From Owenia fusiformis (Eukaryota; Annelida; Polychaeta; Sabellida; Oweniidae): 64,000 nt of DNA. The notes beneath the pieces are model-generated. The model made no database searches. It was not told the origin of the DNA and saw only the letters and a program-made list of their open reading frames with translations. Within the stretch, counting starts at the first letter, position 1. The number at the start of each line of letters is the position of its first letter. The stretch lies in the NCBI GenBank assembly GCA_903813345.2, contig CAIIXF020000010.1:21151181-21215180 (forward strand), in the 5' to 3' direction. Below, one piece after another: positions 1 to 64,000 of this stretch. Both the position numbers and the translations under genes were made by a program.

Positions 1-969
1 CAGCGCAGACCAAAGTCAATACCAATGTATATTATTGTATCTGATGACGAGGATGCTGGTGAGCCTGACCCTGAAAAATTAAAGCGAAAAACAGATAAAA
101 ATTCATTCGGCAGACGACATTCTGTTTCTGCTGAGCGTTATGACCCAGAGGCTGACGAAGGCGACGATGAAAAAGTTGTCTACCCGAAAAGTGATTCAGA
201 ACGTAAAACTTTACAAGATGTCTGTAGATCTATTCTTATATTCAAAACATTAGACTCTGAACAAATAGCTGATGTAATCGACGCTATGTTTCAGAAAAAT
301 GTTAAACCAGGGGACTCTATAATTCGACAAGGGGATGACGGTGATAATTTTTATGTCATCTCCGAAGGAACATACGATGTTTTCGTCAAAGTTGAGGGCA
401 ATGATAAAAAGGTGCATACGTTTGATGGTAAGGGGAGTTTCGGTGAGCTAGCCTTATTGTACAACATGCCCCGATCGGCCACTGTCAACGCAACGTCTGA
501 TGGAGTCCTATGGGCTATGGACAGGAAATCTTTCCAACGAATTGTTGTAAAGAGTGCGTTCAAAAAGCGAAAAATGTACGAAGGATTAATTGAGAATGTC
601 CCTTTGTTAAAAAACCTAAACGACTACGAGAGAATGAGCCTTGCGGATGCTTTAGTGTCAAAATCTTTCTCAGACGGCGACACCCTTATGAAAGAGGGGG
701 ACGAGGCTGACGGTATGTACTTCATGGAAGACGGCATTGTGCGAATTACAATCAGCAAAAACGGGACGGAAACAGAAGTTGCTCGACAAGGTCGGGGAAA
801 ATATATCGGTGAATTGGCACTTATCGAGGACAAGCCAAGATCTGCAAATGTCATTGCAGTCGGCAAGGTCAAAGCTGCGTTCCTGGACAAAGACGCCTTT
901 GAAAGAATCTTAGGAAATTGTTTAGATATCATGAAAAGGACAGCGCAGAATAGCTACAAAAATAACTGA
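1..969 (+). CDS. cAMP-dependent protein kinase type II regulatory subunit, 5'-truncated by window edge
   Basis: Regulatory subunit that holds the PKA catalytic subunit inactive until cAMP binds. The frame is open from base 1 and the first ATG in the window is at 25, so the true start lies upstream and the N-terminal docking/dimerisation domain is not visible. Counting from the ATG at 25, an inhibitor site RRHSVS lies at residues 30-35; the phosphorylatable Ser after RRx marks type II rather than type I. Two cyclic-nucleotide-binding domains follow, with phosphate-binding cassettes FGELALLYNMPRSAT (about 139-153) and IGELALIEDKPRSAN (about 261-275). Both keep the Glu and Arg that contact cAMP. 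The stop is TGA at 967-969. About 970 bp without an intron is unusual for this family, whose genes normally have several introns, so this may be a retrocopy or an intron-loss lineage. No lesion is seen. Confidence 0.93.
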   Translation, partial: QRRPKSIPMYIIVSDDEDAGEPDPEKLKRKTDKNSFGRRHSVSAERYDPEADEGDDEKVVYPKSDSERKTLQDVCRSILIFKTLDSEQIADVIDAMFQKNVKPGDSIIRQGDDGDNFYVISEGTYDVFVKVEGNDKKVHTFDGKGSFGELALLYNMPRSATVNATSDGVLWAMDRKSFQRIVVKSAFKKRKMYEGLIENVPLLKNLNDYERMSLADALVSKSFSDGDTLMKEGDEADGMYFMEDGIVRITISKNGTETEVARQGRGKYIGELALIEDKPRSANVIAVGKVKAAFLDKDAFERILGNCLDIMKRTAQNSYKNN

Positions 970-1782
970 TTTACAACAAGCATTTGACCAGAGAGACATC
1001 TATTGGTTAATATGTATCTCTGGATTGATTATCTCCAGTCTCATAGTTTTTTGTAGACATTTTGTAAAATTAGCATTTGATTGTCATCGGTCTTTACAAG
1101 TGTAACAGTGTATATACTAATCATGTAGTAACAGTATCGAATTACAAAATTTCCATCAGATCAGACTTTAAGTTTAATATAAAAAACATGTTTAATGATC
1201 ATCAACTGAGGTGTATAAACGTACACTGCAATATTTATAAAATGGTGAATTACAGAATGTGATGGATATTTTGTTATTTCTGCTTGTTTATACTTTCATA
1301 AAACTATTTAATCAGAATATTCAATAGCTTCAAAGCACACGATGAGCTTAACTTCTCCGATGATTTATATCGAAACGACACCGATCATCAAACTAAACAA
1401 CTGACATTCTATATTATCTATATTAACAACATTCATCAAAAGTAAACTATAGGTCATTTCTAGTTGATTGATCGTTTTGATCTCACAACAACAACAATAT
1501 AAATACAACCATTGATAAATGATCGTATGATACGTGAAGAAAACATAAGAATCAATCCTCCATATATATTTTGTTAAAGATTGGTTGTACCACAATGGGG
1601 TGTTTTTGAGCATGGCTAGCTACAATGGCATTGGTGTCAACCTACAGTCATGTTAAATCACATGATGCAGCTACTCAGCTATATATTCGGTGCCCTCATT
1701 TGGAAAATGGTGACAAATTTGTCAACCAGTCCCAGGAATTCTAAATAGAAAGAACCGCAGTAATAGGTTTTAATAACTACCC
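970..1782. other. 3' flank of PKA regulatory gene, no gene seen
   Basis: AT-rich sequence after the stop codon. It presumably includes the 3' UTR, but no unambiguous AATAAA signal was found close to the stop. Short open frames here show no recognisable protein. Confidence 0.4.
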
Positions 1783-1870
1783 CTAACACAGGTTCTTGAA
1801 TGTTCCGTAACACAGGTTCATGAATACTCCGTAACATAGGTTCTTGAATATTCCGTAACACAGGTTCGTG
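1783..1870. repeat. short tandem repeat, about 24-bp unit
   Basis: Three to four imperfect copies of a unit resembling ACACAGGTTCTTGAATRTTC. Visible directly in the sequence; no function suggested. Confidence 0.75.
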
Positions 1871-2851
1871 TGCAAGCGAGGTTAATCATACGCTTATTCT
1901 AAACTTGATAGGAGTATACAGTCGTAATACATGCAGTGTAGCTTATAGTGTATGACTTTTCTGAAAGTCGAATCTTAGAATTGTTATAAGTGGATCTTAT
2001 GTGTGACATCTATACTCATTATCTCGTATTTACGAGAACTGAATCCCAAACACTTTGGCAAGTTGCTAATGCACGGGAAAGATTGGCTTGAGAATGATGT
2101 GGATGGAATATTTGTATGCAAAAGACTTTGTTGTGTCAGCTTTTTAAGCTGTAAAACGTGCCCCTAGTCTTAATATGCATGAACGATGGAGACAGTAAAT
2201 CGTACCTCCAAAATGGTTACAATGAATCATACTGTGTTATCAATTCAATTTTCAAAATCAAACCTAAACAGGTGATAAAGAAACCGTACCTAAGTTATCG
2301 ATGGTGTGACGGCTAAACCCTGCATAACGGTACATTTAAATATTAGCAACAATAGTGAATAGTAACAATGGTTACGATTTATAAACCTTATAAACATGAG
2401 CAGTGGCGACGATTAAACCTTAGTAACATTAACAGTTGTGGCGATTAAACCCTAATCATATTAACAGTTGTGGCGAATAAACCTTAGTCATATTAACAGT
2501 TGTGGCGATTCCCTAGCCAAGTCAACAGTAATGACGATCCAACTTAAAGGGGCAACAAGGACTGTAGAGAGAATATTCGAAAAAAAAAATTTCTGAGTTA
2601 TCAGGTCAATATTTGGCTTAACATCTTCTTTGACATACCTATTTTCTTCAAATGTATGGATAAACTGTCAAGTTCAGCATTAAGAAGTGTAAATTCAGTT
2701 CAAAGCTTCTATAAAGGGAGTCCCGCTTATAGATTTTTAAGATTCGCCACGTTTCAAGAGGAATATCAGCTGAAATAATGTTCATCCAGGGGGTTTCTTT
2801 GCTGATAATGAAAATATATGTTAGTCTTGATGAAATGTCCAAACTTAAATA

Positions 2852-3473
2852 CAGGGTGGGCCAGAAACGCCACATTTTTTTCAAGACACTACAACTTTTT
2901 TATTTTCCAACCTACATACCCCAAATTTTGCAGTTATATAGTGCCAAGGGTTCTTAGCAATAATAAATGTAATGTAACAGGTCCTTCTACGTGGATTATA
3001 TTTGATCTAAAAGAGGAGATCATTTGGTCTGCCACCCTAATTGATGATATATTTTAGTTTTAGTTGCCTTGCTGATATTGCAGTATCAATGAAATGTTAG
3101 CTAAGTTTTTTTCAACCTGTCTTAATTGCCAGCTTTAGTTGAGCAATTTTCTAGATTGGGTGCCTTAATACAATCTCCTGGAGACCTTCCCATACCCTAT
3201 ACTCACTGGGGTTTGCATCAGGGTTATTAGCTTGGCGATCATCAGTCCGTATCTGTTCAGGAACATTTTGCAAATTATGCTTATTTCTCATGGCACACCA
3301 CATGTTTAAGTGAGATGCTGGTGACATATTTTATTGAAATAAAAGTGTATAATTCATGATAAATGGCTAGAAAACAACCTCAAGTTACATTTGGTATGCA
3401 AATTATGATCTAATATCAAAAATTAAAAAAGTTGTAGCATTTTGAAAAAGTGGCGTTTTTTTGGCCCACCCTG
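2852..3473. mobile_element. mariner-type MITE, about 622 bp, TA target site
   Basis: Left end CAGGGTGGGCCAGAAACGCC and right end complementary to CAGGGTGGGCCAAAAAAACG, each flanked by TA, as expected for Tc1/mariner insertion. The inverted repeats extend about 50 bp with small gaps. There is no transposase frame inside, so the element is non-autonomous. Related termini occur at 32919 and 49314. Confidence 0.85.
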
Positions 3474-3620
3474 TATATCTTGACTCTGGTCGATGATCGT
3501 TGAATGGCCCCCCTGCACTAATTGTTGCACCTTTAACATTAGTCACATTAACTGTGGTGGCGGTTCAGCCTTAGCCGCGTTAACATTTGTGACGATTCCC
3601 GGGTGACGATTAAACCTTAC

Positions 3621-4417
3621 CCCCCTATCACACCAAACTAGTTCTTACCCGTCCTTGCCAGTCCTACGAAAACGTCGTAAAACGGGCTCAATCTGACTGT
3701 GGTCGGGAAATATGTCTGAAATAATTAGCTTCTTCGTTCTTAAACAGTCTTCAATACGTCCATCTCGTTCGAAGTTCGTTCAGGTCGGTGTGCAACGTCG
3801 TAGAACGCGTCCCTTAGTCTAGAAGGTCAACATGACCTGATTACAGAACGGTATGGTCGCCATCGAATTTTGAATCAATTCAAAATTCTAAAATCACATT
3901 CCCGTCTGAGAACGTTCATAAAGATCGTAAATAGACCTTAGAAAGTTGCAGCTACGTTCATTCCGTTCGCACACAGTTTCAAACCAGTTTTGAAGAACGC
4001 AGTGGCAACTTGTTTGGTGTGATAGCTATATTTTTGCTAACTCGTTCATAAGCAGTGTTAAATACGTTCTTAATCAGTTTAAACCCGTTTGCAATTAGTT
4101 CTACCTCGTTCTCAACACGTCCTCAGACAGTTCAACTCGTTGTTAAAACGTCCCTAGTAGGATTGAAGTACGACGGTTCCGTTCGTAGTACGTCCACCTC
4201 GTCGTTAGTACGTTGTCACTCGTTCTAATTGTAGAACGTGACGACCACGAGAACATTTTGAGCATCGTCTAAGTTCTAGAGGACCTACCCGTTCGAGTAC
4301 GTTCGATGAAGTTTGTAAATAGATCCCAGACGGTTCTTAGTAGGTCCAGTCCGTTCGTACACAGTTGAAGCCCGTTTTCGAGAACGTAGTGAGAACTAGT
4401 TTGGTGTGATAGTAGGG
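3621..4417. mobile_element. Harbinger-like MITE, copy 1, about 797 bp
   Basis: Termini are CCCCCTATCACACCAAACTA and the reverse complement of CCCTACTATCACACCAAACT. The flanks on both sides read TTA, a 3-bp TWA duplication typical of PIF/Harbinger elements. The interior is non-coding and full of short CGTTC/ACGTCC motifs. A second internal copy of the right end (GTTTGGTGTGATAG near 4008-4024) divides the element into two related halves. A near-identical element lies at 52604-53402. Confidence 0.8.
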
Positions 4418-5360
4418 TTAGTCACACGAACCGTGGAGGTGATTGAATCCTAACTACGATAACAGTGATGCCGACCAAATCTTGGCTACATTAACAGTGA
4501 TGACGATGAACCTTCAGCAGTATTTACAGTCGCGGCGATTAGATTTAGCCACGTAAGTAACCTACACGTAATTAGGTGGTGATTAAATATTAGCCGAGTT
4601 AACAGTGGTGACGATCAAATCTTCGCCATATTGACAGCAATGACGATTAAACTTCAACCATATTAACAATGGCGAGGATCAGATTTAGCAACGTTATTAA
4701 TACTTAGACAAGTACAAGTAATTCGGTGGTGATGATCAAACATTATACATTTATCAGTAGTGACAGGTAAACTTTAGACGCATTAACAGTGGTGACGATT
4801 GAATTGTAGCCATATTAACAGCGATAACACTCGAACCTTACCCATATTAAGCCATATTAACAGTGGTTACACTTAAACCTTACCCATATTAACTGTGATG
4901 ACGATTTTACCTTTGCAACATCAACAGTGGTGACGGTTAAAGGGTTCCTATAAGCTACCCGTATAAAAACAATATGGCGGCTCTTTGCGAGTCAACTGGA
5001 TCAGTCCATTTTTTAAAAAATAAGGGGAATTTTGTAAAATCCAGTTAATTGAAATTGTCTTGGAGATAAAGTAATCCGTTTATAATGATTCTGAAAACGA
5101 TATGCGTCACCCTTTAAACCTTAGAGACGTTAACAGTTGTGCCGATTTAATCCTAACCTCATTACCAGTTATAGCGATCAAATCATAACAGCGATGAAGA
5201 CGATTTAACCTTAGCAAAATAAACACTGGTGACGGTGAAATCTAAGATGAAAATTAAATTTAGCCGACAATTAAAATAAGGTCATATTAACAGTGGTGCC
5301 GATTTAAACTTAGCCACATCAACAGAGGTCATGGTTAAATCTTAGACACTCTATCAGTGG

Positions 5361-5908
5361 TTACAATGAAGCAGTGAATGGTATTCAATTAATTCAAGAT
5401 TCTTATTGCATGTCGTAACACCCTGTTGCAAGACTGCTTATTTTGACATATTTTAATGCATGTTTCAATGTTGTAGAGACTTTATTCACAAGGATACAGA
5501 TATTGTGATGGATATCTTGATCATGTTAAATGCCTGGGTAGCCAGGCATAACATAACATACTTAAACATGTTACAAGCGTGAAATAAATCAAAAGTTATT
5601 GATAATTGAACTTGTTATGTATGTTAAATCTTAAAATTCATCGTCCATTATCAATTCAATATTCATGTTTGTTTTTCTTAACATGACATATATGCCTCTT
5701 TGCTACAAACGTTAATAACCGATTTCAATATTCAAATGGGTTACTCAGATTGAAAACAATATATTTTAAATTCTTAGTAATTACATTGATGTCGATAAAA
5801 GGATGTACTTACTCAAGTAATTGTTTCATTATCATTTACATTTTATTTTTAGATTATTTATTACATGATCGAATATTGATGACAATTTATATCAAAATAT
5901 GCTCGATT
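5361..5908. other. 3' UTR/flank of VWA gene copy A
   Basis: AT-rich flank. Two AATAAA signals on the minus strand (plus-strand TTTATT at about 5842 and 5857) lie 45-70 bp beyond the copy A stop codon and are plausible polyadenylation signals. The 130 bp nearest the stop resemble the corresponding flank of copy B, so the duplication included the 3' UTR. Confidence 0.45.
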
Positions 5909-8900
5909 TCAATCAGTTGGGAGGCCAGCTTCTTGTCGTTCCTGTAGCCATAGCGCGCGAAACTCTGGAGGAATACATGCTAGTCTAAGGCACTTTTCAC
6001 AGAGACATTCTTTCTGTATAATGGTGACAATCCCCGGGAATTGTGGAACCTGATAAAACAAAATGTGACATGCGGCTAAAATATACAGTTAAAACAAACC
6101 CATGAATTATTCTTACAGGGGCAGCAAAGAATAGAGAGTGTAAATTGTAAGGAGCTATATCTTTTCAAAAATCATACTAGTCACTTGGTCTCAACGTAAA
6201 TATTTAACAAGATGGCCTCTCTCCAGATTTCCGTAAAAATCGTATTTTCTCCGAATGTGTGCAGTTAGTGCATCATCTCTAGTTTGCAAAAAATGTTATT
6301 AATATTCATTTAGTATCATCAAGAAGCGAAAAATTCACAGTTTAAATTGATCGGTTTTGTAACATAGACACCGCTCTGAAGATCTGAAGAACACAGAGCG
6401 ATGTCCCTGCTACAAAAAGGTGACAGGTCATCTCAACCCCAAGTCATCTCAACCCAGTCCAACTCAACCCCAAGTCAAATCAACCCCAGTAAAACTCAAC
6501 CCCAAGTCAACTCAACCCTGTAAAACTCAACCCCAGTAAAACTCAACCCTATTCATTTGTGCAATGTCTAATTTAATTTTTTTATGATGAATAATTAAAT
6601 TCATTCATTTCTGAAAATCTAGCATTTTGCATGATACTTTGAATAGAAAGTTGTAAAAGTATTCCAATAATAAAAACGGTTAAGCTCAAGGATAATTCAT
6701 CAAGTTGTCACTATTATTTAATTTAGACATCTTTTGAAATCAAATTTTAGATAATTTAGAAATAATTAACAATGTAATATATAGAGGATATCCTATGATT
6801 TATGAGTGATATGATTTTTATCCACGAATATCAATATCCATGAGTGGATTAAAATCATATCACGAGTAAATCATAGAATGTTCTTTTTATTCCATAGTTA
6901 AAGTCATCATCAGAATCGTCGGAAATTAAGTTATTTAATTCGAATTTCCAAACAATCCGGCGATGTTGACACTTAGCCTCGTTTTGAGTCTGAAGTAGCA
7001 AAAATCCATAAACCATCGCATACGACGTCGTATGTCATGGCTAAAAAATCGTATGTTATGGTTAAGTGAAAATTTGTCAAAAATATCATATTTTACCACT
7101 GATTACAAAAATACCGTTTTTATTTTCACATGTTATCCTATGAATATCATGCTAACTATGGAATAAAACTTTTTATTATTCATATGAACATGCTTTAACA
7201 AAATCATTAACATTTAGTAATTAATAGACTGAAAGCATAGACGTAGCCAGGAGGGTTGCGTACACACCCTCCCACCAATTTTGAAGGAAGTTGCTTCATT
7301 TTTTGTCAAAACATAGCTTTTTTGGCTCGCTTATGCCACGATCGGCACCCTTGACTGAAAACGTGATTTTTTGGGGCGATTCCTCCTGACTGAAAGCTGG
7401 CTATGCCCCTGGAAAGGGATGGTCATGTTCCAGTTTGCCAAATAATCACGAGTGTCAACCTCAGAGGGATTACAACAAAACAAACGTATTAGCAAGATTA
7501 ATAAAATGACCCATATTTTAATCCTATTAGTATCATGTTGACATTTTGGAGATAAACTCATTATTAACTAGCTAAAAAGGCAGTGGTCTAAGAATGAAAA
7601 TCACAAACTGAATCATCAGAATTATTTTTATGAAATAAACTTTCTTATAAGTTTATCGATATATAGAAATATAGGGGTTGAGTTTTACTGGGGTTGAGTT
7701 TTACAGGGTTGAGTTGACTTGGGGTTGAGTTTTACTGGGGTTGACTTGACTTGGGGTTGACTTGACTTGGGGTTGAGTTTTACTGGGTTGAGTTGACTTG
7801 GGGTTGAGATGACCAGGAAGCTACAAAAACCAGTGATGATGCTGTATATACTAATTACAACTTTGAACCAAGAAATCATGTGCTAACTGCATGTATATGA
7901 TTTGAAAAATCGTTTTAGAAATGGGTAAAATGTAGAAAACGAAAATATATTTTAAAATACGTTACCGGAAGGCAGGCGGTCATCTTGTTGCATAGAAATA
8001 TTGGCTATGTAATGAATACTTATACGAAGTGACCAAGAGATCATCACGTGTTTCCCTCACATTTCTAAATATTTCATCTCAAAAAGGAATTGAGGTGTTT
8101 GATCAAATGAGAAAATTATTGAAGTTTTGAAAACAAAAAAGGCAACAGAAAACTTATGTTCACATTCTGACTGACCTTAGGAGCTCTTTGGTTCCAGAAA
8201 GAGAGGTCACATCCACAGCATCGTCGGTTTCTTTTTGGACATCCATTCATGAATATCTGACAGGAACCTTTGTCTCCTTCTTCAAGAAATCCATTTACAC
8301 ACAATGTACCTTCAACTTCAACTATTTGTGTTGGTGGAGGTGTCGTAGTAGTAGTTGTTGGTGGAGGTGTCGTAGTAGTAGTTGTTGGTGGAGGTGTCGT
8401 AGTAGTAGTTGTTGGTGGAGGTGTCGTCGTGGTAGTTGTTGTGGTGGTAGTCGTTGTTGACGTCATCGTCGTCGTCGATGGGGTCTCAGTGGTAGTTGTG
8501 GGCTCTGTTGAATGGTAAAGAACATTCTTCATGCGATAATAGCTGTGAACTACCAACACTAGTCATCTACTAAAACTTTATTGTGACTATTTTGAATTGT
8601 ACATTGCAGGCAGGTATTTAGCCATCTACTTCTTTCTGGTGTCCTCTTCAATCTCAAAAAGAAATTGGTGAATAAACAAAATATGAAACAACACAAGAAT
8701 GGAACAAATAGCAAGTATTTAGCTCAAAAACAGGTCCCCGTCTGTTCATGTAATGACACATTAGGGAAAAATCAGAACGCACCACCTAAGGGATCAACTG
8801 TTGTGTACCATTTGAGATTGTATCAAATGTGTACATAAATTATCTACTGAATCTTGATAATGGAAACCATACAATTTTATACTTTCAGGGTTTGATCCAC

Positions 8901-11900
8901 CATATGTACCAAATATGTGAGTAAAATTTGGATAAAATGTATGAAATGTTGAAAAAAGTAGAAATCAGTAACCACAGTGAAAATAGAAATGGAGATATAC
9001 ATGTGGTCACATGGTTTCTTATTTACTGGAAATTCCCCATGACCCCCAATTGACTTGATTAGCTTGATATTGAAGCATTGTCCATTGCAACAATGGGTAG
9101 CACTAGCGTATGAAAACTATCTTTATACCTATACAAAATGACTGCGCAAGAGTCAAGATAACATTTTTCAAGCCTTGGACGTCAGACACACGGAAGAAAT
9201 TTCTAACATTCGACACCATCTGGAACATCTCGGTTTCACCAGCGTCCTGATTTTTCTCGTTTAGAACCCCTACCACGAAAACGTTAGCCCTGAAATTGAT
9301 TATCTCAAATTAAATATGAACCCCGACAACAATAACATGTTTAACAACTCATCAAAATGATATAATAAAGGTAATAATCCCTAATAATTCGGTATTATGA
9401 TAGATGCAAACCTGAAATCTTCATGACCAGTATACTTATAATAACCAGTAAAGGCGTTTGTGGCACACTATTTGTAACCCAATGTTTCTTGAAAATTGAA
9501 TAGTTTCATAACTTACTAAAAAACCCAGGTTTATTTGGCTTCATCGGCGGGAATATTGTTTAAAACTGTTTTCGGGAAAAATTAAAAAACAATGTGAATT
9601 CTTATTTTTGTTTTCCCAACTTTTCCCAATTTTCCAAGTCAAAGTCAAAGCTTGCAAAGATGGTCTTTGTTCAAGATTGGACTAATTTAGCTTTAGAAGC
9701 CTTACCACAAATTTGTCATGAGTTTACAATTGAAAACATTTAATCGTATGTCTATCAATTAAACTAACCCATCGGCTATTAATGCCTGAGCATTTGCGAT
9801 CGTTTTTGCCCCATTTTTCTTGGGAATCGTTACACCATCAGTGATGACAAGAACGGTGTTTGCTACTTCTGGTCTGTCGCCATTCTCTTCGGTAAAATAC
9901 TTGGTTCGAACTTCATCGAGAGCTTTGTGTGTATGTGTTTTACAGCCTTCTTGTGTTACCAGGTTGCTTAGATCCATATTTTCAGCGTTGGACTTGGCTG
10001 TGGCTGAATCGATTGAGTCTTTTAGGAAATACTGATGTTGTGTACCTTCGTTAAAGTTCACCTGGCCAATCTGAAAACAAGATAAATAACGTACATTTTA
10101 TTCATTCGAGTTCTGTTGCAGGGTTTCTGGCACACATTGAATACTTTAAGCTGACATATAAAATCGAAACGGCGTCGCCCTATACAAAAGCATGTGTATT
10201 AGGTGAACGAGAGTTGAATTCTAATTAGTTAAAATGCTCCGTGAACGATTGGATACGCCGTTCCCCAAAGACCCCCAAATTAAAGTAACAATGTATTGCG
10301 CCTTACCTGAGTCTGATCAATATCTGGCCCGATATCAAAAGAGTTCACCATATCGATGATAAAAGTCCGGATTATTTCTCCATCTTCGGGACTTATACTA
10401 CAGGATGTGTCCAGCACAATCATCACATCTAGACCACATGGCTTGCCATCCCCATTCAATATCACATTGCCTATAAATCGCATACCCCTTGCATAAAATA
10501 CTCCTGATTGTAATATTCTATGATATTTAGCACACTTTTTGTCAATAATATAATAATAGATATAATGTATTATGTATGTGATGTATATAGAATGATATAT
10601 ACATAATTTACATAAAAAGTTTCTTGATATTCTGTTTTCTGAACATCAGTCATTAATTTTCATATTTTACTAGATGTGTTTTGAGTCACAAAAACAGTTT
10701 TCTTCTATAAACTGAACTCAGTTTTAGTACAGTTGATAAAGGATCCAAATAGGATTAATTGTTGTGAATAGAAAAACACTGTTTTTGTGATTTAATAACC
10801 GTCGTGAATAACATGTTTAGGGTGTTTTGAGTCTCCTGGTATACATGTACACATTGCTCATATTTTGAATATTTTATGGAGTCTGCGCCACTTTGCTTTT
10901 TTACATAATTGTATACAAGACACGAGGGTGAACAATATCACACGCTTGAAAAGTATAGACAGTTTTCGGCACATCAAATGGCCGCCTTGTTCTAGAGAAG
11001 TTAAAATACATGTTTTTAAAGGTTGTACTTGGACGTGTATAATGTGCGCATTAGTTCTTCCATTTGTACAGTTGCCGATTGAGTATAAGGTCATGCGGAA
11101 AATAATTGTAATTACAATTAGGTGCTTGGAAAAGTAAATTGAGAGCGGGAGCGTAATCCCGGGGGTCGAAATATTACACGTTCGCGTTTAGGTTCTTTAT
11201 AAACGTCTAACTAAGTACCCTTCGCATTCGTTCGACTCCACTTCTTAAGAGAGGGCTCTGTCTTATAACTAGCCTCTGTGCGCAGAATACTAACTAAGCC
11301 TCCCTAGTATTTACCAAGGCACCAGCAAGAATAAGAATGCTAAAAAACTAATCATTTCTAAACTTTCATAACTAAGCCTCCCTAATATTTACCAAGGCAA
11401 CAGCAAGAATGCTAAAAACTAATCATTTCTAAATTTCATAACTAAGCCTCCCTAGTATTTACCAAGGCACCAGCAAGAATGCTAAAAACTAATCATTTCT
11501 AAACTTTCATAGAAGGAAACATCCACCAATCCATCATAAGGAAATGCTTGAAACGTGTAAACATGACTTCACAGACAAGATTTTGTTATTCAACTGAACT
11601 TAAAATACAATACAGGAATACAGATAGTCTGAAGACGGAAAATCCCAAATGGTTGCCTTAGGATTTACCCATAATGCCCAAAAACGTATCAGTTCTAGAT
11701 ATTCAATACCAAAAAATCAGATCTTGAAATTTCAGATTTATCCAACAAACGGTTTGGTCTAAATCTTGTAGACAAAACTTTACAGACAATATACATTAGG
11801 ACTGAAATTCAAAAATGACCGCCTTAACATTTATCCAAAATGCCCAAAAACTAATCAGTTCTAGATTTTTATACCAATAATATACATCCCTGAAAACGCA

Positions 11901-13300
11901 TAAACAAAACTGTACAGGCAAGATTTTGTTTTAGTTTAACTAGTTTTGTTTTTACAAGGCTCCCTATACACGGCAATCAACACGTTACGGCGATTGACGG
12001 TTACCTATATTACGCTTGATATTGAGGTTCCAATAGCTCACACCCCTCAACTAAATAATATATGGAATACAAAGCGTTAATGGGGACCGAGATTACAGGT
12101 ATGAACATTTGTTCATCTCTGGCCTTCGTTTATAGGTCATCACTTTCCTCTGGTAGCTGCACAACACTTTTTTATACGAACCATTATTCGTCTTATAGAT
12201 CTTTCATCCCATGCTGCCTGGCAAAACTGTACTTCCCTGTCGCATTTCATTCGCAAACAATGTAATTATTTTTCATCCACTTCCAATATTAGATCTTATC
12301 TTCATATTCTTTTGACTCACCTGACGAAATATTGTTCTTTTCAAACTCTTATATTCATTGAGTAAATCTCTGTGCTTCAAGTTCAATAGCATCGAACCTT
12401 GATCCATGAATGACGTTAGATAAATAAAAATATAAATGGTTTTGCTTGAATTGTTTAAAATAGTGGTATGTGGTAAAACATATTCCATTAAGCAACATGC
12501 GTATTGGCGTAATGTTAGTTCAGTTTTACGCCAAATACATGTAAATAGTCTCCCTTTGCCATGTAAACAGCAGCAATTCTTTTCAGATATGACCTAAATA
12601 CGCTTCAAATAGGGGTGTGGCATTTTGTAATCATCATAAAAACTTTTTAAGGTATTAAGAGAGTTTCTTTGGAGTATCTGCCATTACCATCCTCTTTTCC
12701 CAACTCAATATCCATCCTATCTTTGACTATGGCACCAATATTCTGGTCATATCCATAGGTACTTTGATATCCTGTGTTTAGTACAATTATAGTATTATAG
12801 AAAACTGTCGTGTTGCCTCTCTATCATTCTTGTGATGTTCAATCATCCAAACTATCAGTTTGAAGCTTCGAGTGGTTCTTACATTTGGCGTGTTCCGTGG
12901 GTAATACACATTTTATTGTTTGATTCCTTCACATATCACATAACCTTGTACATATGAAAATAGCTAACATGTCTCATGAAAATATCACAATCACAAAAAT
13001 GCTTTTTGGAAGACCCAAACGTCGATTTTTATCCTTCTTTTTCAAATCATTTCCGATTCTCAGACGATTTATATCTAAATTTTGGACGATTCACCAAAAT
13101 CGGAGCATAACGTACGTTTCACAACCTAGATGATGTTTGCAATATTACTAACATTGATTGGTCTACCATGTGTAGTGCTAAATAAAAGAATACTCGATCA
13201 ATCGCATTTCTTTTATTGACGTTGGAAATCACTAACCCTCATCCTGAGCTCTAACACGTGTTGCCAGGCATATTCCAAGAAGTACGTACAATGACAACAT
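5909..13300 (-). CDS. secreted VWA-domain protein with polyThr linker and Cys-rich tail, copy A (386 aa, six coding exons)
   Basis: Exons on the minus strand: 13300-13237, 10470-10307, 10070-9769, 9289-9129, 8504-8176, 6049-5909. All have GT donors, AG acceptors and compatible phases (1,0,2,1,0), giving 386 codons plus TGA. Exon 1 is a signal peptide (MLSLYVLLGICLA...RAQ). Exons 2-4 form one von Willebrand A domain: DTSCS (the DxSxS MIDAS motif), the MIDAS Thr in CKTHTHKAL, and VLVITDG are all intact, so metal-dependent ligand binding is plausible. Exon 5 has a Thr/Pro linker with 9-residue PPPTTTTTT repeats, then a module C-x12-C-x6-C-x6-CC-x-C containing GDKGSCQIFM. Exon 6 is a short tail CLCEKC...GLPTD. 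Exon 1 has its own 3' splice site, so a 5' UTR exon exists (see 13681). The nearest relative is copy B. The function is not established; an extracellular matrix, adhesive or defence role is inference. Confidence 0.88.
6423..7815. mobile_element. fold-back element whose arms are tandem 15-bp repeats
   Basis: Near 6425-6553 the + strand carries tandem copies of AACTCAACCCCAGTA and variants. At 7675-7815 the reverse complement (GGGGTTGAGTTTTACTGG and variants) is arrayed. The outer edges also match as inverted sequence: GGTCATCTCAACCCC against GGGGTTGAGATGACC. The whole is about 1.4 kb with about 130-bp arms inside intron 5 of VWA copy A. No transposase frame was seen. Confidence 0.75.
6788..7170. 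repeat. nested palindromes inside the fold-back element
   Basis: One inverted pair is TCCTATGATTTATGAGTGAT (about 6790) against ATCACGAGTAAATCATAG (about 6862-6880). A second is TTTTATTCCATAGTTA (about 6885) against TAACTATGGAATAAAA (about 7154). They suggest an older small element nested within the larger one. Confidence 0.6.
8334..8425. repeat. 27-bp coding minisatellite in exon 5 of copy A
   Basis: About four near-identical 27-bp units encode PPPTTTTTT on the minus strand. They account for the longer linker in copy A compared with copies B and C. Confidence 0.85.
11291..11512. repeat. three tandem copies of a roughly 80-bp unit
   Basis: Each unit begins ACTAAGCCTCCCTARTATTT and continues through CAGCAAGAATGCTAAAAACT and CATTTCTAAA. 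Unit starts are near 11293, 11371 and 11451. They lie in intron 1 of VWA copy A, between exon 2 (10470) and exon 1 (13237). No function seen. Confidence 0.9.
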
Positions 13301-13680
13301 CCTATACTTTTAGCCTGAAATTAAATGAATACTCATCCTTACATTGACACACATAAAATGGGCACACAACCATCAGAAAACTCAATTTCTGAAATTAAAA
13401 AAAATTACAAAGAAATATCAGAACTGGCTTTCTTTACAAAATGATTGATCTAGCCATTGCATTGCGTGGTTTATTTTGTTTGAGTGTAAGCAGCTTTTGT
13501 GTTAAAGTTTTTCATCCTTCTGTACTCTGTTCTGTACAAAATTAGATATCCCCAACCAATGCGCTTGGTGCAATTTTTCTAAGTTTTGAGCTTTCCACAG
13601 GAATCAATAGACAATAGTAGGAATGTTAGTATAACGTTCTCGATTTTATTCAAAATAAAAATAGATTTGAAATCACTTAC

Positions 13681-14000
13681 ATGGGCCCCAGCAGTTCCTT
13701 TGATATTCCTTTTGTCAAGTAGTGTAAAGCTCTAAACAGAAAGAAATTGAATTATACTAACTAGACAGATATATGAATTTTGAATAAATACATCAGTTCA
13801 CAAATAAATTACTTACTTATTTACTTAATGTATGCAGTTCTGTTTTAATGACGCAATACATGGTTAACATTTCTCATAAAGTACCTTAATATGCAAATTG
13901 CTTGAGTATATCCAAGCAATGGACTGTATATTATTCAACACAGTTGACAGAGGCGTGCCAACAGTGCCATAAATTCTTAAGTAAGTATTGTAACAGATAA
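13681..14000 (-). promoter_or_regulatory. putative 5' UTR exon and promoter region of copy A
   Basis: On the minus strand, ACTGCTGGGGCCCAT is followed by GTAAGTG, a good splice donor ending at 13681. Copy B has the matching ACTACTGGGACGTAT followed by GTAAGTA, ending at 31578. Upstream, about 300 bp of 13.7-14.0 kb resembles 31.6-31.9 kb (shared GTTTTAATGAYGCAAT and TATATCCAAGCRATGG on the + strand). The conserved block therefore probably holds the non-coding first exon and core promoter. The transcription start and the 5' edge of the exon cannot be fixed. Confidence 0.5.
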
Positions 14001-14841
14001 ATGGCGTACATGAGTAATATATTTAAAGGAGAAACTCATATCTTATGTTACAATAGGATATGAATATACCGTGAAAAATTAGTGACTGAAAAGGGGTACA
14101 TATTTTTTTTTAAATACTGTTTGGAAAACAACCTCCCTTAACATTTTGCATATATATCGACTGTCATCTAATGCTAGTTACCTGGGAACTGTGATACCTT
14201 TAATGTCATTAAATGACCCATAATACTGTACACTACTAAGACATCTTGGAAAATGTCATATTCGTGTGATTAGTAAAAACGTTTAAAAATTGAAAATGAT
14301 ATAAGGATGGGAACAATTAAATATTATTAACTTTTGTTCATCAATGCATTGTATTTGAGAATGCTTCTTGTTCAACTGTGTTAAAGGATTTAGTAGGGTG
14401 TCTACAATTTGGACGTCATTTTCAGTTCAATTTCAGATTATCTCGAACATGAAAGCGATATTTCTATAATTTATAATATTGATGAACAAGCAATTGTATC
14501 ATATCTAAGCAGCAGACACTGACATTCACTCACTGTATCCGTATATTTTGCATGTACGGTACAAGTACTTTTCAATTTTCCATTCACATGTAGTAAGTGA
14601 CTATTTTTCTTGAATGCTGGGGACGCAGTATAAAAACGACAATTCCAAAATAAATAGGTCGAGGACAGGTTTAATGCACACTGCGTCGCTATAGAATGAA
14701 TTGCACTACTATTTTCACAATTTTATTGATATTCGTTGTCAACTACACATACTGTAATATAAGTTATTTAATAATTTGAAGTGCAATACAGGAAATATTC
14801 TGCTCGAGAAATTCCGTATTGGAACGAGACGAAGTCGAAGT

Positions 14842-14976
14842 TGACAGGAACCTTTGTCTCCTTCTTCAAGAAATCCATAAATACATAATGTACCCTCAAC
14901 CTCAACAATTTGTGTTGTAGTTGGTGGTGGTGTTGTCGTAGTTGTTGTTGTAGTAGCGGTAATGGTTGTTGTAATA
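14842..14976 (-). pseudogene. exon-5 fragment of a VWA family gene
   Basis: The minus strand reads a Thr-rich run, then TTTQIVEVEGTLCIYGFLEE and GDKGSCQ, matching the first two thirds of exon 5 of copies A and B. The match stops abruptly at GSCQ, and unrelated sequence follows with no remaining cysteines. Other exons are absent nearby. The piece lies between inverted repeats TGCAATACAG at about 14782 and 15013, which hints at capture by a small element. Confidence 0.85.
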
Positions 14977-15117
14977 CAGAATGTCTCTAGCGAAATATAT
15001 TCTGTATTGCATTTAAATCATTCAATAACTTATGATTTTCTGTTTCGTAGAAGTGTTTTGTAGAGTACGCAAAAAAATCGAATTATTTTATGTTCCTACA
15101 ATATTTAAGAAAGGAGC

Positions 15118-15775
15118 ACGTGGGTTATCGCAAACAATTTCAGACGATTATAACCCGAATTATGAATATTATTCTGATTATGAACACAGATGTATCTTTA
15201 AGACCAATTCATTATCTCCAACAAAAGAATGCTAAGTGATATTAAAGGGGCAATGAAACAATAAACGTACTCTTACAAATATGCTGACCTAATTTTCACC
15301 AAAAATGCAACCTTTTGTTGTTATGTTGAATGTATAATTAGAATGTGCTTTGAGACATGTTCATTTTCCTAAAAGGAAATCAAAAGATACTGAATTTGGG
15401 TGATCAAAACGAGCTGAAACCAATGGATAGCATGCGTTGTTTCAATGGAGAAATCATAAAGGGAACACTTATCTTAGAGGAATTCAGTTTCCCTTTCAAG
15501 AACTTATTAATTCAACTACATAAAGAAAAGTAATGCATTAAACATTGTAAAAATAATGATTGCATTTTTTGGTGAAAATGAGGGCAATCATCTTTGAAAA
15601 AGCATGTCTATGGGTTGATTGCAAGCTAAATATATCATAGACTGATTTACTTTATTATCATTGTATACACTTTCCTTTGAGATCATGAATTGATCTAAAA
15701 GATATACCTGTCTTCATGGTCATAATCCAAGACATAATCGTCTGAAATTGTTTGCGATAACCTAAGTGGCCTTTT
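15118..15775. repeat. inverted pair of coding-like segments
   Basis: The + strand at about 15118-15190 reads RGLSQTISDDYNPNYEYY. The minus strand at about 15775-15711 reads RLSQTISDDYVLDYDHEDR and then a possible splice donor GTATAT. The nucleotide match GGTTATCGCAAACAATTTCA is nearly exact. The protein is unrecognised. These may be relic exons or arms of an element. Confidence 0.5.
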
Positions 15776-15839
15776 GCCAGTAGAGGAGAATCGTCTTTGA
15801 CCATGTAATTACTGCGATTGAATTATCAGAGTTTGTTTT

Positions 15840-17870
15840 CAAAATAATTTATCGAGATAAATTGTATTAATTAAGCTGACAGAACGTCCAATGTAGGAAA
15901 GTGTGTTCATCATCAATTTGTGCTAGCATTAAATGGATATGAATGTACACTGTATACCTTTTAAAGTTGAAATTGGTAATATCATTTTTTGGAGGCTCAT
16001 AGGTCGCATTTACAAATTAATCACAATTGCAATTTCAATTTCAAACCATGTCAACCATGATAATATATCTCTTCGTAAAGTGTCTATAGTCGCAAACCTG
16101 TTTGTTAATCATAATATTCCACGAACTTTAATTACTTAGGCTAGGTTGCTAGGTAACCATGACGTATTGTAATTCCGGAAAATAGCAAAACGATAGCAAA
16201 GATGATTATTAAATGTATATTACAAATAATACTTATTACAACACGCGCAAAATCTACCCTCATTGATTAAAGAGAGTAGAAACAGTTATAAAACCAAAAT
16301 ATACCTCCCTTTTAATAAATTGGGTTGCTAAGTAACCATGACGTAATGTATTTCCGAAAAGTAGATGAAATGAGAGCATATAGACATACATTATAAGCAA
16401 TACTAATTACAGATCCCACGAAACCCACTCCCATTGGTTAAAGATAATTGAAACAGTAATAAAAAAAAATTGCCACCTCCCCTTTAATACATGTATGTTG
16501 ACTATACCCGTGTGATCGCAGCTAGTAAAGATAAAAAGCTTGAAATGAGAACATTATACAAGACAGTATTCAAATGAAAGTTTGGTGAAAAACGCAATTG
16601 ATATCAAAGTTAACAAAAACTATGAACTATCAATTTAAAATAAAAATTTGCTAAGGTCTATCATCGAAAATATATCGGGAACACAATAAAAATGGTTAAT
16701 AGTTTGATAAAGGATACAAAATCCAAACGACACATTTGATAACAAAGAGCGGGTTTTTTAGATTATGAAAATTGTGAAAAAATCAAAGACAGAGGACTTG
16801 GCAGGACCAAATGGACATGGAACTAAAATCAAGAATGACCCATGGTAATTCTGATAACAAAATGATGTCTAAGTAACTGATATTATTCAAACTGGATCGC
16901 ATTTACGTTTAATTAAGTGCATCATAGTAGATAATGTATAATTCATAGCGATGTATAGTTATGGACATATAATATTTTGTTTACTATGATGGCGCGTTCT
17001 CGGAAAAGAAAGAAGGTATGTTCTAAGAAGTGTGTATTAAACATATATAGTGTTTCATATATTTCCGAAATGATGCTTTATTATAATATTGTTTTTCTTT
17101 TCAATCTTGCTGAATTTTTGATAACCCTGTTTTTATGACGTGCACGGGTCTGGGGGCCATTCGATAGATACTGGCTAATGTCACCTTTAAGTGGTAAACC
17201 CCACCTCTTTAAAAAGTTAATAACCATGTGTTTATGTATCATTCTGATTCATTTTTTATATGCACTTCAGTTACAATATTTTTCCAAGAAAAGTTCGATG
17301 TGATAACCAATATTTTAAAGTTAAATATACCCCGACATCGTCAACTACATTGTAAGACATAACACTTCACCCTTGCATGGTTCTTTGGATAACTCTTGAA
17401 ATAATAATCGAGATCCCACTAAAAGTTCACATTTAGTGCAATAGAACATGTACAATTTGATTTCTTAAACGGACGCTTTTAATATTTTCAAAATTGTGTG
17501 GAGTTTTGAAGGTGAATTGGACGAGCCATAAGTTTACCTTTGTTTAACATTCTAGGTCTGATTTGAAAATAAGATTAACCGCTCAATATTTTCCTGGCGA
17601 AATTTACAAAACAATTATCGGTTCGTGGATTTTACAAGTCATCTAAAAACAAGAGCTGATTTACCAAATGTAACGCATCCATTTTTAGCTCAAATTACAT
17701 GCATATCATTTTTACTAACGCCTCAAGTGGATTTCCTGTAAGTTTTTCAAAATTCAAAAACCTTTAAGAAATAATGTCCTTGAGATCTTGTAATTCTGTG
17801 AATTGTATCATGATTGAAAGAAGATAAAGTATTTTTACCTCACGTGGTGAGCTATCGTAATCACCCACTT
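15840..17870. other. intergenic stretch, no gene seen
   Basis: AT-rich sequence with no convincing coding exon. Two segments near 16140 and 16320 share TTGCTARGTAACCATGACGTA, which is probably a small dispersed repeat. Confidence 0.4.
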
Positions 17871-17872
17871 GT

Positions 17873-17885
17873 CCGTCTGTCTGTA

Positions 17886-17917
<32 letters not shown>
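17873..17917. repeat. (GTCT)n microsatellite
   Basis: About ten tetranucleotide GTCT units in the + orientation. Confidence 0.95.
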
Positions 17918-19690
17918 AACAATAGTGGCACATTTTAAAACCTCTGTCGATAGGATTTCCGTTCTAAGTTATTTCTGTTCAACATCAATATAGAAAACTC
18001 CCCTATGACTCCTGGTTATTATTTTTTACTTTATTTATTATTTCCTAATGAAAGATGCAAGTATACAAATAACACAATACAATACTGGCAGCAGCAACAG
18101 GTTGTGTAACACTTACATTGATGTATCGCAAAAAGCTCGCGCACGCATTGTTACACATTTTGTGGCGTAATCCAGAGGATCCTCGCTTTTAACATGGTAG
18201 AATGTGACGTTTTTGAGAAAAATGTACACAAATGAAAATCCTTTCGTCCTCCACATATACCTCTCTATCTCAAAACATTTTAGACGAATAACTCTGATAT
18301 CATCTATATATTGTTAATGGGCTAGGAGCATCATAAAATACGAATCAATTGATATTTTAGGTGAAATAAATATACGTGTTGCTGTGCTTGAAAATAGGCG
18401 AATGGCGTAAATTAGCCCTATTTTGATGAATTTTGAAAACCTTTCGTCCTCCACTTTTCCACATACAATAGAAAACACATACTTTTGCGAACAAAATCAA
18501 CTATTTATTAATAAACTAGAGTTTAGGAGCAAAATAATCATGTATGATTTATTAAAAATTGATCTCGTATTTTTTGTTTAATGTACACCTGAAAAGTTGA
18601 AGGAACAAAAAAATGAGCAGAAAAGGTCGCTGTCAACAGATTCTATTTTTCAAACTCTATGACGTCACAATATGGGACGCTTACTAAAATTCATCCTTTG
18701 AAATAAAACTTCTATCTACCTTTATCAAGACGAAAAATAAGTATAATAGTCATATATTGTTTGAGTTATGAGCGTTTAAAGACGAAAAATAATTCAAAAT
18801 GTAACGTGTCAACAGGGAATATTTGCCAGATGTTTTGGTAAAAAACTCTTTTTTAAAAAAGAACGCGCAAGAATTGTGAACGGAGTGTAGTTGATCTAAA
18901 AACTTCATCGAAACAGCTTTAAAATGATATACAACTTTAATTAGAATATTATTTTTGAATCCGGGGAATCAAAGTTACATTCACGCGATACCCCTAAAAA
19001 ACAAATGCGCCACCTTTTTGCGACACGTCATTGTTCTAATCAATATTTCACAGTTAAATAAAAACTCAAAGTTTAGATGGTCTCCTTTTTATATTTGCCA
19101 GTAATAACATTACGTGCCACTGAAATAACTAAATCAATTTTTGACCATTTGTCCCTATTAATTTTTCTGTTGCACAAAGATCAATATTTTTGTTTAATTT
19201 ATCTTGACAATACTTTGTCACCAATTCCCAAACCTGTTTAATACGTGGTCACTCAACAAAGCAATGTTAGTATGTGTCTCTTAATTTACATTTTTTCACA
19301 TTTGTTATCATCCTTTTCATCTTATACAGCAGTTCATTTGTTGTGGGTATATTTTATATATTATCTTATAGTAAAGGGACCTACTTCTTGGCTCTTTCAG
19401 ACATTAAACTGTTCTAAATAACAATTTCATATCTATGTTACACTCTTCTCTCCATTTTTAGGAATGTTAGGTAGTTCTGTTTGATTTTCAATTATTATAC
19501 TTTTATAATCTTTTAATTTTGCTGTAATTCTGCGAAAAATATATCCTTTTTTAATTTTAGCCATTTTGGTCAACATTGATTTGTCCATTTGTCTCTCAGT
19601 CAGTCAACAATAGAAACACGTTTTAAAACCTGGGTCAATAAGATTCCTGTTGTAAATCATTTTGGTTCCTCTTTAATACAGAAGTCCCTC
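17910..19690. repeat. pair of dispersed repeat segments flanking a LINE relic
   Basis: The segment at about 17914-18005 (GTCAACAATAGTGGCACATT, then TTTTAAAACCTCTGTCGATA) matches about 19606-19690 (GTCAACAATAGAAACACGTT, then TTTTAAAACCTGGGTCAATA) in the same orientation. Confidence 0.6.
19000..19560 (-). mobile_element. LINE retrotransposon relic, C-terminal region
   Basis: The minus strand reads NELLYKMKRMITNVKKCKLR, DTY-stop-HCFVE-stop-PRIKQVWELVTKY. The spacing resembles the Cys/His region that follows the reverse transcriptase in L1-like elements (C...DT..H.F.EC..IK..W). Stops break the frame and no catalytic core was found here. Confidence 0.5.
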
Positions 19691-20414
19691 CTGTCAGTCG
19701 AGGTTCAAAAGCTTGGCTATTTTCAAAGTGGCTATCGCGGAAAATTGAGGAAAATTCAGTAGCTTTATAACTGATTACAAGCGTCCTGCATTGTAAAAGA
19801 ATTTGCAAAAATTTATATCTGCCTTTTAGCTCATTTTTCGTGTCTGCCATTTTAGCTATCATTCAATTTTCTCCTTCCGCGCAATAGTTCCAACAAGATG
19901 TTGCCACACCCCACACCTCAAATGAGTCCATTCGATGGCTTCAGGCTCACTATGGTGTCATTTTGTCATGCATTCAGTCTTGTTTTTCTTCTCTGAAAAA
20001 ATGAAGAATGTAGGTATAATACTTTCCGAGAAATTTGATGATTCAAATTAGATATGATGTCGTAAGAATGAAATTTGATAAAATAAAGTAAGAGGTCAAA
20101 ACTTTTTGGACAACAGTTGTACGATGCCACCATTGATTCCGAGTGTATTCAAAAACAAGGTAGTAATATTTAATCGGGTTATTCGCCCTAATTATACATC
20201 ACTGTGTTATCCAGGTGCTGCATAGAAAAAATCTCAAATCCCAAAATATGGCAAATATTCCGTTGCAATGATTAGCGGAATAACAATAGAGGTAAAGGCG
20301 CTCTGTGGGATGAAGACATTAATAATACAATAGACTGTAATAAGTAAAATAAGTATTTGACCAAATCATTAATGATATTGACACATTCAATGATAAATAC
20401 TGCTACTATGGCGG

Positions 20415-22697
20415 ATGGAAAAAAACGTAATGCAGACTGTTAAACCTGATGTTGAGATAAATGCTGACAATACAAGTATAGAAGACACAGAAAACGTAAC
20501 GCAGACTGGTAAAGGTGATGTTGAGAGAAATGCTGACAATACAAGTATAGAAGACACAGAAAACGTAACGCAGACTGGTAAAGGTGATGTTGAGAGAAAT
20601 GCTGACAATACAAGTATAGATGACACAGAAATCGTAACGAGTACTTTCAAAAGGATTGGAAGCACAGGCATGGTAATTGAACTGATTCAAAATATTGGCA
20701 TTGTTCCCGTTGATGAGCCAAATATTGAGAGAGCAACAGAAGACATGATAACTGAACATACTCAAAATGATGAACACATTGTGAACGATAGGATGACCAT
20801 TGAAGAATTGATATCGGATACTGACCAAACTAAAAATTACGACATGATTCCTGATGCCTGGCAATTCAAATATAATTCACTAAAGAAACAATTATCAAAA
20901 TTTGCGCTGATCACCTCCATTCAGAGTCTTCTGCAGGTCCGCAATGCTAAATCTGTGCTCGTTAGAATGATTTGGTTCCTCATAACCCTGTTTGTTAGTA
21001 GCCTCGCCATCAACGGAGTCCATGACATCACCCAGAAGTACCTCAATTATCCCAGTGAAGATATACTGTATAGTAAGGAAGAATCGGTAACATTTCCATC
21101 GATTACAATATGTGGTGTAAGACCTGTTGTTTTCACAGAAAAGCATCTAGCTGATCAGAGAAGATCTTTCTACACAGTACACACAGTAGATACCGAAAGT
21201 GCTTGGATATACCACGATTACCGTCTAAAAATGTTGGAATCTCGAGCTTTTTCAGATGAAAAGGAAAAGGATCAGGAACGCATTAATGCTGTTTTGCGAC
21301 GAATAGTTTCCAAGGAAAGATATATAGAAAACATTCACCAATGGAACGACATTCGATTCAGAACGTATGACGAACTCATTTTAGAATGCCGCTTTAATGG
21401 AAAACCGTGTGGCAAAAGGGATTTTAAACAAGTAATGTTTGGACGCTATGGTAATTGTTTTACGTTCCAAACAAATTCCACCAATGACATGTATCGTGTA
21501 AGTGAAACTGGGCCAGATTTTGGTTTGAACCTAATTCTTTTCACAAACAGCTATTCACCTCTAGATGAATTTAGAAATAATGATATATTTAAACGCTTTC
21601 CTACTCCAACGACTACTATGGAAGAGGCATCAGTTCTCGCTGAATTCAACAGTGACTTTTCGGCTGCAAGTGATGGAATTAGATTGTCTATTCATGCTCC
21701 CGGGACCATGCCTGACCCTGAAAAAGATGGAATTGACTTGTCCATGGGGACATTTAGTGCTGTTGGTCTCTCACAGGATGAACGTACTTTGTTGGGACCC
21801 CCACATGGACATTGCACAAATGAAAAATTCAACAAACACTCAACCTACACGTATACTGAGAACATGTGCCTCAAGCAATGTCAGCAGAGGGAGACAATAA
21901 AAAGATGTAAGTGCATAAACCCAAAACTCCCTATCCCATCAGATATCGAGACACCTCACGAAATGGAATACTGCGGATCCATAATGAGAGAACAACGCAA
22001 GGAGGACTGGGTATATGCATACTTTAATGTAGAAATGCAGTTTGATTGGAAATTATTCAATGAAAACTTTAGGCTGTATAAGTGTGAAAAGGATGTGGCA
22101 GAACAGATTTCTCTAGGTGGTGACAAATGTGGTTGTAAGCGAGAATGTAAAAGCACGGTGTACAGTTACTTACAACACTCAATTCCATGGCCAGGTGAAA
22201 AATATTATAAGGGTCTCAAACGAAGGAACTTCATATCATTCATGTGAAACCATCCAGAGGTAGGTCGATTCCTTAACAAGACGTATTGGTCAGTGATTGG
22301 AGTAGATGGTCTAAATGTTTGTGAGGTGAGTCAAAACTTGTTTTCAAATTCATCTGAAATTTATCAAACGGCCGTTCAAAATGGTGAAAATCCATATCTC
22401 ACCTGTCTGGATTACTCCATATATGTCAGGTTCTATAGAACTCCTTATATAAACTGGTATCCATTTATCAACAAATTCATTGAAACAAACTTCTTGAAAG
22501 TCAACGTATTTTACAGTTCTCTAAATGTGAACAGGATTGCCGCAGAGCCTAGTTACCCATTCAATAAATGGTTATCTGATTTCGGGGGTATCATCGGGAT
22601 GAATATGGGTATGTCACTTGTATCTCTTGTAGAATTGGGATACCTAATGGCATCCATTGTCTTCGTTCTTTACTGCAAACGTAAGAGGGACAAGTAG
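20415..22697 (+). pseudogene. DEG/ENaC/ASIC-type sodium channel, single exon, one in-frame TGA
   Basis: Trimeric plasma-membrane cation channel subunit with two membrane segments. The frame runs from ATG 20415 to TAG 22697 (760 positions), broken only by TGA at 22245-22247. An N-terminal repeat region (residues 4-72) precedes TM1 at about 183-203. The family motif FPSITICGVRP starts at residue 227. A cysteine-rich extracellular domain follows (HGHC, CLKQCQQ, CKCINP, CGCKREC). The pore segment is at about 719-745, with SDFGGIIGMNMGMSLVSLVE; GMS at 732-734 lies where the G/SxS selectivity filter sits. The His-Gly gating motif usually found before TM1 is absent: TSIQS occupies that place. The TGA removes about 150 residues including TM2, so it is a recent pseudogene, a null allele, a base error or a readthrough case. 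Single-exon copies of this family are not rare in molluscs (general knowledge). Confidence 0.88.
20424..20630 (+). repeat. three 69-bp units encoding a 23-residue repeat
   Basis: Units start at 20424, 20493 and 20562. The second and third are almost identical in DNA (NVTQTGKGDVERNADNTSI plus E/D-DTE), and the first is more diverged. They lie in the cytoplasmic N-terminus of the channel. Confidence 0.95.
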
Positions 22698-22739
22698 ACA
22701 CTACTTAAATAGTTGATATTTCTTGATCAGACACAGGGG

Positions 22740-22873
22740 CATATTTAGAGGTTATGTCACTATGACGTGAAATATGCCTGAGTTCTCCCAATATAGGCCG
22801 ACCTTGGGAGGCTCTATATTTGGGCAAGAACGAAGGCATATTTCACGTCATAGTGACATAACCTCTAAATATG
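22740..22873. repeat. near-perfect palindrome 3' of the channel gene
   Basis: The left arm CATATTTAGAGGTTATGTCA continues CTATGACGTGAAATATGCC. The right arm from about 22835 is its exact reverse complement. The arms are about 39 bp, and the loop of roughly 55 bp is itself partly self-complementary. It is probably a small palindromic MITE and would form a hairpin in the 3' UTR if transcribed. Confidence 0.9.
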
Positions 22874-23379
22874 TCGTAAACAGCTTTGCTAAAAGAACAA
22901 GTGCAGCATGGTTAACACAATTGTACCTGATCCGAGAGACAAGGTCTACAAACAAACGTTAGTATAAAAACAATGTATACATTTATTATATCACTGTCAT
23001 ATTCCTCACCCTCTGATTGGTTCATGTCCTACACGTGACTTAAAATAACGAGCGATATTCAACGGAAGTCACGTGACTTAATTTTCAAAAACTTCTTTCA
23101 ATTTTGTTTGCAAACATATCTGCCTATAAAATATGACATCATAAATCTAGCCAATACCCTAGTTTCCTTGGCTCATAAATAGAGGTCAGGATTTATTGGA
23201 AAGGTCTATTGTTTTGTTTTTCAATGTACTTTGAATGTCAAAATATTTAGGAGTGGTACTTGTATTGTTAGGCATCATTTGTTTGAAGATATTTATATTT
23301 ATTCGTTTCTGTTGCTTATCCAGTACATCTTTCTCACATTTGATACCTGCATCTTATTTTTAATTAGAAAATACCTCAC

Positions 23380-23700
23380 ATCCATTGTCGATTTGAAAGG
23401 CCTACGACAGTGTCGACTTCGATTATTTAGAACATGTGTTAAAAAATTTTAATTTCGGGGGTACTAATTATCATATTAGATGGGTAAAATTATTCTATAC
23501 AGAGATAAAAAGTTGTGTTTTGAACAATAATAGATCAAATTGGTGGTTCTATATTAATAGATAATGTATGCAGGGTGACCCCATGAGTTGTTTGACATTT
23601 AGTTTAGTACTAGGAGTCTTGTCAATTAAAATTAGACAAGGTCATGCTATTAAAAGGATCTATGTGGGAAACAAAGAGCATAGCATACATGTATAACGTC
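23380..23700 (+). mobile_element. LINE reverse transcriptase relic
   Basis: The frame reads KAYDSVDFDYLEHVLKNFNF, then RWVKLFYTEIKSCVLNNN, a stop, and CMQGDPMSCLTFSLVL with AIKIR-like sequence after it. These match RT motif A (F/YDSV) and the RQGDPxS motif B of L1-like LINEs. Stops and the missing YxDD motif show it is dead. Confidence 0.75.
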
Positions 23701-24539
23701 ATAGAACATATATTTTTAAATCTTGAAAAAGACTTGGGGATACAAGTCCAAAGCTTTGATCTAATAAAAGATAAAGTTGTTTTAGTTTTAGTATATATAT
23801 AAACCAGAGAGATGAACTTACATAGAACTATTGTTATATAACATTATGTAATTTATGATAAAATTACGTCATCATATTATATAGGCAACAACGAACCTAC
23901 TTAGTTTTGTTACTCTTACTTTTGCCTATCAAGAGCGCAAGTACCCAGAACACTACAATGATTGTTCACAGAGCTGTCCTCGAGACATGTTAGTTCTGCG
24001 TGGTGTGTTTTATTATCATATACCACCATAACATGGGCTCAGATCAATAGTTTGTAATATGCTCAATCCAAGCTCCTGCACACATCCTAATGTCCCTGTT
24101 CATGTTGTCATAAGGTTTCTCCTGATCTCTGTTTTAATATTCTTTAGCTTATCAATTGTTTTTGGGATTGTTTGCATAGATCCTGCCTTAAAGTATCTCT
24201 GACAAAAAAAACGGTATTGGGGACATGTCTTGAAAATGTTAAGGTCAGGTGTGATCCATACAAAAGGAGATGAGTCTGTCTTCGGGGAAGTCATTTTCAC
24301 ACCATTATCACCATTATGACCTAACTTTCACCAGTCAATTACTCTACTTCACATTTTTGATGCTGATGCTCAGAAGACTAAACCAAAAAGTGCATTTTCT
24401 ATTCGTTGAAAGTCATTACAAACTTAAATGTGTAATTAACTTTAGTGATTTAGTACCAAAGAGTATGAATTGATCACATTACAAAAAATTCCTTTCAAGA
24501 TGAAACTATATGAACCATTCCAACTTCCAAAATGTTTAT

Positions 24540-24740
24540 CTCAGGAAAGAAAGATAGAAAGGGGTTTAAATAGACATAGAGTTGATTTATTCCTAAATGC
24601 TCACTTCTTTGCTCACAACTTTAATTTCATCTCATCACCAGCTTGTTCATGTGGAAATAAAATGGAAACTCGTCTTTCTCGACTACACTCTATACAACCA
24701 CCAACGGGACATACTTTTTGCAGAGCTTGCAAAATCAAAT
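24540..24740 (+). mobile_element. LINE relic, C-terminal Cys region
   Basis: The frame reads GLNRHRVDLFLNAHFFAHNF and then SSPACSCGNKMET. This resembles the zinc-knuckle-like tail after the RT domain in LINEs (LNAHLF..H....SP.C.CG). It belongs to a different LINE type from the RT relic at 23.4 kb. It is incomplete. Confidence 0.5.
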
Positions 24741-24749
24741 GAGTCGAAT

Positions 24750-26216
24750 TGCTTTAAGCATGAATATTGCAAATAAGGTTAAATTGCGTCTGTTCAGGAA
24801 TTCCGATAAAATGAATTATAAAACAAATGATCTCGTGTCACATGCAGTTGCAAATTTTATGGAATCATCAAGCAAGAGGATGATCTAACTTTTTAAACAT
24901 ATTTTTGTAATACCTCTTTCCATTGCATATTGTCACCTTCAAGTCAACTTTATCATTTCATCCTTCATATTCATCCACTTTTCTCAATCACGTTTATCTA
25001 TTTGTCTTTTACACTTATTTCAAAATCAAAGTTTTGCCTCATATGTACTTGTAATTTCTTTATAGGTGGATATGTCTGTAATGCCTCAGAGCGATTGACA
25101 TTCTTACATTGTGTGAATTATTTTGTAAATTATTTATTTAATATGCAATAAATACTAGAAAAACGACCTATAGTGTTGGACTGTACTGCATAAAGCAAAG
25201 ATAATCTGAAAAATTCTCAATTTCGATTACTGTTGGCATATGAACATTATCAATAGAATTGAAGATAAAGTCACAGGATCTCCAAATCTCAAGTGCGTAT
25301 ACCTTTACAGAATAAGTGCACAAGAGGCTTGATAAACTCTTGGAAGCCCCTGGTGCTTTTCACAAAGAAGACATTCGTACTTGGATTCGCCACCATTTGT
25401 ATCATCTTAGATATTCTATCCTGCATGCGTTACTCGTTTACAATCCAACATGAGTCTACTTGTTGAGACTTCATCAACTTGAGTTCTTCTGAGAAGATGA
25501 GGATTTCAGTAAGGGTACGTTGACTTATTATACTATTTTTAGTACGTTTACCTCCAATATATCAGAATTGAATCAAACTTTCAGGGAGTGAGAAACCACA
25601 TAAAACGCATGCGTAATATAACTTTAAATGACCATTTGTTCGCACACTGCCAGACTGACAACGTAAGTATAGATTTTTTATTGAAATAGCTAGGCACACA
25701 TGTAGCATACAATTATAAGGCCTATATTATATTCTCTGATCTCATTTATACTACGATTGAAATCAAGCACTCGGGAATTTTAATCCCTTCATAGCATAAT
25801 TGTGAAACCTCAGAATTTTAATGACTTTTAAAAATGTTGATGAGGTGCTTGTACACTCATGTAATATTGTCAGTCTGTTAAATTTTCGTCATCTTATGTT
25901 AAAGTACAATGCGTTATACATTTGATTTATGAATCCCCATAACGTTCTTAATTTTTTTAATTAATATTTCGATTGTGATATTATTCAAATTGTCACATAC
26001 CACATCTTGCTATATTGGGAATTGCTAAGTAATAGTAAGTGAAACTGGTAATAAAATGGTAAAACATTTTACTCTCAGCAGTATTCATTAGTACTTCCAT
26101 AATTCACACCAAATGACTAAAGAAATTACGATTTAGTATACTATTTACACTGTATTACGCGCTTATTTATTGCATGTTCGAAAATTGATGACAATTTATA
26201 TTAATGATGTTCGATT
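24750..26216. other. intergenic stretch and 3' flank of copy B
   Basis: No exon recognised. A minus-strand AATAAA (plus-strand TTTATT at about 26166) lies about 45 bp beyond the copy B stop and is a plausible polyadenylation signal. Confidence 0.4.
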
Positions 26217-28831
26217 TTAATCTGTTGGGAGGCCAGCTTCTCGTCGTTCCTGTAGCCATAGCGCGCGAAACTCTGGAGGAATACATGCTAGTTTAAGGCA
26301 CTTTTCACAGAGACATTCTTTCTGCACCATGGTGACAATCCCCGGGAATTGTGGAACCTGGTAAATAGAGGTGCGAAATAGAAAAAATAAATTAGAGTAA
26401 CTAGCATACTAACACAGGAAAATAAAAATAAAAAATCTTATTGTTAGGTGTCTTTCCATAATACCTTAAAATATATAACAATAAGGTATACATTGAAGCT
26501 TTATTCTCAAGCATAATGTATGTTACAAGATGGCAAACATACTAAAAAATAATAACAATATTGTATGAAAAATAATACTCTGAAAGATAATGAAGCATAC
26601 AGTAAATAAAATTATTTTCCACACATTGCTTGGCGTGATACATTAAATACAGTATCCAAAATAATATTTCAATATTTTACAGCAGTTACTTTTAAATATA
26701 GTAAGAATGATTACCGTCATCAATTTCTTGTTTGAAATTAGCAGTCGAGTGAAAAAGTATAAATATTTTCATCATAAAAGGCAAGGAAGTAAAACTTTAC
26801 GGAATCCTTGCAAGAAACGGTTCTAGATAAATTCTAGAGCTATACCAATGCAAACCAAATCGACACACATAAGAAAGATGATGACAAAGGCATGTGTCTG
26901 TGAAACGATGAATCGAAATTACACCGACAATGCGTATTCATACTCTAACTGACCTTTGGAGACCTTTGATTCCAAAACGTGAGGTCACATCCACAACATC
27001 GTCGGTTTCTTTTTGGACATCCAACCATGAATATCTGACAGGAACCTTTGTCTCCTTCTTCAAGAAATCCATTTACACACAATGTACCCTCAACTTCAAC
27101 TATTTGAGTTGTCGTTGTTGGTGGTGGTGTGGTAGTAGTAGTTGTTGTAGTGGTAGTGGTCGTTGTTGACGTTGTCGTCGTCGTTGGTGGCTCAGTTGTT
27201 GATTCATCGGGATCTAGTTAGTATGAACGTACATAAATGGCTTCTTAGAAAAGTTATTTTTAAATTATAAAACCAATAAAAATCGCATTGAAAAATTAGT
27301 TAGGAGTTTACCTATACAAAATGTCTGCGCAAGAGTCAAGATAACATTTTTCAAGCCTTGGACGTCAGACACACGGAAGAAATTTCTAATATTCGACACC
27401 ATCTGGAACATCTCGGCTTCACCAGCGTCCTGATTTTTCTCGTTTAGAACACCTACCACGAACACGTTAGCCCTGAAATTGATTATCCCAAATATGAACC
27501 CCAACAACAATAACACGTTTAACAACTCATAAAAATAAATCAAGCGGTATATGTAATATGACTTACATCATTACCATAAAATTGTTTGAACTTTTAGAAC
27601 TTACCCATCCGCTGATAATGCTTGAGCATTTGCGATTGTTTTTGCCCCATTTTTCTTGGGAATTGTTACACCATCAGTGACGACAAGAACAGCGTTGTCA
27701 ACCTCTGGTCTGTCGCCATTCTCTTCGGTAAAATACTTGGTTCGTACTTCGTCAAGAGCTTTGTGTGTATGTGTTTTACAGCCTTCTTGTGTTACCAGAT
27801 TGCTTAGATCCATATTTTCAGCATTTGATAGCGCTGTCTGTTTGTCAGTGGAGTCTTTTAGGAAATACTGATGTTGAGTACCTTCGTTAAAGTTCACCTG
27901 GCCAAACTGAAAACAAATTAATTGATTTTGGTCAAAATATAAATAATCGTCCTTTTTATCAATTTAATTGTTGTTATTTTACATGTATGTCCGCTTCTAC
28001 ATTAAATGCATACATAATATCACATATGAAAATATTGGAATAAAATACACCCACTGTTTAGGTATGTTATTCTGACGATTGCTAATGGAAACCTGTTGCC
28101 AAGGTAGATGTGGCGAACGTCTATGAGCAAAACAGGGCATAAGAAATACAGACTCACTTTAGTCTACGCTCAAATAATATCTAATTCTCCAATTAAGGGT
28201 CCTTTTAAAAGAAAATCATCATATATATGTTATCACCCTTCTTTCGCGCGTAAATGAAATTTCAGGACCTTAAGCGATATACCAATATATATACCTTGAT
28301 ACTTCCTAAGAAACAATAACTTCTCCAAACCAAATGCAATTTCACCCAAGTACTATGTGGTGCAGTGTTTTAGTCTTACCTGCGTCTGATCAATTGATGG
28401 TCCGATGTCAAAAGAGTTTACCATATCGACGATAAAAGAACGGATTATTTCTCCATCTTCGGGACTTATACTACAGGATGTGTCAAGCACAATCATCACA
28501 TCTAGACCACATGGTTTGCCATCACCATTCAATACTCCGCCTGTAAAACGCATACCCCTCGGATTGAATACACCCGAGTATATCCAAATAATAAAAGGTA
28601 ATGATATATGTACAGGGCGCGAAAATAAAGATGTCATTAGAATTAACAATTACAAAGGCCGATTTTCATCATTCTTTTTGAAACATATCTGATTAAATAA
28701 ATGAATTGACACCAAAACTGAAACATAAATTACTTGTTCACATTTTCTTTTATTGACGTTGAAAAGCACTCACCCTGAGCTCTAACAGTGGTTGCCAGGC
28801 TTAGGCCCAGAAGAACGAGCAATGACAACAT
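26217..28831 (-). CDS. secreted VWA-domain protein, copy B (360 aa, six coding exons)
   Basis: Exons: 28831-28774, 28540-28380, 27906-27605, 27472-27312, 27213-26954, 26357-26217. Together they give 360 codons plus TAA with correct phases throughout. The signal peptide is MLSLLVLLGLSLA...RAQ. The VWA domain keeps DTSCS, the Thr in CKTHTHKAL and VLVVTDG. The Thr linker is shorter than in copy A. The Cys module (LCVNGFLEEGDKGSC, RCCGCDLTFW) and the tail (CLCEKCLKLAC, ending GLPTD) follow. Exons are very similar to copy A in DNA, while introns differ in length, so this is a fairly recent tandem duplicate. Introns are compact (about 2.6 kb for the whole coding gene), and a putative 5' UTR exon ends at 31578. 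No lesion is seen. The product is probably extracellular; its ligand is unknown. Confidence 0.88.
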
Positions 28832-31577
28832 TCTATACTTTTAGCCTGAAATGTATGTACATAAATCGTTATTATTCTGGCGATACTACATAATAATATA
28901 CATTCAATCATGCGAAGAAACATGTACAACTAGATCAAGAAACATATGACTTTCTTTTGTATCACGAGAATATATTCATGCATGCGAAGAAATATTGCTT
29001 TCCAAGCAATTTATGTTTAATTAAATATAAACGTTAAAGAACGTTGTAGAACCTGCCTCCCGGTGGCACTAAAAGATGGAATTTTCGACTAGATTTCGTA
29101 GCTAGAAAAGTAAATGAAAAATAAAAGGCAATTTTTATTAATGATAATATTTCGGAAGCTTAACCCTAATGTATTTTTATCGGACATTGCAAACTCTCGA
29201 GGAAGGTGTATTGTTATCTCAAAAGGAGTTCAAAGTAACATGGGGGTTGGTGTACTTTTACTTTTCAATTAAAAAAACAACATATAATGTTTTTGTTTTG
29301 TTAGCCAGAAAAAGGTAATAAATGTGATAAAATGCATTTAGGATCTACATTTCTAGGATAAAAAAACGTGGATAAATACTGTTCCTAGATTTGTGATATA
29401 GATAATTATTTCGAAAGTCAAATGGAGGAGGGGAGGCAAAGCATAGTCTATGACCACCAAATATACATAAAATATATAATAATTTTGCAAAAACATCCCA
29501 ACATTCCAAAACACAGATTAACAATTTTGGAAATTGGCTGAGAAAAAAAGGTTTTAGTGCATCTCCGTCAATAATTCTCGTGTGTCGAAAATAAGCATAT
29601 TTGAGGCAAAAGTTGCAGCGTTGACCATATTTTGCTTCTTATTATAGACTTATGTGATATATTTCTACATAATTCAAATATTTCATAGAATCACATTTGG
29701 TTCTATATTTACAGATTTCTGAAAAATGTTTCAAAATAAATAAAGCCATCCAAGATGACACAATTATGCTCTCTCAAAAACTGGCAATCGTAACATTTTC
29801 AAATTATTCTGCAATATTTTGATGTATATAAACTCACTATTTTGTAAATTACATGCACATTTAGATGGGAATGACTATAGCGGCGGAAGGGACAAATCTG
29901 GCGGGGGGAGGTGAGACAAATAAAATTATTTCTACAAAATCTGACAAACATATGCAGGACCTCCCAAAAGAAACATGGATATATGACGACCAGTTTTTGA
30001 AAAATCATTTTTACTTGTTTTTTTACTTATTTGGATCGAAACGTTAGTCGCGCGCTGACAGTTGTTTGAAAGTGTTTTCACTATACTGTGTGGTGTATAT
30101 ATAAAAGGAAAGTAAATAAAACCTGCTCATATTCTTATTTTATGAAAACATAGGGATGGAGCGATTTTTAAGCAATTTCTGAAATAAATGGATAACTATA
30201 GATTATTGACAACACAAGTCACTTTACTTGCGCCATTCCTGTTGAGGTTGAAAATGGTTCCGTTCAGGTTGTAAGCAAAATTAAGAAAACAGTTTGAAAA
30301 TGTAATAAAGACAGAATTCCTCCAAAACTCCAAAATGAAAATTATTTTTTTCGTTATAATTCGACGAACAATAAAAACGTCAGCAGTATTAATATTGTCA
30401 AATAGTCTCTTACTTAAATTGCTGTTCTTTTGGTGCTGGCAACGGTTCTGTTATTGCTATGATATACTAGTTTACAAGCCAAGCTATGAGATGACGTACG
30501 TCGATTAAAGTGACATTCCTCAAATAAATGGGCAAAAATAAGTAAAATAAATCACAATTTGTCCAACATATGTGTATACGCATTATACGATTGAATGTAA
30601 TTTAAAAGTAATTATTTCATAAATTACTCGTGTTTACTAGACATACTTCTGCATAAAACGAAACAAATAACAGCTTCCATGACAAGGTGCGTGGATGCTA
30701 TTAATAAAATATACCGATCAAACTAAGGATAATTTTTTGAATTGCAAAGAATTTTCTCACAATAGATATGGCCTTTCCCACCTAAATGATATGTTTTCCT
30801 TAGAAGATGATCCTATGATAATAGAATTATTAATTACTAATTCGAATATTCGAAAAGCATATTTTGGATCCTACCTCGACACATATACCAAAACATCAAA
30901 CTTACTTTTTAGAGGAGAACCTTGCTTTTTAGTAGATAAAACAAGAGATCTATACATAATTCCAAAGTAAAATGGCGTAAATTGTGGTGACCAATAGTAG
31001 GGTAAAAATAGTGAATACCGTGAGTTTTCAACTTTAAAATTTAATTTCAACGTCGTTCCAATTTCAGAATACCTTTTATATTGTAAGAAGGAATAAAAAG
31101 GAAACGATATTTCGAAAGTTAGTCTGACAGTTTGAAATTATGTCGAGATGTGGTCCTAAACATGTTTTTCAGTATTGTGATAACTTTGCTCCAAAGAAAT
31201 GATATTATTGTATTGTAACGAAAAGAAAAATGTTATGATGGACAAAATGTAGTCCTTGTCAAAATATGACCTAAACCACATGCCATGTCATGCATAGTCT
31301 TCTTCGATTTCCAAAAATATCTCCAGTAGAAAATATAATTTTCTGGAGGGAATTCCGAAATTACTCCTGAATATGAGTGTTGTGTTCCAACTATCGGTCA
31401 AAATCCCTTGGGAACGCCATATTCCTCGAGAGGTAAGGTTTTATCTTTGGACGAGCTCGATATACATTTTAAATATCACAATAGAATGCAAAAATGAATA
31501 GCAGATCCTGATATTCTATCATCAAACATTTTGCACACTTTAAATATTTACACATTTTTAATACTTTACATACTTAC
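28832..31577. other. intron between 5' UTR exon and exon 1 of copy B
   Basis: Exon 1 begins after an AG acceptor (TTTCAG|GCTAAAAGTATAG on the minus strand, as in copy A), and the matching donor is at 31577. An open frame at 30695-30970 (91 aa) was not recognised and has no family support. Confidence 0.35.
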
Positions 31578-31910
31578 ATACGTCCCAGTAGTTTCTCTTT
31601 CTATAATTAAGATAATGTAAAATCCAGGTTAGTATACAACTTCATATAATTGACTAAATATATGTAATATACGATTCAACTTAAAATAAAAACATCGATC
31701 AGTTGACATATTATTTATATTAATTTCTTTACTTAGCATATGTATTTTTGTTTTAATGATGCAATTTAGCATTTATTAACCTTTGTCATAAAGAGGCAAA
31801 TTGAGTAAATTGTATATGTAAATTGTATATCCAAGCGATGGCCATGTTGAGTTATGTTAAGTTCACAGAAGCGTGAAAAAAGCTATAAATTATTAAGGTA
31901 GTGACTATAA
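31578..31910 (-). promoter_or_regulatory. putative 5' UTR exon and promoter region of copy B
   Basis: Homologous to 13681-14000 next to copy A. The donor is ACTACTGGGACGTAT followed by GTAAGTA, and there are conserved blocks upstream. No clear TATA box could be assigned. Confidence 0.45.
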
Positions 31911-32918
31911 ATTATACTTTGTACGACAAAGTCAAATGGACATCAGAATCAAGAAGACTTTCAGTTGTAATTATTTAATGACTTCATGATAAGACATACT
32001 CTTATCATTTTGACAGGTATAAACTTTATTGAAATATAACAGTTACCCTCAACTTTGCACCAACCCTGCCCTTGTGATAACATTTGGAATAATATGTTTA
32101 ACTGTTTAAGGCAGAATCAGGGTGACAAAATTGCATGTGATATATATATTTGGCCTACCAATCTATTCCTTATGATCTCAAATACAATATCTCCAGAAAG
32201 ATCCACAATATGTTATAAATTATTGTTGAAGTTATCAAGGATTCAAATTGCAAAGAGAAAAAAGACACAATCCAGACCTGTACTTTCTTGCAATATTTGA
32301 GTCGTACCGCATATACTCTTATCTACTTACCAACGAAGAAGCCCTAAATACTCCACTTCATGTGTTAATTTTAAGATTGTGCTAGCTGACCGGTAAAATT
32401 ACTTTCGTCGAAATTAAATATCTGAAACTTGAATGAACCTAAACTAAAAACCGGCTTTGAATCTGATTTGCTGCCTGTCTCAAGGCACGTGGCCAGTCTG
32501 CCAACGGTAGTGTGCTCTTGCCATTTGGAAGAGGTTTCCCTCGATTGGCGTTCGATTGGGACAGCATCTTTTCCATTCAATCGAGGTTGGGCCATCCAGC
32601 CGAAGGTGAGCCATACAACCGAAGGCAAGCAATACAACCGAATTTTGCCGATTCAATCTGACGGAGAATGCCGAGCCTATCTTTTTGACCAATTAGACAC
32701 GTCCTCTTCACATTCGTGGTACCCTCGGCCAACTTCGTTTGCAAAGAAAATCTTCTGCAATCTCAGGCTTTTCTTGAGGTATCTTCGGTTGCAAGCCAAA
32801 AGTCGACACCCGCGTTCAATTTTGTTAAATTCTGGCAAATGGTTGTTGTGTTGATTTTCGCAATATATCGGCAATACTATGGCCAAACGTTGGTCTCAAG
32901 ATATATCTAAGGCATGTA
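31911..32918. other. intergenic, no gene assigned
   Basis: Contains a 141-aa open frame at 32429-32854 with overlapping open frames on the other strand and short internal repeats (CATCCAGCCGAAGG, CATACAACCGAAGG). No recognisable domain, so it is not called a gene. Confidence 0.35.
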
Positions 32919-33660
32919 CAGGGTGGGCCAAAAAACAATACCCAACTTTAAATCAGAATGAAAATAGCTATGTTCAATATGATACGTTGATTTATATATC
33001 ATTTTAAAGTTAATCCATTTTTGAACCATTTGGTACTATAACACTGTGTCATGAAATCAATATTAAAGTTTTATTATGCTTGTTTTGGAGGCCGGGTCGG
33101 TATTTATGGTATCCAGATTTTAGGGAAAAAATAGTAAATCTGCGGAATATTGTTAATTTTTTATTTATAGAATATAATTTTGTTAGGTGTATACATGCTT
33201 GCATATTTGCATATTGTGTGACTAAACTTATTGTTTATGAATTTTGGTGTTGTTTACTATTAATAAGTACTCAAACGGAGTCTGTTAAAAGAAATTAAAC
33301 ATATATGTGACGAGGATTTTATTTTCCAACAAGACATTGCCTCGTACCATAGATCAAAGGAGACATTGGCATTCCTTTGCAAACAAGATGTCAATTTAAT
33401 TGATCGCGATGCTTGGCCAACCAACAGCCCCAATGCTAATGTGTTTGATTACCATACATGGAGCCATCTCGAGGAAATGAAACAATCAAAAGTATCCAAA
33501 AAACAGCATTGATGAGCTGAAATAGAATCCTAAAGTGCTGAAATAAATTGGAACAGAAATCTCTCAATAAGGCTATTGATAGGTTGCGCTACCACTTGAA
33601 ACTTATTGTTGATGCAGATGGGAGGGTATTGGGGTATATTGAGCAATTGTTAAAATTGTT
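32919..33660 (+). mobile_element. mariner-family transposon relic with transposase C-terminus
   Basis: Starts at TA then CAGGGTGGGCCAAAAAACAA, the same terminus as the MITE at 2852. At about 33312-33475 the + strand reads FQQDIASYHRSKETLAFLCK, then DAWPTNSPNANVFDYHTW, matching the second catalytic Asp and the following block of mariner transposases (QQD.A..H; SP.LN..DY..W). The 5' transposase region is deleted and no right terminus is found. Confidence 0.8.
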
Positions 33661-34129
33661 CAAATAAATGAAGTGTAAAATGTTATTAAACAACACTGAA
33701 ATTCATAAACAATAAAGAACAGGTCCATTTAACAGACTATTGGTCCACTTAGACTTTTTCTGAAAAACTCATTCTTCCATTTACTTTTAAAACCGATTGC
33801 AAGTTGTAGATAAACCTTTCTTCTTGAGATGTGCAATTTCAAAAAGTGGCATAAGTTCTCAGTTTCTTTGAAAAATTGGCAGTAAGAACCCCTATCACAA
33901 GGCTGTCTGAATATGGGTACACATTATGTTTACCATCAAAACTTATCATTATATAGAATTTGATATATGGAACATATGGCATACAAGTATTCGGAGAAGA
34001 AAATTGACAAAATCAAGCGATGTATGTAGTTTACCTATGGAAATCTAGAAAACATTGTCATTTTTCGTTCACTTTGTTATCAAGTTTTAGCATGGTGCTC
34101 ATTCCCTTTCATTGAAAAATTAACCGTCA

Positions 34130-34230
34130 GCCCACACTCCCACAAAAAATATATTGAAACTGTATAATGCAGAGACTGTAAAGTAACTTCTCTGCAAATA
34201 TCATTTTTGTGGGAGTTTGGGCTCACCACT
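34130..34230. repeat. short inverted repeat
   Basis: GCCCACACTCCCACAAAAA at about 34136 pairs with TTTTTGTGGGAGTTTGGGC at about 34204. Confidence 0.6.
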
Positions 34231-34559
34231 AAAACTTAACTTTTGTGATGAAAATAAGCCTGACTGGTTTATGTTTTCAATATGGCTGCTAACCTGGGCA
34301 TACATGTACACTACATAACTGCATGTACACCCTAGTGTCAAGGTCAAATGTCAAAACTCTCAGAAATCACATTTTAAGTAATGAGTCATACTTCCTCTTC
34401 AATTCCATGTCAATATATACTTGTTTTGTAGGGGGGCTATAAGAGGGGTTTACCGCCACCTGTCCTTTAGTCACACAATGATGCAAATATTAATATTCAA
34501 GCAAATAAAAAATCTTTGTAGAAAATGAGCCTACCATTTTTTTAAAAGTGCGAAGGTGG

Positions 34560-34745
34560 GGTCCTAATCCATAATTTTCAGAAAGTTAGAATGATATTTT
34601 ACTATCATGGGGACTTCACTTGTAAGAAAACATATTGTTTTAATAAAAAAAACTATATTGATTGTTAGAAAGTACCCATGGTGAAATATATGACCGTCTA
34701 AAATCACTTGCCATACTGCACATGGACCTTCTTATAAGGGGCATC
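34560..34745. repeat. solo arm of the 36.8-37.2 kb fold-back element
   Basis: TTTACTATCATGGGGACTTC and AAAATCACTTGCCATACTGC match 37015-37150 in the same orientation. The complementary arm is missing here. Confidence 0.75.
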
Positions 34746-35029
34746 AAACCAATGGTTAGCAGCTAGACAACCTGAATTAAATGACCACTATTTCAGCCCA
34801 TCTGTGTTGAAACCCTTATATATTCCCAAAAGTATAATTTCACACTGCATTGGTTATTGTAAACCTAGAAATAATCTTTTCTGGCCTCTGGGATTTTCTC
34901 CATTTGAAATTGATTTCGTGAAATTAATAAATGACCCCTTGGGGATGAAAGGGTTAATATGTATTTTTGCATTCACCAATAATTCTTATGGAGTTTTGAT
35001 AACTCCACAGAGGGCGCCAGTGAAAAGGT

Positions 35030-36194
35030 AGAAGACAAAAAATCTAAATTCGAAATCGGGATGATGGTTGATTAAAATCAAGATTTATCAGTGCAATCAC
35101 TCGTGAAAATATACAGATTTTATACTGTTATATTTTATTTTGTTTATCTTGTGTACATATTACTTTTACAAAAAAGTATAACGAAATGATTCGGTTCACT
35201 TCAAATATTTGACTTTTTGTGAGCGCAGATGAACTCTTTAATTTCACCATAGTTTTCACTACTATTAAACACAGATTGAGATTACGTACTTCAAAAAAAA
35301 ACGAATTGCGAAACGAAAATTATCGAAATACGCACCCGTAAATGTAACGAGATACGGATGCGGTTACGTTTTTTAGCTTACCCGTTGTGCGAAACCTCTC
35401 TCTTCACTTGATGAATTTTCAGATAAAATATGAATACCTTTGTACTCGGGCTGAAAATTGAAAAACCGCCTAAGATTTTTTGAACCTTCTCATCGAGAAA
35501 CACAGCACCAGTCCCGTACGCCACTCTCAAAGCCTATAGCATACGACCAACAAATAATCTAGCCAACTTTCGGAATCCTCTAAACCCAGATCCGACAACA
35601 TCTTTTAAAGCGACTGCTATGCACGACTAGCCTCTTGGACAGAGTCAACACCAGCAAATATCGTCCAGATGTAAGACCAGGTGACCTTTATGGTACGCAC
35701 ATAAACAAAAGACCTTCCTCTGAAACATGTACGAATGTTACCCTATCAATGCAGGCATTTGTTTTAACAATACCAAAATTATTGAAATCAGACAAGTAAT
35801 AAAATGATCGCAGGAGGAGGGGCTTTATGTTAGAAAAAGGTTGCAGTCATTAGGGTTAAACATACATTTAAATTTAGATGATCTTTTCCCTGAAATGATG
35901 ATGCTAATCTGGAAATCATATCAAAAATGAAGTTAAAAGGGAAATACCAAGGGGCTTAAAATAGGCCCCTGTGTAAGCCAGCTTCCTTAGCTTCAGAAAA
36001 TTGACAGTCTGCTTTCCATTTGAAAGATAAGCAAATACATAGTCTATTCATTTCACTTCCGTCCAGAAATCAAATGCGTTTGTAACCTTAAAATGCTTCC
36101 CTTGTCAAACTTATATAAAGTACTTTTAAAATGTGCAGGAACACAAACAAACGTTTACTTTATTTTATATATTTTATTGGATTTTGCATTAATA
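35030..36194. other. intergenic and 3' flank of copy C
   Basis: No exon recognised. Minus-strand AATAAA signals (plus-strand TTTATT at about 36159 and 36173) lie within 40 bp of the copy C stop. Confidence 0.4.
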
Positions 36195-39100
36195 TTAGGA
36201 AATTGGAAGTCCCGAAGCTCGCCGTTCCTGTTCCCATAGTTGTCGCAGTCGGGCTGGAATACATTCCTTTCTAAGACACGCCTCGCATAAACATTTTTGT
36301 TGCACGAGAGTCACCATTGCTGGAAACTGAGGAACCTGGATGGAGAAATTGCATATGTTAGTCGTATCAAAAAACGAGCTTTTACTATATTCAAACATTC
36401 AAATAAAGACATGGTAATTTCATTGTCTTTAAAACAATTCGCTCTTAAATCAGGAGGAACGAATATGTTTCCTTATATAATTATCAGATGACCCAGATTG
36501 TGCTTTTTTTGTAATTTATAATTTAACATTTGGATTTTGAGATATATCTTAAACTGATAATCTATTTTATAGTATTCGCGTGCTGAGACAGACAAAATGT
36601 AACATAACATCTTCTCCCACTAGTTTTTCTTTAAATGTATACTTTCATAGCACGGTGCAAAGAATGATAAGAAGTGATGATATGTTTAAAATAATCGGTT
36701 TAAGTAGTCTAAAGGTTAAAGCCAAAAGAGTTTTAATAAAAAAGCAAATACAATATCTATGCTGTTTGATTTGCCATCCATTATCAACTGTCTACAATTT
36801 GCATTCAAAAGACCATGTGCAGTATGGCAAGTGATTTTAGACGGTCATATCTTGCACCATGAGTACTTTCTGGTAATAAATACAGTTTTTTTAAAATTAA
36901 AACAATATGTTTTCTTTCAAGTGAAGTACACATGGTGATAAGAACATTGATCGAACAATTCGAAAAATTATGAACAGGGACCCCAGGTCAACATTTTCAG
37001 AGAGTTGGATTAATATTTTACTATCATGGGGACTTCACTTGAAAGAAAACATGTTGTCTTTATAAAAAAACACAGTATCAAGTTTATGGCCAGAAAGTAA
37101 TCCTGGTGAAAGATATGACTTTCTAAAATCACTTGCCATACTGCACATGGACCTTTGATTAATTACCTGGGTATGGTTCTTGAGAAAGTATGCCCTACCT
37201 TCGGAGAAACCTGATTCCAAAAAGTGAGATCACAGCCACAACATCTCGCGTCTCCCTTTGAACAACCAACCATAAATATCTGACATGAGCCTCTGTCTCC
37301 CTGTTCGAGGAAGCCATTGGGACATAGTGTCAGACCAGTAATTGGAGGGAGTGTTGTGGTAGTCGGAGGTCGCGTGGTGGTAGTCGGAGGTCGCGTGGTG
37401 GTAGTCGTCGTTGTAGTGGTAGTAGTTGTTGTAGTAGTAGGTGGTGGTGGTGCCAATGTAGGAGCTGTATGATTATAAGGTATACGTACAAAGACCATGA
37501 TTTTATGATTTACGACTTAATAACACGGCCGCTTGTTTCTGATTTAAATTTTTTTTAAATACCAATTGACGTATGTGGCAATGACAAAATAAATTCTAAC
37601 GACGAGAGTACATATAAGGTTCGATAAACAAAACAGGATTTGAACGCAATTCCTGAAACAAAGGTTTCAAACAGAATTATCTTCCTTTTCTATGTTGACC
37701 TAGCTTGTCGGATCAACGGAGAACTCAAATATCCAGTGGAAAACTGTAACAATATGTATAACTATGTGATACACTATGATTGTGATATTGTGTTTTGTAC
37801 AACCGGAAGTTGTCATAATAAAACGGCATTGTGGGATACTTCAAGCCTCGTGCTTTAATGTTTGATTTATTTTGTCCAACTATTACAAAAACTCAATAAA
37901 GAAATAAAGTGTTATGCATCCTCTTGTGCTCTGATCGAGATGTAGCTGCACAAATGTAAATGCCACACACTAAAGATGAAAGTCATTGGAGAATTCCGCT
38001 CAGTCATGGGTAAGAAAGGGATGAACCTAGTACCCAAAGTCCGTTATAAAAGCAAATGTGCTGCTGAGCTGGCTAGTTATGTGATGATAGCATGACTTGA
38101 AGTCACATGATTGGTCAAGTTTTCATCATTTCTTCTTGATGATTAAGAGCTATTGCAGAAACTAGTAAATAAGTTTTTGAGCTATGTTTCAAATTAAGGA
38201 ACTGGGGTGGTACAAAATCGGGTACAAAATGCTGATCTCAGGTAATATTTATACATTTGTCTGAAATATATGTACATGACGAAGCATTCAACAATCAATT
38301 TAAGGCTGAATATATTGCATCAATAGAAAACTTACCAACTTTACATAGATCTTCGGAAATCTCTAAAAACATGTTTGTTAGTTTATCAAAATCATCGACT
38401 TGGAACAAATTCCTCTCCGTCGATGCAACCTGGAGCAATTGGGTACCCGCATCAGCATCGTTCTGATTCACCAGCCCAATAACAAACACATTGGCCCTAA
38501 TAAAAGTGTAAGTGTAAAAGAATCACAAAGGCACTGATAGAAATACACGTACATGCATATATAAACATAATTTATTGTCGAGTCTTTGGGTGCATTTTCG
38601 TATGCCAGCGGGCGCAATTCACCCGTACAGCACTTAATGAGCCTTGTCAGCAGGTATCACGAAAAAGAACAAAAAGCTTTGCGATGCAAATTACATGCTC
38701 ACATGTTTTCAACAATAACGCTCATCCAAGCGCACTTAAACCTTTTAATACCGCTATGCCAACTTTGTCAGTAACACTCGCGTTCCAGTCAATCGATGGA
38801 GCACCACATGGGTGCCATTGTGTCTGTGTGCGCTTGAATGAGTTGAATGATTTGTTAAAATCATGCAACCATGCAATTCACACCGTGATGTCAATTAATC
38901 GTTTTCATGATAATTAAAATTCAACACGTTTGAAATTAGAGTTGAATTATTTTATTTCCGGTTGATATAACGTCGTAACGTTAGTGAAATCGAACGCGAT
39001 TTCAACTGATTGGATAACATGATGTGATCATGAGTAGGTTATGTGAGTAGATGCACGATATGATCGTGTTATTCTGCGAGCAGCAACCGAAGCGTTTATA

Positions 39101-42100
39101 CACAGTTTTAGCTAGATGCGACTATTATGGGTGCATTCGGTTTTTATCATTTAGCCCTTGTTATATGCATATATTGATACCTATACACGATGAACAGAGG
39201 ATGCATATATTGCAATACCGTCAATGTGATTCTTCATTGGGATTGATACTCGTCTTACATGCAGTAAGAAAACCAGCGATTTGGCAAGGGAAATACAAAC
39301 CATAGTAGGGTATGGACACACGCCTAAATGAACATTGGAACACAAGTTGTCCTTATAAGATAGATACAAGTCTGATATAAATAAGATGCTTTGGACTGAT
39401 TCAAAGAAGACTACTTTGTTGGATTGAGATCCATATAAGATAGATACAACAAATACAACCAAAAGTAAGGTATGGACACAAGCCTATGTGAACACTGGGC
39501 CACATTTTGTCCATATAAGATAGATACCAGCGTGATATAGATTAGATGCTTTGAGCTGATTAAAAGAAGACTACTTTGTTGGATTGAGATCCATATAAGA
39601 CAGATACATGTACGTGTGATACAGATATGATGCCTTGGACTGATTCAAGGAAGACTACCTTTGTTGGAAATCTCAAAGAAGAGACATTTCGAGCTTTGGT
39701 CACTAGTTTGCCCGTTTTTTAGAAGGTTCTGGCGTAGCTGCTGGCTCCAATTTAATCCTATAATATATGTGATATTATGTTGTGTGGTTTGTGGTGAAGA
39801 CTGTTTAATTAGGAAATAATTAAAATTCAACACGTTTGAAATTAGAGTTGAATTATTTTATTTCCGGTTGATATAACGTCGTAACGTTAGTGAAATCGAA
39901 CGCGATTTCAACTGATTGGATAACATGATGTGATCATGAGTAGGTTATGTGAGTAGATGCACGATATGATCGTGTTATTCTGCGAGCAGCAACCGAAGCG
40001 TATATACACAGTTTTAGTTTATGTTGTAAGTTGTCATACAACGGATTCGAAAATTTAGTTTTATTGTTCGAGGAGGCATACCTTTTTCCCTTTCGAAGTC
40101 ACAAAGATTTTGATCTGGGTTTTAACGGTGTCAGGTCGATAAACTAACGTTTTTCATATTGAAGTTAGTGAACACTTTCTTGTAAGTGCTTTTGACCAAA
40201 TCAACGTTTTTGAATTAAGTATATGTGTTCTGAAGTTGATGTAACCTGTTCCCATTTATTACTATCTTGGGAAGTATATTTTTCTGCAATTATTACAATG
40301 CATTGCATAATATAGGATGTTAATTAAAACAATTAGATATTAGGTTTCTTTGAAGCAATTATGTCATTTGCATATAAATCTGAATCTCAAGGCATGGTTT
40401 AATTTTTACTGACAGCGCATTGTATCTTAGCGAATAAACATGTATTTAAGTGCGTTTCTGTCATATTGTTTCGAGGAAGGCACAAAGTTTTGCTTTTTAA
40501 GATATTGATTATATTCGAAAGTCCTTTATATTTTTAGATATATGTAATATCTATTTCCAGAAGGGCATCAAGTCTTGGTATTTTAAGATGATAGTTGTGT
40601 TCATCAACAACATTTACAGTAGTTGTTTTATATTAATGTGACAAACACATTAAGAGAAGTGCTTGTCAGCTAATTGCATTTTATATTAAACAGTTTTTAT
40701 AGTATTTAGATTTTACAACGTTTCCAAGAGTTGTACTTTTGCTTTTGTTGCAATACGAGACCAGTTGGTATAAGGGTTTGCAAAGCATGGTGCTTTCCAG
40801 ATTTTATATTTTTCATCACAAAAGGTCGTAGGATTTTTGTATACGTTCGTTCGTGTATTGTGATAATCACGGAATTTTTGTCTATTGTGACCAACAATGT
40901 CGCATATTACGACAGTCTGTTAAAGAAGTAAGTTTCATTTCAGTTACGTTTTTTGCCAAGAGGCAATGATATGGTTACAGTGCAAGTCTGTAGACAGTTA
41001 TTTAGATTATTGTTAATATGTATTAATGACAGTTTGTGATTACTGTATTAGATAGTGAGGTATATTACTCACAGATTTTGCATAGTGCTAGAAGGCACTA
41101 TATACGTGTATGGTCCTTATACAAGTTTTTTATAGTGCAAGTTGACAGATACAGTCACAATTTAGAATTTGGTTTATTCCGAAATTTGTGAATTTATTTG
41201 AGATCTTTGACGTGTTAACAAACGTGTAGCCACAATGGCTTTAATGACAGTTGATCATTGGTTTTGGGTTGTTGGATTTAGATGTTTTAATTATACGGTG
41301 CCTTATTGATGTCTTGAAGGCAGTTAACATCGTAAATCAGCAGCGAGGTTGAGAGCCGAGGACGGATGTTGGGTATATTTGAACCTAAGAGGTTTCTGGC
41401 ATTAATGCCATCGGCATCGTGGCCGCTATGACATTGGCATCGTGGCCGTCATAGGTACCTGGATGCATCGCGAACTGGCTTCATTTTTTCATTTTTTCAC
41501 TCATTCTTTGTACCAGATGTACTTAACGCTTTTCCAATAAACGCGGGCTGCTGGCTCCAATTTAATCCTATAATATATGTCATATTATGTTGTGTGGTTT
41601 GTGGTGAAGACTGTTTAATTAGGAAATAAGGCTCATTAATAACTGCTGTGTGGGTGTATTGCACCCGCGTGTTTACGAAAATACAGCCTCAATGAATTGT
41701 TGGTCATTTATTACATCCTATTTTGAATGCTAAAGTCTTTATTTTAAACCTAAAACCAGAATCTCTGTCAATAAAACATCGACAACTCATTCAGCTCTGG
41801 TTTAAATCATCGAACCACTCTTTCCAATCGCTGTGTTATAGTGGCGAGACTAAGAACATTTTTGGGGATTTACTGAGCCGGTTATGTATATCAAAGAACC
41901 TGTCGTGAAGATTTGAAAACTACATACCCATCATCCGTTAATGCCTGTGCATTCTCAATTGTTTCTTCTCCTTTATTCTTAGGTATAGTCACCCCATCTG
42001 TGATTACGAGAACAACGTTCGGTACTAAGGGTCTGTCTCCATTCTCCTCAGTAAAATATATGTTTCTAATTTCGTCAAGAGCTTTATGTGTATGTGTTTT

Positions 42101-45100
42101 GCATCCATCGTTAGTGCGCGTGATCAGGTTGGAAAGATCGATATTTTTAACGTTTTCCAAGGCAGCTGCTTTATCTGTAGAATCTTTAAGATAATATTGA
42201 TGCTGTGTTCCTTTATTGAAATTTACTTGGCCAAACTGGAAAAGACGTAAAAATTGGGATCAATTCTTTTTTCTGTTATCCTTGTCTTATCGAACAGGAA
42301 CTGAAAATAGACACTGAAATAACAAAAAGCGATTTTGGACCAAAAGGTAAAACAATTGAGTGTAGAAATTGTCAATATCAAATTTATATAGCACAATACC
42401 TGAACCGAGATAGCCGCAGTGTCTACGGTGTCTTGTAGCCGGGCTAGTACCCGTAACAGATATAAACCAGAGAACAGATATAAATTATCCGGAGAAATCA
42501 TAGTGATCATTTGTTTAGTCATCTCACAAATATGCAATCTTGAATACCCAGAATCTGTCAGAAATAAAATCCCATGGGAACCCAGAACGACAGATATCTA
42601 TCACAATTTTTTCCCCTTTAACTGCTCTAACTTTAACAATTTTTATCCAATCTAAACAGATTATATTCTAAAATGTGTATATTTACTATTCTTATGAAAT
42701 TAAACATCAAATATTGTGTCTTTAGATCTAAATGTCCAAACAACTAGCAAACAATGAAAATGCTCTGGTTTCAAACCCTTTTTAGAGGCTGGCATTCAAG
42801 AGCTGAAAAATCATAATTGCTGGCGTTTTCATCGCGTATGTTGAATGGAAAAAACTCTCACATAGTGTTCACTATATGGAAAATTGTAACATATATTTTT
42901 ATAAGATGGACAAATATCTAGCATTTCAAGTTGCTATTGTCTTTCTTTGCCTTTATTTGTCAAATATTTGAGTAATTTAGATTGTTTTCATGTTTTGATG
43001 TACATGTAATGCAAGATCATTGTATGGCTTAGGTTCGCTATACAGATAGTTGTTTTTTCATCAATTGCTGATACATATACTAACGTCCGATGGATCTGAT
43101 ATATTGTGAAATCAAGGGATAAACAATTTAATTTATGTACCTTACCTGACTTTGATCAAAACCAGGTCCCACCTGGAATGAATCAACCATGCTTGCAAGA
43201 AAGTCCCTCACTTTTTCCCCGTCTTCTGCTCTAATACTACACGATGTATCAAGCGCAATCACCACGTCGAGTCCACAGGCTCCATTTTCTTCTGCAAAAG
43301 GATACAAAAAACACATCAGATAAAAAGTCCCTGTATTGACATCCAGTTCCCCTTTCTCAAATTATTTACACTTATTACACAACATATTTCCATGCATCGT
43401 CTTGTAAGGTGTTTCTCCAAATATAAATACTTGCATATACTATATATGACACACACCTGTAAAACTACGAATATACAGTGCTATAATTACACATACATGT
43501 ATATCACACAATGTACACAACATAAAATACACGATATATCAAATATAGGAAAATCCCAAACACAGAACCGCCTAAAATTTCACTAATTTATTTTATCTAG
43601 TAAGCAAATTAACTGATATTTTAGATACGTACTTTAACCATTGGTTATCTAAAATGTTTTAAGAAAACTAACACCGTTAGGGGGTCACCTTTTTCAGGCC
43701 CGAAGCCTTAGGGGTTCGGGGGGTTTGAGCTCGTCAAAAGTCTTGTCAAAAGTGATTCCCCTGAAGGTTTCCAAAAAATGCCCCGCCCCTCCCCTCCCCT
43801 CCCCTGGCTACATATCCAGTTATGTCAGGACTGAAAGCAATGCGCATGCCCCTTGAAATTCTGTGTTTGAGATTCCATAAGCCAAGTCAAGAGCATAGAC
43901 ATGACTTGGGCATATTCAACCATTTTGTAATAAGGTAAAAATGAAGAACAAGGATTTAAAACATCTAAATCAAAAGAAAGATGATATGCTCCTCATCCTT
44001 GGAGGCCTAGCCTAGATAATCAACCAATATCATGCAAGAAGCATATTCAATACCTGAACATGACACAAGTGGTTGATACACTTGATGAATAATCATCTTC
44101 ATCCTATTTTTACAAAATGCACCTCAAAGTCATGTACAGGGATTTTGCCACAACGTTTTTAATATTACAGACAAATGTTTAAATCATATATCATTGGAAA
44201 GACAATTCAATTTCCCACAAAATGATATATAAATGATATATAATTTATTTCATATAAATGAGTACCTGTCTTAGAATAACATTTCGAATACCACAGGGGT
44301 CAGAATCATGATTTACCAATTGCTGAATATAGAATGCTCAGGAGTGACAAGACAGTTATAGACCCTATGTCATATTTTGGGATATAATTATAGGAGGTCA
44401 AAATTGTTGATTTATGAATCAAATGAAAGTAGATTGATTCAGGAATATAATATTATTGAGTTCTTTTACGATTTTGATAGGTATTGGTAATAAAGCCTAA
44501 ATAATGTAATGAAGTCTGTATCAACTAGTTGATATTCATTCATTTTCAAGACATTTTGGGGATAATGCTTATTTAAGACTAAAATTATCATGAAATGGTC
44601 AATGATGATGTTGTACTTATATAACTTATCTTACTGACATTTTAAAGAGCAGACAATGCAATTGTAGACACCAGTAGAAGAAATAATGGAAATGAGAACC
44701 CCCGATAAGGAGAGATTTTTAGAAGGACACAACTATTTTATTCTGGAAGTGATCATCATGAAATTTTAACATACTTTTAGAAATTAGGTGAATTTATACA
44801 TTCTGAAATATTTTCTTCGAATTATTAAAACGTGCGTTTGAAGAACGGTTTTTGTGAAGCGATAAAATTCAATTTTCCATATTTAACCGTTACATTTTGC
44901 TTAAAATCAATAACTTTCCCATTACTGTACGAGCAAAATAGAATATGGCTAAGTAACATAATGAAGCAAAGTCTTAGTTTTCGTAAAGAAATCGATGGGC
45001 GCTCAGCCAGAAATATATTTTAAGAATTTTTTACGAATTGGTTCCATTGTTCCGTCATTCTCATGAGTGGAAAAGGTCTCAAAAACATATTTCTAGGGAA

Positions 45101-46488
45101 ACGCCCATTGATTTCTTTTTATTTTCTAAGAGTTCAGATAAATAGGTATCTTACAACTGTGACACTTTGTTCCCATCGCATCAGGCCATACACGGATTCT
45201 AACCACAAATAAAGAGTCTAACCTTAAAAAACGAGTTCATTGCCTTGTTCTTAAAAAGGCAATTTTTATATCACACAAGTTGTTTTTGGGAATATCTAAG
45301 ATCACCTAATATCTAATATCATCTCTGATGTATTGTTAAACTTCCATGATGATCACATCCAGAATAAAAAAGCAATGTCCTTCTAAAAGCAGCTCCTTAT
45401 CGGGGGTCATCCTTTATCCTATATCATGGGTTATGGCAAAATATCAACAGCGTTTCTTTGCAAAACGTGTTTGAAGCAAATATCAATGTTGTGTCTAACA
45501 ATCTAACTTTATAACGACCTACAATGCATAAAGATCGATTCCATGATTATTTTAGAGCTATAAAATGATTTACAAACAATAAAAACAAAACTCCAATAAT
45601 TTTTCTTTATATGTTAAAGCCTAAATTTGTTGATCAAGCAATGCGATATTATGTAATAAGCTCGAAACATAGAGCAAAATCTTGTTTTCGACTGGTACTA
45701 CCTCATGATACGAAAATTACTATGGAGTCACCAATAATCATTCTCAGTATACGCCCAGCGTTCTTCTATTAAAATCACAGTTCAGTGAACCATTTTGCTC
45801 GGGGATTTGATATTTCAGTTTAGTAAGTAATTTGTACCAGTACCAGTATATGACTTTAAGAAAAACTTATCATTATCTGATATTACAAACATACCATGGA
45901 CATACTATTGGTTGAAACATAAAATCGAAAGACATATATTTCACCAAAAGTATCCAATTTTTGGATTGACGATAGCAAGATCGATGGTAAACATAATATC
46001 CCAGTTTTGATACATCGTTTTTCTGAATTTGGAAAATAAAGTCGATAGAAAATGAATATCCAACGAATTGTTAAACGTTTGGATATAAACAATAGTGAAT
46101 AAGTACACAACGACACACCCGTGATTAAAGAACAATATATACACTCAGTTTATAATGACTATAGCTATATGTACTTTTAATGTACGATTTCAATTGTATT
46201 CCCTGTATTATGACATGTTAGTAAGCAGGGGGATCTTCCTGGATACATTTAAGGTTAGCAAATCATTATCTTATATCCCCATTGTCACAACGATCGATTA
46301 AGAAAAACCAAATTGCTTTAAATATGTTAAAGAATGGTAATGCACCCAAGTTAAAGAAAACATTTAATGTGAATTAAACAAAATATATATTATAAGATAT
46401 TCTATAGGTGTTTGGTTGTCTTACCTTGACTGTTGACTATATCGAGCAGCAGAGATATTCCAAATAGTGTCCTTAATATCACCCGCAT
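36195..46488 (-). CDS. secreted VWA-domain protein, copy C (361 aa, six coding exons)
   Basis: Exons: 46488-46425, 43291-43146, 42235-41928, 38496-38336, 37464-37199, 36335-36195. They give 361 codons plus TAA with the same phases as copies A and B. The signal peptide is MRVILRTLFGISLLLDIVNS. The VWA domain has DTSCS, CKTHTHKAL and VLVITDG, so the MIDAS site is complete. The Thr-rich linker has RPPTTTT repeats. The Cys module is LCPNGFLEQGDRGSC and RCCGCDLTFWNQ; the tail is CLCEACLRKEC, ending GLPIS. The sequence is clearly diverged from A and B, so this is an older duplicate. The introns are large because of inserted elements: a 3.1-kb TIR element in intron 3, a fold-back in intron 1, and a palindrome in intron 5. 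No frame lesion is seen. The function is unknown beyond a likely extracellular ligand-binding role. Confidence 0.87.
36787..37155. mobile_element. fold-back element in intron 5 of copy C
   Basis: The left arm (about 36787-36950: CATGTGCAGTATGGCAAGTG ... GTTTTCTTTCAAGTGAAGT) is the inverted counterpart of the right arm (about 37015-37155: ACTTCACTTGAAAGAAAAC ... CACTTGCCATACTGCACATG). The arms are about 140-165 bp with a short loop. The right edge is only about 45 bp from the exon 5 splice donor at 37199. Confidence 0.85.
38588..41690. mobile_element. 3.1-kb TIR element with internal tandem units, in intron 3 of copy C
   Basis: The left end (GCATTTTCGTATGCCAGCGG, then CAGCACTTAATGAGCCTT) is inverted relative to the right end (AAGGCTCATTAATAACTGCT, then CGCGTGTTTACGAAAATAC). 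Inside, about 200 bp at 38908-39108 recurs almost exactly at 39819-40018 (starting TTAAAATTCAACACG). About 80 bp at 39738-39818 (GCTGGCTCCAATTTAATCCT onwards) recurs at 41547-41628. The interior is therefore two tandem units with the same ends but different middles. No transposase frame was seen. Confidence 0.7.
39306..39664. repeat. tandem repeat, about 165-bp unit
   Basis: Two full units and one partial unit share GGTATGGACACA, CCTTATAAGATAGATACAAG and GAAGACTACTTTGTTGGATT. They lie inside the first unit of the 3.1-kb element. Confidence 0.8.
43670..43830. repeat. GC-rich block with CCCCT runs
   Basis: Contains CCCCTCCCCTCCCCTCCCCT and CCCTGGCTACATATCCAG. It stands out in base composition from the AT-rich intron 1 of copy C. 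Similar GTAGCCAGGA sequence occurs at 7235 and 56410, suggesting a dispersed repeat. Confidence 0.45.
44697..45412. mobile_element. fold-back element in intron 1 of copy C
   Basis: Outer arms: CCCCCGATAAGGAGAGATTT ... GTGATCATCATGAAATTTTA at 44700-44770, against its complement at 45335-45407. Inner arms: AAGAAATCGATGGGCG (about 44985) against CGCCCATTGATTTCTTT (about 45102). The arms are interrupted by non-matching stretches, so the element is old. Confidence 0.8.
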
Positions 46489-47089
46489 CGTTATAAGTTC
46501 TACAATCAAAATGATATAAACATTTAATATATAGCATTAAAGGTTTCAAAATCCATGAAGTACGAAAATTTGTTCAATGTTAACATAAGAGCATATCAAT
46601 ATACAAAATATTCCTGGTCCTATATTGAATTTTGACTCGCAAATGAAAATAGACACACTTTCATATCTCCCTCACTACGCTTGCTAGTGCAGATATTTTT
46701 ACATTCGTGGACAAAGGGCCATTTTGCAGCAAATCGAATTTTGCCCCCGAAAAAGGATCTGGGAGTCAGTGACAGTTACGGAGCAATTTTTTGATAGAAT
46801 TCCTTTGATTTAGTTACGTGTGTCGCACGGATGAATACTTATGGCCAATATGGTGTGTATATATATGAAAATCCTGACGTGACCCTCACCGTTCTAATAT
46901 TTCTAGAATACTATTTTCTAACTAAGGACTGTTTTTGGTAATAATGCATCGTGCTGATATTATATTTTTTGCATTTTGAATTTGCTAGCTCGATGGTTGT
47001 CTGAATATGAACGATATATGATTAACAATAATGCGCGATCAATAAATAAGGGTTATGTACTAGGAGATTTTGGATATGCGGTTTATCCA

Positions 47090-47155
47090 GAGGGAGATAT
47101 GCATATCTACCTGAGGGACCGTAGGGACCGAAGGTAGATGTGCATATCTCACGAG
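47090..47155. repeat. imperfect palindrome
   Basis: GAGATATGCATATCTACCT pairs with AGGTAGATGTGCATATCTC around a centre GAGGGACCGTAGGGACCGA. It is likely a small MITE-derived hairpin. Confidence 0.65.
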
Positions 47156-47781
47156 GGATGAACCCAATATTTAAAATCGTGAAAAGAAAAAAACGTACGA
47201 AATGCTCATTTTTCATCGCGGCCATTTTGATATGAGGTAAAATCACCCTCGTTTCAAGCTCCCCCTCCCAGTGAATGTCCCTGGAATTAATAAAGCATTT
47301 TTGTTGCTCCGTTTATTGGTACCATTAATAGTTTGCAATTTCCGTCATTCAACATTAACTCATTACGCTGTATGGGCCTTTTTATAAATCTATAACATGA
47401 TTAATGTGTTTTAATCATAGTAAAATATGATTTATGTATCTTATCATGTACATATAAGTATTTTTAAAACGACATCAAGCAAAATTGAATATCTTATTCT
47501 GACAGTATAAATGTGAAGCACTTTTCCGAATCCATGTATAATCCTAATTCAAAATTTTTGACCGAATCGTCCCAAAATCGAAAATAAAAATGATAAAAGG
47601 CTAGTAGATGGTGCGCGTTTGATTTGTCTGGTTTTGAGACAAATATAATCATACACCATAACCACAATGAAACGCCGAGAATAGTACATTCCTTTTTAAC
47701 TCATAGACTATTGGACGTGACGATCATTTTTATAAGAAATATTCCGTTCAGTGGTAGCTAATTAAAGCAAGAAGGACTTAC

Positions 47782-47840
47782 CTATGTAGTTTAAAATATC
47801 CAAGTCCGAAAGATTAAAACAAAAACAATTTATTATTGAA
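47782..47840 (-). promoter_or_regulatory. possible 5' UTR exon of copy C
   Basis: The minus strand has AAACTACATAG followed by GTAAGTCC, a strong donor, upstream of the exon 1 acceptor (TTGTAG|AACTTATAACG). The position matches the gene model of copies A and B, but sequence similarity is weak. Confidence 0.3.
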
Positions 47841-48469
47841 CAATGATTTCATGCAAGCATGATGTCAAAAAATTATAAGATGCAAGATAAATAGTTTCTT
47901 AATGATCCAATGGTTGGTATTTTGTATTTAGATATCAATGTTTGTTGCTAGGCTGTATATGTACAAAGGGATTATTTCTTATGTAACATTTACTTATCCA
48001 ATTACAAAAACATATATCAATGTCAAAAGTTCGCGTTTTGCGCACATCGCAATAGTTGATTCATAAAAACTTATAATATCAGATGAAACAATCGGCACAA
48101 CACATTGCAACACAATAAAGTAAAGACAAAGTGGACCTGTATATTGATACTTCTTAAACTATGGCTTTCTAACTATACAGCTGTACATCGATTTAGTTTA
48201 TTAATTCGATCGTTTATTGTCAATTCAAGATCAATCATGAAATATGGCAGTCATCTGATTTAGATACAATTTTCCATGGTCAATTTTATATCGATACAGT
48301 CAGTGTGGTAGGTGATGCGATTAATGTATATGTATACTTGTACATAACCCGTGTAACAGCAGGGTAGTCCAAAAAGATGATAAAGTACCATTCTCTGTTG
48401 AAAAGAAACTTTGACAATTTCGTTTCATAGATCTGTCTTACAGACATGTAAGTTTTATATGGTGCAAGT

Positions 48470-49314
48470 TTTTTCATCGTTTGCCACCATTTTGCAAGTT
48501 TAATAGATAAAAATGCTCTAAGCTCCTTGGTGCTGAATCACTGGCTACTTGCACATTAAAGTTTATAATTAATGATCCGAAACAAACGGAACGCGCCCTT
48601 TTGAGCTCAGATTCAACCTTATGCGCATCATCAGATTCATTATCGTCCATTAGTGTGGAGAAAGTGACTGTTTGGTGCATGTTTGGTCGTAATGGCATCA
48701 TCAGGCCATACTGACTTGAATATGCCGATATGCATACGGTAACTCTGAACTCGGAGCGATATTTTGAACTTATAAGAAGTAAATTAATACCGACACTGAG
48801 GCGAAAGTGAACAGTGGACACGGATACTGTAATGTACTGTAGGATCAGTAGGATGGAACAACATCGCATTATTCCAATGGTTCAATTCACACAAAAACCT
48901 CCATCTTTACTTCCCTGGAGACAGCCTCAACTCCTATCATACAGACCACCCATGGCCTGCACATTCTCCGGTCCCATCATATATGGATTATTTTCTGTGG
49001 GGATACCTGTAAGATCTAACAATCCCCAAACTATTGATGCACTTGAGAATAACATTAAAACAATTCCATGACATGTTGGACAGGGCCATAGGAATCTTCA
49101 ATGTACAAAACTATACTATATTTAATTTAATTGTATATGTAGCCAAATTATGATTCAGCTCAGCGATTCTTCCCTGGTGTGGAGGTTGTTTTATTACCGG
49201 ATCATTATCATTTTGTAGAAAATTAAATTATCTTAAAATTTTATATCATGGTTGGTGTTTTTGTAAAAAAAATTATCAGGAATATTGGCTAGGGTGTGTT
49301 TTTGGCCCATCCTG
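48470..49314 (+). mobile_element. mariner-family transposase relic with right terminus
   Basis: Frames on the + strand read VEKVTVWCMFGRNGIIRPY, then MHTVTLNSERYFELIRSKLI (about 48650-48800), and after a frame change WPAHSPVPSYMDYFLWGYL (about 48955-49010). These are successive blocks of a mariner/IS630-type transposase, with stops and shifts between them. The right end is TTTTTGGCCCATCCTG followed by TA at 49315, the same family of terminus as the element at 2852. The left terminus was not found. A 131-aa open frame on the minus strand here is a shadow of this relic. Confidence 0.85.
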
Positions 49315-50098
49315 TATAAAACACACGTAGAAATGAATTTGAGTATTTAGATAAAGATATATTAGAAAATAGAAACCCTCAGGAGTGGATAAACCCCAAT
49401 AATACTTCTCCGTAATGTTGTTCAAAGTTGCAATTTGCACAAGGCATCCGTTTACAGCCAATATACAAGTACAACGATTGGGTTATCACGTTTATAAACT
49501 TACAAATAAAGACAAATACAATAGTTCGGTTTGACATTATCATTATTATAGAGCAATTAATCAATTATGAAATATCTAGAAGTAATTGTACTTCAATATA
49601 TCCTTATCCTGAGTTACATGTTAAGACAATTAAATATAAATTACTACATCAAAATTAGGGTTGACATGGCTTGTGTGTGTTTGACTCGATGCGACAGGTG
49701 AGACAATTGTAGAAATGAAAAATAAAGTAGAAGGTTGTCCCATTTAGCCCAAATTAGTCTCTTATGATGGTTTCTGCCGAATCTAGTTTAACCACTTTGC
49801 TTTCATTGTTTTTAAAATGTAACATAAATTTTCATTTATATGTTGTAAATATCTAAGCACATGTGCCAAAGGGAAAGGACCAAAAGTTTTAATGGAACTT
49901 AGCAAGACGAAAATCTAAGTGCATACCAGTCAAGAAAAACAACCCCATCCATATATCCCAAAACCTTGATCGAACATGAAAAGAAACAATTCGACATTTA
50001 AGAACAAAATTTGGCATTTTTCATAAATTTTGTAAGATTGGTTAAGAACTCAATAGGAATTGGAAGTGTGATTTATTTATTATGGTCATTCATATATA

Positions 50099-51132
50099 CT
50101 CCTCAAAAAATTAAGGACCAGCGGTTTTCCTCATAGGTTTACATGTTAACACCCATATTTGTTCTTTAAAGTGTCTTTCTAAGACTTAGAAGGAGAAATG
50201 TGAGATTTCGAGCCATAAGTCTCAAGAAAATGCTCTTACCTTTCTAGTAGGATGAGTCCAGGTGCCAAAAACAGCTGATCAAAGGATATATATCATTTTC
50301 TAATTGAAAATTTTTGTTGAGCCCTGCATTTTTAGCACTGTTTTGACAGGAAGTCATACCCAAAATGAAAACTGAATTAAACAACCTTTATCCTAAATGT
50401 AGATCAAAATACTTACTCAGACATGCAAAATGTTATTATTAGTAGTAATGCTGATCATTTTTAAGAAATTTAAGCATGTAAATAAGACTTTTTCGTCCAT
50501 GATTATATAGATAAAGAATTTCTTCCTTCAGGAAGCTTTGGCAGTTTGGTGTAGTGGTTAGAGCTTTGGGCTCAAACAGACTTTTATTCCAAAAGATCTG
50601 GGTTCAAATCCCTCCAGTGGAATATGTTTTTATTCTTTATTTTTGTTTTTTTTTCATTTTGATCCACAATATTTCTAAAATAAATTTTTATATATGGCAC
50701 CTAAACCATATTTAGTATTTCCAAAGGTTTTAATTTTTAGATGAAATCATAGAAAGTTACTTTAAGGTTTGCAAAATTCAATGTTATATCTCCATTACAA
50801 TTTGATGTCAAAATTGATGAATTTCATAAAATTTAACAAAAATGGCAAATCCGAATTATTGAATTTGAAATCATTAACATTTGTAAAACCTGGAAAATTA
50901 GATTATATTTTTGTTCAGTGGACAATATAGTAAATTTATTTGTCTCTTAAAATTTTATTTTTGAAAGCAATCGGATGGATGGATCGTTCCTCATATGACT
51001 TATGGCAACCCAACTATTTCCTATTGGTTTACATGGGGTCTGCCATTTTTGTTAAATTTAAACTCAAACAAATATAGGGGTTAACATGTAAACCAATAAG
51101 GAAAACACTGGTCCTCAACTTTTTTTGAGGAG
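50099..51132. mobile_element. Tc1/mariner-type TIR element, about 1.03 kb
   Basis: Ends are CTCCTCAAAAAATTAAGGAC and the complement of CTCCTCAAAAAAAGTTGAGG, with flanking TA. Inverted similarity continues about 75 bp (GGTTTACATGTTAACACC against the complement of GGGGTTAACATGTAAACC). No transposase frame. A tRNA-like sequence lies near its centre. Confidence 0.85.
50540..50621 (+). ncRNA. tRNA-like sequence with pol III A and B boxes, probably a SINE head or dead tRNA
   Basis: A box TGGTGTAGTGG (50547) and B box GGTTCAAATCC (50601) are clear. The 54-base spacing is about 10 longer than in ordinary tRNAs and matches a class II (long variable arm) layout. CTTTTATTCCAAAAG at 50581 could form that arm. 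T runs follow, starting at 50627. Acceptor and anticodon stems pair poorly, so a functional tRNA is unlikely. Confidence 0.55.
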
Positions 51133-51243
51133 TATAAATGACAAAAACTCAAATACTATAATGAGTCATTAAGACCACATTGTAAGCTTTTTTACACACC
51201 TCCGCCCTGCACCTCTGGTCTACACTCCTGCTCCACCAATATA

Positions 51244-52227
51244 CAGGGCGTATAAAAAACGCAACAAGTAGTTATCTCGTAAAATCACAAAACTAGTGAT
51301 GACTATATCAATTTCATTCAATGTACCATAAAGCCACGCCTCTCCTCTTTGCAATGATATGTCATTCATTCACATGTGATAATAGTTGGGTGAGAAATCC
51401 TTCCATTTGCACAGTGGGTCAAAATCGGCTCTGCACCAAGTTTTAGATATTGAAAAAATCAGTGCAAGGGCTAAGTGCCAATGGAAGTTCCTCTTACTTG
51501 AATTGTTGTGACTTTTTCTTTTGGAGTTATCTCAGGAGCATCTGTGCTCACAATTCCTCCACCAAATATTGCAAAACCTCGAAAAAGAATTGCCCATGGG
51601 CTGCTTTTCTCTGCTTTAACCCACAGATGACTCAGAGCTAAACCATGCATGACGTGGACAGATGAGCGCATCTTTGTGTGCAAGGAAGTGGTGGCAATTT
51701 GGAGGGGTATAGGATGTATTCTTGCAAGAGTATGAGTATGAACACTTTACTGTCTATGCCACACCTGTCACACCTTCTTCCAATAGACCCTATGCCCCTT
51801 GTACTGCAATGTTTAAAACTTCGGTCCGAGCTGAATTTTGCCACACTTTGCAAAATTAATGATTATTCGGCCAGAGATGACTCCCTGTGAATGAATGATA
51901 TTCCATTACAAAGAGGGGTAATTTGGCTTTTTGGTATATGGAATGAAAAGGATGCAGTCAGCATTGGTTTTATGTTTTCTTCCAATATTGCATCGGCCAT
52001 CGTACACTGACTTTTGCGATGTTTATAACTTGGCCCCAAGCTAATTTCGGCCCACTTTGAAAATATAATGATTACTCGCCCAACCATGACCAAATATCAA
52101 TGAATGGTATATCATTGCAAAGAGGAGACACATGACTTTATGGTGCATTGAAAGAAATCAATGTTGTTATCACTGGTTTTATGCTTTTTCGAGATAACAA
52201 TCTGTTGCGTTTTTTTGACACGCACTG
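51244..52227. mobile_element. TIR element, about 984 bp, TA target site
   Basis: Left end after TA: CAGGGCGTATAAAAAACGCA. Right end complement: CAGTGCGTGTCAAAAAAACG, then TA. Both continue to GTTATCTCG. A segment with ATTCAATG and TTTGCAATGATATG is present near 51330-51370, inverted near 52090-52150, and again near 51885-51935, so the long arms contain repeats of their own. No intact transposase frame. Confidence 0.8.
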
Positions 52228-52492
52228 TATTACTATTTTCCGTGAGCAATGTGTATTTTATGATAAAATATTTTTTAACATATATGCACATATTTGAAAC
52301 TTGGTTACAAAAAGAATGTAAGTTTGGGATTTGTAAAGTTGGTATTATTTTAGATGTTTTACGTCTTGAAAATAAAGTTCATGGTTTTCTGCAAAAGGGT
52401 ATCAAAGAACAATAGTTTTATTATTACAGATAGCTTCTATAATATCCAAACAATAAACCTTTTTTCATGTCAAAAACGACATCTTTGGAGAA

Positions 52493-52526
52493 CGGGTAAG
52501 AACTAGTTTGGTGTGATAGGGGGTTA
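52493..52526. mobile_element. solo Harbinger-like terminus
   Basis: AACGGGTAAGAACTAGTTTG then GTGTGATAGGGGG is the reverse complement of the left end of the element at 52604, followed by TTA. Only the terminus survives, 78 bp from the full copy. Confidence 0.75.
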
Positions 52527-52603
52527 TCTACACGTTATTTCCAAAGCGTCTTCTAATGAGACCGTCGGAGGGACAGTGGAGATTCTGGACTGCATCGCTT
52601 TAA

Positions 52604-53402
52604 CCCCCCTATCACACCAAACTAGTTCATACCCGTTCTTGCCAGTCCTACGAAAACGTCGTAAAACGGGCTCAATCTGGCTGTGGTCGGGAAATATGTC
52701 TAAAATAATTAGCTACTTCGTTCATAAACAGTCTTCAATACGTCCATCTCATTCGCAGTTCGTTCAGGTCGCACCACATCGGTGTGCAACGTCGTATAAC
52801 GCGTCCCTTAGTCTAGAAGGTCATCATGACATGACTACAGAACGGTATGGTCGCCATCGAATTTTGAATCGATTCAAAATTCTACATCACATTCCCCGTC
52901 CGGGAAAGTCCATGAAGTTCGTAAACAGACCGTAGAACGTTGTAGTTACGTTCATTCCGTTAGCACACAGTTTAAAACCAGTTTTGAAGAACCCAGTGGC
53001 AACTTGCTTGGTGTGATAGCTATATTTTTGCTAACTCATTGATAAATACGTTCTTAATCAGTTTTAACCCGTTTTCAATTAGTTCTACCTCGTTCTCAAT
53101 ACGTCCTCAGACAGTTCAAGTCGTTGTAAAAACGTCCCTAGCAGGATTGAAGTACGACGGTTCCGTTCGTAGTACGTCAACTTCGTTGTTAATAAGTTGT
53201 CACTCGTTCTAATTGTAGAACGTGACGACCAAGAGAACATTTTGAGCATGTTCTAAGTTCTAGAGGACCTATCCGTTCGAGTACGTTCGATGACGTTTGT
53301 AAATAGACCCCAAACGGTTCTAAGTACGTCCAGTCCGTTCGTACACAGTTGAAGCCTGTTTTCGAGAACCTAGTGAGAACTAGTTTGGTGTGATAGTAGG
53401 GT
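52604..53402. mobile_element. Harbinger-like MITE, copy 2, about 799 bp
   Basis: Same orientation as, and near-identical to, 3621-4417, including the internal duplicate of the right end (GCTTGGTGTGATAG near 53006-53020). Flanked by TAA on both sides, a 3-bp TWA duplication. No coding capacity. Confidence 0.85.
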
Positions 53403-54128
53403 AAGCGATACAACTGATTCTGTCCATCAAGCTCTAAAATGTCTGTTTTGTTTTGAATTATTCGAAATAAAAGAAGGCTTTTGAAAGATAAAACCAGAAT
53501 ACTAATCTTTATATTCTTACATATAGCTAGATCTTAATATAGTGCTTATCCATTCCAGTCTTCTCTTTACCTTCATCAACAAATTTAATCTAAAGTTTTT
53601 TTCAGATCAATTTATTTCAATTAGATTCAACATTTTGACAATTTTTATACAAGCTAAAATAGTACATTTATCATTATTATGTTAGCATAGCCTGATATAA
53701 GCAACACCACTGAAGATATTTAACAAGAAGAAACAGAAACAGTTAGTACTAAATACTAGCCTCGCGCCCCTAGGATATGACTGCTTCGATCACCAAAATT
53801 GAAAAAACAAACAAGTGCAGCTTTTGTATCAATTCTTTCCAGAATATATAACAATCCATATAATTCCATCTACGCCCGTATCCTGATACCTGATTCCTGA
53901 TACAATTAGATAATATAGATTTGAAGGTGATCGACCACAGTATGTATCGTGGCAATTTACCGGTCTCCTATTGTGTGAATGGGGCAATGTTTTTGTTTTC
54001 ACATTTAGTTATGTAGATTGTATATACATTTATAATAATCGCCATATTATAGATTTATAAAGTTATACAATGAAATCTACATGAGATATGTTTGTATTCC
54101 CTGTTGTATTGGAGATTTTTTGGAAAAT
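53403..54128. other. 3' flank of copy D
   Basis: AT-rich. The segment 53923-54128 is duplicated at 55366-55590 (see that entry). No exon seen. Confidence 0.45.
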
Positions 54129-55097
54129 CTATTCCACAGGTAGTCCAGCTTGTCTCCTAGCATCCTCCCATGCTCCCCGCAGAGCTTTTGGAACGCAAAT
54201 CTTTTTCTTCATGCATGCTTCACATAAACATTTGGTATTGCCCGGCCTCGTAGTGACATACATTGGCCGATTTGGCACCTGAAGGGGTAGATAGCATAAA
54301 CGATAACACAAAGTAATATTTAATTAACATTCGTCATATTATCTTGACACGAATCGTAAATTGTGGTTCATTATTATTTAGTTTATGCCCTCTCATTTAC
54401 CATGACTACGTCAAGTTTCAAGGAACTTAAAGGACAACAGTACATAAATCTGTGATCTGACCAACACATTTCACGTTCACCTTTCACCCTACCCCTCCCC
54501 CTCTGGGATGGCGGAGAGTTTCAGAGAGCTTTTAAAAGTATTGAGACCTTGACCGTGTTGTCTCCAAAAGTGTGACATAGATTGCCAGCAAGGATAGCCA
54601 TACGGAAGCCATAATTGACTAAAGTCGGGTGGCGATTACTAATTATAATCGTCGAGTTTCCCCTTTCTTTCTCCAATAGGGTAGTGAAATATAAAGTGAA
54701 ATATATGTTTTGACTCTCGACAAGAACTATGAATCCACTTGTCAAACCTTTGATACTCTTTGTACAAACAAACATACACGTACTTTAAGATCCCGAAATG
54801 ATGAAGTAGCAGGTATTAGTATCTTCACTAGTAGTTTACAACTTAAAAGGAATTTCATCAACAAGCTTAAAATACACATTACCGCTAAAACTGGATCATT
54901 AAACAGCATACAATCTCCACAACACAATGGATTGTTCTTTGGACAGGCGTTCATAACAATCTGGCAGGATCCTTTATCCCCGGGATTGAAAAACCCCCTG
55001 GGACAGATTCCAGTTGGTTCCGCGGGAGTAGGTCTGGGTGTCGTTGTGGTAGTAGTAGTCGTCGTCGTTGTTGTTGGTGGTTTAGTAGTTGGAACTT
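54129..55097 (-). pseudogene. VWA family copy D: only linker/Cys exon and tail exon found
   Basis: Exon 5 is 55097-54883 and exon 6 is 54278-54129, with splice sites and phases (1 in, 0 out) as in copies A-C and both frames open. Exon 5 encodes KPP, a run of 12 Thr, PRPTPAEPTG, then the Cys module (ICPRGFFNPGDKGSC, CPKNNPLCCGDC). The last part differs from CCGCDLxFWNQ of the other copies. Exon 6 encodes CLCEACMKKKIC and ends GLPVE. No signal-peptide or VWA exon was found between 55.1 kb and the spectrin-repeat exons at 58.8 kb. Either the 5' half was lost, or exon 5 is joined to unrecognised upstream exons, giving a VWA-less protein. It is the most diverged member. Confidence 0.7.
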
Positions 55098-55112
55098 CTA
55101 AAATTTTACAAT

Positions 55113-55770
55113 TTTAACGATACATGATTGAAACCGAATAAACCAATATGTTATCGTAATAGGAACAATATTTGATGAAAACGTAAATCAGTGGTACAAT
55201 GATGAAAACGTAAATAGGTTGTACAACTAAAACGTTAAGGTAAGACAAGAACACAAATGTGTACAACATGCCCCCACCAATGGGTGATCCTATATACTGC
55301 AAGTTTTTCATCCTGAATGCTTAACACTATCAGGTGAAAGGACAAGGTTTTAAGAAAATATAGAGTTGAAGGTGATCGACCGCAGTATGTATCATGCCTG
55401 GCAATTTACCGGTCTCTTATTGTGTGAGTGGGGCAATGTTTATTCTTTCATATATAGTTATGGAGCTTCTTTATACATTTATTCAATAATCGGCAGATTA
55501 TAGATTTCTAAAGGTATACAATGAAATCTATAACATATGAAATATATTCATTTGTATGCCCTGTTGTATTAGAGATTTTGTGGAAAATCTATTCCACGGG
55601 TAATTATAATCGTTGAAAATAAACCGATATGTTAATGAACTTTGTAGAGGAAGAAAACCAAATCGTTATACGAACAATATTTGATGAAAACGTGAATCAG
55701 TGGTACAATGATGAAAACGTAAATAGATTGTACAACTAAAACGTTAAGGTAACAAAACATGATCAAAACG
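55113..55770. repeat. tandem duplicate of copy D flanks with the exons deleted
   Basis: 55366-55605 matches 53923-54137, including the last codons of exon 6 (AATCTATTCCAC onwards). 55612-55770 matches 55113-55265 (CAATATTTGATGAAAACGT; GTACAACTAAAACGTTAAGG). The second copy therefore joins the end of exon 6 to the far side of exon 5, missing roughly 1 kb. Confidence 0.8.
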
Positions 55771-58762
55771 TAAATAAGCAGAACAATTGAAACATAATAA
55801 ATTTGTTTCACACCCTTTCATGTACGAAATAAAGAATATTATATAAATTAAAATGCAAAATATTTATGAAATGTAACTGATCAGATCATCATATTGAAAT
55901 ATGCAATATTACAATAAAGATATTTTTATACAGACAAACAGTTACCAAGATTGCATATGTGCCAATCATTCGATGTCTTTATCAAGATATAATAACTTCA
56001 TATCGATTACTTATAACACTATTAAGATAAGATGATCAGAGTAATAGTTAATATCAAAGTGATACGTTATCAAATGAAATACTAAGTATATTATTATAGA
56101 AGTAGCTTATGTCGACTAGAGGAAGCAATAAATGAGACAATCACTGGTCATCAAACAAACTATTTTGTTAGACTGATCTTCATTGCATGTTCAATTTGTG
56201 AGAAAGGGTCGATGGCAAACACTGACAGGACCCGGGTTTCTATAACACGTGCTAGAAACACGTACTAAAATAGTCTCGCAACCAGTGCTATTTACTGAAC
56301 GAAACGACACGAAAACCCCGGGACAGCGTCCTATCAGAGTATTTATGGATAGGACCCCCGTATGACCATGCTATCAGTTTGAATCTATCATTAACAAACT
56401 TATGTAACAGGCCCGTAGCCAGGACCCTCTACCATTGCCAAAAATGCTTTCAAAACCATGCAGTTTTCACCATTCTGAGCACTTTTTCAAATGGTTTTGG
56501 TCATTTTTGGGCCATTTCAAAAGTGAATCCCTTGGATTTTTTTAAAATCGACCCCCCCCCCCCGTCAAATGCCGGCTACATCCCAGATTTAAACTTAAAA
56601 CAATAAAATGCTGTATAAAACCCAGGGGATATATCATCCTCCGACTCATTTCTCCTGCATCCCTTGACCCGTACTTAAATAGTCTCGAAACCAGTGCTAT
56701 TTTAACTTTTGCCGGTAGAGGCGCCATAAACTGAACGAAATGCAAAACACTCTAAACCCGGGATGTAGCATCCTTTGGTATTCATGAATTGGATTAATTG
56801 CCCGACCTTTTACCTTTCTGTCAATTTGAATTCATGCCGATAAAGGCTCTCAAAATAGAATAAAATTTGTTCTCGAAATTCAAAGATGAATTGGCTATTG
56901 CAATTAGGAGTTGGAGTCCTTATGTGTTCAAGTTTACGTTTTCAAAGGTATTTGGGATTACAGATGTAGATGAGGTTTTAATTAATGTTATAATTTCTGA
57001 TAATAGCTGGCCTTGAACTTCATTGAAGTATTTGGAGTTGATGCTGTATTCAAGTCTGGATCAAATAAACTAATAAAGAAAGTTTGATGTACTGATTTAT
57101 TTATTTCTATTGCAAATAACTATTTACACATGCTATTTCAAGGTCAACCCATGTGACTATTCATTTTATCAAGCGATTTATAAAGTTTTATAATTATGCA
57201 TATACCTGTTGACTCACTTCAATCCTGAACATTAACAAATTTTATCTCCATTTCTGGATGTGGCTAATTCCTATTGTCCCTACTGTGGACTAGTGACAAT
57301 ATATATTTTGCAAAAGCCAAAAATGTATGCATTCAGTATTGAAACATCAAGTACATTGTACATCGATCACAAATAAAGACACATTTACATATATTCCAAT
57401 AAATTCAAATACTGTAAAACCTGTAAATAGTGAACACCTATTGAGCCACAAAAAGTGTTCACGATAGGTATTTTCTAACTAGAGGGGATTATATACAGGA
57501 GTCGATGTGAAATCTATCTAAAGTGGTGTGCACTAAAAGAGGTTTTACTGTAGTATATGAGATATAATAAAAAATGTAATACATATACCTGTAAACCATA
57601 TTATATCTAATGAGCGCACAATTCCAATGAGTGCAAATGTGACTTTCTTATTGAATTTTGTCTCAATATTAACACATTGATTTTGATTAACAGAACTGAT
57701 TGATATATTATAGTGAGTGATGATTTTCAACATGTTTAATGCAGATAAAAATAGTAGCTGTAGAGTATGAAAACCTAAGTGATCACAGCTAAAAGCATCA
57801 TCATCGATATTTTTCTCAATATCATACCCTTGAGTTGGCAATAACACCACAGAAAATGCACCGATTCAGGTATGTCCACATAAACTAAAATGCCTACATA
57901 ATGAATACTGCAATTACTGGTTAAATTTGACAAGAAAAAACAATTTCCACAACCCCATGATTAAATGTCAATGAAAGCCCTCAAAAACTAAAAAATACAA
58001 AACACCAGAACCGCTTAATGCTTCTTCAATTTTTGAATTTTTAGAAGAAATCCAATGTTTACCAACAACAGACGCCTTGTTATTCTCAGAGGCTCACTGT
58101 GCAAGAACCATTAATTGAATATCTTAAAGATCTTCCAAATGTAATGAGCTAACCAATCTCCAATTTTTATGTATGATAAATCCTGTATTGAAATAACAGT
58201 ATTCATATTTATTCGCCAAGTAGAAATCTTATACTCTCCACCATTTTTATTGGGGCACCAAAATTCATCCATTTAAGATTTCCCTTATTAAATGACTATA
58301 TGTACTTTACAAAGTTATTGCAAATGAATATCTTTACATGAAGTTAACAAGGCATTTCTACAAAAGATTGTTTGCACACATTCAGTGTAACCTTGTAACA
58401 AACACCGATTTCCATCTAAATAACACTCTGACAGAGACTATAAAAATGTATTAGCTATCAAGAGTGATATTTTTCACCAAATATATGTTTTCGTAAGTAC
58501 TATAAATTCAAATACTTCTGATCAATTTACTTTATAAATTCTACTAACCACTATTTCATCAATATTTCGATAGCTTGCGCACAACCAAAGCAGCAAGACA
58601 AAAGTATTTTCCTGTATACTACCAGGCCATTGTCCCAATGAACATTAAGATGATTTTGAAAAGGTGTACTTTTTGTAACACATAACAAACATGTAGAGAG
58701 CGTCTTCATCTGTAAACACAAAGCTTCAAAATCATCCCTGTCATACAGTTTTGTTATTATAC
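55771..58762. other. intergenic, no gene assigned
   Basis: Mostly AT-rich. 56408-56590 holds a GTAGCCAGGA/CCGGCTACAT element edge and a C run. The 101-aa minus frame at 57545-57850 was not recognised. No VWA exon could be found here. Confidence 0.4.
57412..57555. mobile_element. small MITE, about 144 bp
   Basis: TACTGTAAAACCT at the left pairs with AGGTTTTACTGTAGTA at the right. Inside, GTGAACACCTATTGAG and GTGTTCACGATAGG also pair. Confidence 0.55.
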
Positions 58763-58821
58763 CTCAACATCAAGCGATAGTTCTTCTGTTATCATGAACT
58801 GACAACCCCCGAGAGCCTCTT

Positions 58822-59680
58822 GCTGATGTTCTGACTCATGTTGTTGTAGAACCTGATGGTTTCTGACTCCTGTTGTTGTAGAATCTGGGAATATTCTGAC
58901 GCATGTTGTTGTAGAACCTGGGGATGCATTGCTCTGACTCATGTTGTAGAACCTGATGATGTTCTGACTCCGGTTGTTGTAGAACCTGATGATGTTCTGA
59001 CGCATGTTGTTGTAGAACCTGGGGATGCATTGCTCTGACTCATGTTGTAGAACCTGGGGATGTTCTGACTCATGTTGTAACCTGGGGATGTTCTGACTCA
59101 TGTTGTTGTAGAACCTGGTGATGGATATTCTGACTCATGTTGTTGTAGAACCTGATGATGTTCTGACTCATGTTGTTGTAGAACCTGATGATGTTTTGAC
59201 TCCTGTTGTTGTAGACACTATTGATGTTCTGACTCATGTTGTTGTAGACCCTGATGATGTTCTGACTCCTGTTGTTGTAGACACTGATGATGTTCTGACT
59301 CATGTTGTTGTAGAACCTGATGATGTTTTGACTCCTGTTGTTGTAGAACCTGATGATGTTTTGACTCCTGTTGTTGTAGAACCTGATAATGTTCTGACGC
59401 ATGTTGTTGTAGAACCTGATGATGTTTTTACTCATGTTGTTGTAGAACCTTGGGATGTTCTGACTCATGTTGTTGTAGAACCTGGTGATGGATGTTCTGA
59501 ATCAGGTTGTTGTAGAACCTGGGGATGTTCTGACTCATGTTGTTGTAGAACCTGATGATGTTCTGACTCATGTTGTAGCACCTCGGGATGTTCTGAATCA
59601 TGTTGTTGTAGAACCTGGGGATGTTCTGACTCATGTTGTAGAACCTGGGGATGTTCTGACTCATGTTGTAGAACCTACAA
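58822..59680. repeat. 33-bp minisatellite, about 26 units, in an intron
   Basis: The unit can be written GATGTTCTGACTCATGTTGT then TGTAGAACCTGAT, with 27-30-bp deletion variants. Because 33 is divisible by 3 and the unit lacks stops in some frames, both strands show long apparent open frames (VVVEPDDVLTH on +, SQNIIRFYNNM on -). The array abuts the putative exon at 58822. Confidence 0.93.
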
Positions 59681-59689
59681 TTCACAATT

Positions 59690-60230
59690 TACAACTAGAA
59701 ATTGGCAACTCCAAGGCGTAGGGAATCCCAACGAACATATATAAATCATGAACTGTACAGTCACAATGTAATATTTACCATCGCACTCTTCCCTTCAATA
59801 AATAGATCATTGTAGTATCATATCTCTAAGTTATGGCCTATTCCAGCCATTTTTAATTTTTTGAGGCAAGAATCAGAAAAACAATGCCATAATTGTGATC
59901 TACTCTAAAATGCCTTCAGCTTTAGTATAATATAGCCATACTTCTAAGATGAAGAAAATTGAAAAGGTTTAATGGTGATAAATATGATCTTAAACAATGC
60001 TGAATGACTTAGTTTTTAACATTTGTTTCGATTAACATTTTTGGCTCACCCTGTGCCTCAATTGTTTCTTATTTCAAGTCATATAAAGAGTTAGTTTAAA
60101 AATTGCATAAATTGTTGGACTCTGAGACATATCTTCAGTGTTTAATTGTTTTTCCTCAAAATCAGTGTTCAAATGCTCACTTAATAAACATCATTTCCCA
60201 ACTTTTTGGAATAAAGATACTCATTCTCAC
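59690..60230. other. intronic sequence with a decayed mariner-like terminus
   Basis: TTTTTGGCTCACCCTG at 60039-60054 resembles the right terminus of the mariner elements elsewhere, but no partner or TA flank is clear. Confidence 0.35.
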
Positions 60231-63172
60231 CTGATCTGTGCGGTTACCATACTGTGACAACTCCAGGAGACAGCTCTCTAATGTGCCCTTGGTATCTGCG
60301 AGTCGTTTTGTCAAAGTTTCATAATCGTAGTGAAGGTTTTGCCGGATGGTGTCTGGACCCAATACCAAGAAATTTGTCCGAGTTTTCTCTCCCGTGTCTG
60401 CATGGGATGAAGCAGGCTCTGGCCATCCTCTATTTGTACAGGAATATCCTTTTTGGAGAAATTATACTTTCATTTACATACAGTCACTTTGTTTGCTTGA
60501 AGTAATGCTTTTAGCTTTAATAATCTGAGCAATTACGCCTGATAATTTTAGATGAGTTGCATTTTTCATTCTCCGTAACTTGTAATATTTTGAATGTAAA
60601 ATATGTTAGAGAAATACATTTGCACTGTATTACTACGAGAGGGTTTCTAATAGTAAATAAGAAGACCTTCACTCGTGCTAGTTGAGTTTGCATTGTGCTT
60701 TCATCTCTTGAAGTATCCATACAAATGAGAGAGAAATGTAACTTTGGATAATCTCTACAATTTCTTTTGAGACATCTGTTTATAAGGGTTGAGGGTTCAA
60801 GTATGTGGGAATACAATTTTGATGGAACACACTGTGTATAATTTCGGCTTCATTCTGTAAAATATCCCAAAATTTACCTTGAGTAATTGAGCTTGTGTGG
60901 TGTGCCTATCCCCCTCCAGGTTATTCAATGGTTTCTCCATCTATTCATTCTGTTGCATTTTTCCAGTGCCTCCTGGTATATGTGGTTTGACAATACATTG
61001 TCACATTCCCTTAATAAATCCTAAAAGAGAGATCAGATCAAAGAAATGAGATCAAATGGATATCCATTTGCAAGAACAAACACCCTGATTTACATATACT
61101 TTTGTACACGATACATGTAGATTGCAGGGTCAATTAGTCCCCATGACAACTGATTTCCAAGACAACTGGTTGCTAAGAACCAACTCATCCCAAAGTCAAT
61201 TGATCCCCAAGACAACTCATCCATTAGACAATAGACTAGGTGCGAGTAGGAATAATCTTGATTTACGTCATTAAAAATTCAAACTTCAGTCAAACTGATG
61301 TCATATTTCGAATCTACATGTAAAATTACATCTAGAAATGTGGCTTTGATAAGAGTTTATCAACTTTGAAAATTTAATTTTCTTTGAAAATGTGACTTCT
61401 AGGTCGGGGAGATTCCCCATAGACCCCATGTTGTAAAATCACAAAAAGTGAAATATCTTTTCTTGTGTTGGGCAGATAACATTTTCCTTTACTGGACATA
61501 TTTTAATTTGAATAACTATCAGATACATAAGGGTAATATGAAAAGTGAACCACTAAAACTGATGAATATTCAAGTTTAAGGGAAATTTGTAATACCCTGC
61601 CATGTTATTTCCCCCGACTCAGCCGCCTGGTGGCGAAACAGGTAACTACCTACTCACATCTGAGTAATTGATCCTATAGCCAACTCATCCTCAATGTTGG
61701 AAGTTTATTTTTGTACCAGTAGTTACCCAATGTAACAGTGCATCATATAAAGTATCTCTAGATCATACCTCCACTTTGTCGAGAAGCATGTGGTATCTCT
61801 CAACAACAAGATTCTTCTCTAAGGTAAAATGAGGGTCACCACTCTGTGTCTGCAACCCTGAGAATGTCTCCCTCCTTCTGTCTACCAAACTTTTCTCACT
61901 CATTAGTGTCAGCTTCAAAGTCTAAAGATATATGCGAAATTGTAAGTCCTTCAGGGGTTCCATTCAAAAAATTACTTGTGTTCTGTGAAAACATGATTCA
62001 TAAAATTTTAGATTTGCATATTGATAAAGCTAAAGTAGCTTCCATAATTCAAATGGTAATATGACTCTAAAATGCTATTCTTAACTATCAAATAAGCCCT
62101 GCCCCCCCCCCCCCTCTACAGCCAAAATCAAAATAGATGGTATCAAGTTTGATATATCAATGGAAAGATCGACCAAACTTACATAATTATCATATATCTG
62201 ATTCCTATAAATCAATGTCACAAATTGCTACATTGAATCAATTGAAGTGACTATAAAACTAGAAACATGGCAATTTGCCGTATTTTCAGGATTTCAATTA
62301 TCAGGCACCAGATAAGGCATTTTTTATCAAGTTGGTGCAAAATTCTCATTTTCACAATTCAGACCAAAACTGGTAAAACTATGCCCATTTTTCATTATTT
62401 TTCTCATTTTTAAGTGGATGCAAATGAATTTTTAGGAAGATGAAATTAAGCCGGTTTTACAATTCTCAGGTGGGTGCTGTGCCTTCTTGCTTTAATGCTG
62501 AGCAGATAACTGTATGCATTGCATATGGCAGTGACTTGAACAAATTTGTGGATAATGTCAGTGAGATGTGTATAAAATATGAGACTTTGTGATTTAATGT
62601 AACTTTGGGTGATTTAGCTCTAAGCTTATGATTTTCTTCTTCGTTGTAGGACAGTAAGTTCTGAAATGAATACATAACAAAATGTTTGGAAATTAAATAT
62701 TAAAATCATTCATTGAGATAAAGATTCAGACTTTCATTGGACATACCTGGACATTCTGTAATTTAGCATGCACAGCTGATCAGTCCCCCTGTGTGAATGT
62801 ATTGCTATTAAGTTTGGCCTCTAGGTCATCTAGGCTCTGTTGCAAAGCCTTGTTTAGTCTTCCATAGCCCTCATGTTCACTCACAGCCTTTTCCTGTTTC
62901 CTACACTGTTTCTTACAGCTACTAACTGGTAGTGAATGGTACCTACAGATGGAACAATTAAGTGTTACTCATTGTGTTTGAGGAATGACATGTTTTTATG
63001 ATGACTAAGACCCAGTTGTATGTAGTTTTGTGAAAGTTTGATGCTAGTTGTCTTTAAATGCACTCCATATTCATCAAAAAAGTGAGAAAATAAAACAAGA
63101 ATAATGTTGGGCCTGCCCACTCTTTATATCCAAAATATTACTAATTCACTTTTTTTGTCATATGCATAACAC

Positions 63173-63632
63173 ACGGGTGATCCGCTCGATTACGCTGGTT
63201 ACAGAAACAGTTCATTTGGGTAACAAAATGTTGGAACGTCGAAGGTATGATTTTTCTTTTTTCCTTATTTCACACCTTGTAGGCAGAATCACCACGACAT
63301 TTTTTCACACAAACGTGTATCAGTATCATATGTTTTATAAAAGGTACATGTTTGCGAAAAAATAGATCAGAAGACAATAGAATCGTCGATTTAATTCCTC
63401 ACTTAAGTTACAGAAACGATATGGGTTAAAAGTGCAGATCTTAACTGTTTTTTGAAATATTGTTTCTGTAATTTAAGTGAGGAATTAAATCGCCGATTCT
63501 GTTGTCTTCTTTCTTAAACATATGATTGTGATATACATTGTGATAAAATGTTGTGGGAATTCTGCCTACAATATAGAAATAAGGAAAAAAGAAAAATTGT
63601 ACCTTTGACGTTCCGAGTGGATCACCAGTGAT
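63173..63632. mobile_element. fold-back element in an intron of the spectrin-repeat fragment
   Basis: The left arm has GAACGTCGAAGGTATGATTT, TTCTTTTTTCCTTATTTC, TGTAGGCAGAAT, then GATTTAATTCCTCACTTAAG. The right arm is its complement from about 63460 to 63630. The arms are about 170-200 bp, and the left arm has an extra insertion of about 45 bp near 63190. The loop is about 40 bp around 63425-63455. Confidence 0.88.
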
Positions 63633-64000
63633 AACAGATCTTTGTAAAATACCTGGCAATTATCTTTGAGGCAAGGTTGGCTCCTCTGGTGTTAGATGTG
63701 CTTGCTGATAGTAGCTCTACCCATTCTCACTTATAGAGTCAAGCTCTGATCCATACACTATCATCTCTCTTGATGCAGTCTGGAAATAAAACATTATACA
63801 TCTTGTTTGGACCTCTAATGAAAAATAATTGATACTGATTGAACAACAAGTGTTTAAAAGCTTTGGTAAAGACTGGTTAAGTGTTTCAGGATGATGTCAT
63901 AACATGTCATCATGGCAACAAATCAGAGGGAAATTGAACAGAATTTAATGACATGAATGTTCAAATTACTTGTTGGCATTATTGATGCTTCTAAATTGTA

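What the first reader, a model, noticed from the sequence alone, without database searches (positions are those of the whole stretch)
5909..55097. Tandem family of secreted VWA proteins with two unfamiliar cysteine modules
Four gene copies plus relics share a fixed plan: signal peptide, one VWA domain with a complete MIDAS site, a polyThr/Pro linker, a module C-x12-C-x6-C-x6-CC-x-C and a tail CLCExC...GLP. The VWA part is a known ligand-binding fold. I do not recognise the two C-terminal modules as any named domain. The Cys modules are better conserved between copies than the linker, which varies by repeat number, suggesting a binding head and a cross-linking or anchoring tail on a flexible, possibly O-glycosylated spacer. 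This is the best candidate for an undescribed system in the window.
Basis: partly seen in the sequence, partly recalled or inferred. Interest (0 to 1): 0.75.

Follow-up and report, generated by a model that had tools for sequence, protein, structure and literature searches.

The report
New cysteine-rich domain on VWA proteins
An animal genome carries many predicted secreted proteins in which a known binding domain sits on a threonine-rich stalk that ends in a small cysteine-rich domain not found in the libraries searched; what they do is a guess (adhesion or immune recognition).

Summary
Four paralogous minus-strand genes (A-D) and an exon relic. A and B show the whole plan in the window: signal peptide, one VWA domain (Pfam E 2.7e-26), Thr/Pro linker, C-x12-C-x6-C-x6-CC-x-C exon, C-x-C-E-x-C tail exon, with GT-AG introns throughout. 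C lacks only a located signal exon. VWA exons assigned to D lie 12-16 kb beyond the window. pN below pS argues for real genes.

Two corrections. The "two modules" behave as one 10-cysteine domain split by a phase-0 intron: 23 exon pairs genome-wide, one of them on a sushi/EGF protein instead of VWA. It had no significant match in Pfam, NCBIfam or PDB. The VWA heads carry a Cys in metal loop 1 (DxSCS) and one in loop 2, but so do 11 of 12 other VWAs sampled.

Function is inferred: metal-dependent adhesion or recognition head, mucin-like stalk, disulfide-rich cap. Fourteen cysteines in mature A, B and C (even) give no support for a free-thiol cross-linker. Species unidentified.

The parts
13237..13300 (-). 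Copy A exon 1: signal peptide
   Evidence: Reading MLSLYVLLGICLATRVRAQDE then phase-1 donor
10307..10470 (-). Copy A exon 2: VWA start, DxSCS metal loop 1
   Evidence: Pfam VWA E 5.6e-05 on the open frame; splice sites checked
9769..10070 (-). Copy A exon 3: VWA, metal loops 2 and 3
   Evidence: Pfam VWA E 2.4e-09 on the open frame
9129..9289 (-). Copy A exon 4: VWA end
   Evidence: 94% identical to copy B over 53 residues
8176..8504 (-). Copy A exon 5: Thr/Pro linker (27-bp repeat, 4.7 copies) and six-Cys half of the new domain
5909..6049 (-). Copy A exon 6: four-Cys half of the new domain, stop codon
14842..14972 (-). Relic of an exon 5 from a further copy
   Evidence: 87% DNA identity to copy B exon 5; likeness ends after the second Cys
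28774..28831 (-). Copy B exon 1: signal peptide
   Evidence: Reading MLSLLVLLGLSLATTVRAQ then phase-1 donor
28380..28540 (-). Copy B exon 2: VWA start
27605..27906 (-). Copy B exon 3: VWA
27312..27472 (-). Copy B exon 4: VWA end
26954..27213 (-). Copy B exon 5: linker and six-Cys half
26217..26357 (-). Copy B exon 6: four-Cys half, stop codon
43146..43291 (-). Copy C exon 2: VWA start
   Evidence: Pfam VWA E 6.4e-06 on the open frame
41928..42235 (-). Copy C exon 3: VWA
   Evidence: tblastn E 8e-47 against copy B
38336..38496 (-). Copy C exon 4: VWA end
   Evidence: tblastn E 4e-08
37199..37464 (-). Copy C exon 5: linker and six-Cys half
36195..36335 (-). Copy C exon 6: four-Cys half, stop codon
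54883..55097 (-). Copy D exon 5: linker and six-Cys half (CCGDC variant); VWA exons assigned to it lie outside the window at C10:21227788-21231149
54129..54278 (-). Copy D exon 6: four-Cys half, stop codon

Best explanation
A tandem cluster of a genome-wide, expanded family of secreted, non-enzymatic adhesion or recognition proteins. Shown from sequence: a signal peptide (A, B), one VWA domain that keeps the MIDAS residues, a Thr/Pro stretch of variable length, and a 10-cysteine end encoded by two exons (phase-1 intron before it, phase-0 intron inside it) that also occurs on another kind of extracellular protein. Inferred: the VWA binds its ligand through a divalent metal; a disulfide between metal loops 1 and 2 (DxSCS to CxTxT) fixes the site in one shape; the Thr stretch is O-glycosylated and works as a stalk; the 10-Cys domain folds on its own with five disulfides and docks the protein to a partner or matrix. 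The most likely setting is a secreted matrix such as mucus, tube or glue, with humoral defence the main alternative.
For: Gene models: A and B open from ATG to stop, C from exon 2, all introns GT-AG, same phases. VWA: Pfam E 2.7e-26 on spliced copy B; first three PDB relatives collagen VI alpha-3, mussel proximal thread matrix protein 1, integrin alpha-1. Selection: pN 0.11-0.43 against pS 0.60-0.89 in all 22 exon comparisons with C or D; A-B pN 0.02-0.06 against pS 0.05-0.30 in five exons, without a gap in exon 6. Pairing of the two Cys exons: of 22 intact six-Cys exons in the DNA held, 19 have a profile-matched four-Cys exon downstream on the same strand and 1 more has it; the other 2 are at C7:7.87 Mb, one with a divergent tail read by eye, one at the end of the stretch. 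Genome-wide 23 pairs: window 4, C10:15.36 Mb 5, C1 1, C8 2, C6 3, C7:27 Mb 7, C11 1. VWA exons seen upstream of 17 of the 23. The C1 pair follows sushi and EGF exons (Pfam 2.5e-07 and 2.2e-13) with the same phases (read). Loop-1 Cys in 15 of 15 and loop-2 Cys in 16 of 16 family VWAs (three fragment rows with E 50 or more dropped); in 12 other VWAs, read by eye, 11 have both and 1 has neither.
Against: No transcript, protein or tissue data; the gene models are mine, and D's VWA is joined to it only by order and strand over a 21.6 kb gap. No function has been shown for any member. AlphaFold2 on the single exons gave no usable model (mean pLDDT 45.2 and 64.5), so an autonomous fold is not confirmed. 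Disulfide pairing rests on conservation only. One member (C6:38.19 Mb) has lost two MIDAS residues (DISCR, ITAG). In a VWA tree the module-bearing genes needed 3 label changes (one origin in 0% of 200 bootstrap trees, though not excluded by the strongly supported branches), so VWA and Cys domain may have partly separate histories. At C11:25.21 Mb no VWA was found within 7.5 kb upstream of the pair. The metal-loop cysteines are not special to this family. The species is not identified.
Confidence: 0.5

Rival explanations
1. Humoral immune recognition: the VWA heads bind microbial or damaged-self surfaces, copies diversify by duplication, and the Cys domain recruits effectors.
For: Clusters of two to seven genes at five places; the C1 member has sushi and EGF exons, and a weak trypsin-like piece lies upstream (Pfam E 0.0043, below cut-off; not shown to be one gene).
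Against: No sign of diversifying selection where it could be measured: A-B dN/dS 0.18 for VWA and 0.30 for the Cys domain (one young pair only). No induction data.
Confidence: 0.3
2. Covalent cross-linking tail of a structural fibre: the Cys exons join molecules through intermolecular disulfides, as cystine-knot caps do in mucins and von Willebrand factor (recalled).
For: C-terminal position in the VWA genes; high Cys density; occurs apart from VWA.
Against: Even number of cysteines in mature A, B and C (14 each), so no spare thiol is implied. At C7:7.87 Mb further Cys-rich exons follow a related exon, so it may not always be terminal.
Confidence: 0.15
3. Secreted gland toxin or salivary component, since VWA proteins are reported from salivary glands and venoms of predatory gastropods.
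For: [quoted passage not shown]
Against: Nothing in the sequence points to it; the species is unknown; no gland data.
Confidence: 0.04
4. The Cys exons are a diverged IL-17-like cystine-knot cytokine end.
For: Recalled local likeness of the tail (Pro, seven to eight residues, then C-x-C-x2-C) to IL-17; from no call.
Against: Pfam IL17 (PF06083) rang at 2 places in this genome, neither at a family locus (first look is loose and capped); no IL17 match for 11 alignment members or 4 longer members at E up to 10, though HMMER filters drop most weak matches.
Confidence: 0.02

Closest known systems
Proximal thread matrix protein 1 (mussel; PDB 4cn8)
   Same: Animal VWA protein; second-best PDB relative of the VWA part, E 1.8e-16
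   Different: Two VWA domains against one; no DxSCS and no loop-2 Cys in either domain (alignment); not among the PDB matches of the 10-Cys domain
Collagen VI alpha-3 and integrin alpha-1 I domain
   Same: VWA fold; first and third PDB relatives
   Different: Other architectures (recalled); integrin alpha-1 has Asn and Arg at the two positions that are Cys here (alignment)
Mollusc glue, mucus and shell proteins with VWA (slug glue, Pif-type shell proteins)
   Same: VWA proteins in extracellular materials. The slug-glue paper was seen only as a title in reference lists; Pif is recalled
   Different: I recall no such 10-Cys domain in them, which is not a test; no chitin-binding domain was found in copy B
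Terminal disulfide-rich caps such as CTCK and VWC domains
   Same: Small Cys-rich ends of secreted modular proteins (analogy, recalled)
   Different: No Pfam match to any of them

Membership tests
VWA domain (PF00092) | Profile match over the domain | tested here: met
   E 2.7e-26, 93.3 bits, cut-off 23.8, positions 1-171 of 174, spliced copy B
VWA domain (PF00092) | MIDAS residues DxSxS, loop-2 Thr, loop-3 Asp | tested here: met
   A, B, C and D's presumed VWA; family-wide 14 of 15 exons read DxSCS and 15 of 16 keep the loop-3 Asp; the C6:38.19 Mb copy fails both
VWA domain (PF00092) | Divalent metal bound | not testable with these tools
   needs protein
Proximal thread matrix proteins | Two VWA domains in one chain (as in the alignment) | tested here: not met
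   One VWA per gene model in A, B and C
Pif-type shell matrix proteins | Chitin-binding domain beside VWA (recalled definition) | tested here: not met
   No such Pfam match in copy B at E up to 10
Any Pfam, NCBIfam or PDB family for exons 5-6 | Significant profile or sequence match | tested here: not met
   Best values: Pfam 0.0086 (one member, C2H2 finger) and 0.023-0.026 (DUF1289), neither significant over the many queries made; PDB 0.63; NCBIfam none
IL-17 | PF06083 match | tested here: not met
A single two-exon domain | Both halves occur together | tested here: met
   Of 22: 19 by profile in held DNA, 1 more, 1 divergent tail by eye, 1 at a stretch end
A single two-exon domain | Independent fold with paired cysteines | tested here: inconclusive
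   AlphaFold2 on each exon alone, 4 sequences: pLDDT 45.2 and 64.5; the joined domain was not folded

The most novel reading that the evidence does not exclude
A previously unnamed, mobile 10-cysteine extracellular domain has been combined by exon shuffling with an expanded class of VWA heads whose metal site is locked by a disulfide between loops 1 and 2, giving a lineage-specific secreted binding system of at least 17 VWA genes plus other architectures.
Probability: 0.35. Interest if true: 0.6.

Novelty: new variant of a known kind. Interest (0 to 1): 0.42.

Why it matters
If the domain is real and unnamed elsewhere, it is a new building block of animal extracellular proteins that the domain libraries searched here miss. 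The Cys pair at the metal site predicts VWA heads that cannot switch shape as integrin I domains do (recalled), which is directly testable. The C6 copy with a broken metal site is a natural control.

Tried and rejected
Signal exon of copy C: hydrophobic-start scan up to 50.0 kb gave one unconvincing candidate. Species: size searches in papers gave nothing relevant; the COX1 model gave no match in the assembly; hemerythrin and mollusc haemocyanin models gave no match, the latter with no positive control; Owenia fusiformis (505.8 Mb, 12 chromosomes, passages of PMC9977687) is near this assembly (498.26 Mb) in size, which proves nothing, so the species is left open. Structure prediction of single exons gave no usable model; no fold search was made with them. 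IL-17 likeness: not supported. Prokaryotic relatives: one pattern scan, 7 stretches, none a relative; one short pattern only, so of limited reach. Literature: searches listed no paper that I could tie to the 10-Cys domain; I saw listings, and passages of four papers (PMC9977687, PMC7333891, PMC11359391, PMC8158898), no whole text.

I first took the Cys pair at the metal site as a mark of this family. The control of 12 other VWAs showed it in 11 of 12, so I dropped that claim. The 12 were chosen by me for long open frames from the 148 matches (150 of 181 candidates scored), found with a query that itself holds the loop-1 Cys, so the sample leans towards it. The script's own loop-2 search printed nothing; the loop-2 Cys was read by eye from the printed frames.

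Full report
What is there. The window is G000:C10:21151181-21215180 of a 498 Mb genome in 525 contigs. Splice sites give six-exon genes: exon 1 signal peptide (phase-1 donor), exons 2-4 one VWA domain, exon 5 linker plus six cysteines, exon 6 four cysteines and the stop. Copies A (386 aa) and B (360 aa) read open from ATG to stop with GT-AG introns throughout. Copy C is open from exon 2 on; its signal exon was not located. Copy D shows exons 5 and 6 in the window; three VWA exons of matching type lie on the same strand at C10:21227788-21231149, with a likely signal exon, about 21.6 kb upstream of its exon 5 and with no other exon 5 found between. That they belong to D is inferred. A relic of exon 5 sits at 14842-14972.

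Real genes. In all 22 exon comparisons with C or D, pN is 0.11-0.43 and pS 0.60-0.89, saturated in 15. In the young pair A-B, dN/dS is 0.18 for the VWA and 0.30 for exons 5-6; exon 6 alone gives 0.93, on a dS of only 0.05. The linker differs in length (about 65, 42, 44 and 29 residues in A-D) and in A holds a 27-bp repeat of 4.7 copies. Exons 5-6 change about as fast as the VWA among A-C (dN 0.04-0.24 against 0.05-0.25) and faster against D (0.53-0.55 against 0.30-0.34, VWA exons 2-3 only for D).

VWA. Spliced copy B matches Pfam VWA with E 2.7e-26. The first three solved relatives are collagen VI alpha-3, mussel proximal thread matrix protein 1 and integrin alpha-1. MIDAS residues are complete in A, B, C and D's presumed VWA. 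A cysteine stands inside metal loop 1 (15 of 15 family exons; 14 read DxSCS, one DISCR) and another just before the loop-2 threonine (16 of 16; most of these exons or close copies seeded the profiles). In 12 other VWAs of the genome, 11 have both and 1 has neither. The joint presence suggests a disulfide over the metal site; the sample is biased, because the query contained the loop-1 Cys. Integrin alpha-1 and both domains of the mussel protein lack the pair in the alignments shown.

The C-terminal domain. Searches with the joined exons or their relatives against Pfam, NCBIfam and PDB sequences gave nothing significant. Genome searches with five queries gave 23 pairs of exon 5 and exon 6: window 4, C10:15.36-15.40 Mb 5, C1:6.21 Mb 1, C8:9.59 Mb 2, C6:38.19-38.23 Mb 3, C7:27.07-27.18 Mb 7, C11:25.21 Mb 1; the counts are lower bounds by the tool's own note. 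In the DNA that I held, 22 intact six-Cys exons were found by profile (plus the relic); 19 have the four-Cys exon downstream, 1 more has it, and the last 2 (C7:7.87 Mb) have a divergent tail or run off the stretch. The profiles were trained on 14 and 12 of these exons, so the E-values of those rows are by construction. VWA exons were seen upstream of 17 of the 23 pairs. The C1 pair instead follows sushi and EGF exons with the same intron phases (phase 1 before, phase 0 inside; read from the sequence printed). For the C11 pair no VWA was found within 7.5 kb upstream. The other 4 were not examined or not far enough. At C7:7.87 Mb a related exon is followed by Dickkopf_N-like repeats (Pfam 1.9e-06). 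So the two "modules" are best described as one 10-cysteine domain that can leave the VWA.

History. In a tree of 15 module-bearing and 12 other VWAs the module-bearing ones needed 3 label changes; 0% of 200 bootstrap trees had 1; the strongly supported branches do not exclude one origin, and long branches of two other VWAs meet. That the 12 others lack the domain rests on the genome searches not ringing beside them. No relative was found in prokaryote genomes with one short pattern.

How it works. Shown from sequence: signal peptide in A and B, VWA with intact metal-site residues, Thr/Pro stretch, 10-Cys end, many paralogues, constraint in the window copies. Inferred: metal-dependent binding by a rigid head on a glycosylated stalk, and docking by the Cys domain. 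The 14 cysteines of mature A, B and C are an even number (A has one more in its signal peptide), so intermolecular cross-linking is not implied, though not excluded. Matrix or mucus adhesion is my first choice because VWA proteins are known from mussel byssus (recalled; a byssus paper naming that protein was seen in the listing) and from slug glue (title seen in reference lists); immune recognition is second. No expression data could be had here.

Single-exon structure predictions were not usable. The species was not identified; the mollusc reading of the first stage is unverified.

Noticed in passing
window 20397-22697 (+): Intronless open frame of an amiloride-sensitive sodium channel (Pfam ASC E 2.3e-53), broken by one in-frame TGA at 22245-22247, after which the domain continues (E 2e-14). 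Retrocopy, pseudogene or allele; not resolved.
   Followed up: partly
window copies A and B, exons 4 and 6 against exons 2, 3, 5: Silent divergence is 0.05-0.06 in exons 4 and 6 but 0.26-0.37 in exons 2, 3 and 5: looks like patchy gene conversion between the two copies.
   Followed up: partly
L029 6787-7789 (C6:38.19 Mb): A family member whose metal site is broken at two places (DISCR and ITAG), a natural loss of MIDAS.
   Followed up: no
L038-L049: 11 of 12 other VWAs sampled share the paired metal-loop cysteines; 148 VWA exon matches in the genome (family members included) suggest a large expansion of this class.
   Followed up: partly
L036 (C7:7.87 Mb): Two copies of a related six-Cys exon; the first is followed by tandem Dickkopf_N-like Cys repeats.
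   Followed up: partly
L044 (C5:1.92 Mb): A VWA followed directly by another Thr-rich stretch; no 10-Cys exon was reported near it by the genome searches, but only 801 bases were read.
   Followed up: no
window 58824-59669: 33-bp tandem repeat, about 25 copies.
   Followed up: no
window 3619-4421 and 52603-53405: Dispersed repeat, 814 bp, 91% identical.
   Followed up: no
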